From Ferribacterium limneticum (lineage in GTDB: Bacteria; Pseudomonadota; Gammaproteobacteria; Burkholderiales; Rhodocyclaceae): DNA of 64,000 nt. This document shows, one piece after another, positions 1 through 64,000 of the stretch. How positions within the stretch are numbered: the stretch's first letter is position 1; each line of letters starts with the position of its first letter. Where the stretch lies: NCBI RefSeq assembly GCF_020510565.1, contig NZ_CP075189.1, forward strand, positions 3,462,501 to 3,526,500, read 5' to 3'. Below the pieces are notes generated by a model that ran no database searches, had not been told where the DNA came from, and worked only from the letters and a program-made list of their open reading frames with translations. The translations under genes were made by a program, and so were the position numbers.

Positions 1-6
1 TGACGT

Positions 7-83
7 TGGTGGGTCTGGTTGGAATCGAACCAACGACCCCCGCCTTATCAAGACGGTGCTCTAACCGACTGAGCTACAGACCC
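7..83 (-). tRNA. ileT: tRNA-Ile (anticodon GAT)
   Basis: Read on the minus strand this is a complete 77-base tRNA: acceptor GGGTCTG at 83-77, a D arm with AGCTCAGTTGGTTAGAGC, an anticodon loop CTTGATAAG whose GAT anticodon is complementary to 47-49, a T arm GGTTCGAATCC, and an encoded CCA end at 9-7. It lies 59 bases downstream of the 16S 3' end, the usual place for tRNA-Ile in a 16S-Ile-Ala-23S operon. The rest of the operon would lie left of the window. Confidence 0.97.
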
Positions 84-140
84 TCGTCTGTTTGCTACTC
101 ATGAACAACCGATAGGTTGTGGGTGCCAGAGATGCTTCTC

Positions 141-1682
<1,542 letters not shown>

Positions 1683-1830
1683 ATCCAACAAAAAAACAAC
1701 TCACAATTCACTGACGGTAGATTGTTACATCTACCTCGATGGATCTCTCCATCCGTGTGATTGCCTTTAATACTTTTTGCGACTTGCGTCGCTTCGCATC
1801 AAGGCACCCACACCTATCGGTTGTCCAAAT

Positions 1831-1841
1831 TGTTAAAGAGC
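1831..1841 (-). promoter_or_regulatory. rRNA leader boxA antitermination site
   Basis: The minus strand reads GCTCTTTAACA here, the conserved boxA that loads NusB/NusE antitermination complexes in rRNA leaders. It is followed by AATTTGGACAACC, a common continuation in betaproteobacterial rRNA leaders. It lies about 150 bases upstream of mature 16S and about 160 bases downstream of the promoter. Confidence 0.8.
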
Positions 1842-2000
1842 TTCTTACTTCACCGCGCCGTCGCTTTCGCTTCGTCTGCAGCGGAGAGGCAAGATTATGA
1901 AGAACTTCTCACCTCCCGTCAAGCTTTTCTGCAAAATTTCTTGCTTCGCCTGACTCCCCTACAACCGCCGGAAACGCCCGGCACCGCAGGAGAGGTGCGC

Positions 2001-2028
2001 ATTCTACTGATTAAATCCACGCCGTCAA
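2001..2028 (-). promoter_or_regulatory. rRNA operon promoter (sigma-70 type)
   Basis: On the minus strand TTGACG (complement of 2023-2028) and TAGAAT (complement of 2001-2006) are separated by 16 bases. The sequence after the -10 is GC-rich (GCGCACC), the discriminator type linked to stringent (ppGpp) control of rRNA promoters. The flanking DNA from about 2028 to 2110 is AT-rich, compatible with an UP element. The start is inferred near 1993. The 1690-2146 gap contains no protein gene that I can support. Confidence 0.75.
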
Positions 2029-2146
2029 CACAAAACTGAAACTTTCTCCAACCTCCATCAACCACACCACTGAAATCAGTCAATTACACCGTAGACAACT
2101 TCAAGAATATCAATCTCTCGAACACCCAACGGAACTCAATAGCCGC

Positions 2147-2169
2147 AAAAAAGGCGGCTTTCGCCGCCT
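2147..2169 (-). terminator. Terminator downstream of erpA
   Basis: The minus strand has a stem AGGCGGC, loop GAAA, stem GCCGCCT, followed by a run of T. It starts about 25 bases after the erpA stop and separates erpA from the rRNA promoter region. Confidence 0.8.
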
Positions 2170-2194
2170 CCGCCTTTTTCACAAATAGAATCAA

Positions 2195-2545
2195 TCAAGC
2201 CGAAAACGATGACCCACAACCACAGGTAGAGGTTGCATTCGGATTACGAATGACAAACTGCGCACCCTCCAGCCCCTCACTGTAGTCAATCTCAGCCCCG
2301 ACCAAATATTGATAGCTCATTGGATCGATCAGCAGGGTAACGCCATTTTTTTCCATGGTCGTATCGTCTTCATTGACCTCCTCGTCAAAAGTGAATCCGT
2401 ACTGAAAACCGGAACACCCTCCGCCAGTGACGAAAACACGCAATTTAAGGCCGGGATTACCCTCCTCTTCGATCAGTTCCTTTACCTTGCCGGCAGCACT
2501 ATCAGTAAAAACAAAAGGCGAGGTCGTTTCAGCAACTACGTTCAT
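2195..2545 (-). CDS. erpA: Iron-sulfur cluster insertion protein ErpA
   Basis: This 116-residue A-type carrier delivers [4Fe-4S] clusters to apoenzymes in the cytoplasm. The three family cysteines are present: one in [11 protein letters not shown] near residue 44 and two in STCGCGSSF near the C terminus. The FVIRNPNA segment and the length are typical of ErpA rather than IscA (about 107 residues). The ATG start is followed directly by the conserved fold, with no room for an extension. It stands alone, with its own terminator, downstream of the bactofilin gene. Confidence 0.95.
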
Positions 2546-2609
2546 AAGACAAACTCCTGAGAAAATTCGTGCGAAATTATGCGAGCCGACGAAATCACGG
2601 TCAATAAAA

Positions 2610-3011
2610 TTAGGCAGAAGTCGCCAACTTTAGTTCCACCGGTTTGCTGGCCGAATGGAGCAGGCGACCTTCGATGACAGCACCTTGCTGCATTTCAATT
2701 ATGGCGTATTCAACATCACCGACAATGCGTGCCTTTGATTGCATCTCCAGCGACTGAGTCACAGCAACCGGACCGACAACCGTGCCGTTCGTTACCAAAT
2801 GAGCCACATTCACCGCTCCCTCAACCCGCGCATGCTCACTCAGCACAAGCATGGAGGAAGAGGCCCCCTCGGCGGCAAGAATACTGCCCTTAACCTCTCC
2901 ATCAATGCGCAATCCTCCTGTAAAACAAATACTGCCTTCTACACGAGTGCCGGCACCAATCAGACTATCGATACGCCCCAAGGATTTGCTTTCTACTTTT
3001 TTTCCGAACAT
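2610..3011 (-). CDS. Bactofilin family cytoskeletal protein
   Basis: This 133-residue protein belongs to the polymer-forming bactofilin family (DUF583). It consists of short beta-helix repeats such as [13 protein letters not shown] and [11 protein letters not shown], with glycine and valine spaced every six or so residues, between short disordered ends. Bactofilins form membrane-associated filaments that localise cell-wall or polar machinery. The adjacent upstream gene on the same strand, a one-pass membrane coiled-coil protein, is only 11 bases away, so the pair is probably cotranscribed and may work together. That partnership is inference. Confidence 0.9.
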
Positions 3012-3022
3012 CTGGTCTACTC

Positions 3023-3757
3023 CTAGAGTTGAGCCAATCGCTTGAACCTAAGTGTATCACCCTGCAGAACCCTGGCCTCCACCCCCAACAAGACAGCCCC
3101 CACTGGCAACTCAAACACCCCTTCACGACGCAAAAAATGTTTTAGCTCAAACTGATACTCCGCGAGACTTTCCCGTTTATCTGGCAATAGCAACTGCCCC
3201 CTCTTTCCGGAGATATCAATATTAACGACCAACTGAAGGCGCCCACGAAAATCGGGATTCTGGCTGTCGGGCTGAAATGCAAGGAGCAATCGATAGCGAA
3301 AACGCCCCGGCACCTCCTGAGCAACTCGAAAGTTCTCAATACGAATAGCAGCGCCCTCTCCAGCCACCGGGATCAATCGCTCATACAAAAGGATATCCTC
3401 CTTAAGCGCAGCATTTTGAGCTTCCAAGCCCTGAATTCTTCCCAGCAATTGCTGCTGAGTTGCCCGTTCAATACTGACCGCGTTTCGGCCGACTCCTGCA
3501 CCCGAGCGGAGAATATTCAACTCCTCTTGTTGCGCCAGTAATTGCTGACGCAACACCTCTACTTCCTGCCCCAGCGTCCCCGTCTCATTGCGCTGAGCCA
3601 TCAACCATCCGACAGCCCCAACCAAGAGAGCCAACAACACAACTGGCAGAGCGAGCCATTGCCATGGGAAATGACTTCGCACAACCACCTTCGGCGCCGC
3701 AATTCCGAAACGCCGTCGAAACCGCCTCAGCCTCAGGGCTACAGCAGGAGTTGGCAT
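3023..3757 (-). CDS. Single-pass membrane protein with coiled coil (DUF6776-like)
   Basis: This 244-residue protein starts with a basic segment (residues 8-20), then one transmembrane helix (about 31-53, WLALPVVLLALLVGAVGWLM). A coiled coil follows (about 55-125, heptads with LRQQLLAQQEELNIL), then a beta-rich C-terminal domain (about 130-240) ending in RVLQGDTLRFKRLAQL. That layout matches the DUF6776 proteins that sit beside bactofilin genes in betaproteobacteria. The topology suggests a periplasmic C-terminal domain. The function is unknown. The coupling to bactofilin is inferred from the 11-base gap. Confidence 0.75.
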   Translation of the reverse strand: MPTPAVALRLRRFRRRFGIAAPKVVVRSHFPWQWLALPVVLLALLVGAVGWLMAQRNETGTLGQEVEVLRQQLLAQQEELNILRSGAGVGRNAVSIERATQQQLLGRIQGLEAQNAALKEDILLYERLIPVAGEGAAIRIENFRVAQEVPGRFRYRLLLAFQPDSQNPDFRGRLQLVVNIDISGKRGQLLLPDKRESLAEYQFELKHFLRREGVFELPVGAVLLGVEARVLQGDTLRFKRLAQL

Positions 3758-3893
3758 AACACCGTGAATTCGTCTCGGCTCGACATGCGACCCATCCCCA
3801 TCCCCCTCACCATGATTTCAAATTCTTGACCATAGGTAACATCAAGGCACCGACCACAAAGCGAGGAGGCATGATACTCCGCGACCCAAAAAC

Positions 3894-3922
3894 AAAAAAG
3901 CCGCCCAAAGGCGGCTTTTTCT
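3894..3922 (-). terminator. Terminator downstream of rpsI
   Basis: The hairpin is AAAAAGCCGCC, loop CAAA, GGCGGCTTTTT. It has A and T runs on both sides so it could act in both directions. On the minus strand it begins 13 bases after the rpsI stop. Confidence 0.85.
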
Positions 3923-3934
3923 TCGCGAAACGAA

Positions 3935-4327
3935 TTAACGCTTGGAGAATTGCTTGCGACGACGGGCTTTGTGGAAGCCGACCTTCTTACGCTCGACTTC
4001 ACGGGCATCGCGAGTGACGAAACCAGCCTTCGACAGCGCGGGCTTCAGTGCAGCATCGTATTCGATCAGCGCACGGGTAATACCGTGGCGAACTGCGCCT
4101 GCCTGGCCGGATTCGCCACCGCCGATAACGTTGACTTTGATATCAAAGCCACTCAACTGTTCAACCAGCGCCAACGGCTGACGCACAATCATGCGGCCCG
4201 TTTCGCGAGAGAAGAACTGATCAACCGGCTTGCCATTAACAACGATGGCGCCAGAGCCGCGCTTCATGAACACACGAGCAACGGCGCTCTTGCGACGACC
4301 GGTACCGTAAAAATAACCTTCAGCCAT
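3935..4327 (-). CDS. rpsI: 30S ribosomal protein S9
   Basis: This 130-residue protein carries the S9 signature [19 protein letters not shown] (about residues 69-87) and the basic C-terminal tail ending [11 protein letters not shown], which reaches the ribosomal P site. The N-terminal [14 protein letters not shown] is typical. It follows rplM after 9 bases, the universal rplM-rpsI pairing, and is closed by a strong terminator. Confidence 0.98.
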
Positions 4328-4336
4328 GATAACCCC

Positions 4337-4765
4337 TTAGATTTCCAGAGCCTTCGGCTGCTGGGCAGTGTGAGGATGCTGTTCGCCAGCGTAGCACTTA
4401 AGCTTCTTGAGCATGGCATAGCCCAGCGGACCCTTCGGCAGCATGCCCTTGACGGCGGTTTCCAGGGCACGGCCCGGGAAACGCTGCTGCATCTTCTTGA
4501 AGTTGGTTTCGTAGATACCGCCCGGATAACCGGAGTGACGGTAGTACTTTTTATCTTCGGCCTTGTTACCGGTCACGGTAAGCTTTTCGACATTGGTAAC
4601 AACGATGAAATCGCCGGTATCAACGTGCGGGGTGTAAATAGCCTTGTGCTTGCCACGCAGACGGCGGGCAATTTCGGTTGCGAGGCGGCCGAGCACCTTG
4701 TCTGTGGCGTCTACCACAAACCACTCGCGCTTCACCTCATGTGGCTTGGCGGAAAACGTTTTCAT
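4337..4765 (-). CDS. rplM: 50S ribosomal protein L13
   Basis: The protein is 142 residues from [20 protein letters not shown]. The L13 motifs are [32 protein letters not shown] and a C-terminal [13 protein letters not shown]. An upstream in-frame ATG would add 29 residues with no family similarity, so the start at 4765 is preferred. It is first in the rplM-rpsI pair. Confidence 0.97.
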
Positions 4766-4877
4766 ATAAGTGTGCCGTCCTGAAAAATTTGGGCGCAGAT
4801 TGGAGAAAGGCGCGGATTCTAGTCGACTCCTGCAACAGGTGTCAATGCCCATCCATTCATTTCAACAACAAAAGGAC

Positions 4878-4906
4878 AAAAAAAACGCGGCTCGCTGAGC
4901 CGCGTT
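4878..4906 (-). terminator. Strong orphan terminator on the minus strand
   Basis: The minus strand shows a perfect ten-base stem AACGCGGCTC with loop AGC, closing GAGCCGCGTT and then eight T. No annotated minus-strand gene lies upstream of it: the next one, coq7, ends 800 bases away and the OsmC gene between runs on the plus strand. It therefore implies a transcript starting inside 4907-5268. Confidence 0.85.
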
Positions 4907-4988
4907 AAATCCACACCAAAGGAGGAGGGTGGAGGAGACAAATCTGAACTGAAGAACTCATCGCTGTTAAGTCACTACAGTTCGTACG
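4878..4988 (-). ncRNA. Candidate trans-acting small RNA with CU-rich anti-Shine-Dalgarno region
   Basis: The predicted transcript is about 110 bases. A 5' stem pairs GAACTG (complement of 4978-4983) with CAGTTC (complement of 4946-4951). A single-stranded CU-rich stretch follows (complement of 4918-4938) with two CUCCUCC-like blocks, and then the perfect Rho-independent terminator. A candidate promoter sits at the expected distance. Stem-loop, exposed anti-SD and terminator is a common layout for riboregulators. I do not recognise a named family. The same strand also encodes an 18-codon reading frame (4961-4905), so a short peptide gene is an alternative. Confidence 0.5.
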
Positions 4989-4994
4989 CTTTGC

Positions 4995-5023
4995 ATTCTC
5001 CACGAACTGCGCGCAGAGCACAA
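4995..5023 (-). promoter_or_regulatory. Candidate promoter for the small RNA
   Basis: The minus strand has TTGTGC (complement of 5018-5023), a 17-base spacer and GAGAAT (complement of 4995-5000). Each hexamer has four matches to consensus or close to that. The predicted start near 4988 would give the RNA ending at the 4878 terminator. The call depends on that terminator for support. Confidence 0.4.
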
Positions 5024-5187
5024 GATATATTTGTGCAACGCACCATTTGATTGATTATTTAAAAATAAATATTATTTATATAGATTAATATATTGATTTA
5101 AAGCAGTAATACAATTAACAATTCACTAAATTTACCATTACGAAAACATATGACAACCCCGTCGCCGGTGAAAAACAGGCAATAATT

Positions 5188-5202
5188 TGCTGCGGCGCAG
5201 CA
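5188..5202. promoter_or_regulatory. Perfect palindrome upstream of the OsmC gene
   Basis: TGCTGC, GGC, GCAGCA forms a 15-base inverted repeat, 67 bases before the OsmC start. It fits the CTGC-N3-GCAG type of operator reported for PhaR repressors of PHA granule genes, but other regulators could bind such a site. The upstream 5050-5140 stretch is extremely AT-rich. Confidence 0.4.
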
Positions 5203-5268
5203 TTTCTCCGAGATCAAGCCCGAACACATCACATCCGTTAGAATTCACGGTCTTGCAAGGAGATCACT

Positions 5269-5697
5269 ATGGAATGCACCATTAGATGGATGGGTAACGA
5301 TGCTGGAATGTCGTTTGTCGCGGAGACCGGCAGCGGTCACGCCGTGGTCATGGATGGCGCACCAGAGGCAGGAGGAAGAAATCTGGGCCTGCGTCCAATG
5401 GAGATGGTTTTGGCCGGCACCGGTGGTTGCACAGCATTTGACGTCGTATTGATTCTGAAGAAAGGGCGCCACGCCGTTAGCGGTTGCGATGTCAGCCTGA
5501 AGGCAGAGCGCGCCGAGAGCGATCCAAAGATCTTCACGCACATCCACTTTCACTACCGCGTCAAAGGTAAGCAGCTCAAGCCTGATGTCGTTGCGCGCGC
5601 AATCGAGCTGTCAAAAGACAAATATTGCTCGGCATCAATCATGATGGCCAAGACAGCAGAGATCACGCACGACTTCGAAATCATCGAAGAAGACTGA
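5269..5697 (+). CDS. OsmC family protein (peroxide-reactive, YhfA-like)
   Basis: This 142-residue protein of the OsmC/Ohr fold carries the two family cysteines, one in GTGGCTAFDVV (about residue 50) and one in KDKYCSASIMM (about residue 122). In Ohr and OsmC these reduce organic hydroperoxides. The sequence layout (RPMEMVLAGTGGC) is that of the YhfA subgroup, whose substrate is not settled. A clear AAGGAG ribosome site lies at 5256-5261. It is monocistronic and ends 16 bases from the convergent coq7. Confidence 0.85.
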   Translation: MECTIRWMGNDAGMSFVAETGSGHAVVMDGAPEAGGRNLGLRPMEMVLAGTGGCTAFDVVLILKKGRHAVSGCDVSLKAERAESDPKIFTHIHFHYRVKGKQLKPDVVARAIELSKDKYCSASIMMAKTAEITHDFEIIEED

Positions 5698-5713
5698 TCC
5701 CCTTATTGGCAGA

Positions 5714-6337
5714 TCAGATGCGGTAGGCGGCCCCGGTCATCACCTTGGCCGCCATTTTCATGGCGATTTTTATCGGAGAGGGAAGTTCGGCCGCACCATA
5801 TTGAACGGCCGTTTCGGCATGCTGGATCTCATCTAGGCGCATCTGGTCGACTATCGCCCGCGAACGGCCATCCTCCGCAGGCAAACTAAGCAAATGCCCG
5901 TCCAGATGGGCTTCGACCTGCCGCTCGGTTTCAGCCAGGAAACCCAGATTCCATTTGTCGCCCAAAGCGCCCGCGGCAAGCCCCAGACTCAGCGAACCAA
6001 GATAGAGGAACGGATTGAGCAGGCTTTTGCGCCCCCCCAATTCGGTAATACGCTGTTCTGTCCAGGCAAGATGCTCGGTTTCTTCGTTAGCGGCGCCACG
6101 TAGCGCCTCGCGGATTGCTGGATCCCGGGAAGTAAGTGCTTGCCCTTGATACAACGCCTGAGCGCAAATTTCACCGCAGTGGTTGACACGCATCAGGCCA
6201 ATAGCATGCCCCTTTTGTTCGGCATCCAGATCAGCTTCCGGTAACGCTTCGCCAGGCGTTGAACGAACGCTGCGTGCCGGCACAAGCACTGTGCGCAAGG
6301 CACGGTCAAATTCGACAATCAGTTGATCAGGAGACAT
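5714..6337 (-). CDS. coq7: Demethoxyubiquinone hydroxylase (2-polyprenyl-3-methyl-6-methoxy-1,4-benzoquinone monooxygenase)
   Basis: This 207-residue carboxylate-bridged di-iron enzyme performs the last hydroxylation of ubiquinone synthesis at the inner membrane. Iron ligands are visible in [20 protein letters not shown] (ExxH) and DEIQHAET (ExxH). A hydrophobic central segment ([17 protein letters not shown]) would dip into the membrane. It is the last gene of the rppH - CNP1-like - coq7 row, separated by 4 bases from the gene before it. Confidence 0.93.
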
Positions 6338-6341
6338 GGCT

Positions 6342-6857
6342 TCAGCGCTTGTTATCCGGGTGCACGCCTTTTATCAAGGCGTTTCGCGCCTCAGCGGCAT
6401 CTTGCACAATGTTGCCAACTGGGCAGAAATACTCAAGAAAGAGCGCTGCATGCTGACGATTCGCATAGGCATCCTGAATGCGTACCCATTCGTTTTTCCG
6501 GGCCTTCGACCAGCTTCCATCCAGCCGCCCCGAGGCATAGATACGACGCTCACGAGTCTCGCAACGCATCCCTTCGTAGGTCACGTTGCGGGCGCCCTGC
6601 GGCGTCAAGACGAGCAGGACGTAGCGCACGACGCCATCGCTACCGACGGTGAGCGTCGCCCCATCGATAAAAAAGCGGTTTTCAGTGGCTGCGCTGACGT
6701 AAAACGGCAGCAAAGTTTCTTGCTTGGGCGCCGCCGGCAGCTGAACCTCGATTTCCTGCCATTGCTTGCTCTCGTAATCCTCTTCGAAATCAGCAAAAGC
6801 CGTGGCGGATACCAGCGTGGCAGCCAACAAGAGCGATGCACTGCGGAACAATGACAT
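6342..6857 (-). CDS. CNP1-like family exported protein
   Basis: This 171-residue protein starts with a signal peptide ([22 protein letters not shown], cleavage about residue 22). The body resembles the CNP1-like family first described in Neisseria and common in betaproteobacteria, with [20 protein letters not shown] and GRLDGSW motifs and two cysteines (MRC, YFC) that may form a disulfide. The molecular role is unknown. It lies 2 bases after rppH and 4 bases before coq7, so it is likely transcribed with them. Confidence 0.75.
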
Positions 6858-6859
6858 GG

Positions 6860-7408
6860 TTAATCCTCGTGCGAGGCTGGAACATCGGAATCCGACGGCT
6901 CACCAGACAGCCGTCGGTGCTTCGTCCCTTTGCGGTCGAAATCGATGAAGCGGACGAGCTCGTTGAGCGCCTGCTCGTAAACCAGGCGTTTGAACTCGAT
7001 CACCGCATCGAGCGGAATCCAGTAATCGTTCCAGCGCCAGGCATCAAATTCCGGCTTGTTGGTAGCGCGCAGACTGACGTCGCTGTCGCGCCCTACCAGG
7101 CGAAGCAGGAACCAGATCTGTTTCTGGCCCTTGTAGGATCCGCGCCATTCGCGCTTGATCCAGTGTGTCGGCACTTCGTAACGCAACCAGCCTTTGGTTC
7201 GCCCAAGGATACGCACGTGTTCGGGCAGGAGCCCGACCTCTTCGTGCAGTTCTCGAAACATGGCTTCTTCCGGCGTTTCGCCGCGTTTGATGCCACCTTG
7301 CGGAAACTGCCAGGAATGTTCACGTATGCGTTTTCCCCAGAAAACCTCGTTCTTGGCGTTACAAAGAATGATGCCGACGTTCGGGCGATAGCCTTCGCGG
7401 TCGAGCAT
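6860..7408 (-). CDS. rppH: RNA pyrophosphohydrolase (Nudix)
   Basis: This 182-residue enzyme removes pyrophosphate from mRNA 5' ends, triggering decay. The Nudix box is complete at about residues 38-60: GG...[20 protein letters not shown]-terminal [14 protein letters not shown] and W-rich FPQGGI segments are typical of RppH. It divides from proS across a 110-base gap, as in many betaproteobacteria. Confidence 0.95.
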
Positions 7409-7483
7409 AGAAATCCTGAAAATTAGTAGTTAGGCGGATTCTTTCACAAAGGGCTCCCGCATGCAAAGAAGCGGGACCGTGTA

Positions 7484-7489
7484 AAATCG
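7484..7489 (+). promoter_or_regulatory. Candidate -10 element of proS
   Basis: TAAAAT lies 30 bases before the proS start in the rppH-proS divergent gap. No good -35 hexamer is visible, so this is a weak call. Confidence 0.3.
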
Positions 7490-7518
7490 AGGTTTCGCAA
7501 CGAATTCAAGAGCATCCC

Positions 7519-9249
7519 ATGCGCACTTCGCAGTTCTTTTTTACAACACTCAAGGAAGCGCCGGCCGACGCTGAAGTTATCAGCCAGAAAATGATGCTGC
7601 GCGCCGGCTATATCAAGCGCGCCGCGGCGGGCATTTATACCTGGATGCCGCTCGGTTTGCGTGTGCTGCGCAAGGTTGAGAATATCGTGCGCGAAGAGAT
7701 GAACAATGCCGGTGCGCTTGAGCTGCTGATGCCGGCCGTGCAGCCGGCCGAACTGTGGCAGGAATCCGGCCGCTGGGAACAATACGGCCCGGAACTGCTG
7801 CGTTTCAAGGATCGTCACCAGCGCGAATTTGTCATCGGCCCGACACACGAGGAAGTGATTACTGACGTCGTGCGGCGCGATGTGAAGAGCTATCGTCAGC
7901 TGCCGATTCACCTGTATCAGGTGCAGACCAAGTTCCGCGACGAGATTCGTCCCCGTTTTGGCGTCATGCGCGGACGCGAATTCCTGATGAAGGACGGCTA
8001 CTCGTTCCATTCGTCTTTCGACGATTTGAAGCGCGAATACTGCAACATGTACGACACCTACAGCCGGATTTTCACGCGCCTGGGCCTGCGGTTCCGTGCC
8101 GTGGCGGCTGACACCGGCTCGATTGGCGGCACCGGCTCGCATGAATTCCACGTTCTGGCCGATTCCGGCGAGGATGATATCGCTTTCTGCCCGGATTCCG
8201 GCTATGCCGCCAACGTCGAACTGGCCGAGGCCGTGGCGCCGTCCACCGCGCGCGGCGCTGCGACGCTGACGATGACCAAGGTCGCCACACCGGGCAAGAT
8301 GGCTTGCGTCGATGTCGCCGAATGCCTGGGCGTACCGCTGGAAAAAATCGTTAAATCGATTGCCGTCATGAGCGAGAAGGAAGATGGCAGCACGACATTC
8401 GCCCTGCTCTTGCTGCGCGGCGACCACGAACTGAATGAAATCAAGGCGAGCAAGATTGTCGCCATCAACCCCTTCCGTTTCGCTACGGAGCGCGAGGTCG
8501 AGGAATATCTGGGCTGCCAGCCCGGCTATATCGGCCCTTCCACGGTCGACCGGAAAAAAGTGGCTATTTTTGCCGACCGCAGCGTTGCCGCGATGAGCGA
8601 TTTCGTTTGCGGAGCCAACGAGGCAGGTTTCCACCTGACCGGCGTCAATTTTGGCCGCGATCTGCCGGAACCGGAAGTGGCCGATATCCGCAACGTCGTC
8701 GCTGGCGATCCTTCGCCCGACGGCAAAGGCACGCTGGAAATCCTCCGCGGCATCGAAGTCGGCCACATTTTCCAGCTCCGCCAGAAGTACGCCGAGGCGC
8801 TGAACTGCGCTTACCTCGATGAAAACGGCAAGAGCCAGATCATGGAAATGGGTTGCTACGGGATTGGCGTGTCGCGCATCGTCGGCGCCGCCATCGAGCA
8901 GGGCAACGACGACAAAGGCATCATCCTGCCGCCGGCCATAGCGCCGTTCGAGGTCTGCCTGGTGCCGATGGGCTATCACAAGAGCGAGGCTGTCAAGGCG
9001 GCCGCCGACCAGCTATACGGTGAATTGAAGGCGGCTGGCATCGACGTCGTGCTCGATGACCGCAACGAGCGCCCCGGCGTCATGTTTGCCGACATGGAAC
9101 TGATCGGCATCCCGCATCGCGTCGTCATTGGCGAGCGCGGTCTGAACGAAGGCCAGCTCGAATACAAGGGCCGCCGCGATGCTGAACCGACGATGATCGC
9201 GCAAGCCGATGTACTCAGCGTCCTCAAAGGAAAGTTGTGCGCCGCCTGA
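7519..9249 (+). CDS. proS: Prolyl-tRNA synthetase
   Basis: This 576-residue class II synthetase charges tRNA-Pro. It has the bacterial layout: catalytic motifs (motif 1 around [21 protein letters not shown], motif 2 [20 protein letters not shown], motif 3 [17 protein letters not shown]), an editing INS domain between motifs 2 and 3 (about 230-390), and a C-terminal anticodon-binding domain. Bases 8542-8571 carry an uptake-motif-like element encoding [13 protein letters not shown] within the INS domain. The end overlaps the next gene by 13 bases. Confidence 0.98.
8542..8571 (+). repeat. Dispersed core-plus-AT-tail element (in proS)
   Basis: The core reads ACGGTCGACCGG, one base off the consensus, followed by AAAAAA and, one helical turn on, TATTTTT. 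It closely matches the copy after fpr at 46625-46656. It lies in frame within the editing domain of proS. Confidence 0.6.
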
Positions 9250-9848
9250 TTGCGGCCCTTTGTTTGTGTGGCGCGTCAGCGGCCTTCGCCGGCGCGCAAG
9301 TATATGAACCGCTTTCGGCCAGCGTCCAGGCTGCGCTGCACAAGGCTGTCTCAGACTCCCGCCCGACAGTCAGTTCGTTCAAGACCCCGATGGAGGCGGC
9401 CGACTGGCTGGGCGAGATGTCGCGCCGGCTGGAAAAACGCATCCCGAACCGCGAATACCGCATCGATCTGTTGCGCAGCGTGCATTACGAAGCGACCCGC
9501 GCCGGGCTGGATCCGCAGCTGGTGCTCGGCCTGATGCAGGTCGAATCCGGCTTCCGCAAATACGCCGTGTCGTCGGCCGGGGCGCGCGGCTACATGCAGG
9601 TCATGCCCTTCTGGGTCAAGGTGATCGGCCGCCCGGATGACTCGCTGTTCGACCTGCGGACCAGCCTGCGCTACGGCTGCACCATCCTGCGTCATTACCT
9701 GGATATCGAAAAGGGCGACTACTTCCGCGCCCTCGGCCGCTACAACGGCAGCCTGGGAAAACCGGAATATCCGAACATGGTCCGCGCCGCCTGGCAGAAC
9801 CAGTGGGGTTACGACAAACCTTCCCGACTGGCACAGTCAGGACTTTGA
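9237..9848 (+). CDS. Lytic transglycosylase (SLT domain)
   Basis: This 203-residue exported murein hydrolase has a signal peptide at residues 1-18 and an SLT fold at about 75-175. The catalytic glutamate is in [15 protein letters not shown] (Glu103), followed by [12 protein letters not shown] and a YNGS segment. The start is GTG at 9237, preceded by AAAGGAAAG and overlapping the end of proS by 13 bases, which implies translational coupling. It ends just before a long hairpin shared with ffh. Confidence 0.9.
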
Positions 9849-9875
9849 TTTTGGGCCTTTTTTCCGGTTGACCGT
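9847..9875 (-). repeat. Dispersed core-plus-AT-tail element, left half of a head-to-head pair
   Basis: On the minus strand there is an exact core ACGGTCAACCGG, then AAAAAA, GGCCC and AAAATC. It faces the next copy at 9885-9918 and together they form the hairpin terminator. Confidence 0.8.
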
Positions 9876-9907
9876 GGGATTGCCACGGTCAACCGGAAAA
9901 AAGACCC
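9853..9907. terminator. Bidirectional hairpin terminator between slt and ffh
   Basis: The 25-base arms 9853-9877 and 9883-9907 are complementary with a single mismatch, around the 5-base loop GATTG. T runs inside the arms and A runs after them suit termination in both directions for the convergent genes. The hairpin is made of two head-to-head copies of the dispersed element. Confidence 0.8.
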
Positions 9908-9918
9908 AAAAATGAAAT
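9885..9918 (+). repeat. Dispersed core-plus-AT-tail element, right half of a head-to-head pair
   Basis: There is an exact core ACGGTCAACCGG, then AAAAAA, GACCC and an AT tract AAAAATGAAAT that runs to the ffh stop codon. Confidence 0.8.
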
Positions 9919-11273
9919 CAGCGCATCCCAGGCATCATTCCCTTCATGCCACGCATGAGCTTGCCGATGCCGCCCTTGGCCATCATCTTCATCATTTTCT
10001 GCGACTGTTCGAACTGGTTGAGCAGGCGATTGACCTCCTGCACCTGAACCCCCGCCCCCATCGCTATGCGACGCTTGCGGCTGGCTTTGATCAGTTCCGG
10101 CTTGGCCCGCTCAAGCGGCGTCATCGAATTGATGATCCCCTCGACCCGTCCGACCATCTTGTTCTCAGCCCCGGCCGGCATCTGACCGGCCATCTGGGCG
10201 ATCTGTGCCGGCATCTTGTCCATCAGCGCCGACAGGCCGCCCATATTGCGCATCTGGCCGATCTGTTCCTTGAAATCGTTGAGATCGAAGCCCTTGCCGG
10301 ATTTGAGCTTCTTGGCGAAGGCAATCGCCTTTTCCTCATCCAGACCTTTCTTGGCATCTTCGATCAGCGACAACACATCGCCCATACCGAGAATCCGCGA
10401 GGCCATCCGCTCCGGATGGAAAGCCTCCAGCCCGGTCAGCTTCTCGCCCACACCCGAGAACTTGATTGGCTTGCCGGTGACATGGCGCACCGACAACGCT
10501 GCACCACCACGCGAATCGCCATCCAGCTTGGTCAGCACGACGCCCGTCAGCGGCAATGCCTCGTTGAAGGACTTGGCCGTATTGACCGCATCCTGGCCCA
10601 ACATGGCATCGACGACGAACAATGTTTCGATCGGGTTGATCGCGGCATGCAGCCGCTTGATTTCGGCCATCATTTCTTCGTCGATAGCCAGACGGCCGGC
10701 CGTATCGACGAGCAACACGTCGTGGTAATGACGCTTGGCCCAGTCAATCGCCGCCACGGCAATCGCCTCGGGCTTCTCGCCAATGGTCGACGGGAAGAAA
10801 TCGATCCCGGCCTGCCCGGCCACCGATTTCAACTGCTCGATAGCCGCCGGACGATAAACGTCACAGGAGACAACCAGCACCTTCTTCTTGTGATTTTCCT
10901 TGAGGAACTTGCCCAGCTTGCCGACCGTCGTCGTCTTGCCGGCGCCCTGCAAACCAGCCATCAGGATAATCGCCGGCGGCTGGGTATTGAAATTGATGCC
11001 TTCGTGGGCATCGCCCATGATCTTGGTCAGTTCGGCGTGCACAACGCCGATCAGCGCCTGACCCGGGCTCAACGAACCGATCACCGCCTCGCCGACCGCC
11101 TTTTCCTTCACTGCAGCGATAAAATCCTTGACCACCGGCAAGGCCACGTCGGCCTCGAGCAGCGCCATACGCACTTCGCGCAAGGCATCGGCAATATTGG
11201 TTTCGGTCAGGCGAGCTTCGCCCTTGAGCGTCTTCATGACGCGAGCAAGGCGATTGGTCAGGTTATCGAGCAT
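9918..11273 (-). CDS. ffh: Signal recognition particle protein Ffh
   Basis: This 451-residue SRP54 GTPase targets nascent membrane proteins to the translocon with 4.5S RNA. Its parts are an N domain (1-85), a G domain with GLQGAGKTTT, DTAGR and TKLDGD motifs, and a methionine-rich M domain ending KLMRGMKGMMPGMR. The start MLDNLTNRLARVMK at 11273 is chosen over an upstream in-frame ATG that adds 30 non-conserved residues. It is divergent from the CcsA-like gene with a 29-base gap. Confidence 0.97.
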   Translation of the reverse strand: MLDNLTNRLARVMKTLKGEARLTETNIADALREVRMALLEADVALPVVKDFIAAVKEKAVGEAVIGSLSPGQALIGVVHAELTKIMGDAHEGINFNTQPPAIILMAGLQGAGKTTTVGKLGKFLKENHKKKVLVVSCDVYRPAAIEQLKSVAGQAGIDFFPSTIGEKPEAIAVAAIDWAKRHYHDVLLVDTAGRLAIDEEMMAEIKRLHAAINPIETLFVVDAMLGQDAVNTAKSFNEALPLTGVVLTKLDGDSRGGAALSVRHVTGKPIKFSGVGEKLTGLEAFHPERMASRILGMGDVLSLIEDAKKGLDEEKAIAFAKKLKSGKGFDLNDFKEQIGQMRNMGGLSALMDKMPAQIAQMAGQMPAGAENKMVGRVEGIINSMTPLERAKPELIKASRKRRIAMGAGVQVQEVNRLLNQFEQSQKMMKMMAKGGIGKLMRGMKGMMPGMR

Positions 11274-11302
11274 GTCGTTTGGGCTTCTAGTAGAATCTAA
11301 GG

Positions 11303-12142
11303 ATGGTTGATATTGTAATTCAGCTTCTGCCGCACATTCTTGCTGCCCTGCTTTATGGTGCACTTGGCTTCCATTTCTGGAACACCCGCTGGCGCGAGGG
11401 AGAAAACCAGTGTGTCGCCTGTCCCATGCAAATCTGGGAACGGGTTGCCATTGCCACCGCCTTGGTCGTGCACGCCACCGGCCTTTACGACGCCCTGTTT
11501 GCCGAAGTCGGCATGCGCTTCTCGTTCAGTTTTGCCCTGTCGCTCATGATGTGGCTCGCCGTTCTCATTTACTGGCTGGAAAGCTTCATGGCACGCATGG
11601 AGGGCATGCAGCCCATGGTTCTGCCGCTGGCAGCACTATGCACCGCGCTTCCCGTCTTCTTCCCGAACGTTCATCTGGTCGCCCACGCCAGCGCCACCGG
11701 CTTCAAACTCCACTTCCTGGCCGCCATGCTGGCCTACAGCCTGCTGACCCTGTCTGCACTGCACGCGATTTTCATGGGCTTTACCGAAAACGCCCTGCAC
11801 AAGCACTCGCTGAAACGCAGTCTGAACAGCCTGCCGCCCCTACTGACCATGGAAAAGTTGCTGTTCCGCATGCTGCTCGTCGGCTTCGTTCTATTGACCC
11901 TGACTGTCGGTAGCGGTGTTTTCTTCTCCGAAGCCCTGTTTGGCAAACCTCTGACGGTGGATCACAAAACCCTGTTCGCCTTCGCTTCGTGGGGCATCTT
12001 TGCCACACTGCTTGTTGGGCGCCACGTTTGGGGCTGGCGTGGCAAACGCGCCCTGCGCTGGACCCTGGCCGGATTCGCGCTGCTGATTCTGGCCTACGTT
12101 GGCAGTCGATTCGTCGCCGAAGTCATCCTCGGACGCGTCTAA
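11303..12142 (+). CDS. CcsA/YpjD-like cytochrome c assembly family membrane protein
   Basis: This 279-residue integral membrane protein has about eight hydrophobic segments. It resembles the CcsA/HemX family (YpjD in E. coli), found next to ffh in many proteobacteria. Conserved histidines sit near VDHKTLFAFASWGIFA and VGRHVWGWRGKRAL, positions that bind heme in CcsA. A direct role in cytochrome c maturation is family inference. It could also be a heme-handling membrane protein of unknown role. It is followed by a 186-base gap where I see no gene. Confidence 0.8.
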   Translation: MVDIVIQLLPHILAALLYGALGFHFWNTRWREGENQCVACPMQIWERVAIATALVVHATGLYDALFAEVGMRFSFSFALSLMMWLAVLIYWLESFMARMEGMQPMVLPLAALCTALPVFFPNVHLVAHASATGFKLHFLAAMLAYSLLTLSALHAIFMGFTENALHKHSLKRSLNSLPPLLTMEKLLFRMLLVGFVLLTLTVGSGVFFSEALFGKPLTVDHKTLFAFASWGIFATLLVGRHVWGWRGKRALRWTLAGFALLILAYVGSRFVAEVILGRV

Positions 12143-12328
12143 GCAGCAGACACCCCCTTTTCGGCGGCGCTGCCGGGGTCGCCATTCAAGAGCATGAGAC
12201 CCGACGCAGAGGTGTCGTTAACGTCTGCAACTTTCGACCTGAACCCGCCTGGCAACCGAGCGATCCTTTACAAACGGGCGCCTGCGTAGCATCATCAAGC
12301 GATCTAATCGGCATTTCCATATCGATCA

Positions 12329-14044
12329 ATGGCAGCAACACCTCAAAATCCTCCACTCGGCGGCCTGGCACGAGCCCTTGTACAGGCCGGGCAACTCAAG
12401 GAGGCCGAGGCAGAACAATTGCTGGCACAAGCTCACAGCAGCAAGACATCGCTGATCGAGCAGATCATAATCAGCCAAAAAGCCGGCGCGCTCGATATCG
12501 CGCGTTTCGTTGCCGACACCTTTGGCTATCCACTACTCGATCTCGCCGCATTCGATGAGGCGCACATCCCGTCAGACGCGATCGACAGAAAGCTGATCGC
12601 CACCCACAAAGTCATCCCGCTCAACAAGCGTGGCAACCGTCTTTCGGTCGCCATCGCCGACCCGACCAATCTGCGCGCCCTCGACGAAATACGCTTTCAG
12701 ACCGGACTCGCTGTCGACCCCATCGTCGTCGAGCAATCGAAACTCGCCCCTCTGGTTGCCAAGTACGCCGAATCCGCTGCGGATGCACTCAAGAATTTCA
12801 CCAGCGAAGACATCAACCTCGACTTTCTCGACGAAGAAGCGGCAGGCAAAGCTGACGAAGTGGCCGGCCAGGAGATTGATGATGCTCCGGTTGTCAAATT
12901 CATTCAGAAAATGTTGCTGGATGCCATCAACGACGGCGCTTCCGACATCCACTTCGAACCCTACGAAAAGTTCTATCGCATCCGCTTTCGGGTCGACGGT
13001 ATCTTGCGTGAAGTCGCCACGCCCCCCTTGGCGATCAAGGAAAAAATCGCCTCGCGAATCAAGGTCATTTCCCGACTGAATATTGCCGAAAAGCGTGTCC
13101 CCCAAGATGGGCGGATGCGACTCGTATTATCGAAGAATCGGGCCATCGATTTCCGGGTCAGTACCCTGCCGACATTGCAGGGCGAAAAGATCGTTATGCG
13201 GATTCTCGACCCTACTTCCGCCACATTGGGCATTGAGGCACTCGGCTATGAACCGGAACAGAAAGCCACTCTGCTGGAAGCCATCAGCCGGCCTTACGGA
13301 ATGATTCTGGTGACCGGGCCAACCGGCTCCGGCAAAACGGTATCGCTCTACACCTGCCTGAACATCCTGAACAAGGATGGCATCAATATTTCGACGGCCG
13401 AAGATCCTGCTGAAATAAACCTCCCCGGCGTCAATCAGGTTAACGTCGACGACCGCGCGGGACTAACTTTCCCCGTCGCGCTCAAAGCCTTTCTGCGCCA
13501 GGATCCGGACATCATCATGGTCGGCGAAATCCGCGACCTGGAAACCGCAGAGATATCGATCAAGGCTGCCCAGACAGGCCACCTTGTACTTTCGACACTG
13601 CATACAAATGACGCACCGCAAACCTTGACCCGCCTGATGAACATGGGAGTCCCCATGTTCAACATTGCCTCCAGCGTTCTCCTGATCACCGCTCAACGTT
13701 TGGCCCGTCGACTCTGCAATTGCAAAAAACCCATCACAGTTCCAGAACAGGCACTTCTTGATGCGGGGTATGCGGAGGCAGACCTCGATGGATCCTGGAC
13801 ACTGTTCGGCCCGAGCGGTTGCGATCGCTGCAAAGGTACTGGCTACAAAGGGCGAGTTGGCATCTATCAGGTCATGCCAATATCCGAGGCCATGCAGCGC
13901 CTGATCCTGAGCGGAGCCACTGCGCTTGATCTGGGCGCCCAAGCCAAGGCTGAAGGGGTGAAAAACCTGCGCGAATCCGGTTTGTTGAAGGTAAAACAAG
14001 GCATGACGTCACTTGACGAAGTCTTAAGCACTACCAACGCCTAA
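12329..14044 (+). CDS. pilB: Type IV pilus extension ATPase PilB
   Basis: This 571-residue hexameric ATPase powers pilin polymerisation at the inner membrane. It has an N-terminal GSPII_E domain (about 10-160), then the ATPase core with Walker A GPTGSGKT (about residue 330), an Asp box, GEIRDLETAEI and a His box. A zinc-binding cysteine tetrad (LCNCKKP and CDRCKGTGYKGR) lies near 460-510. It is the first gene of pilB-pilC-pilD. Type IV pili drive twitching and, in many species, DNA uptake. Confidence 0.97.
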   Translation: MAATPQNPPLGGLARALVQAGQLKEAEAEQLLAQAHSSKTSLIEQIIISQKAGALDIARFVADTFGYPLLDLAAFDEAHIPSDAIDRKLIATHKVIPLNKRGNRLSVAIADPTNLRALDEIRFQTGLAVDPIVVEQSKLAPLVAKYAESAADALKNFTSEDINLDFLDEEAAGKADEVAGQEIDDAPVVKFIQKMLLDAINDGASDIHFEPYEKFYRIRFRVDGILREVATPPLAIKEKIASRIKVISRLNIAEKRVPQDGRMRLVLSKNRAIDFRVSTLPTLQGEKIVMRILDPTSATLGIEALGYEPEQKATLLEAISRPYGMILVTGPTGSGKTVSLYTCLNILNKDGINISTAEDPAEINLPGVNQVNVDDRAGLTFPVALKAFLRQDPDIIMVGEIRDLETAEISIKAAQTGHLVLSTLHTNDAPQTLTRLMNMGVPMFNIASSVLLITAQRLARRLCNCKKPITVPEQALLDAGYAEADLDGSWTLFGPSGCDRCKGTGYKGRVGIYQVMPISEAMQRLILSGATALDLGAQAKAEGVKNLRESGLLKVKQGMTSLDEVLSTTNA

Positions 14045-14059
14045 TGAAAAGGAAAAAAT

Positions 14060-15286
14060 ATGGCTACCGCCGCAAGATCTAGGGCCTCGGCAGTCAAGGA
14101 AAACACCTTCCTCTGGGAGGGAAAGAACAAAGATGGCAAAGCCGTTCGCGGAGAAATGCGCGCAGCCAGCGACTCCGTCGTGCAAACCACGCTGCGTCGG
14201 CAAGGCATAACCAGCATTAAGGCCAAGAAAGTCCGCTTCAAGACTGGTGGCACGATTACGGAAAAAGATATTTCCCTGTTCACCCGCCAGTTGGCGACCA
14301 TGATGAAATCAGGCGTCCCGCTGTTGCAGTCGTTCGATATCGTCGGTCGAGGACACTCCAATCCCGCAGTCGGCAAATTACTGCTCGATATTAAGTCAGA
14401 TGTTGAAACAGGCAGTTCCCTGTCTCAAGCGTTCCGCAAGTTTCCACTGCAATTCGATGCACTGTATTGCAATCTCGTCGCAGCTGGCGAACAGGCCGGC
14501 ATTCTGGACACATTGCTGGACCGCCTTGCAACCTATAAGGAAAAAATAATAGCAATCAAAGGCAAGATAAAGTCTGCACTGTTCTACCCGATTGCAGTCT
14601 TGGTTGTTGCCTTCATCATCACTGCCGTGATCATGATTTTCGTGATCCCAGCATTTAAGGATGTGTTCAAGAGCTTTGGTGCCGACCTCCCAGCGCCGAC
14701 CTTGTTTGTGATTGCGCTTTCAGACTTTTTCGTTGCCTATTGGTGGGCGATATTCGGCATTCTTGGCGGTGGCCTCTATACATTTCTTGAGAGCTGGAAG
14801 CGCTCAGAAAAAATCCAGATGGCCATGGATCGACTACTTCTGAAAATGCCCGTTTTTGGAGAAATTGTCCGCAAGTCAGTAATTGCTAGATGGACCAGAA
14901 CCTTGGCCACTATGTTTGCTGCCGGCGTACCACTGGTCGAATCCCTTGAGTCAGTCGGCGGCGCGGCCGGCAATCACGTTTACAAAGTTGCGACCCGACA
15001 AATTCAAAGTGAGGTGTCCACAGGTACCAACCTGACTACCGCAATGCAGAACGTGAATCTATTTCCCAACATGGTAATTCAGATGGTATCCATCGGCGAA
15101 GAGTCTGGTGCGTTGGATTCCATGCTCTCCAAGGTTGCCGATTTTTTTGAACAGGAAGTCGATGACGCTGTGGATGCGATGTCCAGCCTGATGGAGCCCA
15201 TCATCATGGTAGTCCTCGGTACGCTGATTGGCGGCATGGTTGTTGCAATGTATCTACCAATATTCAAGATCGGAGCCGTCGTCTAA
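14060..15286 (+). CDS. pilC: Type IV pilus inner-membrane platform protein PilC
   Basis: This 408-residue protein has two repeated GspF domains (about 70-195 and 275-395) and three transmembrane helices (about 175-200, 215-245, 375-400). It shows the family motifs FTRQLATMMKSGVPL and its repeat TRTLATMFAAGVPLVESLE. PilC anchors PilB and guides pilin subunits. It follows pilB after 15 bases and overlaps pilD in a TAATG junction. Confidence 0.97.
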   Translation: MATAARSRASAVKENTFLWEGKNKDGKAVRGEMRAASDSVVQTTLRRQGITSIKAKKVRFKTGGTITEKDISLFTRQLATMMKSGVPLLQSFDIVGRGHSNPAVGKLLLDIKSDVETGSSLSQAFRKFPLQFDALYCNLVAAGEQAGILDTLLDRLATYKEKIIAIKGKIKSALFYPIAVLVVAFIITAVIMIFVIPAFKDVFKSFGADLPAPTLFVIALSDFFVAYWWAIFGILGGGLYTFLESWKRSEKIQMAMDRLLLKMPVFGEIVRKSVIARWTRTLATMFAAGVPLVESLESVGGAAGNHVYKVATRQIQSEVSTGTNLTTAMQNVNLFPNMVIQMVSIGEESGALDSMLSKVADFFEQEVDDAVDAMSSLMEPIIMVVLGTLIGGMVVAMYLPIFKIGAVV

Positions 15287-16140
15287 TGCTTCCGGAAACC
15301 CTGGGCGGTCTGGCTGCTGCGGCGGGGCTGCTTGGCCTGTGTGTTGGCAGTTTTCTCAATGTAGTCATTCACCGACTACCCAAAATGATGGAGCAGGAAT
15401 GGCAGGCGCAATGTGCCGAATTGCGCGGAGAGCAGGGAGCGACCGCGGCAGAGCCTCTATCACTGGCAAAACCACGCTCACGCTGCCCTACCTGTGGCCA
15501 CCAAATTACAGCCATCGAGAATATCCCGCTTGTCAGCTATCTGTTGATTCTCAAGGGTAAATGCTCGGGATGTCATGCGCGCATTTCGCCCCGCTATCCG
15601 ATCATCGAGGCGCTTACTGGCCTCGTATCGGCCTATGTTGCCTGGCATTTCGGCCCGACACTTCAAGCGGCCGGCGCACTCATATTGGTCTGGTCCCTGA
15701 TTGCACTCGCCGCCATCGACCTCGACACTCAACTGTTGCCGGACTCGATTACGCTACCATTGCTCTGGCTGGGTCTCACTCTTAACCTGTGGGGAGCATA
15801 TGCCGACCTGCCCTCCGCGGTCGTCGGCGCGATGCTCGGCTATTTGGCGCTGTGGAGCGTATTTTGGCTATTCAAGCTGGTCACTGGCAAGGAAGGCATG
15901 GGCTATGGCGATTTCAAACTACTTGCCGCACTGGGCGCATGGCTGGGCTGGCAGATGCTGCCAGCCATTATCCTGCTCTCCTCGGTGGTCGGTGCCATCG
16001 TCGGCATCACGCTGATCGTTGCCACCCGGCACGGACGCAACGTTCCGATTCCGTTCGGCCCCTACCTCGCGGCAGCTGGAGGCATCGCTCTTTTCTGGGG
16101 CAATTCGATCACGCACAGCTATCTTGGTCTTATCGGTTGA
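15286..16140 (+). CDS. pilD: Prepilin peptidase / N-methyltransferase PilD
   Basis: This 284-residue bifunctional membrane enzyme cleaves prepilin leaders and methylates the new N terminus. The N-terminal zinc-binding domain has two CxxC pairs (CPTCGH and CSGCHA, about residues 66-92). The catalytic aspartates are in AAIDLDTQLLPD and GMGYGDFKLLAALGAW. About eight membrane segments are present. The usual follower coaE is absent here. The next gene is fmdB. Confidence 0.97.
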   Translation: MLPETLGGLAAAAGLLGLCVGSFLNVVIHRLPKMMEQEWQAQCAELRGEQGATAAEPLSLAKPRSRCPTCGHQITAIENIPLVSYLLILKGKCSGCHARISPRYPIIEALTGLVSAYVAWHFGPTLQAAGALILVWSLIALAAIDLDTQLLPDSITLPLLWLGLTLNLWGAYADLPSAVVGAMLGYLALWSVFWLFKLVTGKEGMGYGDFKLLAALGAWLGWQMLPAIILLSSVVGAIVGITLIVATRHGRNVPIPFGPYLAAAGGIALFWGNSITHSYLGLIG

Positions 16141-16184
16141 AAAAAGCCGTCCTCACCCTAACATAGCCAACTCTGACTCTCGGT

Positions 16185-16190
16185 TATAAT
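16185..16190 (+). promoter_or_regulatory. Candidate -10 element of the fmdB-aspS row
   Basis: There is a perfect TATAAT 22 bases before the fmdB start, between pilD and fmdB. The -35 region is poor. It suggests that fmdB, the DUF502 gene and aspS have their own promoter separate from pilBCD. Confidence 0.45.
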
Positions 16191-16211
16191 TCAAGGTTTT
16201 GGAGGACTCCC

Positions 16212-16466
16212 ATGCCGATTTACGAATATCGCTGTGACTCCTGCGGCTTCCAGAAAGAACATCTGCAAAAAATGAGCGATCCCGTGCTCACGATTTGCCC
16301 GGAATGCAGCAAGGAAAGCTACAGCAAGCTACTTTCCGCCGCCGGCTTTCAGCTCAAAGGCAGTGGCTGGTATGCCACCGACTTCAAGGGTGGTAGCAAG
16401 AAAGCAGATGCCGCCCCCCCGTGTCAGACCGGAGAAGGAAGCTGCTCGTCGTGCGTGGCCAACTGA
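16212..16466 (+). CDS. FmdB family zinc-ribbon protein
   Basis: This 84-residue protein has the FmdB/CxxC_CxxC_SSSS fold: MPIYEYRCDSCGF, then ICPECSKESYSKLLSAAGFQLKGSGWY. Two CxxC pairs form a zinc ribbon. The C-terminal tail adds [11 protein letters not shown]. The family was named for a putative regulator of formamidase, but its true role is unknown. It commonly precedes a DUF502 gene and aspS in betaproteobacteria, as here. It has a GGAGG ribosome site at about 16200. Confidence 0.85.
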   Translation: MPIYEYRCDSCGFQKEHLQKMSDPVLTICPECSKESYSKLLSAAGFQLKGSGWYATDFKGGSKKADAAPPCQTGEGSCSSCVAN

Positions 16467-17080
16467 TTAAACGCTATTTCATCACGGGCCTGCTGATCTG
16501 GGTCCCGTTGGTCATTACCGGTTGGGTGCTGTCGATGATCATCAGCACGCTTGATCAGTCCTTGCGTCTGCTGCCCGAGGGCATGCATCCGCAAAGCCTG
16601 GTCGGATTCGCCATTCCTGGCGCCGGGGCGGTTCTGACGCTGGCGATGATCCTGTTTACCGGCCTGCTCGCCACCAATTTCATTGGCCAGAAACTCGTTG
16701 TCTGGTCAGAAAAGATCCTGGCTCGCATCCCTGTGGTCAACTCGGTTTACCACAGTGTCAAGCAGGTTTCCGACACGCTTTTCTCCCCGAATGGCAATGC
16801 GTTCCGCAAGGCCCTGCTGATTCACTACCCCCACCAGGGCAGCTGGACCATCGCCTTCCAGACCGGTAGCCCCGGAGGCGATATCGTCAATCATCTCGAT
16901 GGCGAGCATGTCAGCGTTTACGTGCCGACCACGCCCAACCCGACCTCGGGGTTTTTCCTGATGCTTCCGGCCAAGGATGTCATCGAACTCGAGATGACCG
17001 TCGACGAAGCGCTCAAATACATTATCTCGATGGGCGTCGTGGCTCCCCAGCCACACCCCCGCGTCATTACCAACACCTGA
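16451..17080 (+). CDS. DUF502 family membrane protein
   Basis: From GTG 16451 the product has about 209 residues. It has two N-terminal transmembrane segments (about 7-30 and 50-75), then a soluble domain with [14 protein letters not shown] and [12 protein letters not shown], the DUF502 signature. The start is placed at GTG 16451 because AGAAGGAAG precedes it at the right distance. An in-frame GTG at 16421 would add ten basic residues. It overlaps fmdB by 16 bases. The function is unknown. Confidence 0.8.
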
Positions 17081-17097
17081 ATCAACCGGAAAGCTTC

Positions 17098-18897
17098 ATG
17101 CGTACCCATTATTGCGGACAACTTAATGCCGCCCTCGACGGGCAAATCGTTACCCTGTGCGGCTGGGCCCATCGTCGGCGCGACCACGGCGGCGTTATTT
17201 TCATCGACTTGCGCGATCGCGAAGGTTTGGCGCAGGTCGTTTGCGACCCTGATCGTGCCGCCACGTTCTCCATCGCCGAATCGGTCCGCAACGAGTTTTG
17301 CCTGAAGATCACCGGCAAAGTCCGTCCGCGCCCGGCCGGTACGACCAATGCCAACCTGGCATCCGGCGAGATCGAAATCCTCTGCCACGAGATCGAGGTG
17401 TTGAACCCATCCGTCACGCCGCCGTTCCAACTGGACGAAGACAATCTGTCCGAGAACGTTCGCCTGCTGCATCGCGTCATTGATCTGCGTCGTCCGCAGA
17501 TGCAGAACAATCTGATGCTGCGTTACAAAACCTCCCGCGCCTTCCGCCGCTTCCTTGACGACAACGGTTTCATCGATATCGAAACACCGATGCTCACCAA
17601 GTCGACCCCGGAAGGCGCACGCGATTATCTGGTGCCTTCACGCGTTCATCCGGGCCAGTTCTTTGCCCTCCCGCAGTCGCCGCAGCTCTTCAAGCAGTTG
17701 CTGATGGTGGCTGGCTACGACCGTTACTACCAGATCGTCAAATGCTTCCGCGACGAGGATTTGCGCGCTGACCGCCAGCCCGAATTCACCCAGGTCGATA
17801 TCGAAACCTCGTTCATGAGCGAGGCCGAAATCATGGCGTTGACGGAAAAGCTGATCCGCACTGTCTTCAAGGAAGCCATAGACGTCGACTTGCCTGACTT
17901 CCCGCGCATGACCTATGCCGAAGCCATGCACCGCTTTGGCTCCGACAAGCCGGATCTGCGCGTCACGCTTGAACTGACTGAAGTTACCGATGCGTTCAAG
18001 GATGTCGCCTTCAAGGTCTTTGCCGGCGTTGCCAACAGCGAAGGTGGTCGCATCGCCGCCATGCGCATTCCGGGCGGCGCCACGCTGACCCGCGGAGAGA
18101 TCGATGCCTACACTCAGTTTGTCGGCATCTACGGCGCCCGTGGGCTGGCTTACATAAAGGTCAATGACGTCACCCAGATCAACGAAACTGGCCTCCAGTC
18201 GCCGATTGTCAAAAATCTGTCGGAAGCTTCGCTGAAGGCCGTCATCGAGCGCACCGGCGCCCAGTCCGGCGACCTGATCTTCTTCGGAGCCGACAAGGCC
18301 AAGATCGTCAATGACGCCCTTGGCGCCTTGCGCATCAAGATCGGCCACGAAAAGGGCTTCGTCACCGGCGCCAAGTGGGCTCCGCTGTGGGTCATCGACT
18401 TCCCGATGTTCGAGTACGACGATGAAAACAAGCGCTGGTCGGCATGCCACCACCCGTTCACCAGCCCCAAGGACGAGCATCTTGACCTGCTGGTCAGCGA
18501 TCCGGGCAAGTGCCTGGCCAAGGCCTACGACCTGGCGCTCAACGGCTGGGAACTGGGCGGCGGCTCGGTGCGTATCCACCGCTCCGATGTGCAGGAAAAG
18601 GTTTTCTCGGCCCTCAACATCGGCCCCGAGGAGCAACAGGCCAAGTTCGGCTTCCTGCTCGACGCGCTGAAGTACGGCGCCCCGCCGCACGGCGGCCTGG
18701 CTTTTGGTCTCGACCGCATCGTCACCATGATGACCGGTGCCGAATCGATCCGCGACGTGATTGCTTTCCCGAAGACCCAGCGCGCCCAGTGTTTGCTCAC
18801 CGACGCGCCGTCCGGCGTCGACGAGAAGCAATTGCGCGAACTGCACATCCGTTTGCGCCAGAAGGTCGAAACGCAAGTCGAAGTCAGCCCGACCTAA
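17098..18897 (+). CDS. aspS: Aspartyl-tRNA synthetase
   Basis: This 599-residue bacterial-type class IIb synthetase has an N-terminal OB-fold (1-110), motif 2 ([19 protein letters not shown]), a large bacterial insertion domain (about 280-420), and motif 3 ([15 protein letters not shown]). It starts 17 bases after the DUF502 gene. In species lacking AsnRS this enzyme can be non-discriminating. The sequence alone does not settle that here. Confidence 0.98.
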
Positions 18898-18903
18898 ACG
18901 CCG

Positions 18904-19263
18904 ATGCAGACTTTCCTGCGCCTCCTGATCGTCGCCTGGCTGGCGATCGGGAGCGCATTTGCTTTCAGTTTCGGGCGCGATGCTACGGTCGACACGATTT
19001 TGGTGGCAAATTTGCCCACCGAAGCCCGGCAAACACTTGCCCTGATCAAGGCCGGCGGCCCGTTTCCCTATGAGCGAGATGGCATCGTATTCGGCAACTT
19101 CGAAAAACGCCTGCCCTTGCACCCGCGTGGCTATTACCGCGAATACACGGTAAAAACACCGTGGCGCAAGGATCGCGGGCCTCGCCGGATCGTCGCCGGC
19201 CGGGACAGCAACTACTATTACACCGACGACCACTACCGGACCTTTCGGCAAATCGCGGAATAG
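18904..19263 (+). CDS. Secreted barnase-like guanyl-specific ribonuclease
   Basis: This 119-residue protein has a signal peptide (about 1-20). The microbial ribonuclease N1/T1 fold shows the barnase active-site spacing: Glu in YYREYTV, Arg in PRRIVAG, and His in DDHYRTFRQI near the C terminus. It should cut RNA after G in the periplasm or outside the cell. It starts 6 bases after aspS and is followed after 10 bases by a barstar-like gene. A non-toxic role in extracellular RNA scavenging remains possible. Confidence 0.85.
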   Translation: MQTFLRLLIVAWLAIGSAFAFSFGRDATVDTILVANLPTEARQTLALIKAGGPFPYERDGIVFGNFEKRLPLHPRGYYREYTVKTPWRKDRGPRRIVAGRDSNYYYTDDHYRTFRQIAE

Positions 19264-19273
19264 GGACATATCG

Positions 19274-19702
19274 ATGAGCGACAACCTGCTCGAAAATGCC
19301 AGTGCATCCGGGGTATTCCACCTGGTGGCAACTCAACAATCGACCATCGAAACAGCGGCCAAGCAGGCTGATTTCTGCGTCCTGAAGGCCGACATCGTCA
19401 GGCCCGCTTCAACGCAGGACGTATTGCTTCAACTCGGTAGCGCGCTCGATTTTCCGAGCTGGTACGGCGCCAATTTCGATGCGCTCTATGACTGCCTGAC
19501 CGACCCCGACTGGCGACCCGCCAAGGGTCACGTCCTGTTCATCAACGGCATAACCCGCTTGCGTGCAGCGCACCCGGTTGATTTCGCCACCTTGATCGAA
19601 GTCTTGCAGGCGGCAGCCGAAGACAGGCGCAAAACACATGTGCCCTTCTGGATCCTGATCGACGCCCCGGCCCGTGGCATTACGACACTCGCCGAGGCAT
19701 GA
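19274..19702 (+). CDS. Barstar family ribonuclease inhibitor
   Basis: This 142-residue protein has the barstar core DFPSWYGANFDALYDCLTD (about residues 55-75), matching the YGENLDALWDCL helix by which barstar blocks the barnase active site. There is no signal peptide, so it protects the cytoplasm. It is paired with the upstream RNase and overlaps nudB by 4 bases (ATGA), so the immunity gene sits inside a housekeeping operon. Confidence 0.88.
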   Translation: MSDNLLENASASGVFHLVATQQSTIETAAKQADFCVLKADIVRPASTQDVLLQLGSALDFPSWYGANFDALYDCLTDPDWRPAKGHVLFINGITRLRAAHPVDFATLIEVLQAAAEDRRKTHVPFWILIDAPARGITTLAEA

Positions 19703-20154
19703 CCACCGGCCACAAACAGCCGGTTTCCGTTCTAGTCGTCATTCACACCGAGGCCCTTGACGTACTCCTGCTAGAGAGATCTGCCCACCCGGGATTTTGG
19801 CAATCGGTAACGGGCAGCCGTGAAGGTAGCGAAGCACTGATCGACACCGCTCGCCGCGAAGTCTTCGAAGAAACCGGGATAGCCACGGCCAATGGCCTCC
19901 TTGTTGATTGGCAGATGAGCAACACCTTCGAAATTTTTACCGAATGGCGACACCGCTACGCGCCAGCGGTCAGCCATAACGTTGAACATGTCTTCAGCCT
20001 GCAACTTGCTGAACGACCGGCTATCGTCACGGCGCCTGACGAACACCGGGACTGGCAATGGCTACCCTGGCGAGAGGCCGCCGAGCACTGCTTCTCATGG
20101 AGCAACCGGGATGCCATTCTCATGCTCCCCGAAAGGCCCTCTTTCGGGACTTGA
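19699..20154 (+). CDS. nudB: Dihydroneopterin triphosphate diphosphatase
   Basis: This 151-residue Nudix hydrolase has the box GSREGSEALIDTARREVFEETGI at about residues 35-57 and the NudB-like VEHVFSLQL and DEHRDWQWLPWREA segments. It converts dihydroneopterin triphosphate to the monophosphate in folate synthesis. aspS-nudB adjacency is common. Here the RNase/inhibitor pair lies between them. The final codons overlap a heat-shock-type promoter. Confidence 0.9.
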   Translation: MTTGHKQPVSVLVVIHTEALDVLLLERSAHPGFWQSVTGSREGSEALIDTARREVFEETGIATANGLLVDWQMSNTFEIFTEWRHRYAPAVSHNVEHVFSLQLAERPAIVTAPDEHRDWQWLPWREAAEHCFSWSNRDAILMLPERPSFGT

Positions 20155-20178
20155 AACCGCCAAAACCTCTCCTATATT
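20150..20178 (+). promoter_or_regulatory. Sigma-32 (heat-shock) type promoter of hsp20
   Basis: CTTGAAA at 20150-20156, a 14-base spacer and CCTATATT at 20171-20178 fit the sigma-32 pattern (CTTGAAA, then CCCCATNT), 36 bases before the hsp20 start. The -35 overlaps the nudB stop. Confidence 0.65.
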
Positions 20179-20213
20179 TGGTCCATGAGGCTTCATTCAC
20201 CAAGGAGAAAACC

Positions 20214-21601
<1,388 letters not shown>

Positions 21602-21620
21602 TGCGGCAAAGCAGCCCGAA

Positions 21621-21645
21621 AAGCCCGCGCCAGCGGGCTTTTTCC
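21621..21645 (+). terminator. Terminator after argB
   Basis: Stem AAGCCCGC, loop GCCA, GCGGGCTT then TTT, 20 bases after the argB stop. Confidence 0.8.
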
Positions 21646-21665
21646 TTTCTGCAACGGGAAATGTC

Positions 21666-22328
21666 ATGAAAAACCCGGTCTGGCTGTTCGACCTCGACAA
21701 CACGCTGCACAACGCGACGCCGCATATCTTTCCCCACATCAATCGGTCTATGCGCCAATACATCGAGCGCCATCTGGGCGTAGACGAGCACGAGGCGACG
21801 CGCATTCGACAAGGCTACTGGGAGCGCTATGGCGCCACGCTGCTTGGCCTGATGCGTCACCATGGGACAGACCCGCGCCATTTCCTCTGGGAGACCCACC
21901 AGTTTCCCGACCTGCCGCGCATGGTCGTCTTCGACAAGCCCTTGCTGCACACTCTGCGTCGACTACCCGGCCGCAAGATCATTTTCTCCAACGCGCCGCG
22001 CCATTACGCCGAAGCCATCCTCGACCTCACCGGCCTCGGTCGCTGTTTCGATGCCGTTTATTCGGTCGAAAACCTGCGTTTCCAACCCAAACCCATGCTC
22101 GCCGGATTCCGCACCCTGCTCCGCGCCGAGCATCTCGACCCGCGCAGCTGCATCATGATCGAAGACAGTCTGGCCAACCTGGTCACCGCCAAAAAGCTGG
22201 GCATGAAAACCGTGTGGGTGAGCGCTGGCTCACGCCAGTCGCCTTTTGTTGACGTTAAAATCCGCTCGGCAACACAATTATCAAAATGCTACGGTCGACT
22301 GGAAATTTCGGCCAAAAATGAAATCTGA
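21666..22328 (+). CDS. HAD-family pyrimidine 5'-nucleotidase-like phosphatase
   Basis: This 220-residue HAD hydrolase has motif I FDLDNTLHN (about 9-17), motif II SNAPRHY, and motif IV MIEDSLANL. The closest family I recognise is the SDT1/YjjG-like pyrimidine nucleotidases, which share the DLDNTL and FSNA motifs and the helical cap. The true substrate is uncertain. It lies 12 bases before slmA. Confidence 0.8.
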   Translation: MKNPVWLFDLDNTLHNATPHIFPHINRSMRQYIERHLGVDEHEATRIRQGYWERYGATLLGLMRHHGTDPRHFLWETHQFPDLPRMVVFDKPLLHTLRRLPGRKIIFSNAPRHYAEAILDLTGLGRCFDAVYSVENLRFQPKPMLAGFRTLLRAEHLDPRSCIMIEDSLANLVTAKKLGMKTVWVSAGSRQSPFVDVKIRSATQLSKCYGRLEISAKNEI

Positions 22329-22340
22329 GGAGGGGGAAAC

Positions 22341-22949
22341 ATGGCGACAAAACCGGGCGAACGCCGCCTGCAAATCCTGCAGACGCTAGCCGAAATGCTG
22401 GAAACCCCGAAAGGGGAAAAAATCACCACCGCCGCGCTGGCCGCCAAACTGGAATGTTCCGAAGCGGCGCTCTACCGCCATTTCGCCAGCAAAGCGCAAA
22501 TGTTCGAAGGCCTGATTGAGTTCATCGAACAAAGCCTGTTCAGCGTCATCAACAAGATCACCGCCGAGGAAAGCGAAGGTTTCAAGCAAGTCGAGCTGAT
22601 CATCGGCCTACTGCTCCGCTTTGCCCAACGCAATCGCGGCATGACCCGCGTCCTGATCGGCGATGCCCTGGTCAATGAAAACGAGCGCTTGCAGACCCGC
22701 ATCAATGCCCTGCTCGACAAAGTCGAAGCCGCCATGAAACTGGCGTTGCGTATCGCCGCCACGCAGGAAAACCTCAAGCCCGACGCCGACTTCGGCGCCC
22801 TGGCCAACCTGCTCCGCTGCTACGTCGTCGGCCGCTGGGAACAATACGCGCGCAGCGGCTTCACGCGCGAACCGCTGACTCAATGGCCGCAGCAATGGCC
22901 GATGCTCTACTTCGCCTGCCTGTCGCAATCCGGCGCACCGGGCGCCTGA
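22341..22949 (+). CDS. slmA: Nucleoid occlusion factor SlmA
   Basis: This 202-residue TetR-family protein has a DNA-binding domain (about 8-58) with LAAKLECSEAALYRHFASKAQMFEGLIEF, and the SlmA-specific core with FAQRNRGMTRVLIGDALVNENERLQ. It binds chromosomal SBS sites and blocks FtsZ assembly over the nucleoid. The start is preceded by GAGGAGGGGG. It ends at a bidirectional terminator shared with hemB. Confidence 0.92.
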   Translation: MATKPGERRLQILQTLAEMLETPKGEKITTAALAAKLECSEAALYRHFASKAQMFEGLIEFIEQSLFSVINKITAEESEGFKQVELIIGLLLRFAQRNRGMTRVLIGDALVNENERLQTRINALLDKVEAAMKLALRIAATQENLKPDADFGALANLLRCYVVGRWEQYARSGFTREPLTQWPQQWPMLYFACLSQSGAPGA

Positions 22950-22954
22950 AAAAC

Positions 22955-22980
22955 AAAATGGCGGCCGAGGCCGCCATTTT
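22955..22980. terminator. Bidirectional terminator between slmA and hemB
   Basis: AAAATGGCGGCC and GGCCGCCATTTT form a perfect inverted repeat between the convergent genes slmA and hemB, with A and T runs at both ends. Confidence 0.85.
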
Positions 22981-23000
22981 TCCGTCTTGAATCGCTAACC

Positions 23001-24008
<1,008 letters not shown>

Positions 24009-24139
24009 TCAACCTCGATCAATTCAACACAGAAAAATTTTCATACTCGGCGGAACTTCCCGCCTTGACGCGCGTCAGATTCCGCAGATGGCACGCGCTG
24101 TCTCCCGCTTCACCTCCCTGAGCGGGCGCCTTGACCCAG

Positions 24140-24802
24140 TTAAGGCTTTTTGGCCCCCGGACCCCCCTTATCCGGGGGCCCTTTGTTTTCTTTCGGCTTG
24201 ATTTCGATTTCCAGCCAGCTGGCGAGAACGCCCTCAGCTTCTTCAACACCGGTCTTTTTCAGGCTTGAGAAGAGCTGCACCGAATACAGGTCAGCATCAC
24301 CCCAGGTCGCCACCTCGGCCTTCACCGATTTCAGGGCTTTCATCTGCTCCTGGCGGCTCAGCTTGTCGGCCTTGGAAAGCAGAATGTGGATCGGTCGCCC
24401 GGTTGGGCGAAACCAGTCAATCAGGCGTAAATCGAGGTCAGTCATCGGCCGGCGAATATCCATGATGACAACCAGCCCAGCCAGTTGATCCCGCTTGCTC
24501 AGGTAAGGACCAATGAGGCCCTCCCACTGCGAGCGGATCGCCTCGGGCGCCTTGGCGTAGCCATAGCCGGGGAGGTCGACGAAATACTTGCCGTCGGCCA
24601 GCGTGAAATAATTCAGGTGCTGCGTCCGGCCCGGCGTTTTGCTGACATAAGCAAGGCGAACACGCCCCGCCAGCGTATTGATAGTGGAAGACTTGCCAGC
24701 ATTGGAACGACCGGCGAAGGCAACTTCGCGAACGGAATCCTGCGGTAAATCACGGAGATTGGCGACGGTTGTCAAAAAAACCGCCTGTTGGAACAGAGGC
24801 AT
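24140..24802 (-). CDS. engB: Ribosome biogenesis GTPase EngB (YihA/YsxC)
   Basis: The protein is 220 residues from [20 protein letters not shown]. The G motifs are GRSNAGKSS (31-39), [20 protein letters not shown] and LSKADKL. It is needed for 50S assembly. The start at 24802 is preferred. An in-frame upstream ATG adds 42 unconserved residues. The last 15 codons ([13 protein letters not shown]) are written by a GC-rich inverted repeat at about 24155-24182. It is divergent from cytochrome c4. Confidence 0.95.
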
Positions 24803-24909
24803 AAAAAACTCGGAAGACCCGCCAAGAGGGCGGCGAACTGATATAGAATAACAGGTTTGTAACCTCCGTTCCGGCCAAAGCGCCCATAAACGCGCACTAG
24901 GAGTTCGAA

Positions 24910-25545
24910 ATGATCCGTAAAGCGGCACTGGCGATCCTTTTCGCCACCAGTTTCGTCACCCACGCTTCCGAAGAAGCGCATGCCAAGGCTGACCCTGCAA
25001 AAGGCAAGGCTATCGCTGAATCCATTTGTGTCGCCTGTCATGGCGTCGATGGCAACAGCCCGACTTCGGCCAATCCGAACCTGGCTGGCCAGGTTGAGGA
25101 ATACATCGCCAAGCAACTGAAGAACTTCAAGCCGGTTGGCGACAAGCCGCCCGTGCGCAACAACCCGATCATGGCCGGTATGGCTGCACCGCTGTCCGAC
25201 GACGACATCAAGAACGTCGCCGCCTGGTTTGCCAGCCAGAAACAGAAGCCGGCTGCCGCCAAGGATGAAAAACAGATCGCGCTGGGCCAGAAAATCTGGC
25301 GTCAGGGTGACTTCAAGAAGGGCGTTCCCGCCTGCGCCGGCTGCCACGGCCCGGCTGGTGCCGGTTTGCCTGCCCAGTACCCGCGTCTGGCTGGTCAGTT
25401 CCAGGAATACACCGAAGCCCAGTTGAAGGCGTTCCGTGTTGACGAACGTGCCAACGATCCGGAAAAAATGATGCGCATGATCGCCGCCAAGCTGTCCGAC
25501 GTCGAAATCAAGGCCGTCTCCGAATACGCTGCCGGCCTGCGCTAA
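24910..25545 (+). CDS. Diheme cytochrome c4
   Basis: This 211-residue periplasmic protein has a signal peptide (1-19) and two class I cytochrome domains, each with a heme site: CVACH (about 41-45) and CAGCH (about 140-144). Distal methionines are in NPIMAGMAA and EKMMRMIAA. Cytochrome c4 carries electrons from the bc1 complex to terminal oxidases. Genes for it often sit beside engB in beta- and gammaproteobacteria, as here. Candidate -10 TAGAAT lies at 24844-24849. Confidence 0.95.
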
Positions 25546-25563
25546 TTTGCGCACCAGTAAAGA

Positions 25564-25590
25564 AAAGGCAGCTTCGGCTGCCTTTTTGTT
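25564..25590 (+). terminator. Terminator after cytochrome c4
   Basis: AAAGGCAGC, loop TTCG, GCTGCCTTT then TTG and TTTTT. It lies 19 bases after the stop. Confidence 0.85.
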
Positions 25591-25665
25591 TTTCTGGTGC
25601 TTGGCAGTCCACGTCGACGCGACTAGACTGGACGCACAACACCCCACCGGAGTAGGAGGCAAAAC

Positions 25666-26097
25666 ATGAAGACGCTCAAACAGCTTCTCGCAGGCAGAAA
25701 TCGCCCATTGGCAGTCGTCGCACCTGGCGACACTGTTTTTCACGCCCTCACCGTTATGGCCAAGCACGAAGTCGGGGCTGTCCTGGTTCTCGACGGCGAA
25801 CAACTGGTCGGCATTTTTTCCGAACGCGACTATGCCCGCAAGATCATCCTGCAGGGCAAGACCTCGAAGGAAACGCTGGTCAGCGAAATCATGAGCGACA
25901 AGGTGGCCTACGTTACGCCAAGCGTGTCTCTCGACGAATGCATGGCCCTGATGACCGAAAAGCATTTCCGCCACCTGCCAGTGCTGGATGACGAAGGAAA
26001 TGTGCTTGGCATCATCTCCATTGGTGACCTGGTTAAGGAAACCATCTGCGACCAGCAATTCCTAATTGCCCAGCTGGAACATTACATCGCCGGTTGA
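25666..26097 (+). CDS. Two-CBS-domain protein
   Basis: This 143-residue protein is made almost entirely of a CBS pair (about 10-65 and 75-130), with IFSERDYARKIILQGK and HFRHLPVLDDEGNVLGIISIGDLVK. Stand-alone CBS pairs of this type bind adenosine nucleotides or NADH and sense energy state. The effector is unknown. It is preceded by GGAGTAGGAGG and is immediately followed, one base apart, by the HDOD gene, so the two are probably one signalling unit. Confidence 0.88.
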   Translation: MKTLKQLLAGRNRPLAVVAPGDTVFHALTVMAKHEVGAVLVLDGEQLVGIFSERDYARKIILQGKTSKETLVSEIMSDKVAYVTPSVSLDECMALMTEKHFRHLPVLDDEGNVLGIISIGDLVKETICDQQFLIAQLEHYIAG

Positions 26098-26098
26098 G

Positions 26099-26941
26099 AT
26101 GGCAAGCAATCGCAGCATTCACTTTCATATACTCGAAGATATCGCCCGCGACCTGTCGGGCGATATCAATTTCCCGACCTGTCTCGATGCGGCCCTGCTG
26201 GTTCGCAACGCGCTGAAAGATCCGTTTGCCAGCACCGATCAGGTGGTACAGGCGATCAGCATCGAGCCGCTGATCTGCAGCAAGCTGTTGCGTCTGGCCA
26301 ACTCCGTCAGCTACAACCCGGCCGGTGAACAGATTTCCAATCTGAATAACGTGGTTCGACGACTGGGCTTCGACATCGTCCGTACGACCTCGCTGGCCGT
26401 GGCGATGGATCAGATGTTGAAATCGAAAAATCTCGCCGCCTACGATCACATTGCCCGACAAACCTGGGAACACTCGCTGCGGGTTGCGGCGATCGCCCGT
26501 GTGCTGGCGGGCCATCTGGGTCGTGTCCCGCCGGACAACGCCATGCTGACCGGACTGGTACACAACATTGGCATTTTTTACCTGCTATTTCGGGCGGCGG
26601 AATACCCCGAATACCGCAACGACGAGCCGGCCATGATCGAACTTCTGGCGGGCTGGCACGAAGGGATAGGCGAGAGTCTGTTGCACATTCTCGGGCTGCC
26701 AGCATCGATCACCGACGCGGTGCGCGATCAAAGCCATTTGAGTTCCGTCGAATCGCCCTGCACCATCAGCGACATTCTCTATTTTGCCATCGTGCTCGCC
26801 GGCAACGGCCTGCCATGGCAAAACAGCACGCACGATGCCGAGGAAGAAGCCAGGCGCGAGGCTGACCGGGCGCGCTATGCCGATCTATTGCAGACAGCCG
26901 AAGAAGACATCGTCGAGTTACGCGCCGCGCTTTCTGCCTGA
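26099..26941 (+). CDS. HDOD domain signalling protein
   Basis: The protein is 280 residues from MASNRSIHFHILEDIARDL. The HDOD domain (about 15-215) has LLRLANSVSYNP, LNNVVRRLGFDIVRT and the degenerate HD positions VHNIGIFYLL. HDOD proteins resemble HD phosphohydrolases but lack the metal site and act in motility and stress signalling. The C terminus is a charged helix rich in E and R. The start at 26099 is chosen because it directly follows the CBS stop. An ATG 33 bases upstream lies inside that gene. Confidence 0.85.
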   Translation: MASNRSIHFHILEDIARDLSGDINFPTCLDAALLVRNALKDPFASTDQVVQAISIEPLICSKLLRLANSVSYNPAGEQISNLNNVVRRLGFDIVRTTSLAVAMDQMLKSKNLAAYDHIARQTWEHSLRVAAIARVLAGHLGRVPPDNAMLTGLVHNIGIFYLLFRAAEYPEYRNDEPAMIELLAGWHEGIGESLLHILGLPASITDAVRDQSHLSSVESPCTISDILYFAIVLAGNGLPWQNSTHDAEEEARREADRARYADLLQTAEEDIVELRAALSA

Positions 26942-27058
26942 ACCTGCAGGCATCCTGGCAGTCTGAAATCCAGCCAGTCGCCAGTTTTCCCCCGACCTCG
27001 AGTGTAAGGATTCGGGAGGAACGCCGACTAATGGATATGCAAGCCCCCAGGAACCATC

Positions 27059-28012
27059 ATGCTGATTCGTCACGCCCCGGAAATTCCCAATTCCGAAATC
27101 ACCGAACCCCAGATTTATGCGGGTCGCCGCGAGTTCGTTCGAACGCTCGCCCTCGGTGTCGGCGCCGCTAGCCTCGGCCTGGCCCATGGCGCAGAAAGCC
27201 GTGAGGGACGGGGCAGCCCATTAGGAAATCTGCTCTCCAGCCCATTGTCGACGCGCGATGACAAACTGACGCCATACCAGTCGATGACGACTTACGGCAA
27301 TTTTTATGAATTCGGGCCGGACAAGGACAGCCCGGCTAAAAACGCGCACCGTCTGCGTACGCGGCCGTGGTCAGTGACTATCGACGGCGAAGTCAAAACC
27401 CCGAAAACCTTCGCCATCGAAGACATCCTGAAATGGGCGCCGCTCGAGGAGCGCATTTACCGGATGCGCTGCGTCGAAGGCTGGAGTGCGGTTGTGCCCT
27501 GGGTTGGCTTTCCGTTCAGCGAACTGCTCAAACGGGTCGAGCTGACGGGCAATGCCAAGTTTGTCGAATTCTGGAGCCTAGCCGATCCCGAACAAATGCC
27601 CTACGTGCGCATTCCCTTGCTCGACTGGCCGTATGTCGAAGCGCTCAGGCTCGATGAGGCGCGACATCCGCTGACGCTTCTCGCTGTTGGCATGTACGGC
27701 GAGGTCATGCCGAAGCAGAACGGGGCCCCGCTCCGTCTCGTCGTGCCTTGGAAATATGGCTTCAAGGGAGCAAAATCCATCGTTCGCATCCGCTTCGTCG
27801 AAAAACAGCCACAAACGGCGTGGATGAAAGCCGGGCCTGACGAGTATGGCTTCTACTCCAACGTCAATCCGGATGTCCCGCACCGGCGCTGGAGCCAGGG
27901 CAACGAACGCCGTCTCGGCGAATTTCTCAAACGCAAGACGCTACCCTTCAATGGCTACGCCGAGCAGGTCGCCGGTCTGTATGCCGGCATGGATTTACGG
28001 AAAAATTTCTGA
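27059..28012 (+). CDS. msrP: Protein-methionine-sulfoxide reductase catalytic subunit MsrP
   Basis: This 317-residue molybdoenzyme repairs oxidised methionines in periplasmic proteins. A Tat signal ([21 protein letters not shown]) leads, followed by the sulfite-oxidase fold. The molybdenum-ligating cysteine is in [14 protein letters not shown] (about residue 142). It is followed one base later by msrQ. The moco genes moeB and mog also occur in this window. Confidence 0.96.
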
Positions 28013-28013
28013 C

Positions 28014-28679
28014 ATGAGCTTCAACCCCGACAACCGCCAGCTTGGTTGGATCAAGATTGCCCTCTTCGCCCTCTGCCTGCTGCCGGCCATACGTCTGCTG
28101 TGGGCCGCCTACACGGGCGACTTTGGCGCCAACCCGGTGGAGTTTGTCCAGCGCTGGACGGGCACCTGGACCTTCAACCTGCTGCTCATCACGCTGTGCG
28201 TCACGCCGCTGCGGGCGATAACGCAAATGCACTGGCTGACCCGGCTGCGGCGCATGCTCGGGCTATTCTGTTTTTTCTACGCCACGCTACATTTTTTGAG
28301 TTTCATCGGTTTTGACCATGACTTTGTGATCGACGACATCGCCAAGGACATTTTCAAGCGCCCCTTCGTGACGGTTGGTTTTGCCGCCTTCCTGTTGCTG
28401 ATTCCGCTCGCCGCGACCTCGAGCAACTGGGCAATTCGCCAGCTGGGCGGACGAAAATGGCAGGAACTGCACCGCAGCATCTACCTGATCAGCATTCTCG
28501 CCACGGTGCATTATTTCTGGCTGGTCAAGGCCACAGCTCTGTTGTGGCCGCTGGCTTACTCCGTTGCCGTCGCTCTTCTGCTCGGCTGGCGGATTCGTGA
28601 GCGCAAGCGCAAGGCGATCCCGGTACCGCAATTTCAGGGTGTGAAACCGCTGAAATTCTTCAAACAGAAGCCGGATTGA
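28014..28679 (+). CDS. msrQ: Heme-binding membrane subunit MsrQ
   Basis: The protein is 221 residues from MSFNPDNRQLGWIKIALFAL. About six transmembrane helices carry histidines for b-type heme (FFYATLHFLSF, LHRSIYLISILATVHYFW). It passes quinone electrons to MsrP. The start at ATG 28014 directly follows the msrP stop. Reading further upstream would run inside msrP. Confidence 0.95.
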   Translation: MSFNPDNRQLGWIKIALFALCLLPAIRLLWAAYTGDFGANPVEFVQRWTGTWTFNLLLITLCVTPLRAITQMHWLTRLRRMLGLFCFFYATLHFLSFIGFDHDFVIDDIAKDIFKRPFVTVGFAAFLLLIPLAATSSNWAIRQLGGRKWQELHRSIYLISILATVHYFWLVKATALLWPLAYSVAVALLLGWRIRERKRKAIPVPQFQGVKPLKFFKQKPD

Positions 28680-28697
28680 TCTTTGCCGCAGATTGCT

Positions 28698-28731
28698 ACG
28701 GTCAACCGGCAAAATTGACCAAAATTGAAAT
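28698..28731 (+). repeat. Dispersed core-plus-AT-tail element (msrQ/bioC gap)
   Basis: There is an exact core ACGGTCAACCGG, then CAAAATTG, ACC and AAAATTGAAAT. It is preceded by GATTGCT, as in the copies at 39307 and 52695. It lies between the convergent ends of msrQ and bioC. Confidence 0.8.
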
Positions 28732-28745
28732 GCCCCGAGGAGCGA

Positions 28746-29639
28746 TCAGCCTTTGCGTGGCAGATCGAAGCGGACGATGGCGCGGCCGTCCGGCGTTTTC
28801 TTCGGCTCAACCTTCCAGGCGTGGCCGTAGATGACTTCGAAGGTCGCCGGCAGCCGGCCGTCCTTGCGCATCGCTTCGTAGGCCACCTTGCCGTTTTCCC
28901 AGGATTTCCGGCCGGTCATCCCGTGGCGCCGGGCTTTCATGGCGCACGACGAGCCGGCAGCGCGCAATTCGGCGAACATGGCATCCACATCGTCGTAGGT
29001 CAGCGTGATGACTTCCATGTCCATGACCGGATCGGCGAAACCGCAGCCGACCAGCATGTCGCCGAGATCGTGCATGTCGGCGAAACGCTGGGTGTGGGCG
29101 TAGCCATCGGCAAAAGCGGCGCGCAGTTCCTTGAGCGTATCCGGGCCGAGCGTCGAGAACATGAGTAGACCGCCGACTTCGAGCACACGATGCGTTTCGG
29201 CCAGTGCTGGAATCGGATCGTCCAGCCAGTGCAAGAGCAGGTTGGACCAGACGATTGCGGTCGACCGCGATTTCAGGGGCAAATTGGCCGCATCGGCAGC
29301 GAGGCGAAGCGGCTCGACCGTCCTGCCGATGCCCAGCCAGCGTTGCCAGCCGGCGCGCGGGATACGGCCGGCGGAAAGCATGGCCGGCGCGACATCGAGG
29401 CCAATCAGTTCAGCGTCGGGATAACGGGCGGACAAGCCCGGAAAGCTCCCGCCACGACTGCAACCGAGGTCGAGAATCCGCTTCGGTTCAACCTTGACGA
29501 AATCGAGTCGCTCCTGCATCCGGCGATCGACTTCGCGGGCGAAGAAATCACCTTCGCCGTAACTTGCCGCAACCCGGGCGAAGCGTCGACCGACGTGCTG
29601 CCGGTCGACGAATCCGGAATGCGGGCTGACAGGGCTCAA
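28746..29639 (-). CDS. bioC: Malonyl-ACP O-methyltransferase BioC
   Basis: This 297-residue SAM-dependent methyltransferase has motif [18 protein letters not shown] and [11 protein letters not shown], then [14 protein letters not shown], which is typical of BioC. It masks malonyl-ACP so that fatty-acid synthesis can build the pimeloyl chain of biotin. The start is TTG at 29639, overlapping the bioB stop in TTGA with AAGG upstream, which implies coupling to bioB. Confidence 0.88.
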
Positions 29640-30619
29640 ATTGCCTTGACGCCGAGACGCGCAAACAGCGCGTCGTCGCGCTCGATATCCGGATTGCCGG
29701 TAGTCAGCAGGAAATCACCGTAGAACATCGAATTGGCGCCGGCCAGGAAGCACAGGGCCTGCAGTTCGTCGCTCATTTCCTGACGGCCAGCCGACAGGCG
29801 AACCCAGGAGGTCGGCATCATGATGCGCGCGGCGGCGATGGTCCGCACGAACTCGAACGGATCGAGGCGATCCTTGTCGGCCAGCGGCGTACCGGGAATC
29901 GGCACGAGGTTGTTGATCGGCACGGACTCCGGCGCCTTGGGCAGGTTGGCCAGCTGGACAAGCAAACCCGCGCGGTTCTTGCGCGATTCGCCCATGCCAA
30001 TGATGCCGCCGGAACAGACATTGATGCCGGCATCGCGAACCTGCTCGAGGGTATCGAGACGGTCGTCCTGGGTATGCGTCTTGATGACCTGACCGTAGAA
30101 CTCCTTGTCGGTATCAAGATTATGGTTGTAGTAGTCGAGGCCAGCCTCTTTCAGCTTGCCTGCCTGGCCTTCCTTGAGCATGCCGAGCGTCACACAGGTT
30201 TGCATGCCCAGCGCCTTCACTTCGCGGACCATGTCGAGAACGCGGTCGAGATCGTTGTCCTTCGGCCCCTTCCAGGCGGCGCCCATGCAGAAGCGCGAAG
30301 CGCCCTTGGCCTTGGCGGCCTGAGCGGCGGCAACCACCTCGTTGAGCGGCATCAGGCGTTCGCGCTCGGTGTCTGTGTCGTAGCGGGCAGATTGCGAGCA
30401 ATAGCTGCAATCCTCGGAACAGCCACCGGTCTTGACCGAAAGCAGCGTCGAGCGTTGAATGGCGTTCGGATCGAAGTTTTCGCGGTGCACACCTTGCGCC
30501 CGCCAGATCAGGTCCATCAGCGGCAACTCATAGAGCGCGAGTACTTCAGCGACCGACCAGATGTGGGCGGGAGCGGACTGGGAAACAGACGAAACGGCGG
30601 CGATGGAGCTAGCTTGCAT
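29636..30619 (-). CDS. bioB: Biotin synthase
   Basis: The protein is 327 residues from [21 protein letters not shown]. This radical-SAM enzyme has the cluster motif [11 protein letters not shown] (CxxxCxxC), the SAM-binding YYNHNLDT and the second-cluster cysteines in [15 protein letters not shown] MQTCVTLGM and [14 protein letters not shown]. It inserts sulfur into dethiobiotin. An ATG 48 bases upstream is less likely because it lies close to the divergent comF promoter region. It forms an operon with bioC. bioA, bioD and bioF are not in the window. Confidence 0.95.
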
Positions 30620-30675
30620 GAAAGGCCTTGCGTGAAAAATGCTATAAAAATCAGATACGAAGCGCATCGGTAATT

Positions 30676-31419
30676 ATGGATTATCACGGACACTCCGGCT
30701 GGCTGTCAATTTTACCCCAGCCCGATGGACTCAAACGGCTTGGCCGGAAAATCCTCGATGCCGTCCTGCCGGGAAGCTGTCTGCTCTGTGGCGCCGACAG
30801 CCAAGGAGGCCTGCTCTGCCCGCCATGCACGAACGATCTTCCGCTGTTGCCCAAGGCTTTGTGCCCGATCTGCGCCGTCCCGACAACGCATGGCGAACGC
30901 TGCGGCGCCTGCCTGCGCGACAAACCACATTTCGACCGCGCCATCGCCCTCTTTTGCTACGACTTTCCCGCCGACCGGATCGTTCATGCACTCAAGTACG
31001 GGCACCAACTGGCGGTAGCCGGCTGGGCCGGGCAAAAGCTGGCCGAACTGACCGCCGCCGATGCCTTCGACTGCATCGTCCCCCTGCCTTTGCACGCCGA
31101 ACGTCTCCAGGAACGGGGTTTCAACCAGTCCGCCGAGATCGCCAAGGCATTTCAATTTTGGGCAAAAATCCCGGTTGACCGTGGGAATGTCCTGCGCACG
31201 CGGATAACGCCGCCCCAAGCCGCGATGCCGCACAAGGAACGCCATAAAAACGTCCGCGGAGCCTTCGAGTGTCGGCGCGACTTCACCGGCCAGCGCCTGC
31301 TGCTCATCGACGATGTGATGACCACCGGCGCCACCGCCAACGAGTGCGCCCGCGTCCTTAAACTGCACGGCGCCGCCGAGGTCACCGTTGCCGTTATCGC
31401 CCGTGCGCTACGGCACTGA
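30676..31419 (+). CDS. comF: ComF family phosphoribosyltransferase-like protein
   Basis: The protein is 247 residues. An N-terminal double zinc ribbon has CLLCGADSQGGLLCPPC and CPICAVPTTHGERCGAC. The phosphoribosyltransferase fold ends in the PRPP loop LLLIDDVMTTGAT (about 205-217). ComF/GntX proteins are required for natural transformation in Bacillus and Haemophilus. The exact step is unsettled. Bases 31149-31182 inside the gene are a dispersed-motif copy encoding FQFWAKIPVDRGN. It is divergent from bioB. Confidence 0.9.
   Translation: MDYHGHSGWLSILPQPDGLKRLGRKILDAVLPGSCLLCGADSQGGLLCPPCTNDLPLLPKALCPICAVPTTHGERCGACLRDKPHFDRAIALFCYDFPADRIVHALKYGHQLAVAGWAGQKLAELTAADAFDCIVPLPLHAERLQERGFNQSAEIAKAFQFWAKIPVDRGNVLRTRITPPQAAMPHKERHKNVRGAFECRRDFTGQRLLLIDDVMTTGATANECARVLKLHGAAEVTVAVIARALRH
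31149..31182 (-). repeat. Dispersed core-plus-AT-tail element (in comF)
   Basis: On the minus strand there is an exact core ACGGTCAACCGG, then GATTTTTG, CCC and AAAATTGAAAT. It lies in the linker before the TPPQA segment of comF. Confidence 0.8.
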
Positions 31420-31463
31420 ATCCATGCTCTAATTCGCCCCCTTCACCGTTCGAAAGCCGTCGC

Positions 31464-31928
31464 GTGTTTGCCGTCGTTCTCTACCAGCCCGAAATTCCGC
31501 CCAACACGGGCAACATCATTCGCCTGTGCGCCAACACCGGGGCCGAGTTGCATCTGGTCGAACCGCTCGGCTTTGACATCACCGACAAGGGTTTGCGCCG
31601 GGCCGGGCTGGATTATCACGAATACGCCCGTGTCGTGCGTCACGCCGACTGGGACGCGTGCAAGGCGGCACTGGCCGGGCGACGCCTGTTTGCCATGACG
31701 ACGAAGGGCACGGGCAGTCCGTTCGATACGGCTCTGCAGGAAAACGATGTATTTGTTTTTGGTCGCGAAACCAGCGGACTGCCGCCGGAAGTGCTCGCCG
31801 AGTTTCCGCCGGAACAGCGACTGCGCCTGCCCATGCAGGCCGGGCAGCGCAGCCTCAACCTCTCCAACGCTGCTGCCGTCACCGTCTTCGAAGCCTGGCG
31901 CCAAGCCGGCTTCGCAGGCGCCAGCTAG
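31464..31928 (+). CDS. trmL: tRNA (cytidine(34)-2'-O)-methyltransferase TrmL
   Basis: This 154-residue SPOUT methyltransferase modifies the wobble base of tRNA-Leu. Motifs: LYQPEIPPNTGNIIRLCANTG, VFGRETSGLP and a C-terminal knot RSLNLSNAAAV. The start is GTG at 31464. It ends 4 bases into the convergent gpsA stop. Confidence 0.95.
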   Translation: MFAVVLYQPEIPPNTGNIIRLCANTGAELHLVEPLGFDITDKGLRRAGLDYHEYARVVRHADWDACKAALAGRRLFAMTTKGTGSPFDTALQENDVFVFGRETSGLPPEVLAEFPPEQRLRLPMQAGQRSLNLSNAAAVTVFEAWRQAGFAGAS

Positions 31929-32914
31929 GCCAACTCTTCTTTCGGATCGCGCGCCATCAACTGCTCGACGGCCTGCGCGGCACTCAAACGACCATCCAAC
32001 ACGGCTGCCACAGCAGCGCTGATCGGCATGTCGACGCCGAGTTGGCTCGACAGGCGATCGACCTCACGCGCCGTATAAACGCCTTCGGCAACATGGCCGA
32101 GTTCTTCGAGTATCTGTGGCAGGGACTTGTTCTGGGCCAGCGCCAGACCGACGCGACGGTTGCGCGACAGGTCGCCGGTACAGGTCAGGATCAGGTCACC
32201 CATGCCGGCCAGCCCCATGAAAGTCTGGCGGTCAGCACCCAGCGCCAGACCAAGCCGGGCAATTTCAGCGAGGCCGCGGGTCATCAGCGCCGCGCGGGAA
32301 TTCAGGCCTAGCCCAAGTCCATCGCAAACACCTGTCGCGATGGCCAGCACATTCTTGACGGCACCACCGACTTCGACGCCAACCAGATCATCGTTGGCGT
32401 AGATGCGCAGGCGCGCCGTATGGAGTTGGCGCGCCGCCTCGCGGGCGAAGGCAGGGTCATTGCCGGCCAACGCCACGGCCGTCGGCTGCCCGGCCGCCAC
32501 TTCCTCGGCAAAGCTGGGGCCGGACAGTGCACCGCACAAGGCCTGCTGGCCGAGCACTTCGGCCACCACCTGATGCGGCAGCTTGCCGCTACCCGCCTCG
32601 AAACCCTTGCACACCCACAACACCGGCAACTTGCAGCCGATCGCCTTGATGCGTTCGACAGTGGGCCGCAGACCGGCAATCGGCGTCGCCACGATGAGCA
32701 ACTCGGCGGCAGCGACAGCCGCCTCGAAATCGGTCGATACGGTGACCGAGTCCGGCAACTTGTAGCCCGGGAAAAAACGATGGTTTACGCGCGTCGCCAT
32801 CAGGTCGGCAGCGACATCCTCTTCGCGCGACCATAGCGTCAGCTCATGCTTGCCGGCAAAGGCGATGGACAGCGCCGTGCCCCAGGCACCAGCGCCAAGC
32901 AGCGAAATTTTCAT
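31925..32914 (-). CDS. gpsA: NAD(P)-dependent glycerol-3-phosphate dehydrogenase
   Basis: This 329-residue enzyme supplies sn-glycerol-3-phosphate for phospholipids. It has the Rossmann motif LGAGAWGTAL at the N terminus, the catalytic lysine region GGAVKNVLAIA and a SRAALMTRGLAE helix. It is the last gene of the minus-strand cluster that starts with the ArsR regulator, after secB and the SH3 gene, matching the common secB-gpsA order. Confidence 0.97.
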   Translation of the reverse strand: MKISLLGAGAWGTALSIAFAGKHELTLWSREEDVAADLMATRVNHRFFPGYKLPDSVTVSTDFEAAVAAAELLIVATPIAGLRPTVERIKAIGCKLPVLWVCKGFEAGSGKLPHQVVAEVLGQQALCGALSGPSFAEEVAAGQPTAVALAGNDPAFAREAARQLHTARLRIYANDDLVGVEVGGAVKNVLAIATGVCDGLGLGLNSRAALMTRGLAEIARLGLALGADRQTFMGLAGMGDLILTCTGDLSRNRRVGLALAQNKSLPQILEELGHVAEGVYTAREVDRLSSQLGVDMPISAAVAAVLDGRLSAAQAVEQLMARDPKEELA

Positions 32915-33351
32915 AGGCCCCAGACCTGCGTCGAACGAATGTAGCCGGTCGCGCCGTCGCGATGGCGCACCTTGGCCCAGCCCGGCGAGGCGGGTTCGAT
33001 GAATTCAACAGCCACCCATTTGTCCAGTTCGGCCAGCACCGTCGATTCCGGTTTGTCCGACTGGCGGATTTCAGCTTTCTGCGCGGTCACGACGAGCGTC
33101 CGCTTGTCCACGAGGTTGCGCGACTCCAGCCAGGCCAGCGTCCCTTCGGCATCGCGCACCTTGAACCAGCCTTCGAGCTTGACGACGACCTCGACTGGCG
33201 TCTGCGCCTTGATCAGGTAGAGCTTCTTGCCCTGCAGCGACGGCGCATCGAACAGGATGGCCGCCGGCACACTGACCGAGCGGTAGTCGATAGCCAGCGC
33301 TGCTCCGGCAGCGCTGATCAGCGACAGGGCGACAAGCGCGCGACGCCACAT
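32911..33351 (-). CDS. Exported SH3-domain protein
   Basis: The protein is 146 residues from MWRRALVALSLISAAGAALA, a clear signal peptide. Two bacterial SH3-like modules (about 25-80 and 82-146) follow, as seen in GWFKVRDAEGTLAWLESRNL and GWAKVRHRDGATGYIRSTQVWGL. Such domains usually bind cell wall or peptides. The partner is unknown. The start at 33351 is set by the signal peptide and secB just upstream. A longer in-frame reading lies inside secB. It overlaps gpsA by 4 bases. Confidence 0.85.
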   Translation of the reverse strand: MWRRALVALSLISAAGAALAIDYRSVSVPAAILFDAPSLQGKKLYLIKAQTPVEVVVKLEGWFKVRDAEGTLAWLESRNLVDKRTLVVTAQKAEIRQSDKPESTVLAELDKWVAVEFIEPASPGWAKVRHRDGATGYIRSTQVWGL

Positions 33352-33361
33352 GGCAATCACC

Positions 33362-33826
33362 TTACTGGATCGACACTTCAGCCGGCGCGCCAGCCTGTTC
33401 CTGCTGCTGCAGGCGCTGCATGTACATGCCTTCGAAGTTGACCGGCTGCAGCACGATGGGCTGGAAGCCGGCGCGGCTGACCGCATCGGACACGGCTTCG
33501 CGGGCGTACGGAAAGAGGATGTTGGGGCAGGCGACGGCAATCAGCGGCTCGATCTGCTCTTCCGGCACGTTCTGAATGCGGAAGATACCGGCCTGGCCGA
33601 CTTCAACCAGGAAAACCGTCTTCTCGCCCATCTTGGCGGTAACCGTCACGGTCAGCACGACTTCGTAGACGCTGTCGCCGACGGTACGACCACCGGTATT
33701 GAGCTGGATCTCGACTTGCGGCGCTTCGCGCTCAAGGAAGATTTCCGGCGCATTCGGCACTTCGACCGACAGATCCTTGACGTAGAGTTTTTCAATACCG
33801 AAGACGGGCTGAGCGTTTTGTTCCAT
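33362..33826 (-). CDS. secB: Protein-export chaperone SecB
   Basis: This 154-residue homotetrameric chaperone keeps preproteins unfolded and hands them to SecA. Family motifs: FGIEKLYVKDLSVEVPNAP, FLVEVGQAGIFRIQN and CPNILFPYAREAVSDAVSRAGF. It lies between grxC and the SH3 gene, the usual grxC-secB-gpsA order of proteobacteria. Confidence 0.97.
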   Translation of the reverse strand: MEQNAQPVFGIEKLYVKDLSVEVPNAPEIFLEREAPQVEIQLNTGGRTVGDSVYEVVLTVTVTAKMGEKTVFLVEVGQAGIFRIQNVPEEQIEPLIAVACPNILFPYAREAVSDAVSRAGFQPIVLQPVNFEGMYMQRLQQQEQAGAPAEVSIQ

Positions 33827-33856
33827 GGTTTTCTTTCAGAAGTTGAATCGGTTTAG

Positions 33857-34117
33857 TCAGCCTTCGAGCAGCGGCTTCAACTGGCCGGAGGCATCGAGGG
33901 CATAGAGATCGTCACAGCCACCCACGTGGGTTTCGCCGATGAAGATTTGCGGCACTGTACGCCGCTGAGTTTTCTGCATCATTTCATCGCGGCGTTCAGG
34001 ATCGAGATCGACGCGAACCTCCTCGATCTGCTCCACGCCGCGTGCCTTGAGCAATTGCTTGGCGCGTGTGCAATACGGACAGACTGCCGTCGTATACATC
34101 AGGACATGAGCGCTCAT
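33857..34117 (-). CDS. grxC: Glutaredoxin 3
   Basis: The protein is 86 residues from MSAHVLMYTTAVCPYC. It has the dithiol active site CPYC, TVPQIFI with the cis-proline and GGCDDLYAL. It reduces disulfides and glutathionylated proteins. The start at 34117 overlaps the rhodanese stop (ATGA). An upstream ATG adds 15 residues from that gene. Confidence 0.95.
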   Translation of the reverse strand: MSAHVLMYTTAVCPYCTRAKQLLKARGVEQIEEVRVDLDPERRDEMMQKTQRRTVPQIFIGETHVGGCDDLYALDASGQLKPLLEG

Positions 34118-34542
34118 TTGCTCTTGGCTCCCTTCTTGATCGGATAGCCGGCACCCACCCAAGCATCAACGCCACCGGACAGGTTGTACAACTTCTCGAA
34201 GCCCTGCTTCTTGAGATCGCCACAAGCCTTGTTCGAGCGCATGCCGGAGGCACAGCAGACGATGATCGGCTTGTCCTTGAACTTGCCCAGCTCGCCAATG
34301 CGCCCGGCCAGCGCGCTGCCCGGAATATTCTTCGCTTCCGGCAAATGCCCGGCAGCGTACTCGGTGGATTCACGGACATCGAGGATGACCGCATCTTCAC
34401 GATTGATCAGTTGTGTCGCCTCGGCCGGCCCGACACTGTTGCCCGAAGGACGCATCACCATCGGCCAAAGCAGTGAAAGACCACTGACCGCGACCAGCGA
34501 AACCAGCAGAATATTCTGGTTGATAAATTCCATCGGTATCAC
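34114..34542 (-). CDS. Membrane-anchored rhodanese-like protein (YibN type)
   Basis: The protein is 142 residues. An N-terminal transmembrane segment (about 8-28, NILLVSLVAVSGLSLLWP) is followed by one rhodanese domain with VILDVRESTEYAAGHLPEAKN and the active-site loop VCCASGMRS, whose cysteine carries persulfide. It lies in the grxC-secB row as in E. coli yibN. Directly upstream is an ArsR-type repressor whose cysteine spacing suggests persulfide sensing, which would fit this substrate. A start at the second ATG (34533) is equally possible. Confidence 0.85.
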   Translation of the reverse strand: MIPMEFINQNILLVSLVAVSGLSLLWPMVMRPSGNSVGPAEATQLINREDAVILDVRESTEYAAGHLPEAKNIPGSALAGRIGELGKFKDKPIIVCCASGMRSNKACGDLKKQGFEKLYNLSGGVDAWVGAGYPIKKGAKSK

Positions 34543-34860
34543 TTAAGCCTCCGTCCCACAAAAAACTTCACGCATCATGCTGACCAGTTGCAGTGTGCGC
34601 TGATCGCCAACCCGGTAGAAGACGCGATTGGCGTCCTTGCGGGTAACCAGCACACCTTTTTCGCGCAGGATGGCCAGATGCTGGGAAATATTGCTTTGCG
34701 AGGTGCCCACCGCCTCGACGATTTCCTGCACACACGCCTCCTGTTCGCCAAGCACGCAAAGGATTTTCAGGCGCAGCGGGTGGGCGATGGATTTCAGCGC
34801 ACGGGCGGCCAGCTCGATGTGCTCCTGCTTGTCGATCAAACTGAAGGTTGGCGTTTCCAA
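34543..34860 (-). CDS. ArsR-family repressor, two-cysteine SqrR/BigR/YgaV-like
   Basis: The protein is 105 residues from TTG 34860. The winged helix contains IAHPLRLKILCVLGE and VGTSQSNISQHLAILREKGVLVTRKDANRVFYRV. Cys43 (GEQEACVQEI) and Cys101 (REVFCG) sit where persulfide-sensing SqrR, BigR and YgaV have their pair. No CxC metal site is visible. The TTG start is preferred because a TATAAT at 34889-34894 overlaps the upstream ATG candidate. The next gene downstream is a rhodanese. Confidence 0.8.
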   Translation of the reverse strand: METPTFSLIDKQEHIELAARALKSIAHPLRLKILCVLGEQEACVQEIVEAVGTSQSNISQHLAILREKGVLVTRKDANRVFYRVGDQRTLQLVSMMREVFCGTEA

Positions 34861-34888
34861 GATAAAACCTCGTTTCGGTGAATGGCGC

Positions 34889-34894
34889 ATTATA
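34889..34894 (-). promoter_or_regulatory. Perfect -10 element of the ArsR-rhodanese-grxC-secB-gpsA row
   Basis: The minus strand reads TATAAT, with the start predicted near 34882. It lies in a 75-base gap with a strongly AT-rich centre (34885-34920) shared with the divergent EnvC-like gene, so the repressor could control both directions. Confidence 0.55.
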
Positions 34895-34935
34895 AAATAG
34901 CGTTTTACGTTTCGCTTAATCGAAATCAATCCGCG

Positions 34936-36369
34936 ATGACCTTTGGACACACCCGGCCCGGCCAGCGCAGCCCTCGGCCCACCGGCAAAAGGCTGACAGC
35001 GGCACTGATTGCCGCGGTTTTCCTGGGCGCAGCGCCGGTCGGTGCCAAGCCAGTTGCGGCCGAAAAAAAATCCGCCCAGATCGTCGCCTCGCCCGATATC
35101 GCCGAAAAACAGGCCGATCTGGGCGAATTGCGCAGTCGAATCGAAGGATTACGCAAGGAATTATCCAGCAGCGAAGAGAGCAAAGCTGACGCCGGCGACC
35201 GCCTGCGCGAATCCGACCGCCAGATTTCGCGGCTGCAACGCGAACTGCACGAATTGAACGATTCCCGCGGTCAACTGGAAAAAAAGCTCAAAAACCTCGA
35301 ACAACAATCGCAGGAACTCGGCGTTACGCTAAGCCAACAACAAGGGCAGCTGGAAAAACTGATCTACAAACAATACCTGCGCGGCACCCCGGACTCGCTG
35401 CAACTGCTGCTCAACGGCGACGATCCCAACCAGATGGCGCGCGACCTGCATTACCTGTCGGCCATTGCGCTGACCCGCGCCGAGCTGATGGGCGAAATCA
35501 ACGCCACGCTGGACAAGAAGAAATCGCTGGCCGCCGATGCCAAGGAGCGCAGCGCCGAACTGGCCGAGGTCGAGGCCGAGCAGAAAAAGCGCCATGCCGA
35601 TTTGCAGAAGCAGCGCGAGGAGCGCCAGGCGCTGTACGCCCAGTTGGCCAGCAAGGTCAGCGCCCAGCGCAAGGAAATCGGCACCCTGCAACAAAATGAA
35701 AAGCGGATGACGCAGCTCATTGATCGGCTGTCAAAAATCCTTGCTGCCCAGGCGGCACGGGCGGCCAAGGCCGCCGAAGCCGCACGGCTGGCCGAAGCAC
35801 GGCAGGCGGCGGCAAGACAAAAGGAAAAAGAGCGCGAGAAGGAACGGGAAAAGGACAAGCGCCCGGCGCATACAGAAGAGCGGGAAATCGCCCGCCCGAC
35901 TCCCGCCATAGAGCCCACCCGCCCAAGAACCGTCGAAGCCGAAAACCACTACGAACCCGCCCCGAGCAACGGCAGTTTCGCCCGCCAGCGCGGCAGCCTG
36001 CGCCTGCCGGTACGCGGCGCGGTCTCCGGCCGTTTCGGTTCGGCCCGAGATGGCGGCGGCACCTGGCGCGGCCTGTTCATCAAGGCCGGTGCCGGCAGCG
36101 AGGTCAAAGCCATCGCCGGCGGCCGCGTTGTCTTCTCGGAATGGATGCGCGGCTTCGGCAATCTGCTCATCGTCGACCACGGCGACGCCTACCTGTCGAT
36201 CTACGGCAACAACGATGCCTTGCTCAAACAAGTCGGCCAGGCCGTCAAGGGTGGAGAAACGGTAGCCACTGTGGGTAACAGCGGGAGCAATCCCGAATCG
36301 GGTTTATACTTTGAACTCCGCCACCAAGGGCAACCGATCGACCCGATGAAATGGGCCAGCTTGAAATGA
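34936..36369 (+). CDS. EnvC-like murein hydrolase activator (M23/LytM domain)
   Basis: The protein is 477 residues from MTFGHTRPGQ. A signal or anchor segment (about 20-38) is followed by a long coiled coil (about 60-265), a basic K/E/R-rich linker (about 275-345) and a LytM domain (about 365-475). The LytM domain ends GETVATVGNSGSNPESGLYFELRHQG. The histidines of an active M23 site are only partly present (VDHGDAYLSIY, LYFELRHQG), as in EnvC, which activates amidases rather than cutting itself. It overlaps ctpA by 4 bases. Confidence 0.88.
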   Translation: MTFGHTRPGQRSPRPTGKRLTAALIAAVFLGAAPVGAKPVAAEKKSAQIVASPDIAEKQADLGELRSRIEGLRKELSSSEESKADAGDRLRESDRQISRLQRELHELNDSRGQLEKKLKNLEQQSQELGVTLSQQQGQLEKLIYKQYLRGTPDSLQLLLNGDDPNQMARDLHYLSAIALTRAELMGEINATLDKKKSLAADAKERSAELAEVEAEQKKRHADLQKQREERQALYAQLASKVSAQRKEIGTLQQNEKRMTQLIDRLSKILAAQAARAAKAAEAARLAEARQAAARQKEKEREKEREKDKRPAHTEEREIARPTPAIEPTRPRTVEAENHYEPAPSNGSFARQRGSLRLPVRGAVSGRFGSARDGGGTWRGLFIKAGAGSEVKAIAGGRVVFSEWMRGFGNLLIVDHGDAYLSIYGNNDALLKQVGQAVKGGETVATVGNSGSNPESGLYFELRHQGQPIDPMKWASLK

Positions 36370-37781
36370 GCAAAACTAAAACTATTAGCTTGACCGTTGG
36401 CGCCTTTGTCGCCGGCGCACTGATCAGCCTGAACTTCCCGGCCATGGCCGACAAGGAAGTCAAACCCGGCCTGCCTATCGATGAGTTGCGCACTTTTGCC
36501 GAGGTGTACAGCGCCATCAAGCAGGGCTACGTTGAGCCGGTCGAAGACAAGAAGATGATCACCAATGCCATTTCCGGCATGCTGTCCAACCTCGACCCGC
36601 ACTCGACCTACCTCGACGCCGATGCCTTCAAGGATCTGCAGGTCGGCACACAGGGCGAGTTCGGCGGACTGGGCATTGAAGTCGGCATGGAAGACGGCCT
36701 GGTCAAGGTCGTTTCGCCAATCGAAGACACCCCGGCCTATCGCGCTGGCGTCAAGGCCGGCGACCTGATCTTCAAACTTGATGAAACACCGGTCAAAGGC
36801 CTGACCTTGTCGGATGCCGTCAAGAAAATGCGCGGCAAGCCGAAGACGCCGATCAAACTGTCAATCATCCGCAAGGGCGAAACCAAGCCGATCGAGCTGA
36901 CCCTGATCCGCGAAGTGATCAAGGTGCAGAGCGTCAAATCCAAGCTGGTCGAGCCCGGCTACGGCTGGGTGCGCGTCACCCAGTTCCAGGAAAATACCGT
37001 CGCCGAACTGGCCAAGCATGTTTCCGCCCTCTACAAGGATGGCAACAAGCTGAACGGTCTGGTGCTCGACCTGCGCAACGATCCGGGTGGCCTGCTCAAT
37101 GGCGCCATCGGCGTTTCAGCGGCTTTCCTGCCACCCGACGTCAAGGTCGTGTCGACCGACGGTCGCACCGCCGACGCCAAGCAGGAATTCCGGGCTCGGG
37201 CACAGGATTACCTGCGCGGCAGCAAGGAAGATCCGCTCAAGACCATGCCTGTCGAAGCCAAGAAAGTGCCGATGGTCGTGCTGGTCAATGGTGGCTCTGC
37301 CTCGGCCTCGGAAATCGTCGCCGGCGCCCTGCAGGATCACAAGCGCGCCATCATCGTCGGCACCCAGAGTTTCGGCAAAGGCTCGGTGCAATCCGTTCTG
37401 CCGCTACCGGGCAACACCGCCATCAAGTTGACCACGGCCCGCTACTACACGCCGGAAGGCCGCTCGATTCAGGCCAAGGGCATCACGCCGGACATCGTTG
37501 TCGAAGAGAGCGCCAACGGCTCCAGCCCTGGAATTCGCGTGCGCGAAGCCGATCTCGACCGCCACCTGAGCAACGACCGCGACAAGGAAGCTGCCAAGGA
37601 AGCGGCAAAGCCGGAAGCCAAGGGCGCGGCCAAGACACCCAAAAACGGCAAGGACAAGAAGGAAGATGCCGAGGAAGAAATGCCGCAACGTCTGGAGTAC
37701 GCCACCAAGGGCGACTACCAGTTCCAGCAGGCGCTGAATCTTCTCAAGGGTCTTCAGATCATGCAGAATAAGGCGCAATAG
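36366..37781 (+). CDS. ctpA: C-terminal processing peptidase (S41, CtpA/Prc-like)
   Basis: The protein is 471 residues from MSKTKTISLTVGAFVAGALIS, an N-terminal export signal. A PDZ domain lies at about 85-165 (GLGIEVGMEDGLVKVVSPIE). The S41 protease core has the catalytic serine in VNGGSASASEIVAGAL and the lysine in QSFGKGSVQS. The C-terminal tail is lysine- and glutamate-rich. The start at ATG 36366 overlaps the EnvC-like stop. envC-ctpA linkage is common and both act on the cell wall. Confidence 0.95.
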   Translation: MSKTKTISLTVGAFVAGALISLNFPAMADKEVKPGLPIDELRTFAEVYSAIKQGYVEPVEDKKMITNAISGMLSNLDPHSTYLDADAFKDLQVGTQGEFGGLGIEVGMEDGLVKVVSPIEDTPAYRAGVKAGDLIFKLDETPVKGLTLSDAVKKMRGKPKTPIKLSIIRKGETKPIELTLIREVIKVQSVKSKLVEPGYGWVRVTQFQENTVAELAKHVSALYKDGNKLNGLVLDLRNDPGGLLNGAIGVSAAFLPPDVKVVSTDGRTADAKQEFRARAQDYLRGSKEDPLKTMPVEAKKVPMVVLVNGGSASASEIVAGALQDHKRAIIVGTQSFGKGSVQSVLPLPGNTAIKLTTARYYTPEGRSIQAKGITPDIVVEESANGSSPGIRVREADLDRHLSNDRDKEAAKEAAKPEAKGAAKTPKNGKDKKEDAEEEMPQRLEYATKGDYQFQQALNLLKGLQIMQNKAQ

Positions 37782-37798
37782 TTCATTGATCGGGAGGG

Positions 37799-38203
37799 AT
37801 GATGGCCGACACAGACCTCAAGAAAAACCGGGAAATCCTGTTCTCCAAGTTTCCGCCGGGCCAGGTGCCCGAAGCGGCAGATGACCTGCAGCATCTGGAT
37901 GAACTTGAGGTTCAGGCCCGATTCGAAAAGCGCTCGCTGGGTGTCAGCTACGATCTACAGCAACACACCTTGCGCGAGCTTGACGAGCATCTGGTCGACA
38001 AGGGTTTTCATCTCGACAACACGCTGTACACGAAACTGACCCGGGCGCTGATCTACTACGTCGAAGAGACCCAGCTGCACAACATCGGCGCCCCGGAAAA
38101 ACGCCTGAAACGCTCAGCCCAGGAAGCCTATGTGAACGCCTGGGAACACCACCCGCACGGCGACCATGACGACACGCCGCCGGAGTGGCGGGAATATAAG
38201 TAG
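37799..38203 (+). CDS. Conserved hypothetical protein with HMA-like fold pattern
   Basis: This 134-residue protein is of unknown role. The central segment (about 40-95), KRSLGVSYDLQQHTLRELDE followed by HLVDKGFHLDNTLYTKLTR, has the beta-alpha-beta rhythm and V.YD...T...L...GF pattern of heavy-metal-associated folds, but the CxxC metal loop is missing. The C terminus is His/Asp-rich (EHHPHGDHDD). The likely ribosome site GGGAGGG fits the second ATG (37802) at least as well as the first. It follows ctpA after 17 bases. Confidence 0.6.
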   Translation: MMADTDLKKNREILFSKFPPGQVPEAADDLQHLDELEVQARFEKRSLGVSYDLQQHTLRELDEHLVDKGFHLDNTLYTKLTRALIYYVEETQLHNIGAPEKRLKRSAQEAYVNAWEHHPHGDHDDTPPEWREYK

Positions 38204-38205
38204 CA

Positions 38206-38279
38206 TTTAGGATCGAGGATTGAGCTTTTAGCAAAACCACTCGATCCTCGATCCTCGATCCTAATAACTCGATCCTAAA
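38206..38279. repeat. Heptamer CGATCCT repeat with flanking inverted repeat
   Basis: CGATCCT occurs three times in tandem at 38242-38262 and once more at 38270-38276. TTTAGGATCGAG at 38206-38217 is the exact inverse of CTCGATCCTAAA at 38268-38279, so the whole gap can fold back on itself. The repeat ends at the A of the moeB start codon, leaving no visible ribosome site for that gene. Confidence 0.8.
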
Positions 38280-39107
38280 ATGACCGACGAGCAGCTTCTC
38301 CGTTATAGCAGGCACATCCTGCTCGACGCGCTGGGCATCGAAGGCCAGACGCGCATTCTTGACTCTCACGCGCTGATCATCGGGGCTGGCGGTCTTGGCT
38401 CGCCGGCGGCGCTCTATCTGGCCTCGGCAGGGATTGGCAGGATCACGCTGGTCGATGACGACACGGTCGATTTCACTAATCTGCAACGCCAGATTCTGCA
38501 TACCCAGGCACGTGTCGGCATGGCCAAGGCCGAATCCGGCCGGCAGGCGCTGAGCGCCATCAATCCTGACATTGAGATCATTCCGCTGCAGCAGCGTCTA
38601 TCGGGCGAAGCGCTCGATGCGCTGGTTGCCAGCGCCGACCTCGTTCTCGACTGCACTGACAATTTCGCCACCCGGCACGCCATCAATCGCGCCTGCGTGC
38701 ATCACCGCAAGCCGCTGGTGTCCGGTGCGGCCATTCGCTTCGATGGCCAGATCAGCGTTTACGACCTGCGCCGCGACGATTCGCCGTGCTACCACTGCCT
38801 GTTTCCTGAAGGCGAGGATGTCGAGGAAGTGCGCTGCGCCGTGATGGGCGTCTTCGCGCCGCTGACCGGCATCATCGGCACCATGCAGGCGGCCGAGGCC
38901 CTGAAGCTGGCAGCTGACATCGGTGAAACGCTGACCGGGCGGCTATTGCTGCTCGATGCGCTAACCATGGAATGGCGCACCGTCCGTTTCCGGAAAGACG
39001 ACGATTGTGCCGTGTGCGGGCCTAAGGGAAACGTGCGATCAGGCGAATATCTTCGCCAAGCTGGCGCAGATCGCGAATCTTCAAGCGCCGCTTGCCGTCT
39101 AGCCTAG
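38280..39107 (+). CDS. moeB: MoeB/ThiF-family adenylyltransferase
   Basis: This 275-residue E1-like enzyme has the ATP site GAGGLGSPAALYLASAGIG (about 37-55), TLVDDDTVDFTNLQRQ, and two zinc CxxC pairs (CYHCLFPE and CAVCGP). It adenylates the C terminus of MoaD, or of ThiS, for sulfur transfer. Family members usually end soon after CxVCG. Here no stop follows, and the frame runs about 28 residues further, antisense to the ribD end. moeB is preferred over thiF because of length and the nearby mog. Confidence 0.87.
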   Translation: MTDEQLLRYSRHILLDALGIEGQTRILDSHALIIGAGGLGSPAALYLASAGIGRITLVDDDTVDFTNLQRQILHTQARVGMAKAESGRQALSAINPDIEIIPLQQRLSGEALDALVASADLVLDCTDNFATRHAINRACVHHRKPLVSGAAIRFDGQISVYDLRRDDSPCYHCLFPEGEDVEEVRCAVMGVFAPLTGIIGTMQAAEALKLAADIGETLTGRLLLLDALTMEWRTVRFRKDDDCAVCGPKGNVRSGEYLRQAGADRESSSAACRLA

Positions 39108-40110
39108 TCAGTTCAGGTAGGTTGAACAAGCCGCTCGCGTCGTGGCCGATCAGGCAGGGCGCCAGATAGAGCAGTAGTTCATCGACCAGACCTTCGCGCA
39201 ACAGCGAACCATTGAGCTTGAAGCCGGCTTCGGCATGCACCTCGTTGATGCCGCGCTGGGCAAGCAATTCGAGTAGCGCCTTGAGGTCAACCTTGCCGGC
39301 GCCGTCATTTAAAATTTCGACGAAATTTCCGGTTGACCGTAGCAATGCCATTTTTTCGGCATTTTCAACGGCGCCAACGATCAGCACCGGCTCGCCTTGC
39401 AGAACACGCGCCGTCAGCGGAATTTCCAGCCGGCTATCGACTACCACGCGCAAAGGCTGACGCGTCGTCGCCACATCGCGCACGGTCAGACTCGGATCGT
39501 CGTCGCGCACGGTGCCGATACCGGTCAGGATGGCGCAGGCACGGGCCCGCCAGGCGTGACCGTCACGCCGCGCATCGGGACCGGTGATCCACTGGCTGAC
39601 GCCGTTGTTGAGAGCCGTCTTTCCATCCAGACTGGCCGCCGCCTTGAGGCGCAACCACGGCCGGCCACGCGTCATGCGCGAGACAAAGCCAATGTTCAGT
39701 TCGCGCGCCTCGTTTTCCAGCAAACCGCTCGCCGTCTCGATACCAGCCGCCTGCAACAAGGCGAGGCCTTTGCCAGACACGAGCGGATTCGGATCGGTCA
39801 TTGCCGCCACGACGCGCGAAACGCCGGCAGCAATCAGCGCCTCGGCGCAGGGCGGCGTGCGGCCGTGATGGCTGCACGGCTCCAGCGTCACGTAAGCCGT
39901 CGCGCCCTTGGCTTTCTCGCCAGCGGCGCGCAGGGCATGGACTTCGGCATGCGGCTCGCCGGCTTTCTCGTGCCAGCCTTCGCCAACGATTTCACCGTCG
40001 CGGACCACGACGCAACCAACCCGCGGATTGGGCGATGTCGTCCACAGGCCGCGCTCAGCCAGCTGCAGGGCGCGCGCCATCATGCCGTAGTCGACGGCTG
40101 AAAAGCTCAT
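39022..40110 (-). CDS. ribD: Bifunctional riboflavin deaminase/reductase RibD
   Basis: The protein is 362 residues. The N-terminal deaminase domain carries the zinc motifs [11 protein letters not shown] and [11 protein letters not shown]. The C-terminal reductase domain (about 150-362) includes [18 protein letters not shown]. It makes the pyrimidine intermediate of riboflavin. The start overlaps the nrdR stop by 4 bases and the glyA-nrdR-ribD order is typical. The reductase domain holds a dispersed-motif copy. The 3' end overlaps moeB by 86 bases. Confidence 0.95.
39307..39340 (-). repeat. Dispersed core-plus-AT-tail element (in ribD)
   Basis: On the minus strand, ATTGCT precedes an exact core ACGGTCAACCGG, followed by AAATTTCG, TCG and AAATTTTAAAT. 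It encodes [12 protein letters not shown] in the RibD reductase domain. Confidence 0.8.
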
Positions 40111-40571
40111 TTTTTCTTGGAGGTTGGCGAAACTTCGCGGATCGCCTTGGAGAAGGCATCCACGTCTTCAAAGTTGCGATAGACCGAGGCGAAGCGGATG
40201 TAGGCCACTTTGTCGAGCTTCTTGAGCTCGCGCATGACCAGTTCGCCCAGTTGCTGTGTCGTCACCTCGCGCTCACCGGCGGAACGCAATCTTTCCTCGA
40301 TATCGGCGACAGCGGCATCGACCGATTCAATCGACACCGGCCGCTTGCGCAGCGCCAGTTCCAGACTGGCGCGCAGCTTGGCCCGGCTGAACTCGGTGCG
40401 CAGGCCATTTTTCTTGACCACTTGCGGCAGCTGGATTTCAGCCCGCTCGTAGGTGGTGAAACGCTTGTCACAGGCGTTGCACTTTCTGCGGCGACGAACG
40501 ACATCCGCCTCGTCGGAGAGGCGGGTATCAACAACCGCCGTGTCGTCGTTGCCGCAGAAGGGGCATTTCAC
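40107..40571 (-). CDS. nrdR: Transcriptional repressor NrdR
   Basis: The protein is 154 residues from GTG 40571 ([10 protein letters not shown] read with initiator Met). A zinc ribbon (CPFC and [13 protein letters not shown]) is followed by an ATP-cone (about 49-139). It represses ribonucleotide reductase genes by sensing ATP/dATP. The GTG start is chosen because the family always begins MxCPxC. A longer in-frame ATG adds 19 unconserved residues. Confidence 0.96.
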
Positions 40572-40640
40572 TTCAAACTCCCGAAAATTCCAGCGCGCCG
40601 CCCGAACAAGGCAGCGCCGTGCGGGCAAGCGCTGGAATTT

Positions 40641-41891
40641 TCACGCGCCGTAAACCGGGAACTTGGCGCACAAGGCAGCAACCTTGGCACGCACGGTGGC
40701 GGCAACGGCTTCGTCGTTCGGCGCCTCGAGCACGTCAGCCACCAGATGGGCGATGGTTTCAGCTTCGATTTCGGTGAAACCACGCGTCGTCATGGCCGGC
40801 GAACCGATGCGGATGCCGGAGGTAACGAACGGCTTCTGCGGGTCGTTCGGGATGCCGTTCTTGTTGACCGTGATGTGGGCGCGACCGAGGGCGGCTTCGG
40901 CTTCCTTGCCGGTGATGTTCTTGGCCCGCAGGTCGAGCAGGAAGACGTGGCTTTCGGTGCGACCGGAAACGATGCGCAGACCGCGCTCTTCGCCGAGTAC
41001 GCGGGCCATGACACGGGCGTTATTGATGACCTGTTCCTGGTAGTTCTTGAACTCCGGCGTCGCGGCTTCCTTGAAGGCGACGGCCTTGGCTGCGATGACG
41101 TGCTCGAGCGGGCCGCCTTGCAGGCCGGGGAAGATGGCGGAATTGAGGGCCTTTTCGTGCTCGGCCTTCATCAGGATGACGCCACCGCGCGGGCCGCGCA
41201 GAGTTTTGTGCGTGGTCGAGGTCACGACATCGGCGAAGGGCACCGGGTTCGGGTAGAAACCGGCGGCGATCAGGCCGGCGTAGTGAGCCATGTCCACCCA
41301 GAAAATGGCGCCGACTTCCTTGGCGATCCTGGCGAAGCGTTCCCAGTCGATACGCAGGGCGTAGGCCGAGGCGCCGGCGACGATGATCTTCGGCTTGTGC
41401 TCGCGGGCCAGCGCTTCCATCTTGTCGTAATCGATGGCTTCGTTGGCATCGAGGCCGTAGGAAACGACGTTGAACCACTTGCCGGACATGTTGAGCGCCA
41501 TGCCGTGGGTCAGGTGACCACCTTCGGCCAGGCTCATGCCCATGATGGTGTCGCCCGGCTTGGCAAAGGCCATGAGCACGGCCTGGTTGGCCTGCGAACC
41601 GGAATTCGGCTGGACGTTGGCGGCATCGGCGCCGAACAGCTTCTTCAAACGGTCGATGGCGATCTGCTCGACGACGTCGACGTATTCGCAGCCACCGTAG
41701 TAACGCTTGCCCGGGTAGCCTTCGGCATACTTGTTGGTGAGCTGGGAGCCCTGGGCTTCCATGACGGCCTTGCTCACGTAGTTTTCGGACGCGATCAGTT
41801 CGATGTGGTCTTCCTGACGCTGCACTTCGGCCTGCATGGCCTTCCAGAGTTCAGGATCAACTTTTGCCAGGGTGTCTTTCGCGGAAAACAT
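40641..41891 (-). CDS. glyA: Serine hydroxymethyltransferase
   Basis: This 416-residue PLP enzyme interconverts serine and glycine with tetrahydrofolate. The PLP lysine is in [16 protein letters not shown] (about residue 230). [19 protein letters not shown] and [18 protein letters not shown] are all family-typical. It is first of glyA-nrdR-ribD, with a 69-base gap before nrdR. Confidence 0.98.
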
Positions 41892-41930
41892 GTCAAATGC
41901 CTCAAGCCATTGAAAAGGGGTCGAATTTTA

Positions 41931-42587
41931 TCATGCCGGAAGCTCGTCAAGGGCGCCCGGTTCGAGATGGTCGGTTTCGCCCCACGCATTCAGGCTCCAC
42001 TGGCCGTCCACAGTGGCAATCCAGTTGATCCCGGCGTTGGGAATCAGGAAATCGCGCGGCGTTTCCAGCGAGTTGCCACGGACAAAACGGTTGATGATAT
42101 CGAGCACGCCACCGTGCAGGACGATGGCGATGGTCTCGCCGGAATGGCGTGCCGCCAGTTCCTTGAGCTTGCCGGTCACGCGCTCGAACATGGTGATCAG
42201 GCTTTCGCCCTTCTCGAAATCGTAGTCGGCATTACGCCCTTCGAAGGCGGCGTAGCCTTCCGGATGATTGGCTTTCGCCTCGTCGTAAGTCAGCCCTTCG
42301 AAGACGCCGTAGCGCCGCTCGCGCATTTCCGGCACCGGTGTCGGCACCAGCCCGAGTTCGGCGCCAATTGATTGCGCCGTGGTCCATGCCCGCTTGAGAT
42401 CGCTGCTGTAGAGCGCGACAATGCCGGCCGATCTGAGCCAGCGCCCGGCCGCCATGGCCTGGCGCACACCGGTTTCGTTGAGGCCGATGTCGATCTGCCC
42501 CTGAATGCGCCGCTCGGCGTTCCATTCGGTCTCGCCGTGGCGCACCAGACAGATTTGCGTTGTCCGGGTTGTAGGGATTTCCACCAT
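41931..42587 (-). CDS. Histidine phosphatase (phosphoglycerate mutase-like)
   Basis: The protein is 218 residues from MVEIPTTRTTQICLVRHGETEWN. The RHGE motif carries the phospho-accepting histidine (about 16) and the second histidine is in AIVLHGGVLDII. The cofactor-dependent mutase fold is shared with CobC-type and broad-specificity phosphatases, so the substrate is not certain. An upstream ATG adds 16 residues lacking conservation and would overlap the dctQ promoter region. Confidence 0.85.
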   Translation of the reverse strand: MVEIPTTRTTQICLVRHGETEWNAERRIQGQIDIGLNETGVRQAMAAGRWLRSAGIVALYSSDLKRAWTTAQSIGAELGLVPTPVPEMRERRYGVFEGLTYDEAKANHPEGYAAFEGRNADYDFEKGESLITMFERVTGKLKELAARHSGETIAIVLHGGVLDIINRFVRGNSLETPRDFLIPNAGINWIATVDGQWSLNAWGETDHLEPGALDELPA

Positions 42588-42687
42588 TCTCTGCCTCTCG
42601 CCTTCGCTGTAAATTTGGCCCACTTTGATTTTCAATTTACCCCGGCCTTAGAAGCCGGGAATTCTATCAACCGAGGAGGACTTTTTC

Positions 42688-43281
42688 GTGACCCTTCTGC
42701 TCAAGCTCTCGCAGCTGATCGACTGGCTCAATGAGCGCGTCGGCAAAGCTGCATTCTGGCTGGTGCTGGTGATGACCATCATCTGCGCCAGCAACGCCAG
42801 TTACCGCTTTATCTTCAATGACAGTTCAAACGGCCTGCTGGAAATCCAGTGGTACCTGTTCGCTGCTGTTTTCCTGCTTTGCTCACCTTATACCCTGCAA
42901 AAAAACGAGCACGTCCGTATCGACGTGCTGTCCGGCAAGTTGTCGCCGCGCGGTCTGGCCGTCATCGACATCATCGGCACCTTGTTCTTCTTGCTGCCGA
43001 TGGTGGTTACCGTACTCTGGCTATCACTGCCGCTGGTCGCCGAATCGTACAAGATCCAGGAAATGTCCTCCAATGCCGGAGGCCTGATTCGCTGGCCGGT
43101 CAAGATCCTGCTACCCATCGGCTTCACGCTGCTCGCCCTGCAGGGCATATCCGAGCTGATCAAGCGCATTGGCTTCCTGGCCGGACGAATTGACGACCCG
43201 AACAACAAGGAAAAGGGCCCGACGGCCGAAGAAGAACTGGCCGCAGCCATCGCTGCAGCCAAAGCACAGGAGGCCAAATAA
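42688..43281 (+). CDS. dctQ: TRAP transporter small permease DctQ
   Basis: This 197-residue membrane protein has four transmembrane helices (about 20-42, 55-75, 95-118, 135-158), with the family-like WYLFAAVFLLCSPYTLQKNEHVRIDVL. The C-terminal tail is charged (EEELAAAIAAAKAQEAK). It starts with GTG 42688 after a GGAGGA ribosome site and overlaps dctM by one base. With DctM it forms the sodium-driven permease for organic acids. Confidence 0.93.
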   Translation: MTLLLKLSQLIDWLNERVGKAAFWLVLVMTIICASNASYRFIFNDSSNGLLEIQWYLFAAVFLLCSPYTLQKNEHVRIDVLSGKLSPRGLAVIDIIGTLFFLLPMVVTVLWLSLPLVAESYKIQEMSSNAGGLIRWPVKILLPIGFTLLALQGISELIKRIGFLAGRIDDPNNKEKGPTAEEELAAAIAAAKAQEAK

Positions 43282-44777
43282 TGGCGGAGTTCATGATTGC
43301 CAACATGGCACCGCTGATGTTTGGCGCGCTTGTTCTATTCCTCCTTTTCGGCTATCCGGTCGCCTTCGCGCTGGCTGCCAACGGCATTTTCTTCGGCCTG
43401 ATCGGCATTGAACTCGGCCTGCTCCACCCGGCACTCTTTCAGGCTCTGCCGGAGCGGATCTTCGGCATCATGGCCAACGACACCTTGCTGGCCATCCCGT
43501 TCTTCACCTTCATGGGACTGATCCTCGAGCGATCGGGCATGGCCGAAGACCTGCTCGACACCATCGGCCAGCTATTCGGCCCGATGCGCGGCGGCCTGGC
43601 CTACGCGGTCATCTTCGTCGGCGCCCTGCTTGCTGCGACGACCGGCGTGGTTGCCGCCTCGGTCATCTCGATGGGCCTGATCTCGCTGCCCATCATGCTC
43701 CGCTACGGTTACGACAAGCGACTGGCCTCCGGCGTCATCGCCGCTTCCGGCACGCTGGCCCAGATCATTCCACCGTCGCTGGTGCTGATCATCATGGCCG
43801 ACCAGCTCGGCAAGTCGGTTGGCGACATGTACGAAGGCGCTTTCGTCCCGGGCCTGATTCTGACAGGGCTGTACGTCGGTTACGTCTTTGTACTGTCGAT
43901 CATCAAACCAGCCACGTGCCCGGCCCTGCCGCCGGAAGCCCGCACCCTGCGTGGTTTCAAGCTATTGCTTCGCGTGCTGACTACGCTGGTTCCGCCGCTG
44001 GTCCTCATTTTCCTGGTTCTCGGCACCATTTTCCTCGGCATTGCGACGCCGACCGAGGGCGGCGCCATGGGTGCAGCCGGTGCGCTGATTCTGGCCATCG
44101 CCCGCAAACGCCTGAGCTTCAAGCTGCTCAAGCAGGCCATGGAAACGACCGGCAAGCTGTCGTCGTTCGTGATCTTCATCCTCGTCGGCTCGACGGTTTT
44201 CGGCCTGATCTTCCGAGGCGTCAATGGCGACCTGTGGGTCGAACACCTGCTGCTCGGACTGCCCGGCGGCCAGGTCGGCTTCCTGATTGTGGTCAACCTG
44301 CTGGTCTTCATACTCGCCTTCTTCCTCGACTTTTTCGAACTGTCCTTCATCATCGTGCCGCTGCTCGCCCCGGTGGCCGACAAGCTGGGCATCGATCTGG
44401 TCTGGTTCGGCGTGCTCCTCGCGGTCAATATGCAGACTTCGTTCATGCATCCGCCTTTCGGCTTCGCGCTGTTCTACCTGCGCTCGGTGGCCCCCAGTTC
44501 GATCAAGACGACCGACATTTATTGGGGTGCCATTCCCTTCGTCTGCATCCAGATCATCATGGTCGCGCTGATCATCATCTTCCCGAACATCGTCAGCTAC
44601 GGCGACGAGGCGCAGAAAGAACAGCAGCGCCTGGAGAAGGAAGGCAAAGCGCCGGCCGCCATCGATCTCGACTCGCTCATGAAACAGAGCGAAGAGGAAC
44701 CCGACGAAAAGAAGGAAGGCAACGAGGACGCGGATGCGGCAGCCCTGCTCAAGGGCCTGCAGAGCGACAGCAAGTAA
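43281..44777 (+). CDS. dctM: TRAP transporter large permease DctM
   Basis: This 498-residue protein has about 12 membrane helices. Family motifs: LLAIPFFTFMGLILERSGMAE, ATTGVVAASVISMGLISLP, ASGTLAQIIPPSLVLIIMADQ and TPTEGGAMGA. Its charged C-terminal tail (about residues 440-498) is longer than I expect for the family. The matching receptors are probably the two dctP genes 3 kb downstream on the other strand. Confidence 0.95.
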   Translation: MAEFMIANMAPLMFGALVLFLLFGYPVAFALAANGIFFGLIGIELGLLHPALFQALPERIFGIMANDTLLAIPFFTFMGLILERSGMAEDLLDTIGQLFGPMRGGLAYAVIFVGALLAATTGVVAASVISMGLISLPIMLRYGYDKRLASGVIAASGTLAQIIPPSLVLIIMADQLGKSVGDMYEGAFVPGLILTGLYVGYVFVLSIIKPATCPALPPEARTLRGFKLLLRVLTTLVPPLVLIFLVLGTIFLGIATPTEGGAMGAAGALILAIARKRLSFKLLKQAMETTGKLSSFVIFILVGSTVFGLIFRGVNGDLWVEHLLLGLPGGQVGFLIVVNLLVFILAFFLDFFELSFIIVPLLAPVADKLGIDLVWFGVLLAVNMQTSFMHPPFGFALFYLRSVAPSSIKTTDIYWGAIPFVCIQIIMVALIIIFPNIVSYGDEAQKEQQRLEKEGKAPAAIDLDSLMKQSEEEPDEKKEGNEDADAAALLKGLQSDSK

Positions 44778-44797
44778 TTTCGCCAGCTCGCATCAGG

Positions 44798-44826
44798 GCG
44801 GGGTCTGCGGACCCCGCTTTTTTTTC
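44798..44826 (+). terminator. Terminator after dctM
   Basis: GCGGGGTC, loop TGCG, GACCCCGC and then nine T, 20 bases after the dctM stop. Confidence 0.9.
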
Positions 44827-44833
44827 GTCCTGC

Positions 44834-45757
44834 TCAGGGGATGAAGGGCAGGGCCAGTTCGCTGGTGTCGGTCGCCCTGGCCGAGAAACGCAGGCACTCG
44901 TCGATGAACATTTGGGTTGCGGTGCTGACATGGCGCTGGCGCTGGCGGACGAACTGGAAGCGCCGGCGTAGCGCCAGTTCCGGCGTTTTGATCTCGACCA
45001 GACTGCCGCGCCGCAGTGCTTCGCGCAGCGATAACCGCGACAGGCAGCCGATGCCCAGGCCGGATTCGACGGCGCGCTTGATGGCCTCGGTATGCTCCAG
45101 CTGCAGACAGACGTCGGGATCCACGCCGACAGCCCGTACGGCTCGGTCGAACAGGGCGCGCGTTCCCGAACCCGGTTCGCGGACTATCCATTTTTGCGCC
45201 GCCAGCGCGGTCGACCGCGCCGATCCGGCCGCCGCCAGAGGATGTGAGGGGGCGCAGAAGACGACCAGTTCGTCATCGAGCCAGGGTTCGAAAATCAGAT
45301 CGGAATCACTGGCTTCGCCCTCGATCAAGCCGAGATCGAGCTCGAAGCGGCGCAGGCGTTCGATCACCTGCTGCGTGTTGCAGACACTGAGATCGACCCG
45401 GCTGCCGGGATTCTTTTGCAGGTATTCAACGACCACCAGCGTGGCCAGATAGTTGCCAATAGTTAGTGTCGCCCCGACGGCAACCGGGGCCAGACGACCG
45501 CCAGCCAGGTAGCCCTCGACCTCACCGGCCCGGGCCAGAATATCTTCGGCCTGCGGCAGCAAGCCGCGCCCGCTGCCATTGAGGCGCAGCGATTTGCCGA
45601 TGCGGTCGAACAGCGGGCAATCGAAATGGCGCTCCAGCTCGAGCAGGGCCGTGCTCGCTGCCGATTGCGACATGTTGAGCTGCGCCGCCGCCCGCGAAAC
45701 ATTTTCCAGACGGGCGATGGCGGCAAAGACTTCGATCTGGCGCAGCGTAATTTTCAT
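44834..45757 (-). CDS. LysR-family transcriptional regulator
   Basis: The protein is 307 residues. The N-terminal winged helix reads LRQIEVFAAIARLENVSRAA and SQSAASTALLELE, followed by a CbbR/CysB-like effector domain (about 90-300). It is divergent from fpr with a 98-base gap. The same arrangement, with FinR activating fpr under redox stress, is known in Pseudomonas, so control of fpr is the leading inference. Control of the TRAP genes on its other side is an alternative. Confidence 0.88.
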   Translation of the reverse strand: MKITLRQIEVFAAIARLENVSRAAAQLNMSQSAASTALLELERHFDCPLFDRIGKSLRLNGSGRGLLPQAEDILARAGEVEGYLAGGRLAPVAVGATLTIGNYLATLVVVEYLQKNPGSRVDLSVCNTQQVIERLRRFELDLGLIEGEASDSDLIFEPWLDDELVVFCAPSHPLAAAGSARSTALAAQKWIVREPGSGTRALFDRAVRAVGVDPDVCLQLEHTEAIKRAVESGLGIGCLSRLSLREALRRGSLVEIKTPELALRRRFQFVRQRQRHVSTATQMFIDECLRFSARATDTSELALPFIP

Positions 45758-45855
45758 ATCTGAATTTTAGATGACTGATATACAAATTACCCGCTTTTAT
45801 CAATAAACGATGCCGCCTAATATCGGTCTCATTCTGCACAAGAAGGAGCATCAGC

Positions 45856-46635
45856 ATGAGCAACCTGGCCACCGAAACCGTCACTTCCGTCCATCACTGG
45901 AACGACAGTCTGTTCACCTTCCGCACCACCCGCGACCCCGGCCTGCGCTTCACCAACGGCCAGTTCGTGATGATCGGTCTGGAAGTCGATGGCCGCCCGC
46001 TGACCCGCGCCTACAGCATCGCCAGCGCCAACCATGAGGAATATCTCGAGTTCTTCAGCATCAAGGTCCAGGACGGCCCGCTGACTTCCCGTCTGCAGCA
46101 CCTCAAGCCGGGCGACCCCTTGCTGGTCAGCAAGAAGCCCACCGGCACGCTGGTATTGCGCGACCTCAAGCCGGGCAAACGCCTGTTCATGTTCGCCACC
46201 GGCACCGGCCTGGCGCCTTTCATGAGCCTGATCCACGATCCGGAAACCTACGAGCGCTTCGAAAAAGTCATCCTCATTCACGGCGTCCGCTGGACCAATG
46301 AACTGGCCTACCACGACTACATCGAGCAGGATCTCAAGGAGCACGAGTACTTCGCCGACTGGGTCAAGGAAAAGCTCATTTACTACCCGACAGTGACGCG
46401 CGAACCCTTCCGCAACGAGGGGCGCCTGACCGACCTGATCGAATCCGGGAAATTCTTTACCGACATCGGCCAGCCGCCGCTCGACCCGGCCACCGACCGC
46501 GCCATGATCTGCGGCAGCCCGGCCATGCTCGAAGACACGGCTGCCATGCTCGACGCTCGCGGCTTCGAAGTCGGCAACCATCACACCGGCAAGCTCGGCG
46601 ACTACGTGATCGAACGCGCCTTTGTTGAAAAATAG
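45856..46635 (+). CDS. fpr: Ferredoxin/flavodoxin-NADP+ reductase
   Basis: The protein is 259 residues. The FAD site RPLTRAYSIASAN (RxYS) lies at about 50-62. The NADP site is FATGTGLAPFMSLI and the C terminus ends IERAFVEK, as in bacterial subclass I Fpr. It supplies electrons to ferredoxins or flavodoxin in redox and iron stress. The start is preceded by AAGGAG at 45842. A dispersed-motif copy straddles its stop codon. Confidence 0.93.
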   Translation: MSNLATETVTSVHHWNDSLFTFRTTRDPGLRFTNGQFVMIGLEVDGRPLTRAYSIASANHEEYLEFFSIKVQDGPLTSRLQHLKPGDPLLVSKKPTGTLVLRDLKPGKRLFMFATGTGLAPFMSLIHDPETYERFEKVILIHGVRWTNELAYHDYIEQDLKEHEYFADWVKEKLIYYPTVTREPFRNEGRLTDLIESGKFFTDIGQPPLDPATDRAMICGSPAMLEDTAAMLDARGFEVGNHHTGKLGDYVIERAFVEK

Positions 46636-46656
46636 CCATTTTTTCCGGTTGACCGT
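46625..46656 (-). repeat. Dispersed core-plus-AT-tail element (fpr end)
   Basis: On the minus strand there is an exact core ACGGTCAACCGG, then AAAAAA, TGGC and TATTTTTCAAC. The AT tail reaches into the last codons of fpr. Confidence 0.8.
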
Positions 46657-46793
46657 GGGAAATGGGCCGGGCTATCGTGAGAATAGCCAAAATGAATTGG
46701 CGGCGCGCCAGCCAGACGCGCATCATTCAATCGTTGCCTGACCAGTTTGTTTTTCTGGTCAAAGGTCCACCTGATCAACGAAGGGAGAAAATC

Positions 46794-47255
46794 ATGGATA
46801 TCGGAATCACCAAGAAGGATCGCGAAAAAATCGCCGACGGCTTGTCCCATCTGCTCGCCGACTCGTTCACCCTCTACCTGAAAACCCACAACTTCCACTG
46901 GAACGTCACCGGCCCGATGTTCAACACGCTGCACGTGATGTTCATGGACCAATACACTGAACTGTGGAACGCCCTGGATCTGATCGCCGAACGCATCCGC
47001 GCCCTGGGCGTCGCCGCCCCCGGCACCTACAGCGAATTCGCCAAGCTCACGGTAATCAAGGAAAGCGAAGGCAAGGTCTCGGCCGAGGACATGATCAAGC
47101 AACTGGTCGCCGGTCAGGAAGCCGTCACCAAGACCGCCCGCGGCATCTTCGCCATCGTCGACAAGGCCGGCGACGAACCAACCGCCGACCTGCTGACCCA
47201 GCGCATGCAGATTCATGAAAAGAATGCCTGGATGCTGCGCAGCCTGCTGGAATAA
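46794..47255 (+). CDS. dps: Dps/ferritin-like DNA-protection protein
   Basis: The protein is 153 residues from [17 protein letters not shown]. The ferroxidase residues are in [18 protein letters not shown] and [23 protein letters not shown]. It forms 12-subunit cages that store iron and consume peroxide. AAGGGAG precedes the start at 46781-46787. An upstream in-frame ATG would add 44 unrelated residues. Its place after fpr suits a shared oxidative-stress theme, but a 158-base gap separates them. Confidence 0.93.
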
Positions 47256-47263
47256 CAGACTTC

Positions 47264-47297
47264 ACGGTCAACCAGAAAAAAAGGCCAAAATCAAAAA
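47264..47297 (+). repeat. Dispersed core-plus-AT-tail element (after dps)
   Basis: Core ACGGTCAACCAG (one mismatch), then AAAAAAA, GGCC and AAAATCAAAAA. It lies 8 bases after the dps stop and just before the terminator. Confidence 0.75.
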
Positions 47298-47298
47298 G

Positions 47299-47321
47299 CC
47301 CGCGAACTTCGCGGGTTTTTT
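47299..47321 (+). terminator. Terminator after dps
   Basis: CCCGCGA, loop ACT, TCGCGGG and then six T. Confidence 0.85.
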
Positions 47322-47376
47322 ATTGCCTACACAATGCGAACAGCATCGCTAAACGACATCGCACGAGGAGGAGAAA

Positions 47377-47997
47377 ATGACCCATTTATTGCCCACAAAA
47401 ATCCGGCCCGGCATGCTGGCTCTGGCACTGCTGGCTAGCGGTCTGGCTCACGCGCAGAACGTGGAACGTCCAGCCATCGAAGTTGGCGATCGCTGGAAAT
47501 ATGAAACGAAAGACGGGCTTACCCAACTGGTCACCGGGCAAACCGAACGCATCATCACAGCCACCGACAACGACCGGATCGAGGCAACGGAAAATGGCAG
47601 CCCGGCAATCTACACCACCGAATGGAACCCACTGGAAACACCGGAAAGCCGTTTCGAGCCCGCTTCCCGTGCATTCAAATTCCCCCTGGCCGTGGGCGAC
47701 AAGTGGCGCCACGAAGGCAAGACCTTGAACAAGGCGACCGGTTCTGACGGGCGCAGCCAGTACGAAGTCAAGGTCGTCGGCCAGGAAAAAATAACCGTTC
47801 CAGCAGGCAGTTTCGACGCCTACAAGCTGGTCATGGAGGGCTACTTCACTGTCCACAATATGGGCAACAGCAGAAGCTTCCCCTTTACCCGAACCTACTG
47901 GTATGCCCCGAGCGTGAAGGCCAGCGTAAAAATAGAAAACGATGCGCCCCGCAACAACTGGCGCATGGAATTGATCGAGTTCGGCAAGAAGCTCTGA
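47377..47997 (+). CDS. Exported protein of unknown function
   Basis: This 206-residue protein has a signal peptide (about 1-26, ending ASGLAHAQ). The body is beta-rich: AIEVGDRWKYETKDGLTQLVTGQ, a central FKFPLAVGDKWRHEGK that echoes the first VGDRWKYE, and ITVPAGSFDAYKLVMEGYF. VGDxWxYE repeats and the VPAGSFDAYKV motif recur in secreted proteins of unknown role. GAGGAGG precedes the start. It stands alone between two terminators, each next to a dispersed-motif copy. Confidence 0.65.
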   Translation: MTHLLPTKIRPGMLALALLASGLAHAQNVERPAIEVGDRWKYETKDGLTQLVTGQTERIITATDNDRIEATENGSPAIYTTEWNPLETPESRFEPASRAFKFPLAVGDKWRHEGKTLNKATGSDGRSQYEVKVVGQEKITVPAGSFDAYKLVMEGYFTVHNMGNSRSFPFTRTYWYAPSVKASVKIENDAPRNNWRMELIEFGKKL

Positions 47998-48004
47998 ACA
48001 CCCA

Positions 48005-48033
48005 TAAAAAAACCGCGAATTTCGCGGTTTTTT
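48005..48033. terminator. Bidirectional terminator between the exported protein and dctP1
   Basis: AAAAAACCGCGAA and TTCGCGGTTTTTT form an almost perfect inverted repeat between two convergent genes. Its right arm doubles as the AT tract of the dispersed element at 48016-48045. Confidence 0.85.
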
Positions 48034-48045
48034 CGGGTTGACCGT
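48016..48045 (-). repeat. Dispersed core-plus-AT-tail element (dctP1 end)
   Basis: On the minus strand, GCC precedes core ACGGTCAACCCG (one mismatch), followed by AAAAAA, CCGCG and AAATTC. Confidence 0.7.
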
Positions 48046-48053
48046 GGCGCGCC

Positions 48054-49142
48054 TTACTTCCCGGTCTGCAGGAATCCATCCATCCGTCGTTCGGCCAAAC
48101 TGAACCAGGCCGACTGGGTTCGACGGTATTTGTCGTACTCGACGTAGATCTTCTTGAAGGCCGGGTTCTTGCCGGCTTCGTCGACATACATGTCGGTTGC
48201 CGCCTTGTAGGTCGCCTTGAGAATTTCTGACGAGAACTCCTTGACCTTGACGCCAGCCTGCATCAGCTTGGCCAGTGCCGCCGGGTTCTTGTGGTCGTAT
48301 TCGGCCATCATCGTCACGTTGGCTTCGAAGGCGGCGGCCTGGAAGGCTTCCTGATATTCCTTCGGCAGCTTGGCCCATTCGGCCTTGTTCACGAAGAAGT
48401 GAATGGTCGGGCCCGGTTCCCACCACCCCGGGTAGTAATAATTCTTGGCAACCTTGTAGAAACCCAGCTTTTCGTCATCGTACGGACCCACCCACTCGGC
48501 CGCATCGATGGTGCCTTTTTCCAGCGCCGGGTAGATGTCGCCACCGGCGATCTGCTGCGGCACGACGCCCAGCGCCGAGAAGACGGTGCCGCCGAGACCG
48601 GCGATGCGCATCTTGATACCCTTGAGGTCAGCCACGGTCTTCACTTCCTTGCGCCACCAACCGCCCATCTGGGTGCCGGTGTTGCCGCCGGCAAAAGAGA
48701 GGACGTTGTAGTTGGAGTAGAACTCGTCGAGCAGCTTCTGGCCGCCGCCGTAGTAGATCCAGGCGTTCATCTGACGCGCCGTCATGCCGAACGGGACCGA
48801 GGTGCCGAAGCCGAAGGTCTTGTCCTTGCCGACGTAATAGTACGAGCAGGTGTGGCAGCACTCGACGGTGCCCTGCTGCACAGCATCCAGCGCCTGCAGG
48901 CCGGGGACGATTTCGCCGCCGGGGAAGACGCGGATGTCGAACTTGCCGCCGGTCATGGCGCGCAGGCGATTGGCCAGCACTTCGGCACCGCCGTAAATGG
49001 TGTCCAGGCTCTTCGGGAAGCTGGAAGTCAGGCGCCACTTGATGTTGGGCAGGGCCTGGGCGATGGCCGGAGCGGCGACTGTTGCGGCGGCGCCGGCGAC
49101 GGCACCAACGGAAGCTTTCTTCAGAAAATCACGACGTTGCAT
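48054..49142 (-). CDS. TRAP transporter substrate-binding protein DctP (copy 1)
   Basis: This 362-residue periplasmic receptor has a Tat-type signal (MQRRDFLKKASVG). Family segments: KWRLTSSFPKSLDTIYGGAE, VFPGGEIVPGLQALDAVQQG and the ligand-binding GGWWRKEVKTVADLKGIKMRI with its arginine. It most resembles the keto-acid-binding branch of DctP. It is very similar along its whole length to the next gene, so the two are tandem duplicates. The permeases are probably dctQ-dctM at 42688. The ligand is not decided by sequence. Confidence 0.9.
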   Translation of the reverse strand: MQRRDFLKKASVGAVAGAAATVAAPAIAQALPNIKWRLTSSFPKSLDTIYGGAEVLANRLRAMTGGKFDIRVFPGGEIVPGLQALDAVQQGTVECCHTCSYYYVGKDKTFGFGTSVPFGMTARQMNAWIYYGGGQKLLDEFYSNYNVLSFAGGNTGTQMGGWWRKEVKTVADLKGIKMRIAGLGGTVFSALGVVPQQIAGGDIYPALEKGTIDAAEWVGPYDDEKLGFYKVAKNYYYPGWWEPGPTIHFFVNKAEWAKLPKEYQEAFQAAAFEANVTMMAEYDHKNPAALAKLMQAGVKVKEFSSEILKATYKAATDMYVDEAGKNPAFKKIYVEYDKYRRTQSAWFSLAERRMDGFLQTGK

Positions 49143-49282
49143 GTTGTCTCCTCCAAAAATAGGGATCGCCGTTCATGACGATTGCCTCATTCTTCACCAA
49201 GAGCCGATATTTTGCGAGTAGTGGAAAACCCTAACCCTCGACTGCGCCATGCATTGCGGCGATACCGCCGTTCGCTGCCCAT

Positions 49283-49309
49283 AAAAAAAGGAGCCGAAGC
49301 TCCTTTTTT
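49283..49309 (-). terminator. Terminator after dctP2
   Basis: On the minus strand, AAAAAAGGAGC, loop TTCG, GCTCCTTTTTTT. It lies 20 bases after the copy-2 stop, so the two receptors have separate transcripts. Confidence 0.85.
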
Positions 49310-49329
49310 GAATGAATGACCGGTAACGA

Positions 49330-50418
49330 TCAGCGATGCGTCTGATTGAACTGGTCCATCGGCATTTCCGCCACCGCAAACCAGGCGCGCTGGCTCTTGG
49401 CGTACTTGGTGTACGAGTCGTAGATCTTCTTGAAGGCCGGGTTCTTGGCCGACTCGTCGGCGTAGAGCTGCAGGGCCGACTTGTAGGCGGCTTCCATGAT
49501 TTCCTTGGAGAAGGCATGCAGCTTGACGCCGTTTTGCAGCAACTTGGCCAGCGCGATCGGATTCTTGTGATCGTACTCGGCGGTCATCGTCACGTTGGCT
49601 TCGGCTGCGGCACAGGCGAAGGCGGCCTGGTATTCCTTGGGCAGCTTGTCCCATTCCTTCTTGTTGACGAAGAACTCGAGACAGGTGCTCGGCTCCCACC
49701 AGCCCGGACCGTAGTAATTCTTGGCAACCTTGTAGAAACCCAGCTTCTCGTCGTCGTACGGACCGATCCACTCGGCCGCGTCGATCGTGCCCTTTTCCAG
49801 AGCCGGGTAGATGTCGCCGGCGGCGATCTGCTGCGGCACGACGCCAAGCGGCGTCAGCACGGCGCCACCGAGGCCGCCGATACGCATTTTGATGCCCTTA
49901 AGGTCAGCCACGGTCTTCACTTCCTTGCGCCACCAGCCGCCCATCTGGGTGCCGGAATTGCCGCCGGGGAAGGAGACGCAGTTGTAGCCGGCATAGAACT
50001 CGTCGAGCAGTTGCTGACCGCCACCCTGGTACATCCAGGCGTTGGTCTGGCGGGCATTCATGCCGAAAGGAATGGTCGTGCCGAAGGCGAAGGTGCGATC
50101 CTTGCCGACGTAATAGTAGGAAGCAGTGTGACAGCACTCGACGGTGCCCTGCTGCACGGCGTCCAGCGCCTGCAGGCCGGGGACGATTTCACCGCCCGGG
50201 AAGACGCGGATGTCGAATTTGCCGCCGGTCAGTTCGCGCAGGCGATTGGCCAGTTGCTCGGCCCCGCCGTAAATGGTGTCGAGGCTCTTCGGGAAGCTGG
50301 ACGTCAGGCGCCATTTGATACTGGGCAGTGATTGGGCCATCGCCGGTGCGGCGACGGTAGCGGCAGCACCGGCGGCAGCGCCGATGGAAGCCTTTTTCAG
50401 AAAATCACGACGTTGCAT
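49330..50418 (-). CDS. TRAP transporter substrate-binding protein DctP (copy 2)
   Basis: The protein is 362 residues from MQRRDFLKKASIGAAAGAAA, the same Tat-type leader as copy 1. The start at 50418 is preferred over an upstream in-frame ATG. The body is identical to copy 1 in long stretches (KWRLTSSFPKSLDTIYGGAE, GGWWRKEVKTVADLKGIKMRI). Differences cluster at the ligand end, for example TCLEFFVNK against TIHFFVNK, and may shift specificity. A TAGAAT -10 (complement of 50465-50470) and a palindrome precede it. Confidence 0.9.
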   Translation of the reverse strand: MQRRDFLKKASIGAAAGAAATVAAPAMAQSLPSIKWRLTSSFPKSLDTIYGGAEQLANRLRELTGGKFDIRVFPGGEIVPGLQALDAVQQGTVECCHTASYYYVGKDRTFAFGTTIPFGMNARQTNAWMYQGGGQQLLDEFYAGYNCVSFPGGNSGTQMGGWWRKEVKTVADLKGIKMRIGGLGGAVLTPLGVVPQQIAAGDIYPALEKGTIDAAEWIGPYDDEKLGFYKVAKNYYGPGWWEPSTCLEFFVNKKEWDKLPKEYQAAFACAAAEANVTMTAEYDHKNPIALAKLLQNGVKLHAFSKEIMEAAYKSALQLYADESAKNPAFKKIYDSYTKYAKSQRAWFAVAEMPMDQFNQTHR

Positions 50419-50507
50419 TTTGTCTCCTAGACAGTGAATTTTTGAGGTTTTTACAACAGACCCCATTCTAGGAAACGAAGGAAAAACCGCGATTGGAGAA
50501 AACCCGA

Positions 50508-50523
50508 TCAGGGAAACCCCTGA
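50508..50523. promoter_or_regulatory. Palindromic operator candidate upstream of dctP2
   Basis: TCAGGG, AAAC, CCCTGA is a perfect 6-4-6 inverted repeat. It is centred about 58 bases upstream of the predicted start (from TAGAAT at the complement of 50465-50470), which suits an activator site. The -35 region is poor. A related GGGTTTTCC stretch also precedes copy 1. Confidence 0.45.
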
Positions 50524-50590
50524 TTGCAAACGGAAAATAGTCAATTAGCATTGAATACACCAGCGGCTAACAGACCCGATGCCCATCAGG

Positions 50591-51934
50591 TCACTCGCCG
50601 GCGATGGTCATCCGGTCAAGCATGATCGAGCCGGTCTGCTTGCTGCCGCGCACCTGGACATCATTGCCGACAGCGACGATGCCGGCCAGCATGGACTTGA
50701 GATTGCCGGCGATGGTAATTTCCTCGACCGGGTAGGCGATCTTGCCATCCTCGATCCAGAAACCGGCGGCGCCGCGCGAATAATCACCGGTCACGTAATT
50801 GATTCCGTGGCCGAGCAGTTCGGTAACGAGCAGGCCGCGGCCCATTTTTGCCATCAGGCCCTCCAGACCAAGTTCGCCGGGTTCGATGACCAGGTTGTGG
50901 CTACCGCCAGCGTTGGCCGTCGTCTGCATGCCCAGCTTGCGCGCCGTGTAGGTGCTCAGGAAGTAGCCCTGCAGGATGCCGTTGGTGACCAGGTCACGGT
51001 CGCGCGTCGCCACGCCGTCGCTGTCGAAGGAGGCACTGCCCAGGCCGCAGGGAATATGCGGGCGTTCGGCTATCTGGATGAAGTCCGGCATGATTTTCTT
51101 GCCGAGCTGATCGAGCAGGAAGGACGACTTGCGGTACAAGGCTCCGCCGCTCGCCGCGTGCACCAGGCTGCCGAGCAGGCCGCCGGCCAGCGGCGCTTCG
51201 AGAATGATCGGGAATTCGCCGGTCTTGACCTTGCGCCCGCCCAAGCGAGCAATCGCCCGTTCGGCGGCAATACGGCCGACCTGCGCGGCGTCGTCGAGAC
51301 GGCTGGCATTGCGATGCGTCGTGTACCAGTCGTCGCGCTGCATGGCATCCTGCTCGCCAGCAATCACCGAGCACGAAATGTAATGGCGCGAAGTCGGGTA
51401 GCCGCCCATGAAGCCAAGGCTGTTGGCCGAGACGAAATGCGCCTGCTGCGTCGAAATCGAGGCACCTTCGGAATTACTGACCAGCGGACTGGCTTCAAAA
51501 GCCGCCTGTTCGCAACGACGCGCCGTTTCGATAGCGTCCTCTACGGTCAACGCCCAGGGATGGTACAAATCGAGATCCGGGACATCCTTGGCCATCAGCG
51601 CTGCATCGGCCAGCCCGGCGCAATCGTCCTCGGCCGTAAAGCGGGCGATGTCGAGCGCCGCCTCGACCGTTTCACGCAGCGCCTGGGCCGAAAAATCGGA
51701 GGTGCTGGCGTAGCCCTTGCGCTGGCCGGAGTAGATCGTGATGCCGATCCCCTTGTCGCGATTGAACTCGATGGTCTCGACCTCGTCGCAGCGCACCGTC
51801 ACCGACTGCCCGAAGCCTTCGGAGACATCGACCTCGCAGGCCGTCGCTCCCTTGCTCCTGGCGTGCTTGAGGACATCCTCGGAGAGCTGTTGCAGGGTGG
51901 CGTGGGAATAGGAAAATGCGGCAGTTTCGGACAT
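50591..51934 (-). CDS. pmbA: Metalloprotease-family protein PmbA (TldE)
   Basis: The protein is 447 residues. It has the TldD/TldE fold with AVGNDVQVRGSKQTGSIMLDRMTIAG at the C terminus and GVTGDYSRGAAGFWIEDGKIAYPVEEIT, the family core (here NYVTGDYSRGAAGFWIE). With TldD it degrades or matures peptides such as microcins and CcdA. The catalytic HExxxH lies on TldD, which is not in the window. It is divergent from darP. Confidence 0.95.
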   Translation of the reverse strand: MSETAAFSYSHATLQQLSEDVLKHARSKGATACEVDVSEGFGQSVTVRCDEVETIEFNRDKGIGITIYSGQRKGYASTSDFSAQALRETVEAALDIARFTAEDDCAGLADAALMAKDVPDLDLYHPWALTVEDAIETARRCEQAAFEASPLVSNSEGASISTQQAHFVSANSLGFMGGYPTSRHYISCSVIAGEQDAMQRDDWYTTHRNASRLDDAAQVGRIAAERAIARLGGRKVKTGEFPIILEAPLAGGLLGSLVHAASGGALYRKSSFLLDQLGKKIMPDFIQIAERPHIPCGLGSASFDSDGVATRDRDLVTNGILQGYFLSTYTARKLGMQTTANAGGSHNLVIEPGELGLEGLMAKMGRGLLVTELLGHGINYVTGDYSRGAAGFWIEDGKIAYPVEEITIAGNLKSMLAGIVAVGNDVQVRGSKQTGSIMLDRMTIAGE

Positions 51935-52002
51935 GGAGGCGGCGTCGGAGCGGGAAAGCCGCTATCATAACAGCCCGTTATTGCCAGCACCGGACGCACC
52001 CC

Positions 52003-52542
52003 ATGCAAGAAGAAGATTTCACCGAAGACACCGGCCGCCCCTCGAAGACCAAAAAGAAAGAGGCGATGCATGAATTGCGCGATCTTGGCGCCGAACTGGT
52101 CGAGCTTTCGGTCGGCCAACTGAAGGCGATCAAGCTGCCGGAAAACATTTTCGAAGCGGTGCGCGAATGCCAGAAGATCACTGCCCACGGCGCCCATCGC
52201 CGGCAGGTAGCGTATCTCGGCAAGCTCATGCGCGGCGTCGACGACGAACCGATCCGCGCCGGCCTGGCCATGCTGCGCGGCGAATCCTCAGCCGAGACGG
52301 CGCGGTTGCATCGCCTCGAGCGTTTCCGCAATCGCTTCCTCGAAGACGAAGCCTATCTGGCTGAAATTGCAGCAGTCTGGCCCTCCATCGACCTCCAGCA
52401 CATGCGCCAGCTGCGTCGTAATGCGTTGAAGGAGCAGGAAAACAACAAGCCGCCGAAAAATTTCCGCGCCATTTTCCAGATACTGCAGGAACTCGACAAG
52501 CAGGGCACGCCCGCGGCTGAACAGAAAGCTGGCGATGAATGA
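52003..52542 (+). CDS. darP: Ribosome biogenesis factor DarP (YjgA/DUF615)
   Basis: The protein is 179 residues from MQEEDFTEDTGRPSKTKKKE. DUF615 motifs: ELRDLGAELVELS, KLPENIFEAVRECQKITAHGAHRRQVAYLGKLMR and FRNRFLEDEAYLAE. It binds late 50S precursors. pmbA-darP divergence and a following mog are typical for beta- and gammaproteobacteria. The start is set by the conserved N terminus. An upstream ATG lies in the promoter gap. It overlaps mog by 8 bases. Confidence 0.95.
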   Translation: MQEEDFTEDTGRPSKTKKKEAMHELRDLGAELVELSVGQLKAIKLPENIFEAVRECQKITAHGAHRRQVAYLGKLMRGVDDEPIRAGLAMLRGESSAETARLHRLERFRNRFLEDEAYLAEIAAVWPSIDLQHMRQLRRNALKEQENNKPPKNFRAIFQILQELDKQGTPAAEQKAGDE

Positions 52543-53125
52543 TGAACTGGTCGTCGGCCTCGTTTCGATCAGCGACCGCGCGTCGACCGGCGTCTATGAA
52601 GACAAGGGCATCCCTGCCCTGCAGGAATGGCTGACTTCGGCGCTGACTACGCCGTGGCGCGTCGAAACCCGGCTGATCGCCGACGACCGCGAGACAATTG
52701 AAAATACGCTGATTTCTCTGGTTGACCGTAGCAATTGCCATCTGGTCCTGACCACCGGCGGCACCGGCCCGGCCTTGCGCGACGTCACGCCGGAAGCGAC
52801 GCTGGCCGTCGCCGACAAGGAAATGCCCGGCTTCGGCGAAGAAATGCGGCGGATCAGCCTCAATTTCGTGCCGACCGCGATCCTCTCGCGGCAAGTGGCC
52901 GTCGTCCGCAAGCAGGCGCTGATCATCAACCTGCCCGGCCAGCCGAAATCGATCAAAGAAACGCTCGAAGGCGTTCGCAACGCTGACGGGACGGTCGCCC
53001 ACGTCGGCATCTTCGCCGCCGTGCCTTATTGCATCGACCTGATCGGTGGCCCTTATGTCGAAACGAATGAGGCAGTGATCAAGGCTTTCCGGCCCAAATC
53101 GGGAATTCGCCCACCCAAGTCCTGA
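52535..53125 (+). CDS. mog: Molybdopterin adenylyltransferase
   Basis: The protein is 196 residues. Motifs: SISDRASTGVYEDKG, LVLTTGGTGPALRDVTPEAT (cofactor-binding) and LPGQPKSIKETL. It adenylates molybdopterin before metal insertion. The copy at 52695-52729 of the dispersed element encodes ENTLISLVDRSNC just before the LTTGG loop. It ends next to a convergent PilZ-like gene. Confidence 0.93.
   Translation: MNDELVVGLVSISDRASTGVYEDKGIPALQEWLTSALTTPWRVETRLIADDRETIENTLISLVDRSNCHLVLTTGGTGPALRDVTPEATLAVADKEMPGFGEEMRRISLNFVPTAILSRQVAVVRKQALIINLPGQPKSIKETLEGVRNADGTVAHVGIFAAVPYCIDLIGGPYVETNEAVIKAFRPKSGIRPPKS
52695..52729 (-). repeat. Dispersed core-plus-AT-tail element (in mog)
   Basis: On the minus strand, ATTGCT precedes core ACGGTCAACCAG (one mismatch), followed by AGAAATCA, GCG and TATTTTCAATTG. 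Confidence 0.7.
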
Positions 53126-54670
53126 TCAGCCGAGCGAACTCCGGCGATAGCGCGCCAGTTCGTAATCGGCGGTCTGCTCGCTCAGGGCAATCGGCGTCAG
53201 CAGGAAGCGCTGACCATCCCGGACATATTCCAGGCTTTCGCGCTGGTCGAAGGTCATCGGCGGCAAGATGATCCGAAACTCATCGGCCTCGTTGCCGTCG
53301 AGCAGCATCAGGGTCGGTGTTCCCGCTGCCGCGGCATAGCTGGACACGGCCCGAATCTGCACTTCTACCGCCAGCGCTTTCGTGGCCAAAGCCTGAATGC
53401 CGACGCGGGCATCCTTTTCGGATAGCCGGTGATAACGGCGAATCACCCCGAGCAGCCAGTTGTCACCGCCTTCCGGCTGCATGGCAACGAGGGCGCCGAC
53501 CTTCAGCCATTCGCCCGGCGCACTTCTGAGCAAGGCGCCGAAGCCACCGCGACTGACATTTTCGGCAACCCAAGTGTCCGTCGGCAAACCCGCCGCCTGA
53601 CCGCCAAACTCATCGGAGAAAACAACGAAAGCGTTGACCAGTCCATTCAGCACCGACATGCGGTGCGTGACGCGATGGCGGTCGTGCAGGCGCTGCGGCG
53701 GCATCGGTGAAAGGTAGTTGGTCAAATGGCGGAACACCGTGACCAGCAGCTTGACCGGATACTGTCCGCCAAGACTGATTTCGGGCGGCATGTCGCCACC
53801 TCGCTCCAGCGTCTCGAGGACCGCCTGCATCGCCTCGTGGGCCGCGCCGGGCTTGAGGAAGCGCTGCGTCGGCTCGGCCTTGGCCGGCCGGCGCGCCAGG
53901 CGCAGCGGCGGCTGAGCCAGCTTGAGATCGACCCAATAGACGCTATCAATCTGAGCCTCGACGGTAAATACAAAACCGGGCAGAAAATGGGCGATGATCT
54001 GTTCGGCCAGCTCGATGCCGACCGGCAGCAGGCTATCGAGCGACGCCGCCTGGAATATCATGACTTTCTGGTATTCGTGCAGCGGGGAGGTCATGCCACT
54101 CCTGCCCGGCAAGGCTACCGCCTTGCCTGCCACGCCCGCCTCCTCAGCCGCCATCAAGGCGCGCCCCAGGCTCTGCCAACAGATGTCCCGCGACGGGCCA
54201 TAATGAAACTGTTCCCACTTGAGGGCCCGGCCGAGGGCTACCATCAAGCGAACGCATAATGTCGGCAGCACCAACTTCGGCAACTCGCCGGGCCGACCTT
54301 TCTCGCCGATGGCCGGCAGACAGCGCTCATAGGCGGCGCCCAGGCGGGTCCAGAAAGCATAATTGATCGACCACAGACGGTTTTCTTCGGATTTCGACAG
54401 ACGAACGCTCCCGAAATACTCGCGGGAAAGACGCTTCAGATGCGGCTGAGCCGCTTCCTCGAACTGCTCGAGAACCTCGTACAAGGTGCCACTGGGAAAA
54501 TTACTGACGCCTTCCAGCGATTCGAGCCAACCGGAGATTTCGTCGAGCGCCTTGAAGGCGTTGTCCTTGGGCAATTCGCTGAGGACTCTGCGCAATTCGC
54601 GCGCATTGGCCAGTGGATGATCTGATTTCTGGGCAAAGAACCCGCCCAGATTGGCTACCTTGTTGAGCAC
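53126..54670 (-). CDS. Large protein with C-terminal PilZ-like domain
   Basis: This 514-residue cytoplasmic protein has no signal or membrane segments. The first 330 residues are helical and unfamiliar. The C-terminal part (about 340-440) has RHRVTHRMSVLNG and, some 45 residues on, VAENVSRGGFGALL, which match the R..R and (D/N)xSxxG signature of c-di-GMP-binding PilZ domains. It may link c-di-GMP to surface behaviour. The N-terminal partner domain is unknown. It is convergent with mog (0-base gap). The residue match is from reading only. Confidence 0.6.
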   Translation of the reverse strand: MLNKVANLGGFFAQKSDHPLANARELRRVLSELPKDNAFKALDEISGWLESLEGVSNFPSGTLYEVLEQFEEAAQPHLKRLSREYFGSVRLSKSEENRLWSINYAFWTRLGAAYERCLPAIGEKGRPGELPKLVLPTLCVRLMVALGRALKWEQFHYGPSRDICWQSLGRALMAAEEAGVAGKAVALPGRSGMTSPLHEYQKVMIFQAASLDSLLPVGIELAEQIIAHFLPGFVFTVEAQIDSVYWVDLKLAQPPLRLARRPAKAEPTQRFLKPGAAHEAMQAVLETLERGGDMPPEISLGGQYPVKLLVTVFRHLTNYLSPMPPQRLHDRHRVTHRMSVLNGLVNAFVVFSDEFGGQAAGLPTDTWVAENVSRGGFGALLRSAPGEWLKVGALVAMQPEGGDNWLLGVIRRYHRLSEKDARVGIQALATKALAVEVQIRAVSSYAAAAGTPTLMLLDGNEADEFRIILPPMTFDQRESLEYVRDGQRFLLTPIALSEQTADYELARYRRSSLG

Positions 54671-54850
54671 CGCCCCCCTCCTTCAATAATTATTTTTTAA
54701 CAGTGTAAACCGACAAATCGCCGTCTGCCGTGAGTAATTTCCACATTCCGGCAATATTACCAGTGGATAATTTCGCCTCTGTGGCCGAGCGACGTTTCGG
54801 CCTGCCATGTAGAATAGATCGTTTATTGATAGCTCCGGACAGCCGACTCG

Positions 54851-55645
54851 ATGCAGCCCTACCTTGACCTGATGCGCCACGTTCTCGAGAACGGGCACGA
54901 AAAATCCGACCGCACCGGCACCGGCACGCGCTCGGTCTTTGGCTGGCAGATGCGTTTCGATCTAGCCAAGGGTTTCCCGATGGTCACGACCAAGAAGCTC
55001 CATCTGAAGTCCATTGTTCACGAATTGCTGTGGTTCCTGCAGGGCGACACCAATATCGCCTACCTCAAGGAAAACGGCGTCCGCATCTGGGACGAATGGG
55101 CCGACGAAAACGGCGATCTCGGACCGGTTTACGGCAAACAGTGGCGCCGCTGGGAAACGCCGGACGGGCGTGTGATCGACCAGATCACGCAACTGGTGGG
55201 CAGCCTCAAGAACAACCCCGACTCGCGCCGCCATGTTGTTTCCGCATGGAATCCGGGCGACGTCGACAGCATGGCGCTACCGCCCTGCCATTGCCTGTTC
55301 CAGTTCTACGTGGCGAATGGCAAGCTGTCCTGCCAGCTCTACCAGCGCAGCGCTGACATCTTTCTCGGTGTGCCGTTCAACATCGCTTCCTACGCCTTGC
55401 TTACCCTCATGCTGGCCCAGGTCTGCGGCTACCAGCCGGGCGAATTCGTCCATACATTCGGCGACGCGCACATTTATTCGAATCATTTTGACCAGGCCAA
55501 ACTCCAGCTTTCGCGCGAAATGCGCCCGCTGCCGACGATGTGGATCACTCCCACGGTCAACGACATTTTTGCCTTCAAATTCGAAGACTTCCGTCTCGAC
55601 GGCTACGACCCGCATCCGCACATCGCCGCCCAGGTGGCCGTCTGA
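54851..55645 (+). CDS. thyA: Thymidylate synthase
   Basis: The protein is 264 residues. Catalytic cysteine in [13 protein letters not shown], folate-binding C terminus ending [12 protein letters not shown], and [20 protein letters not shown]. It makes dTMP using methylene-tetrahydrofolate. TAGAAT at 54810-54815 is a likely -10. It heads thyA-pgi-folA. folA, which recycles the dihydrofolate produced, follows in the same row. Confidence 0.97.
55553..55587 (+). repeat. Degenerate dispersed element (in thyA)
   Basis: CCC precedes ACGGTCAACGAC (three mismatches at the core end), followed by ATTTTT, GCCTTC and AAATTCGAAG with the same spacing. It encodes [13 protein letters not shown], close to ordinary ThyA, so chance resemblance cannot be excluded. 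Confidence 0.35.
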
Positions 55646-55647
55646 CC

Positions 55648-57249
55648 ATGCAGGTGCCACTTCGTCCCGCCTGGCTCGCGCTGGCCGAACACGCGCGCAG
55701 CATCAAGCACCGCCACCTGCGCGACCTATTTTCAGCTGATCCGGCGCGTTTCTATCGCTTCTCGGTGCAGGCCGACAATCTCCTGCTCGACTACTCGAAA
55801 CAGCGCCTCGACCAGCACACCATGGGCTTGCTTCGGCAACTGGCCGAACAGGCCGGCTTGCGCACCTGGATCGAGCGCATGCGCACCGGCGAGCCGATCA
55901 ATCACACCGAAGGCCGCGCGGTCCGCCATGCCGACCTGCGCGCCGGTGATGCGGCACCGCCCGAGGTCAAAAGCGTGCTCGCCCGCCTGGCCGGCTTTTG
56001 CGAACAGATCCACGGCGGCCAATGGCGAGGCTTTTCGGGTGAGCGCATCACGGATGTCGTCAATATCGGCATCGGCGGTTCGGATCTCGGCCCGCGCATG
56101 GCCGTCCACGCCCTGGCCGCCTTCCAGCAGCCCGACATCAACGTCCATTTCGTCTCCAACCTCGACAGCGCCGATCTGGCCAGCACGCTGACCCGCCTCA
56201 ACCCGCGCAGCACCCTGTTCATCGTCGCCAGCAAGACCTTCACGACGCTGGAAACCATGGCCAACGCGCGTACCGCGCGCAACTGGATAGTCGCCGCGGC
56301 CGGCAACGAAGCGGCCATTGCCCGGCATTTCGTCGCCGCCTCGACCAATCTGGCCGCCACGGCCGAGTTCGGCATCGCACCGGAAAACGTCTTTGAATTC
56401 TGGGACTGGGTCGGCGGCCGCTTCTCGCTGTGGTCGGCCATCGGCCTGCCCATCGCGCTGGCCGTCGGTTTCCGTCATTTCGAACAACTGCTCGCCGGCG
56501 CCCACGCCATGGACGAGCATTTCTTCAAAGCCACGCCCGACAGCAACCTGCCACTGACGCTGGCCCTCGTCGCGCTGTGGAACACCAACTTCCTCGACGC
56601 CCACAGCCACGGAGTCTTTCCCTACAGCCACTCGCTGGCCCTGCTGCCCTCGCACCTGCAGCAGCTCGAAATGGAAAGCAACGGCAAGCGCGCCAACCGC
56701 GACGGTCTGGCGGTCGATTACCCGACCAATCCGATTTTGTGGGGCGAAGCCGGGACCAATGGCCAGCACTCATTCTTCCAGCTACTGCACCAGGGCAGCG
56801 CGCTGGTTGCCTGCGATTTCATCGCCCTCGGCAAATCCGACTTTCCGCTGCCTGGCCACCACAGCGGCCTGCTCGCCAACTGCCTCGCCCAGTCGTCGGC
56901 GCTGGCTTTCGGCCAGACTGTCGAGGAAGCACGCGCCGCCGGCATCCCCGAGCATTTGCTGGCCTTCCGCCGCTTTCCCGGCAACCAGCCGTCGTCGACG
57001 CTCATCCTGCCCGAGCTGACCCCTTTCACCCTGGGCCAACTCATCGCGCTCTACGAACACAAGGTTTTCTGCCTTGGCGTGCTGTGGAACCTCAACTCCT
57101 TCGATCAGTGGGGCGTCGAACTCGGCAAGCAACTGGCCGGCAAGCTCGCCCCCTGCATACGCGACGAGGCGCCGACCGACGGTCTCGACCCGTCGACGCG
57201 CGGACTGATCAATCATTTGCGCCGTTTCCGGAGCGAACCCCATGACTGA
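55648..57249 (+). CDS. pgi: Glucose-6-phosphate isomerase
   Basis: The protein is 533 residues from MQVPLRPAWLALAEHARSIK. Family motifs: NIGIGGSDLGPRMAVHAL, FVSNLDSADLASTL, FEFWDWVGGRFSLWSAIGLP, and QLEMESNGKR with GEAGTNGQHSFFQLLHQG. It interconverts glucose- and fructose-6-phosphates. The start 55648 follows thyA by two bases. An in-frame upstream ATG lies inside thyA. It overlaps folA by 8 bases. Confidence 0.97.
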   Translation: MQVPLRPAWLALAEHARSIKHRHLRDLFSADPARFYRFSVQADNLLLDYSKQRLDQHTMGLLRQLAEQAGLRTWIERMRTGEPINHTEGRAVRHADLRAGDAAPPEVKSVLARLAGFCEQIHGGQWRGFSGERITDVVNIGIGGSDLGPRMAVHALAAFQQPDINVHFVSNLDSADLASTLTRLNPRSTLFIVASKTFTTLETMANARTARNWIVAAAGNEAAIARHFVAASTNLAATAEFGIAPENVFEFWDWVGGRFSLWSAIGLPIALAVGFRHFEQLLAGAHAMDEHFFKATPDSNLPLTLALVALWNTNFLDAHSHGVFPYSHSLALLPSHLQQLEMESNGKRANRDGLAVDYPTNPILWGEAGTNGQHSFFQLLHQGSALVACDFIALGKSDFPLPGHHSGLLANCLAQSSALAFGQTVEEARAAGIPEHLLAFRRFPGNQPSSTLILPELTPFTLGQLIALYEHKVFCLGVLWNLNSFDQWGVELGKQLAGKLAPCIRDEAPTDGLDPSTRGLINHLRRFRSEPHD

Positions 57250-57718
57250 AGTCGTCATCATCGCCGCCGTGGCGAAGAACCGCGTGATCGGCAAGGATAA
57301 TCAGCTAATCTGGAACATTCCCGAAGACATGGCGCACTTCAAGGCGCTGACGGCCGGCCACACGGTGATCATGGGGCGCAAGACCTGGGAGTCGCTACCG
57401 CCGCGGTTTCGTCCGCTACCCGGCCGGCGCAACATCGTGATCAGCCGGCAAACCGACTACGCCGCCCCCGGTGCCGAATTGGCCGATTCCCTGGAAAACA
57501 GCCTGAAACTGGCATCATCCGCCGACACCGTTTTCATCATCGGCGGCGAGCAAATTTACGCCCAGGCGATGGCCTTGGCCGACCGCCTCGAAATCACCGA
57601 AGTCGACCTCGAACCCGAGGGCGATGCGTGGTTTCCCGAGATTTCCACGGTCAACTGGAAAAAAACATCAAATTTGAAAAGCGCGGGCTGCGCTTTCGTC
57701 ACCTACCGGAAGCAGTAA
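57242..57718 (+). CDS. folA: Dihydrofolate reductase
   Basis: The protein is 158 residues. IIAAVAKNRVIGKDNQLIWNIPEDMAHFK with the substrate aspartate, GRKTWESLP, and FIIGGEQIYAQAM are all present. It regenerates tetrahydrofolate for ThyA two genes upstream. A dispersed-element copy (57647-57680) encodes STVNWKKTSNLKS in place of the usual D..W segment without changing length. The stop is followed by a long hairpin. Confidence 0.96.
   Translation: MTEVVIIAAVAKNRVIGKDNQLIWNIPEDMAHFKALTAGHTVIMGRKTWESLPPRFRPLPGRRNIVISRQTDYAAPGAELADSLENSLKLASSADTVFIIGGEQIYAQAMALADRLEITEVDLEPEGDAWFPEISTVNWKKTSNLKSAGCAFVTYRKQ
57647..57680 (+). repeat. Dispersed core-plus-AT-tail element (in folA)
   Basis: ATTTCC precedes core ACGGTCAACTGG (one mismatch), followed by AAAAAAA, CATC and AAATTTGAAAA. 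Confidence 0.75.
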
Positions 57719-57721
57719 ATC

Positions 57722-57766
57722 ATCGTCGTCCGGAGCAGCGTTTTACACGCTGCACCGAACGACGAT
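57722..57766. terminator. Long hairpin between convergent folA and the decarboxylase gene
   Basis: ATCGTCGT, CCGG and GCAGCG pair across a short loop with CGCTGC, CCG and ACGACGAT, with two small bulges. There is no T run on either side, so it is either a weak terminator or an RNA 3'-end stabiliser. Confidence 0.55.
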
Positions 57767-57775
57767 TCGTGCCTG

Positions 57776-60004
57776 TCAGCGCACGCAATCCACGTAGTAA
57801 CGCCCATCGGCCCCCTTGACCAGACCATGGACGTCGGTCTCGAACCCGGGGAAGCGGGCATTGAATTCGCGGGCAAACTTCAGGTAGTTGCAGATCGTCG
57901 CGTTGAAGCGCTCGCCCGGAATCAGCAGCGGAATACCCGGCGGGTAAGGGGTCAGCAACACGGCCGTGACGCGGCCTTCGAGTTCATCGACCGGCACGCG
58001 CTCGATATCGCGATGCGCCATCTTGGCGAAGGCATCGGCCGGACGCATGGCCGGCACCATGTCCGACAGATACATCTCGGTGGTCAGGCGGGCCACGTCA
58101 TTCTGCTTGTAAACGCTGTGGATCTGCGTGCACAAATCGCGCAGGCCGACGCGCTCGTAGCGCGGGTTCTTCTGTACGAACTCGGGCAGCACCTTCCACA
58201 GCGGATGGTTCTTGTCGTAATCGTCCTTGAACTGCTGCAGCGCCGTCACCAGCGTGTTCCAGCGGCCCTTGGTGATGCCAATGGTGAACATGATGAAGAA
58301 GCTGTACAGGCCGCACTTCTCGACGATAACGCCGTGTTCGGCCAAGTACTTGGTGACGATGGCGGCCGGGATACCGAATTCGTCGGCAAAGTCGCCATCG
58401 ACGTCGAGGCCCGGGGTGATGATCGTTGCCTTGATCGGGTCGAGCATGTTGAAGCCGTCGGCCAGGTTGTTGAAGCCGTGCCAGCGCTCGCCCGGCTTGA
58501 GCATCCAGGCTTCGCGCTCCTCGATACCTTCCTCGGACAGGTCGTCCGGCCCCCAGACCTTGAACCACCAGTCGGCGCCCCACTCCTCGTCCACCTTGCG
58601 CATGGCGCGGCGGAAATCGAGGGCCTCGGCAATCGATTCCTCGACCAGCGCCGTACCGGCCGGCTCCTCCATCATCGCCGCCGCCACATCGCACGAGGCG
58701 ATGATCGAGTACTGCGGCGAAGTCGAGGTGTGCATCAGATAGGCTTCGTTGAAGATATCGCGGTCGAGCTTCTGGTTCTCCGCATCCTGGACGAGAATCT
58801 GCGAGGCCTGGCTCAAGCCGGCCAGCAGCTTGTGCGTCGACTGCGTCGAAAAAATCATCGACTCCTTGCAGCGCGGACGATCAGCGCCGATGGCGTGGTA
58901 ATCGCCATAGAAATCGTGGAAAGCGGCATGCGGCAGCCAGGCTTCGTCGAAATGCAGCGTGTCGATCTTGCCATCCAGCTCCTGCTTGATGTCCTCGACG
59001 TTGTAGAGGATGCCGTCGTAGGTCGACTGGGTGATGGTCAGAACGCGCGGCTTGGCCGTCTTATCGGTGATGAACGGGTTGGCGGCGATCTTCTTCTGGA
59101 TGTTCTCCCAGAGGAATTCCGACTTCGGGATCGGCCCGATAATGCCGAAATTGTTGCGCGTCGGCATCAGGAATACCGGGATGGCGCCGGTCATCATGAT
59201 GGCGTGCAGGATGGACTTGTGACAGTTGCGGTCGACGACAACGATGTCGTTGGGCGCGACGGTCGAGTGCCAGACGATCTTGTTCGAGGTCGAGGTGCCA
59301 TTGGTCACGAAATACAGATGGTCCGAATTGAAAATGCGCGCCGCATTGCGCTCGGAAGCGGCGACCGGGCCGGTATGGTCGAGCAACTGGCCGAGTTCCT
59401 CGACAGCATTGCAGACGTCGGCACGCAGCATGTTCTCGCCGAAAAACTGGTGGAACATCTGGCCGACCGGCGACTTCAGGAAAGCGACGCCACCGGAGTG
59501 GCCCGGGCAATGCCAGGAATACGAGCCGTCCGCCGCGTAATGAACCAGTGCGCGGAAGAACGGCGGCGGCAGCGAGTCGAGGTAGGCGCGGGCTTCGCGC
59601 TTGACGTTGCGGGCGATGAATTCCGGCGTGTCTTCGAACATGTGGATGAAGCCATGCAGCTCACGCAGCACGTCGTTCGGAATGTGGCGCGAAGTGCGCG
59701 TCTCACCGTGCAGGAAGATCGGGATCTCGGCATTGCGGTTGCGGATTTCCTTGACGAAGGCACGCAGCTCGGCCAGCGTCTCTTCCGGCTCAAGAGCCAG
59801 CTCTTCGTCGTCAATTGACAGGATGAAAGCCGAGGCGCGGCTCTGCTGCTGGGCGAACGAGGTCAGGTCGCCGTAACTGGTGACCCCCAGCACTTCCAGG
59901 CCTTCCTTCTCGATGGCTTCGGCCAGCGCGCGGATACCGAGACCGGAGGTGTTCTCCGAACGGAAGTCTTCGTCAATGATGATGACGGGGAAGTGGAAGC
60001 GCAT
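57776..60004 (-). CDS. Lysine/arginine/ornithine decarboxylase (PLP fold type I)
   Basis: This 742-residue enzyme has an N-terminal wing domain like a receiver (1-130), the PLP core with the lysine in STQSTHKLLAGLSQAS (about residue 388), an aspartate in LHFDEAWLPHAAFHDFYGDY, and a C-terminal domain with PYPPGIPLLIPGER. E. coli LdcC, AdiA and SpeC share the layout. The length is nearest Adi or Ldc, but the substrate cannot be assigned from reading. No antiporter gene is next to it. Confidence 0.9.
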   Translation of the reverse strand: MRFHFPVIIIDEDFRSENTSGLGIRALAEAIEKEGLEVLGVTSYGDLTSFAQQQSRASAFILSIDDEELALEPEETLAELRAFVKEIRNRNAEIPIFLHGETRTSRHIPNDVLRELHGFIHMFEDTPEFIARNVKREARAYLDSLPPPFFRALVHYAADGSYSWHCPGHSGGVAFLKSPVGQMFHQFFGENMLRADVCNAVEELGQLLDHTGPVAASERNAARIFNSDHLYFVTNGTSTSNKIVWHSTVAPNDIVVVDRNCHKSILHAIMMTGAIPVFLMPTRNNFGIIGPIPKSEFLWENIQKKIAANPFITDKTAKPRVLTITQSTYDGILYNVEDIKQELDGKIDTLHFDEAWLPHAAFHDFYGDYHAIGADRPRCKESMIFSTQSTHKLLAGLSQASQILVQDAENQKLDRDIFNEAYLMHTSTSPQYSIIASCDVAAAMMEEPAGTALVEESIAEALDFRRAMRKVDEEWGADWWFKVWGPDDLSEEGIEEREAWMLKPGERWHGFNNLADGFNMLDPIKATIITPGLDVDGDFADEFGIPAAIVTKYLAEHGVIVEKCGLYSFFIMFTIGITKGRWNTLVTALQQFKDDYDKNHPLWKVLPEFVQKNPRYERVGLRDLCTQIHSVYKQNDVARLTTEMYLSDMVPAMRPADAFAKMAHRDIERVPVDELEGRVTAVLLTPYPPGIPLLIPGERFNATICNYLKFAREFNARFPGFETDVHGLVKGADGRYYVDCVR

Positions 60005-60075
60005 GTTGAATCCTTAAAATGCGGCGACCCGCCGCAGCGGGTCACAGAATAAGACGATTTCGTTACGGTCTGAGG

Positions 60076-60642
60076 TCAGATTTTCGGCAAAGTGACACCG
60101 ACCTGCCCTTGGTACTTGCCGCCACGGTCCTTGTACGACGTCTCGCAGACTTCGTCGGACTCGAAAAACAGCACCTGGGCACAACCTTCACCAGCGTAGA
60201 TCTTGGCCGGCAGCGGCGTCGTGTTGGAAAACTCCAGCGTGACGTAGCCTTCCCACTCGGGTTCGAAGGGCGTGACGTTCACAATGATGCCGCAGCGGGC
60301 ATAAGTGCTCTTGCCGAGACAAACGGTCAATACCGAGCGCGGAATGCGGAAGTACTCCATCGTGCGGGCCAGCGCAAACGAGTTCGGCGGAATGATGCAG
60401 ACATCGGACTCAATCTCGACGAAAGACTTCGGATCGAAGTTCTTCGGATCGACGACGGTCGAGTTGATATTCGTGAACACCTTGAATTCGCGGGCGCAGC
60501 GGATGTCGTAGCCGTAGCTCGACGTGCCGTAGGAAACAATTTTCTGACCATTGGCTTCGCGCACCAGCTCCGGCGAAAACGGCTCGATCATGCCGTGCTC
60601 TGCCGCCATGCGGCGAATCCACTTGTCTGATTTGATGGTCAT
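60076..60642 (-). CDS. dcd: dCTP deaminase
   Basis: The protein is 188 residues from [22 protein letters not shown]. Motifs: [51 protein letters not shown] and [18 protein letters not shown] with the active-site glutamate. It supplies dUMP for thyA. The start 60642 is chosen over an in-frame ATG 21 bases upstream that overlaps the apbC terminator. It lies between apbC and the decarboxylase. Confidence 0.96.
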
Positions 60643-60660
60643 TTTTCCGGTTCCGCTCGA

Positions 60661-60694
60661 CAAAAAACAAAGGCGGGATTTTACCCGCCTTTGT
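60661..60694 (-). terminator. Terminator after apbC
   Basis: On the minus strand, ACAAAGGCGGG, loop TAAAAT, CCCGCCTTTGT and then six T, about 20 bases past the apbC stop and before dcd. Confidence 0.85.
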
Positions 60695-60714
60695 CTGGGG
60701 TTTTGGCAAAAAAC

Positions 60715-61806
60715 TTACGTATTCTGAACCACGATATTGGGGAACTTCGAGGTCATGTCCTTGGCCTTCTCGCCAATCTTGACAGCGACACGGCGGGCTA
60801 TGGCGCGGTAGATCTCAGCCGTCCGTGAATCCGGCGCGCCGACCACGGTCGGCTTGCCGCCATCGGCCATCTCGCGAATCGCCAGTTCCAGCGGCAAGCT
60901 CCCCAGGAACTCGACATCGTAATCGGCACACATCTTCTGGCCGCCACCCTCGCCAAAGATATGTTCTTCGTGGCCGCACTTTGAACAGATGTGGATGCTC
61001 ATGTTCTCGACGATGCCGATGATCGGAATATTGACCTTCTCGAACATTTTCAGGCCCTTGCGCGCGTCGATCAGCGCGATGTCCTGCGGTGTCGTGACAA
61101 TCACCGCACCGGTCACCGGCACCTTCTGGGCCAGCGACAGCTGAATGTCGCCAGTGCCCGGCGGCATGTCGACGATCAGGTAGTCGATATCGTTCCAGTT
61201 GGTCTGGCCGAGCATCTGATCAAGCGCCTGGGCGACCATCGGGCCACGCCAGACCATCGGCGTCTCGACATCGACCATGAAGCCGATCGACATCGCCTGC
61301 ACGCCATAAGCCTCCAGCGGCTCCATGCTCTGGCCATCCTTCGATTCCGGCTGCTGGCCGGCCAGGCCGAGCATTTGCGGCTGCGACGGGCCATAGATAT
61401 CGGCGTCGAGAATGCCGACCCGGGCCCCTTCCTGAGCCAGCGCCAGGGCCAGATTGACCGCTGTCGTGCTCTTGCCGACGCCGCCTTTGCCGGAAGCGAC
61501 GGCAATGATGTTCTTGACCCCCGGCAGCAGCTTGACGCCAAGTTGCACGGAGTGGGCGACGATCTTGCTGAAAACATTGGCCGAGACGTTGCCGACGCCC
61601 GGCAACGTGCGCGCGGCAGCGATCACCTGCCGGCGGATCGGATCGATCTGGCTATTTGCCGGATAGCCCAGTTCGATGTCGAACGACACATCGTTGCCAT
61701 CGATTTTGACATTCTTGACCGCCCTGCCGGCAACGAAATCCTTGCCAGTATTGGGGTCGACCGCAGCAGATAGCGCAGCCTTGACTTGCTGTTCTGTAAG
61801 ACTCAT
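60715..61806 (-). CDS. apbC: Iron-sulfur cluster carrier protein ApbC/Mrp
   Basis: The protein is 363 residues from MSLTEQQVKAALSAAVDPNTG. An N-terminal MIP18/DUF59 domain (1-80) is followed by a deviant P-loop SGKGGVGKST (about 105-114), YLIVDMPPGTGDIQLSL and the cluster cysteines in HICSKCGHEEHIFGEGGG. It transfers Fe-S clusters to apoproteins. apbC sitting beside metG and dcd is a common proteobacterial arrangement. Confidence 0.95.
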   Translation of the reverse strand: MSLTEQQVKAALSAAVDPNTGKDFVAGRAVKNVKIDGNDVSFDIELGYPANSQIDPIRRQVIAAARTLPGVGNVSANVFSKIVAHSVQLGVKLLPGVKNIIAVASGKGGVGKSTTAVNLALALAQEGARVGILDADIYGPSQPQMLGLAGQQPESKDGQSMEPLEAYGVQAMSIGFMVDVETPMVWRGPMVAQALDQMLGQTNWNDIDYLIVDMPPGTGDIQLSLAQKVPVTGAVIVTTPQDIALIDARKGLKMFEKVNIPIIGIVENMSIHICSKCGHEEHIFGEGGGQKMCADYDVEFLGSLPLELAIREMADGGKPTVVGAPDSRTAEIYRAIARRVAVKIGEKAKDMTSKFPNIVVQNT

Positions 61807-61884
61807 GGAAACTCCGGTTTTGGGGTGAGCAACGGGCAATACCCGAGTGATTTTGTCCAGTATACCCGAAACCGTTGGTGGAAA

Positions 61885-62568
61885 TCAGCCCTGCTGGACA
61901 GTATCCAGACGATAGCCCTGACCATAAACAGACGACAGCATCAGCCCGCTTTCGCCAGCCAGCCCGAGTTTCTTGCGCAGACGACTAGCGTGGGTATCGA
62001 CGGTCCGCGTATCGACCCCGGCATCGCGCGCCCAGACGCTGGTCAGCAACTCATCGCGCGACAGCACGCGACCGACGTTGTTCAACAAGATAACCGCCAG
62101 TTCAAACTCGCGCTGGGTCAGATCGACATCGACACCGGCCAGCTTGATGCGCCGTCCTTCCATGTCGATCTCGATGCTGCCGAACTGTACGGTGGCCGGA
62201 CGTGCCTGGCGGCGGCGCAGCAGGGCATGAATGCGCGCCATGAATTCCATGTAGCGGATGGGCTTCGGAATATAGTCGTCGGCGCCCAGGCGCAGAATAT
62301 CCGAGGCCGCCTCCTCGTCAGTACGCCCCGTGCAGAAGACGACCGGAACGTCCCAGCCGCACTTTTCGCGCACATGTTTGAGTACTTCGTCGCCGCCAAT
62401 ATCGGGCAGGTTCCAGTCAATCACGAAGAAATCGAAATTTCGCGTCTTGAGCGCCTCGATGCAGGAGCGCCCATCCGCAAAGACCTCGACCTGATGTCCT
62501 TCACTCTTCAACAGCGCCTTGAGTACCTCAGCCTGGCTTCTACTGTCCTCGACCACTGCAAAATTCAT
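61885..62568 (-). CDS. Orphan OmpR-family response regulator
   Basis: The protein is 227 residues from MNFAVVEDSRSQAEVLKALL. The receiver's phospho-acceptor is in FFVIDWNLPDIGG (about residue 52) and the conserved lysine in DDYIPKPIRYMEF. The winged-helix domain (about 128-222) has LTQREFELAVILLNNVGRVLSRDELLTSVWARD and VDTHASRLRKKLG. No histidine kinase is next to it. It lies divergent from metG across a 195-base gap. Confidence 0.92.
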   Translation of the reverse strand: MNFAVVEDSRSQAEVLKALLKSEGHQVEVFADGRSCIEALKTRNFDFFVIDWNLPDIGGDEVLKHVREKCGWDVPVVFCTGRTDEEAASDILRLGADDYIPKPIRYMEFMARIHALLRRRQARPATVQFGSIEIDMEGRRIKLAGVDVDLTQREFELAVILLNNVGRVLSRDELLTSVWARDAGVDTRTVDTHASRLRKKLGLAGESGLMLSSVYGQGYRLDTVQQG

Positions 62569-62763
62569 AACCCCTCCCATTTCGCCGCGATTCTGCGCCC
62601 ATCATGCGCCTTCGGCAATGATCCACCGATCATGTTTTACCAAACAAGCATACTAGTTTACGTTCTGCAACAATTGCCAGCGAATGTGCCTTGGGGATTT
62701 GTGAATCGCCTCCCTGCTTCCTCGCGGTAAAATTGCCCTTTATTTTTCCAGCCTTGCCCATCC

Positions 62764-64000
62764 ATGTCGCGCAAAATACTCGTCACCTCTGCCCTGCCCT
62801 ACGCCAACGGCGCCATTCACCTTGGCCATCTGGTCGAGTACATCCAGACCGACATCTGGGTAAGGTTCCAGAAGATGGCCGGCAACGAATGCTGGTACGT
62901 CTGCGCCGACGACACGCACGGCACGCCGATCATGCTGCGCGCCGAAAAGGAAGGCATCACGCCGGAAGCCCTGATCGCCCGCGTCCACGGCGAGCATTCG
63001 CGCGACTTCGCCGGCTTCGGCGTCGGCTTCGACAATTTCTACAGCACCAACTCCGACGAAACGCGCGACTGCGCCAACGACATCTACCGCAAGTTGCGCG
63101 CCGCCGGCCTGATCGAGACACGGACCATCGAGCAGTACTACGACCCGGTCAAGCAACTGTTCCTGCCTGACCGCTTCATCAAGGGCGAATGCCCGAAATG
63201 CGGCGCCAAGGACCAGTACGGCGACAACTGCGAGTCCTGCGGTGCCGCCTACGCACCAACCGACCTCAAGGAGCCGTATTCCGCCATCTCCGGCGCCAAG
63301 CCGGAACTGCGCAGCTCGGAGCACTATTTCTTCAAGCTATCAGACCCGCGCTGCGAGTCTTTCCTGCGCGCGTACACCAGCAAAGAATATGGCGTACTCC
63401 AGCCGGAAGCCGCAAACAAGATGCAGGAATGGCTGGGCGCCCCCGGCGAGAACAAGTTGACCGACTGGGATATTTCCCGCGACGCGCCCTACTTCGGCTT
63501 CGAGATTCCCGACGCACCGGGCAAGTATTTCTACGTCTGGCTCGACGCACCGATCGGCTACATGGGCTCCTTCAAGAACCTGTGCAGCAAGAACGGTCTG
63601 GACTTCAACGAATACTTCAAGCCGGATTCAACGACAGAGCTTTACCACTTCATCGGCAAGGATATCCTCTACTTCCACGCTCTGTTCTGGCCAGCCGAAC
63701 TGGCCCACGCCGGGTTCCGCACGCCGACCAAGATTTTTGCGCACGGCTTTCTTACGGTCGACGGCGCCAAGATGTCAAAATCGCGCGGCACCTTCATCAC
63801 CGCCCAGAGCTACCTCGACACCGGCCTCAACCCCGAATGGCTGCGCTATTACTACGCCGCCAAGCTGTCGGCGAGCATGGAAGACATCGACCTCAACCTC
63901 GAGGATTTCAGCGCCCGCGTCAATTCCGACCTGGTCGGCAAGTACGTCAATATCGCCAGCCGCTCGGCCGGTTTCATCGCCAAGCGCTTCAATGGCCAAC
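62764..64000 (+). CDS. metG: Methionyl-tRNA synthetase (5' part, runs off the window)
   Basis: About 412 residues are visible. The class I HIGH-type motif is in [21 protein letters not shown] (about 10-30). The zinc-knuckle insert has [25 protein letters not shown] occurs near residue 340, followed by the start of the anticodon domain. The stop and any C-terminal tRNA-binding domain lie beyond the right edge. TAAAAT at 62728-62733 is a candidate -10 without a good -35. Confidence 0.97.

Follow-up and report, generated by a model that had tools for sequence, protein, structure and literature searches.

A putative DNA uptake signal sequence with phased AT tracts dispersed in the genome of Ferribacterium limneticum

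In a few bacteria, sequence tags allow DNA of the same kind to be recognised and imported. As described in the parts of PMC1626085 and PMC12616744 drawn on here, the uptake signal sequences (USS) of the Pasteurellaceae exist as a Hin type, AAGTGCGGT, and an Apl type, ACAAGCGGT, with the inner core GCGG. The density of USS, and of the DUS of the Neisseriaceae, is about 1 per kb (the same part of PMC1626085). In the present study, a dispersed motif was analysed in a 64-kb stretch of DNA (the window) and in the 4.15 Mb genome to which it belongs. This motif is probably a DNA uptake signal sequence, as judged by sequence comparison, and the best explanation of the data is a putative further uptake-sequence system outside the Neisseriaceae and Pasteurellaceae.

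The 12-base core, ACGGTCAACCGG, occurs exactly 462 times in the genome, while the reversed-word control occurs 4 times. Because 228 and 234 exact copies were found on the two strands, the outcome of only a few dozen copies, which the earlier note had considered, is ruled out. In 864 kb, 93 exact cores were counted against 0.64 expected from an order-5 Markov model. The same model gives about 0.05 copies per 64 kb, and the previously claimed value of 0.008 presumes equal base frequencies. The consensus is sharp, with 93 perfect and 61 one-off cores in the 864 kb, as compared with 1 and 0 perfect and 12 and 11 one-off copies of the control words. With the first base of the core as position 0, the conserved span in the sequence logo of the 864 kb runs from −7 to +33 (41 bp), and the flanks beyond are flat. 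It consists of the lead-in GATTGCY, the core and two AT tracts spaced by roughly one turn of the helix, located at +12 to +17 and +23 to +28 from the first base of the core, with a third AAA downstream. The AT tracts, the ATTGCY lead-in and the likeness to the Haemophilus USS architecture were all borne out, although the real motif is wider than first described. The core is nearly palindromic (CGGTC-R-ACCG). A 41-bp profile, for which these 864 kb served both as training set and as scored sequence, detected 184 sites there and 0 in the reversed sequence. Position 0 of the core was A in 94% of these sites, and position +18, between conserved blocks, was uninformative.

In the window, 15 core matches with at most two mismatches were found, while 100 dinucleotide shuffles averaged 5.47 (sd 2.10) and never exceeded 11. 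All copies that the earlier note lists as exact (six) or with one mismatch (five) were recovered at their positions. Among the exact cores, 9842–9882 (−, 55.2 bits) and 9878–9918 (+, 62.9 bits) form an inverted pair at a gene edge, 28691–28731 (+, 56.4 bits) is intergenic, 31149–31189 (−, 54.6 bits) lies within a predicted gene of the opposite strand, 39307–39347 (−, 51.9 bits), the site used for the orthologue test, lies within a ribD-type gene (39022–40110, −; Pfam), and 46623–46663 (−, 43.8 bits) is at a gene edge. The one-mismatch cores are located within a predicted tRNA synthetase class II type gene (8535–8575, +, 29.2 bits; gene 7519–9249, +; Pfam), in intergenic regions (47257–47297, +, 43.0 bits; 48012–48052, −, 32.5 bits), antisense within a MoCF_biosynth-type gene (52696–52736, −, 35.9 bits; gene 52535–53125, +; Pfam) and within a dihydrofolate-reductase-type gene (57640–57680, +, 51.5 bits; gene 57242–57718, +; Pfam). 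The weaker copy noted near 55553 (55546–55586, +, within a predicted gene) has three core mismatches, yet it scored 24.4 bits on the 41-bp profile. The profile, which gave 15 sites in the window, added three copies: a weak one within a predicted gene (18978–19018, +, 21.3 bits), a strong one at the 3′ end of a HAD-hydrolase-type gene (22284–22324, +, 52.5 bits; gene 21666–22328, +; Pfam), and one within an M23-peptidase-type gene (35260–35300, +, 35.2 bits; gene 34882–36369, +; Pfam). The latter two carry two-mismatch cores, and are the two profile sites among the four such cores of the 15 core matches.

From gene calls made by a simple in-house script, 94 of the 184 profile sites are fully contained in predicted genes, on both strands. 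The other 90 (49%, with 20% expected) are not wholly coding, which indicates a non-coding preference. The mixed orientation noted earlier holds genome-wide, as shown by the strand counts above, and the spacing is more even than random (CV 0.67 vs 0.89 ± 0.06). Two motif copies were also observed on one viral contig, a putative phage.

To compare orthologous sites, the ribD gene was aligned from 30 genomes, the best 30 of 75 with a match. In the region inspected around the motif, no gap run exceeded 6 bases, and the relatives showed substitutions and short indels at the aligned sites. No motif-length gap was present in 39 alignments outside the motif-rich clade, 8 rows of which match one repeated region; the MAG stretches in the whole alignment set were chosen because they carry the motif. 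Twenty-two of these were gap-free over the motif, and the largest gaps, 18 and 22 columns, were both intergenic. Among clade members, motif and flanks differ little in conservation, with identities (motif vs flanks) of 0.90 vs 0.87 (47 alignments), 0.87 vs 0.83 (8) and 0.84 vs 0.87 (7), and gaps inside the motif were found in 13 of the 47. At some orthologous sites, the word is rewritten among the relatives. These comparisons indicate that the copies would originate by point mutation, not by insertion.

Among 395 genomes of the family, the architecture is abundant only in this genus, including MAGs named Dechloromonas and Azonexus, and each of the 373 genomes outside the genus had at most 4 probe matches. 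Within the genus the counts are bimodal, from hundreds down to near zero, and the 11 motif-rich genomes form one clade on the single-gene ribD tree, which was built from the same 30 genomes (support 100/99). Relatives in the genus have dialects of their own that keep CGGT(C) constant; some of these occupy the same orthologous sites, and the dialects follow the ribD phylogeny. For the dialects, each genome was sampled over 70–160 kb; proximity to matches already known guided the choice of all stretches in G438, G542, G218, G543 and G544, and of some in G468. The word logos were strong for G575 plus G583 (23 vs 1 in the reversed control) and G468 (15 vs 0), and weak for G565 (11 vs 6), G550 (15 vs 6) and G558 (17 vs 7). 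In the G575/G583 dialect, the right half of the core is gone and CGGTC is kept. The inner block of G558 is CGGTS, and GCGGT was found in the samples of G565, G550 and G558. Refinement of a dialect profile can drift, and clearly did so in G438.

The uptake machinery was also surveyed, and motif-rich and motif-poor relatives cannot be told apart by their competence genes. ComEC, a 775-codon frame in this genome, was found in all 51 good-quality genomes of the genus and in 71 of 76 overall (the match was split in the motif-rich G568), and HHH_3 was found in 76 of 76, so that neither marks the motif-rich genomes. The best HHH_3 matches are mostly in frames of about 780–840 codons, probably another protein, which we take to be Tex, and ComEA was inseparable from longer HHH_3 proteins. 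The ComP_DUS family (PF16732) was matched in 70 of 76 genomes regardless of motif count; the match here (89 bits) follows a frame that we read as PilY1-like. Matching by family was uninformative for ComP, and no frame of this genome could be assigned to it. Fifteen prepilin-type matches are present in this genome, and a prepilin survey of six genomes revealed clusters, without any candidate linked to a dialect. A brief literature search brought up no publication about transformation of these bacteria.

At the sequence level, the uptake-type reading of the earlier note is supported by the copy number, sharp consensus, balanced orientation, even spacing and genic copies, and further by the lack of motif-length gaps in orthologues, the phylogeny-following dialects and the helical distance of the AT tracts. 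The low density, the rare inverted pairs, the occurrence of ComEC and the ComP_DUS family in motif-poor relatives too, the split ComEC match of G568, the within-clade conservation similar to the flanks, the gaps in the motif there and the two copies on the putative phage contig speak against it. The same features were weighed for other explanations. A genome-wide site bound inside the cell by a chromosome organiser or nucleoid protein, in which the core is read, the AT tracts bend and the even spacing organises, would agree with the phased tracts, the spacing and the near-palindromic core, as well as with the palindrome ACGGTCGACCGT, present 18 times in 160 kb of G438, where the stretches were partly chosen near matches. 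However, the right half is lost in G575/G583 while CGGTC stays, and therefore the palindrome is not required. A copy number that swings between hundreds and almost none among members of a single genus, with words rewritten at orthologous sites, would be unusual for an essential organiser, and we regard this explanation as unlikely.

The strong consensus in hundreds of copies could also come from a small mobile repeat of MITE or REP type, spread by copying. This is the least credible explanation, and a very improbable one, because orthologues have no motif-length gaps (in ribD, no run above 6 bases) and the flanks of the profile sites are unrelated, with mean pairwise identities of 0.27 and 0.26 and only 6 pairs above 0.6; long shared flanks of the mobile-element kind, which the earlier note had raised, were not seen. 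The uninformative +18 between conserved blocks also argues against copying, as does the frame of the core, which is the same in 43 of the 56 genic copies on the gene's strand. A fixed word in hundreds of copies would likewise be expected of a word of Chi or KOPS type that guides replication or recombination, or of a transcription terminator element, and of the 90 sites in spacers or at gene edges, 30 are flanked by convergent genes, whose spacers make up 22545 of 118230 available spacer positions. Conversely, half of the copies lie wholly in predicted genes on both strands, and orientation relative to the replichores, judged from the GC skew of the samples, is balanced (90 vs 94, P 0.83), which disfavours a replication-polar word. 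As for terminator pairs, only two inverted pairs (9842/9878 in the window and one in another sampled stretch) and one tandem pair occur within 150 bp among the 184 sites. We consider explanations of this type quite improbable.

For an uptake signal, the following mechanism may be proposed. The type IV pilus uptake machinery would include a receptor, probably one of the minor pilins, with a preference for free DNA that carries GATTGCY-ACGGTCAACCGG and two AT tracts. The specific contact would be centred on CGGTC, because this block is constant across dialects, and the AT tracts may help the duplex to bend or open during the pull through the outer-membrane pore, as in the Haemophilus model. With such a preference, same-clade DNA would be preferentially taken up and recombined, and the uptake bias would spread copies born by point mutation in spacers and tolerant reading frames. 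A shift in receptor specificity would then rewrite the genomic motif set and produce dialects. The system would have an independent origin. More tentatively, it may be a third natural system of DNA-uptake specificity, outside the Neisseriaceae and Pasteurellaceae, in which the CGG-centred contact and phased AT tracts match Haemophilus through related minor-pilin receptors or through a shared physical requirement for kinked DNA at the pore; we hold this possible but rather doubtful. If so, the dialect changes would be a natural series of receptor-signal co-evolution. One more such lineage, represented here by environmental genomes, would mean that self-labelling evolves repeatedly, and would test whether helically spaced AT tracts are a general need for DNA entry. 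Several dialects in one genus would offer a handle for finding the receptor, and, should the uptake reading be correct, the motif on donor DNA might ease transformation of these bacteria.

Among known systems, the DUS belong to the same NCBI class as Dechloromonas, Betaproteobacteria (the Neisseriaceae are so described in the part of PMC12616744 used), and the relevant part of PMC3630211 reports dialects tracking phylogeny and intragenic copies, as here. It also reports numerous inverted pairs, which are rare here, and DUS appear without flanking motifs in the part of PMC1626085 used, whereas conserved AT tails are present in our motif. The DUS words, of 10–12 bases with the inner core CTG, are unlike the present consensus, which contains no CTG. 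The layout of the motif is closest to the Pasteurellaceae USS, although the host belongs to another class of Proteobacteria (NCBI taxonomy), the density is about 1 per 4.7 kb and not the 1 per kb cited above, the 12-bp core is another word with CGGTC, not GCGG, as the inner constant block, and the AT tracts start at +12 and +23 with a third AAA after them. According to the parts of PMC1626085 and PMC12616744 used, USS combine a short core of strong consensus with two AT-rich segments that follow it about a helical turn apart, form subclade dialects around a constant inner core, and occur without orientation bias, at regular spacing, with genic copies and not as insertions. All of these are found in the present motif, which further shares CGG with the inner core of the USS.

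The window corresponds to bases 3462501-3526500 of a one-contig genome of 4150051 bases, in which the exact 12-base core occurs 228 and 234 times on the two strands (462 in all), while the core word reversed, as a control, occurs 4 times. An 864-kb sample, consisting of the window and 40 stretches of 20 kb, contained 93 cores where an order-5 Markov model predicts 0.64; ACGGTCAAC, TCAACCGGA and TGCTACGGT rank among its top 9-mers. The enrichment and the mixed orientation described in the earlier note hold genome-wide. A logo from 92 copies was conserved from -7 to +33, with nearly flat flanks beyond, and its consensus layout was GATTGCY ACGGTCAACCGG AAAAAA n GGCC AAAATTGAAAT. This layout contains the conserved lead-in (ATTGCY) and the two A/T tracts after the core (+12 to +17 and +23 to +28) that had been noticed in the window, together with a third AAA at +30 to +32. 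With a threshold of 18 bits, the iterated 41-bp profile found 184 sites in the 864 kb (190 with 12 bits); the 184 extrapolate to about 880 sites genome-wide. In the reversed sequence it found zero sites at all eight thresholds tried. All of the copies named earlier were present, and the profile added three more in the window. Perfect cores (93) outnumbered one-off cores (61); for two control words, the perfect matches were 1 and 0 and the one-off matches 12 and 11.

The 184 sites comprised 73 spacer sites, 17 gene-edge sites and 94 that lay entirely within predicted genes (56 on the same strand and 38 on the opposite strand), and 49% were not wholly coding, against 20% expected. Among the 56 same-strand copies, 43 have a core that begins at a codon boundary (ACG GTC AAC CGG), and 26 of the 38 opposite-strand copies share one common frame. 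Orientation showed no relation to GC skew (90 vs 94). The copies are spread more evenly than at random: the CV of the spacing was 0.67 versus 0.89 ± 0.06 for random placement, and gaps below 500 bp numbered 5 versus 17.4 ± 3.7. Stretches with a higher GC content had a higher motif density (Spearman 0.45, P 0.003).

Among the 40 sampled stretches, only L060 (bases 2900001-2920000) had no motif copy, and those at 2.0, 2.7 and 2.8 Mb had one apiece; these motif-poor stretches are possibly acquired regions. When viral contigs were scanned for the extended motif, matches were found in one stretch only (L307), with profile sites at 810-850 and 9379-9419 adjoining frames that appear phage-tail-like by eye.

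The extended motif matched at least 120 stretches in public genomes, and the matches listed (80 rows) belong to nine metagenome-assembled genomes (MAGs) named as Dechloromonas (two), Azonexus, Azonexaceae, Rhodocyclaceae (two), Betaproteobacteria (two) and Gammaproteobacteria (one). Dechloromonas is placed in Azonexaceae, Rhodocyclales, Betaproteobacteria by the NCBI taxonomy. Recurrence in related genomes, a check proposed in the earlier note, was found in some of the genus: exact cores split its 76 genomes into 11 motif-rich ones with 97-462 copies and the others, among which the highest count is 45 and 12 genomes lack the exact core. Outside the genus, no genome exceeded 4 exact cores in the order sample (297 genomes) or 3 in the family sample (241 genomes). 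A dialect-free probe, CGGTC-N6-AAAWW-N7-AAAW, had no match in the reversed sample sequence and gave 149-372 matches in the 11 motif-rich genomes. Elsewhere in the genus, it gave 256 in G468, 210 in G601, 191 in G575, 172 in G583, 94 in G558 and 67 in G595 (G numbers denote individual genomes), with zero in 8 of the 76 and 0-2 per genome in the reversed control. Outside the genus, 61 of 373 family genomes had a match, with a maximum of 4.

Unbiased 9-mer counts in samples of the relatives showed different words to be enriched there: TGCTACGGT in G575 (15 vs 0.77) and G583 (8 vs 0.58), TGTTGCGGT in G565 (11 vs 0.99) and TGCGGTCGA in G550 (17 vs 3.59). The logo of G575 and G583 reads AATGCTACGGTCG, after which comes an AT-rich tail (23 sites, with 1 in the reversed control); the logos of G565, G550 and G558 are weaker, that of G558 having either C or G after CGGT. 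The dialect of the genome under study and that of G575 occupy the identical position at some orthologous sites, where CGGTC is constant, as is much of the AT tail, and the lead-in and right half are altered. In a ribD tree of the best 30 of 75 genomes, the 11 motif-rich genomes form a single clade (100/99), with G468, G575 and G583 grouping next to it (89/89); probe counts are 0-56 in a separate part of the tree. The strongest rival explanation, that the motif is a binding site organising the chromosome, would fit the even spacing and the near-palindromic core, but it fits poorly with this turnover of dialects and with the near-absence of the motif from some members of the same genus.

Other words were also seen in these samples. 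In G438 (L191-L198), a 9-mer family including TAGCTCCCT, possibly a CRISPR array, reaches about 52 occurrences in 160 kb with less than 1 expected, and a perfect palindrome, ACGGTCGACCGT, has 18 copies, often with A or T runs flanking both sides; it may be either a motif relative or a different element. In G558 (L295-L298), TGTAGCTGT (10 vs 0.38) and GTACAACTC (11 vs 0.65) are enriched and bear no relation to the motif.

The copy at 39307-39347 sits within a ribD-type gene. The alignment comprised the best 30 of the 75 matching genus genomes; its top 11 are the motif-rich genomes, in which the motif stands at its position little changed. At this site, G575 and G583 read ACGGTCGGCCGG, G468 reads ACGGTCGACGGG, and G590 (exact core) and G565 (GCGGTCAACCGG) both have a 3-base insertion downstream. 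The remaining genomes show substitutions and indels in runs of at most 6 bases in the region displayed, and no motif-length gap was found among the 30. In further alignments to outside-clade genomes, 22 of 39 had no gap across the motif; of the 22 genic sites, 15 lacked gaps and the other 7 had between 1 and 6 gap columns, and the biggest gap totals (18 and 22 columns) were both intergenic. In-clade alignments to MAG stretches, which were chosen for carrying the motif, were gap-free in 34 of 47, with a scoring motif retained in 34 of 34, and identity across the 47 was barely higher in the motif (0.90) than in the flanks (0.87). By this kind of gap argument, Redfield and colleagues showed that the uptake signal sequences (USS) are not insertions (PMC1626085).

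ComEC was found in 71 of the 76 genus genomes, including 51 of 51 of good quality, and is a 775-codon frame in the genome under study. An antisense motif copy lies near the 5' end of this comEC-type gene (L341 4021-4061). In each of G568 (motif-rich; C33:109525 and C33:143311, the second below the cut-off), G588 (C1:2218607 and 2251157) and G556 (C1:1959178-1959913), ComEC gave two partial matches that share a contig, which suggests interrupted genes; in G568 and G588 the halves are separated by about 32-34 kb. Prepilin-type genes gave 15 matches in the genome under study, and a ComP_DUS-family pilin scored 89 bits (cut-off 27.3). Because this gene, in our reading, comes after a PilY1-like frame, and the family is present in 70 of the 76 genomes irrespective of motif count, the match gives no evidence for a ComP receptor. 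Three clade genomes have a motif copy that overlaps the beginning of a prepilin-like gene (L338 1764-1804, L342 2070-2110 and L343 1360-1400) and encodes GQPEILAKNE or similar in a long frame.

No paper on uptake sequences in Rhodocyclales, Dechloromonas or Rhodocyclaceae was found in a search outside which most subscription papers lie, and nothing related to natural transformation in Dechloromonas was found as judged by title and abstract. The features of the motif match the descriptions of USS and of the DNA uptake sequences (DUS), and from its sequence we regard it as a putative uptake sequence. In published accounts, USS and DUS are frequent, regularly spaced and free of orientation bias, prefer spacers yet have many genic copies, have a strong consensus, and arise by mutation, with subclade dialects around a constant inner core (PMC1626085, PMC3630211, PMC12616744, PMC7811141). 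The Haemophilus-like architecture proposed earlier is upheld, as a core followed by two downstream AT segments is the layout of the Pasteurellaceae USS and differs from that of the Neisseriaceae DUS. The motif stands outside both systems, because its core and inner core differ from theirs.
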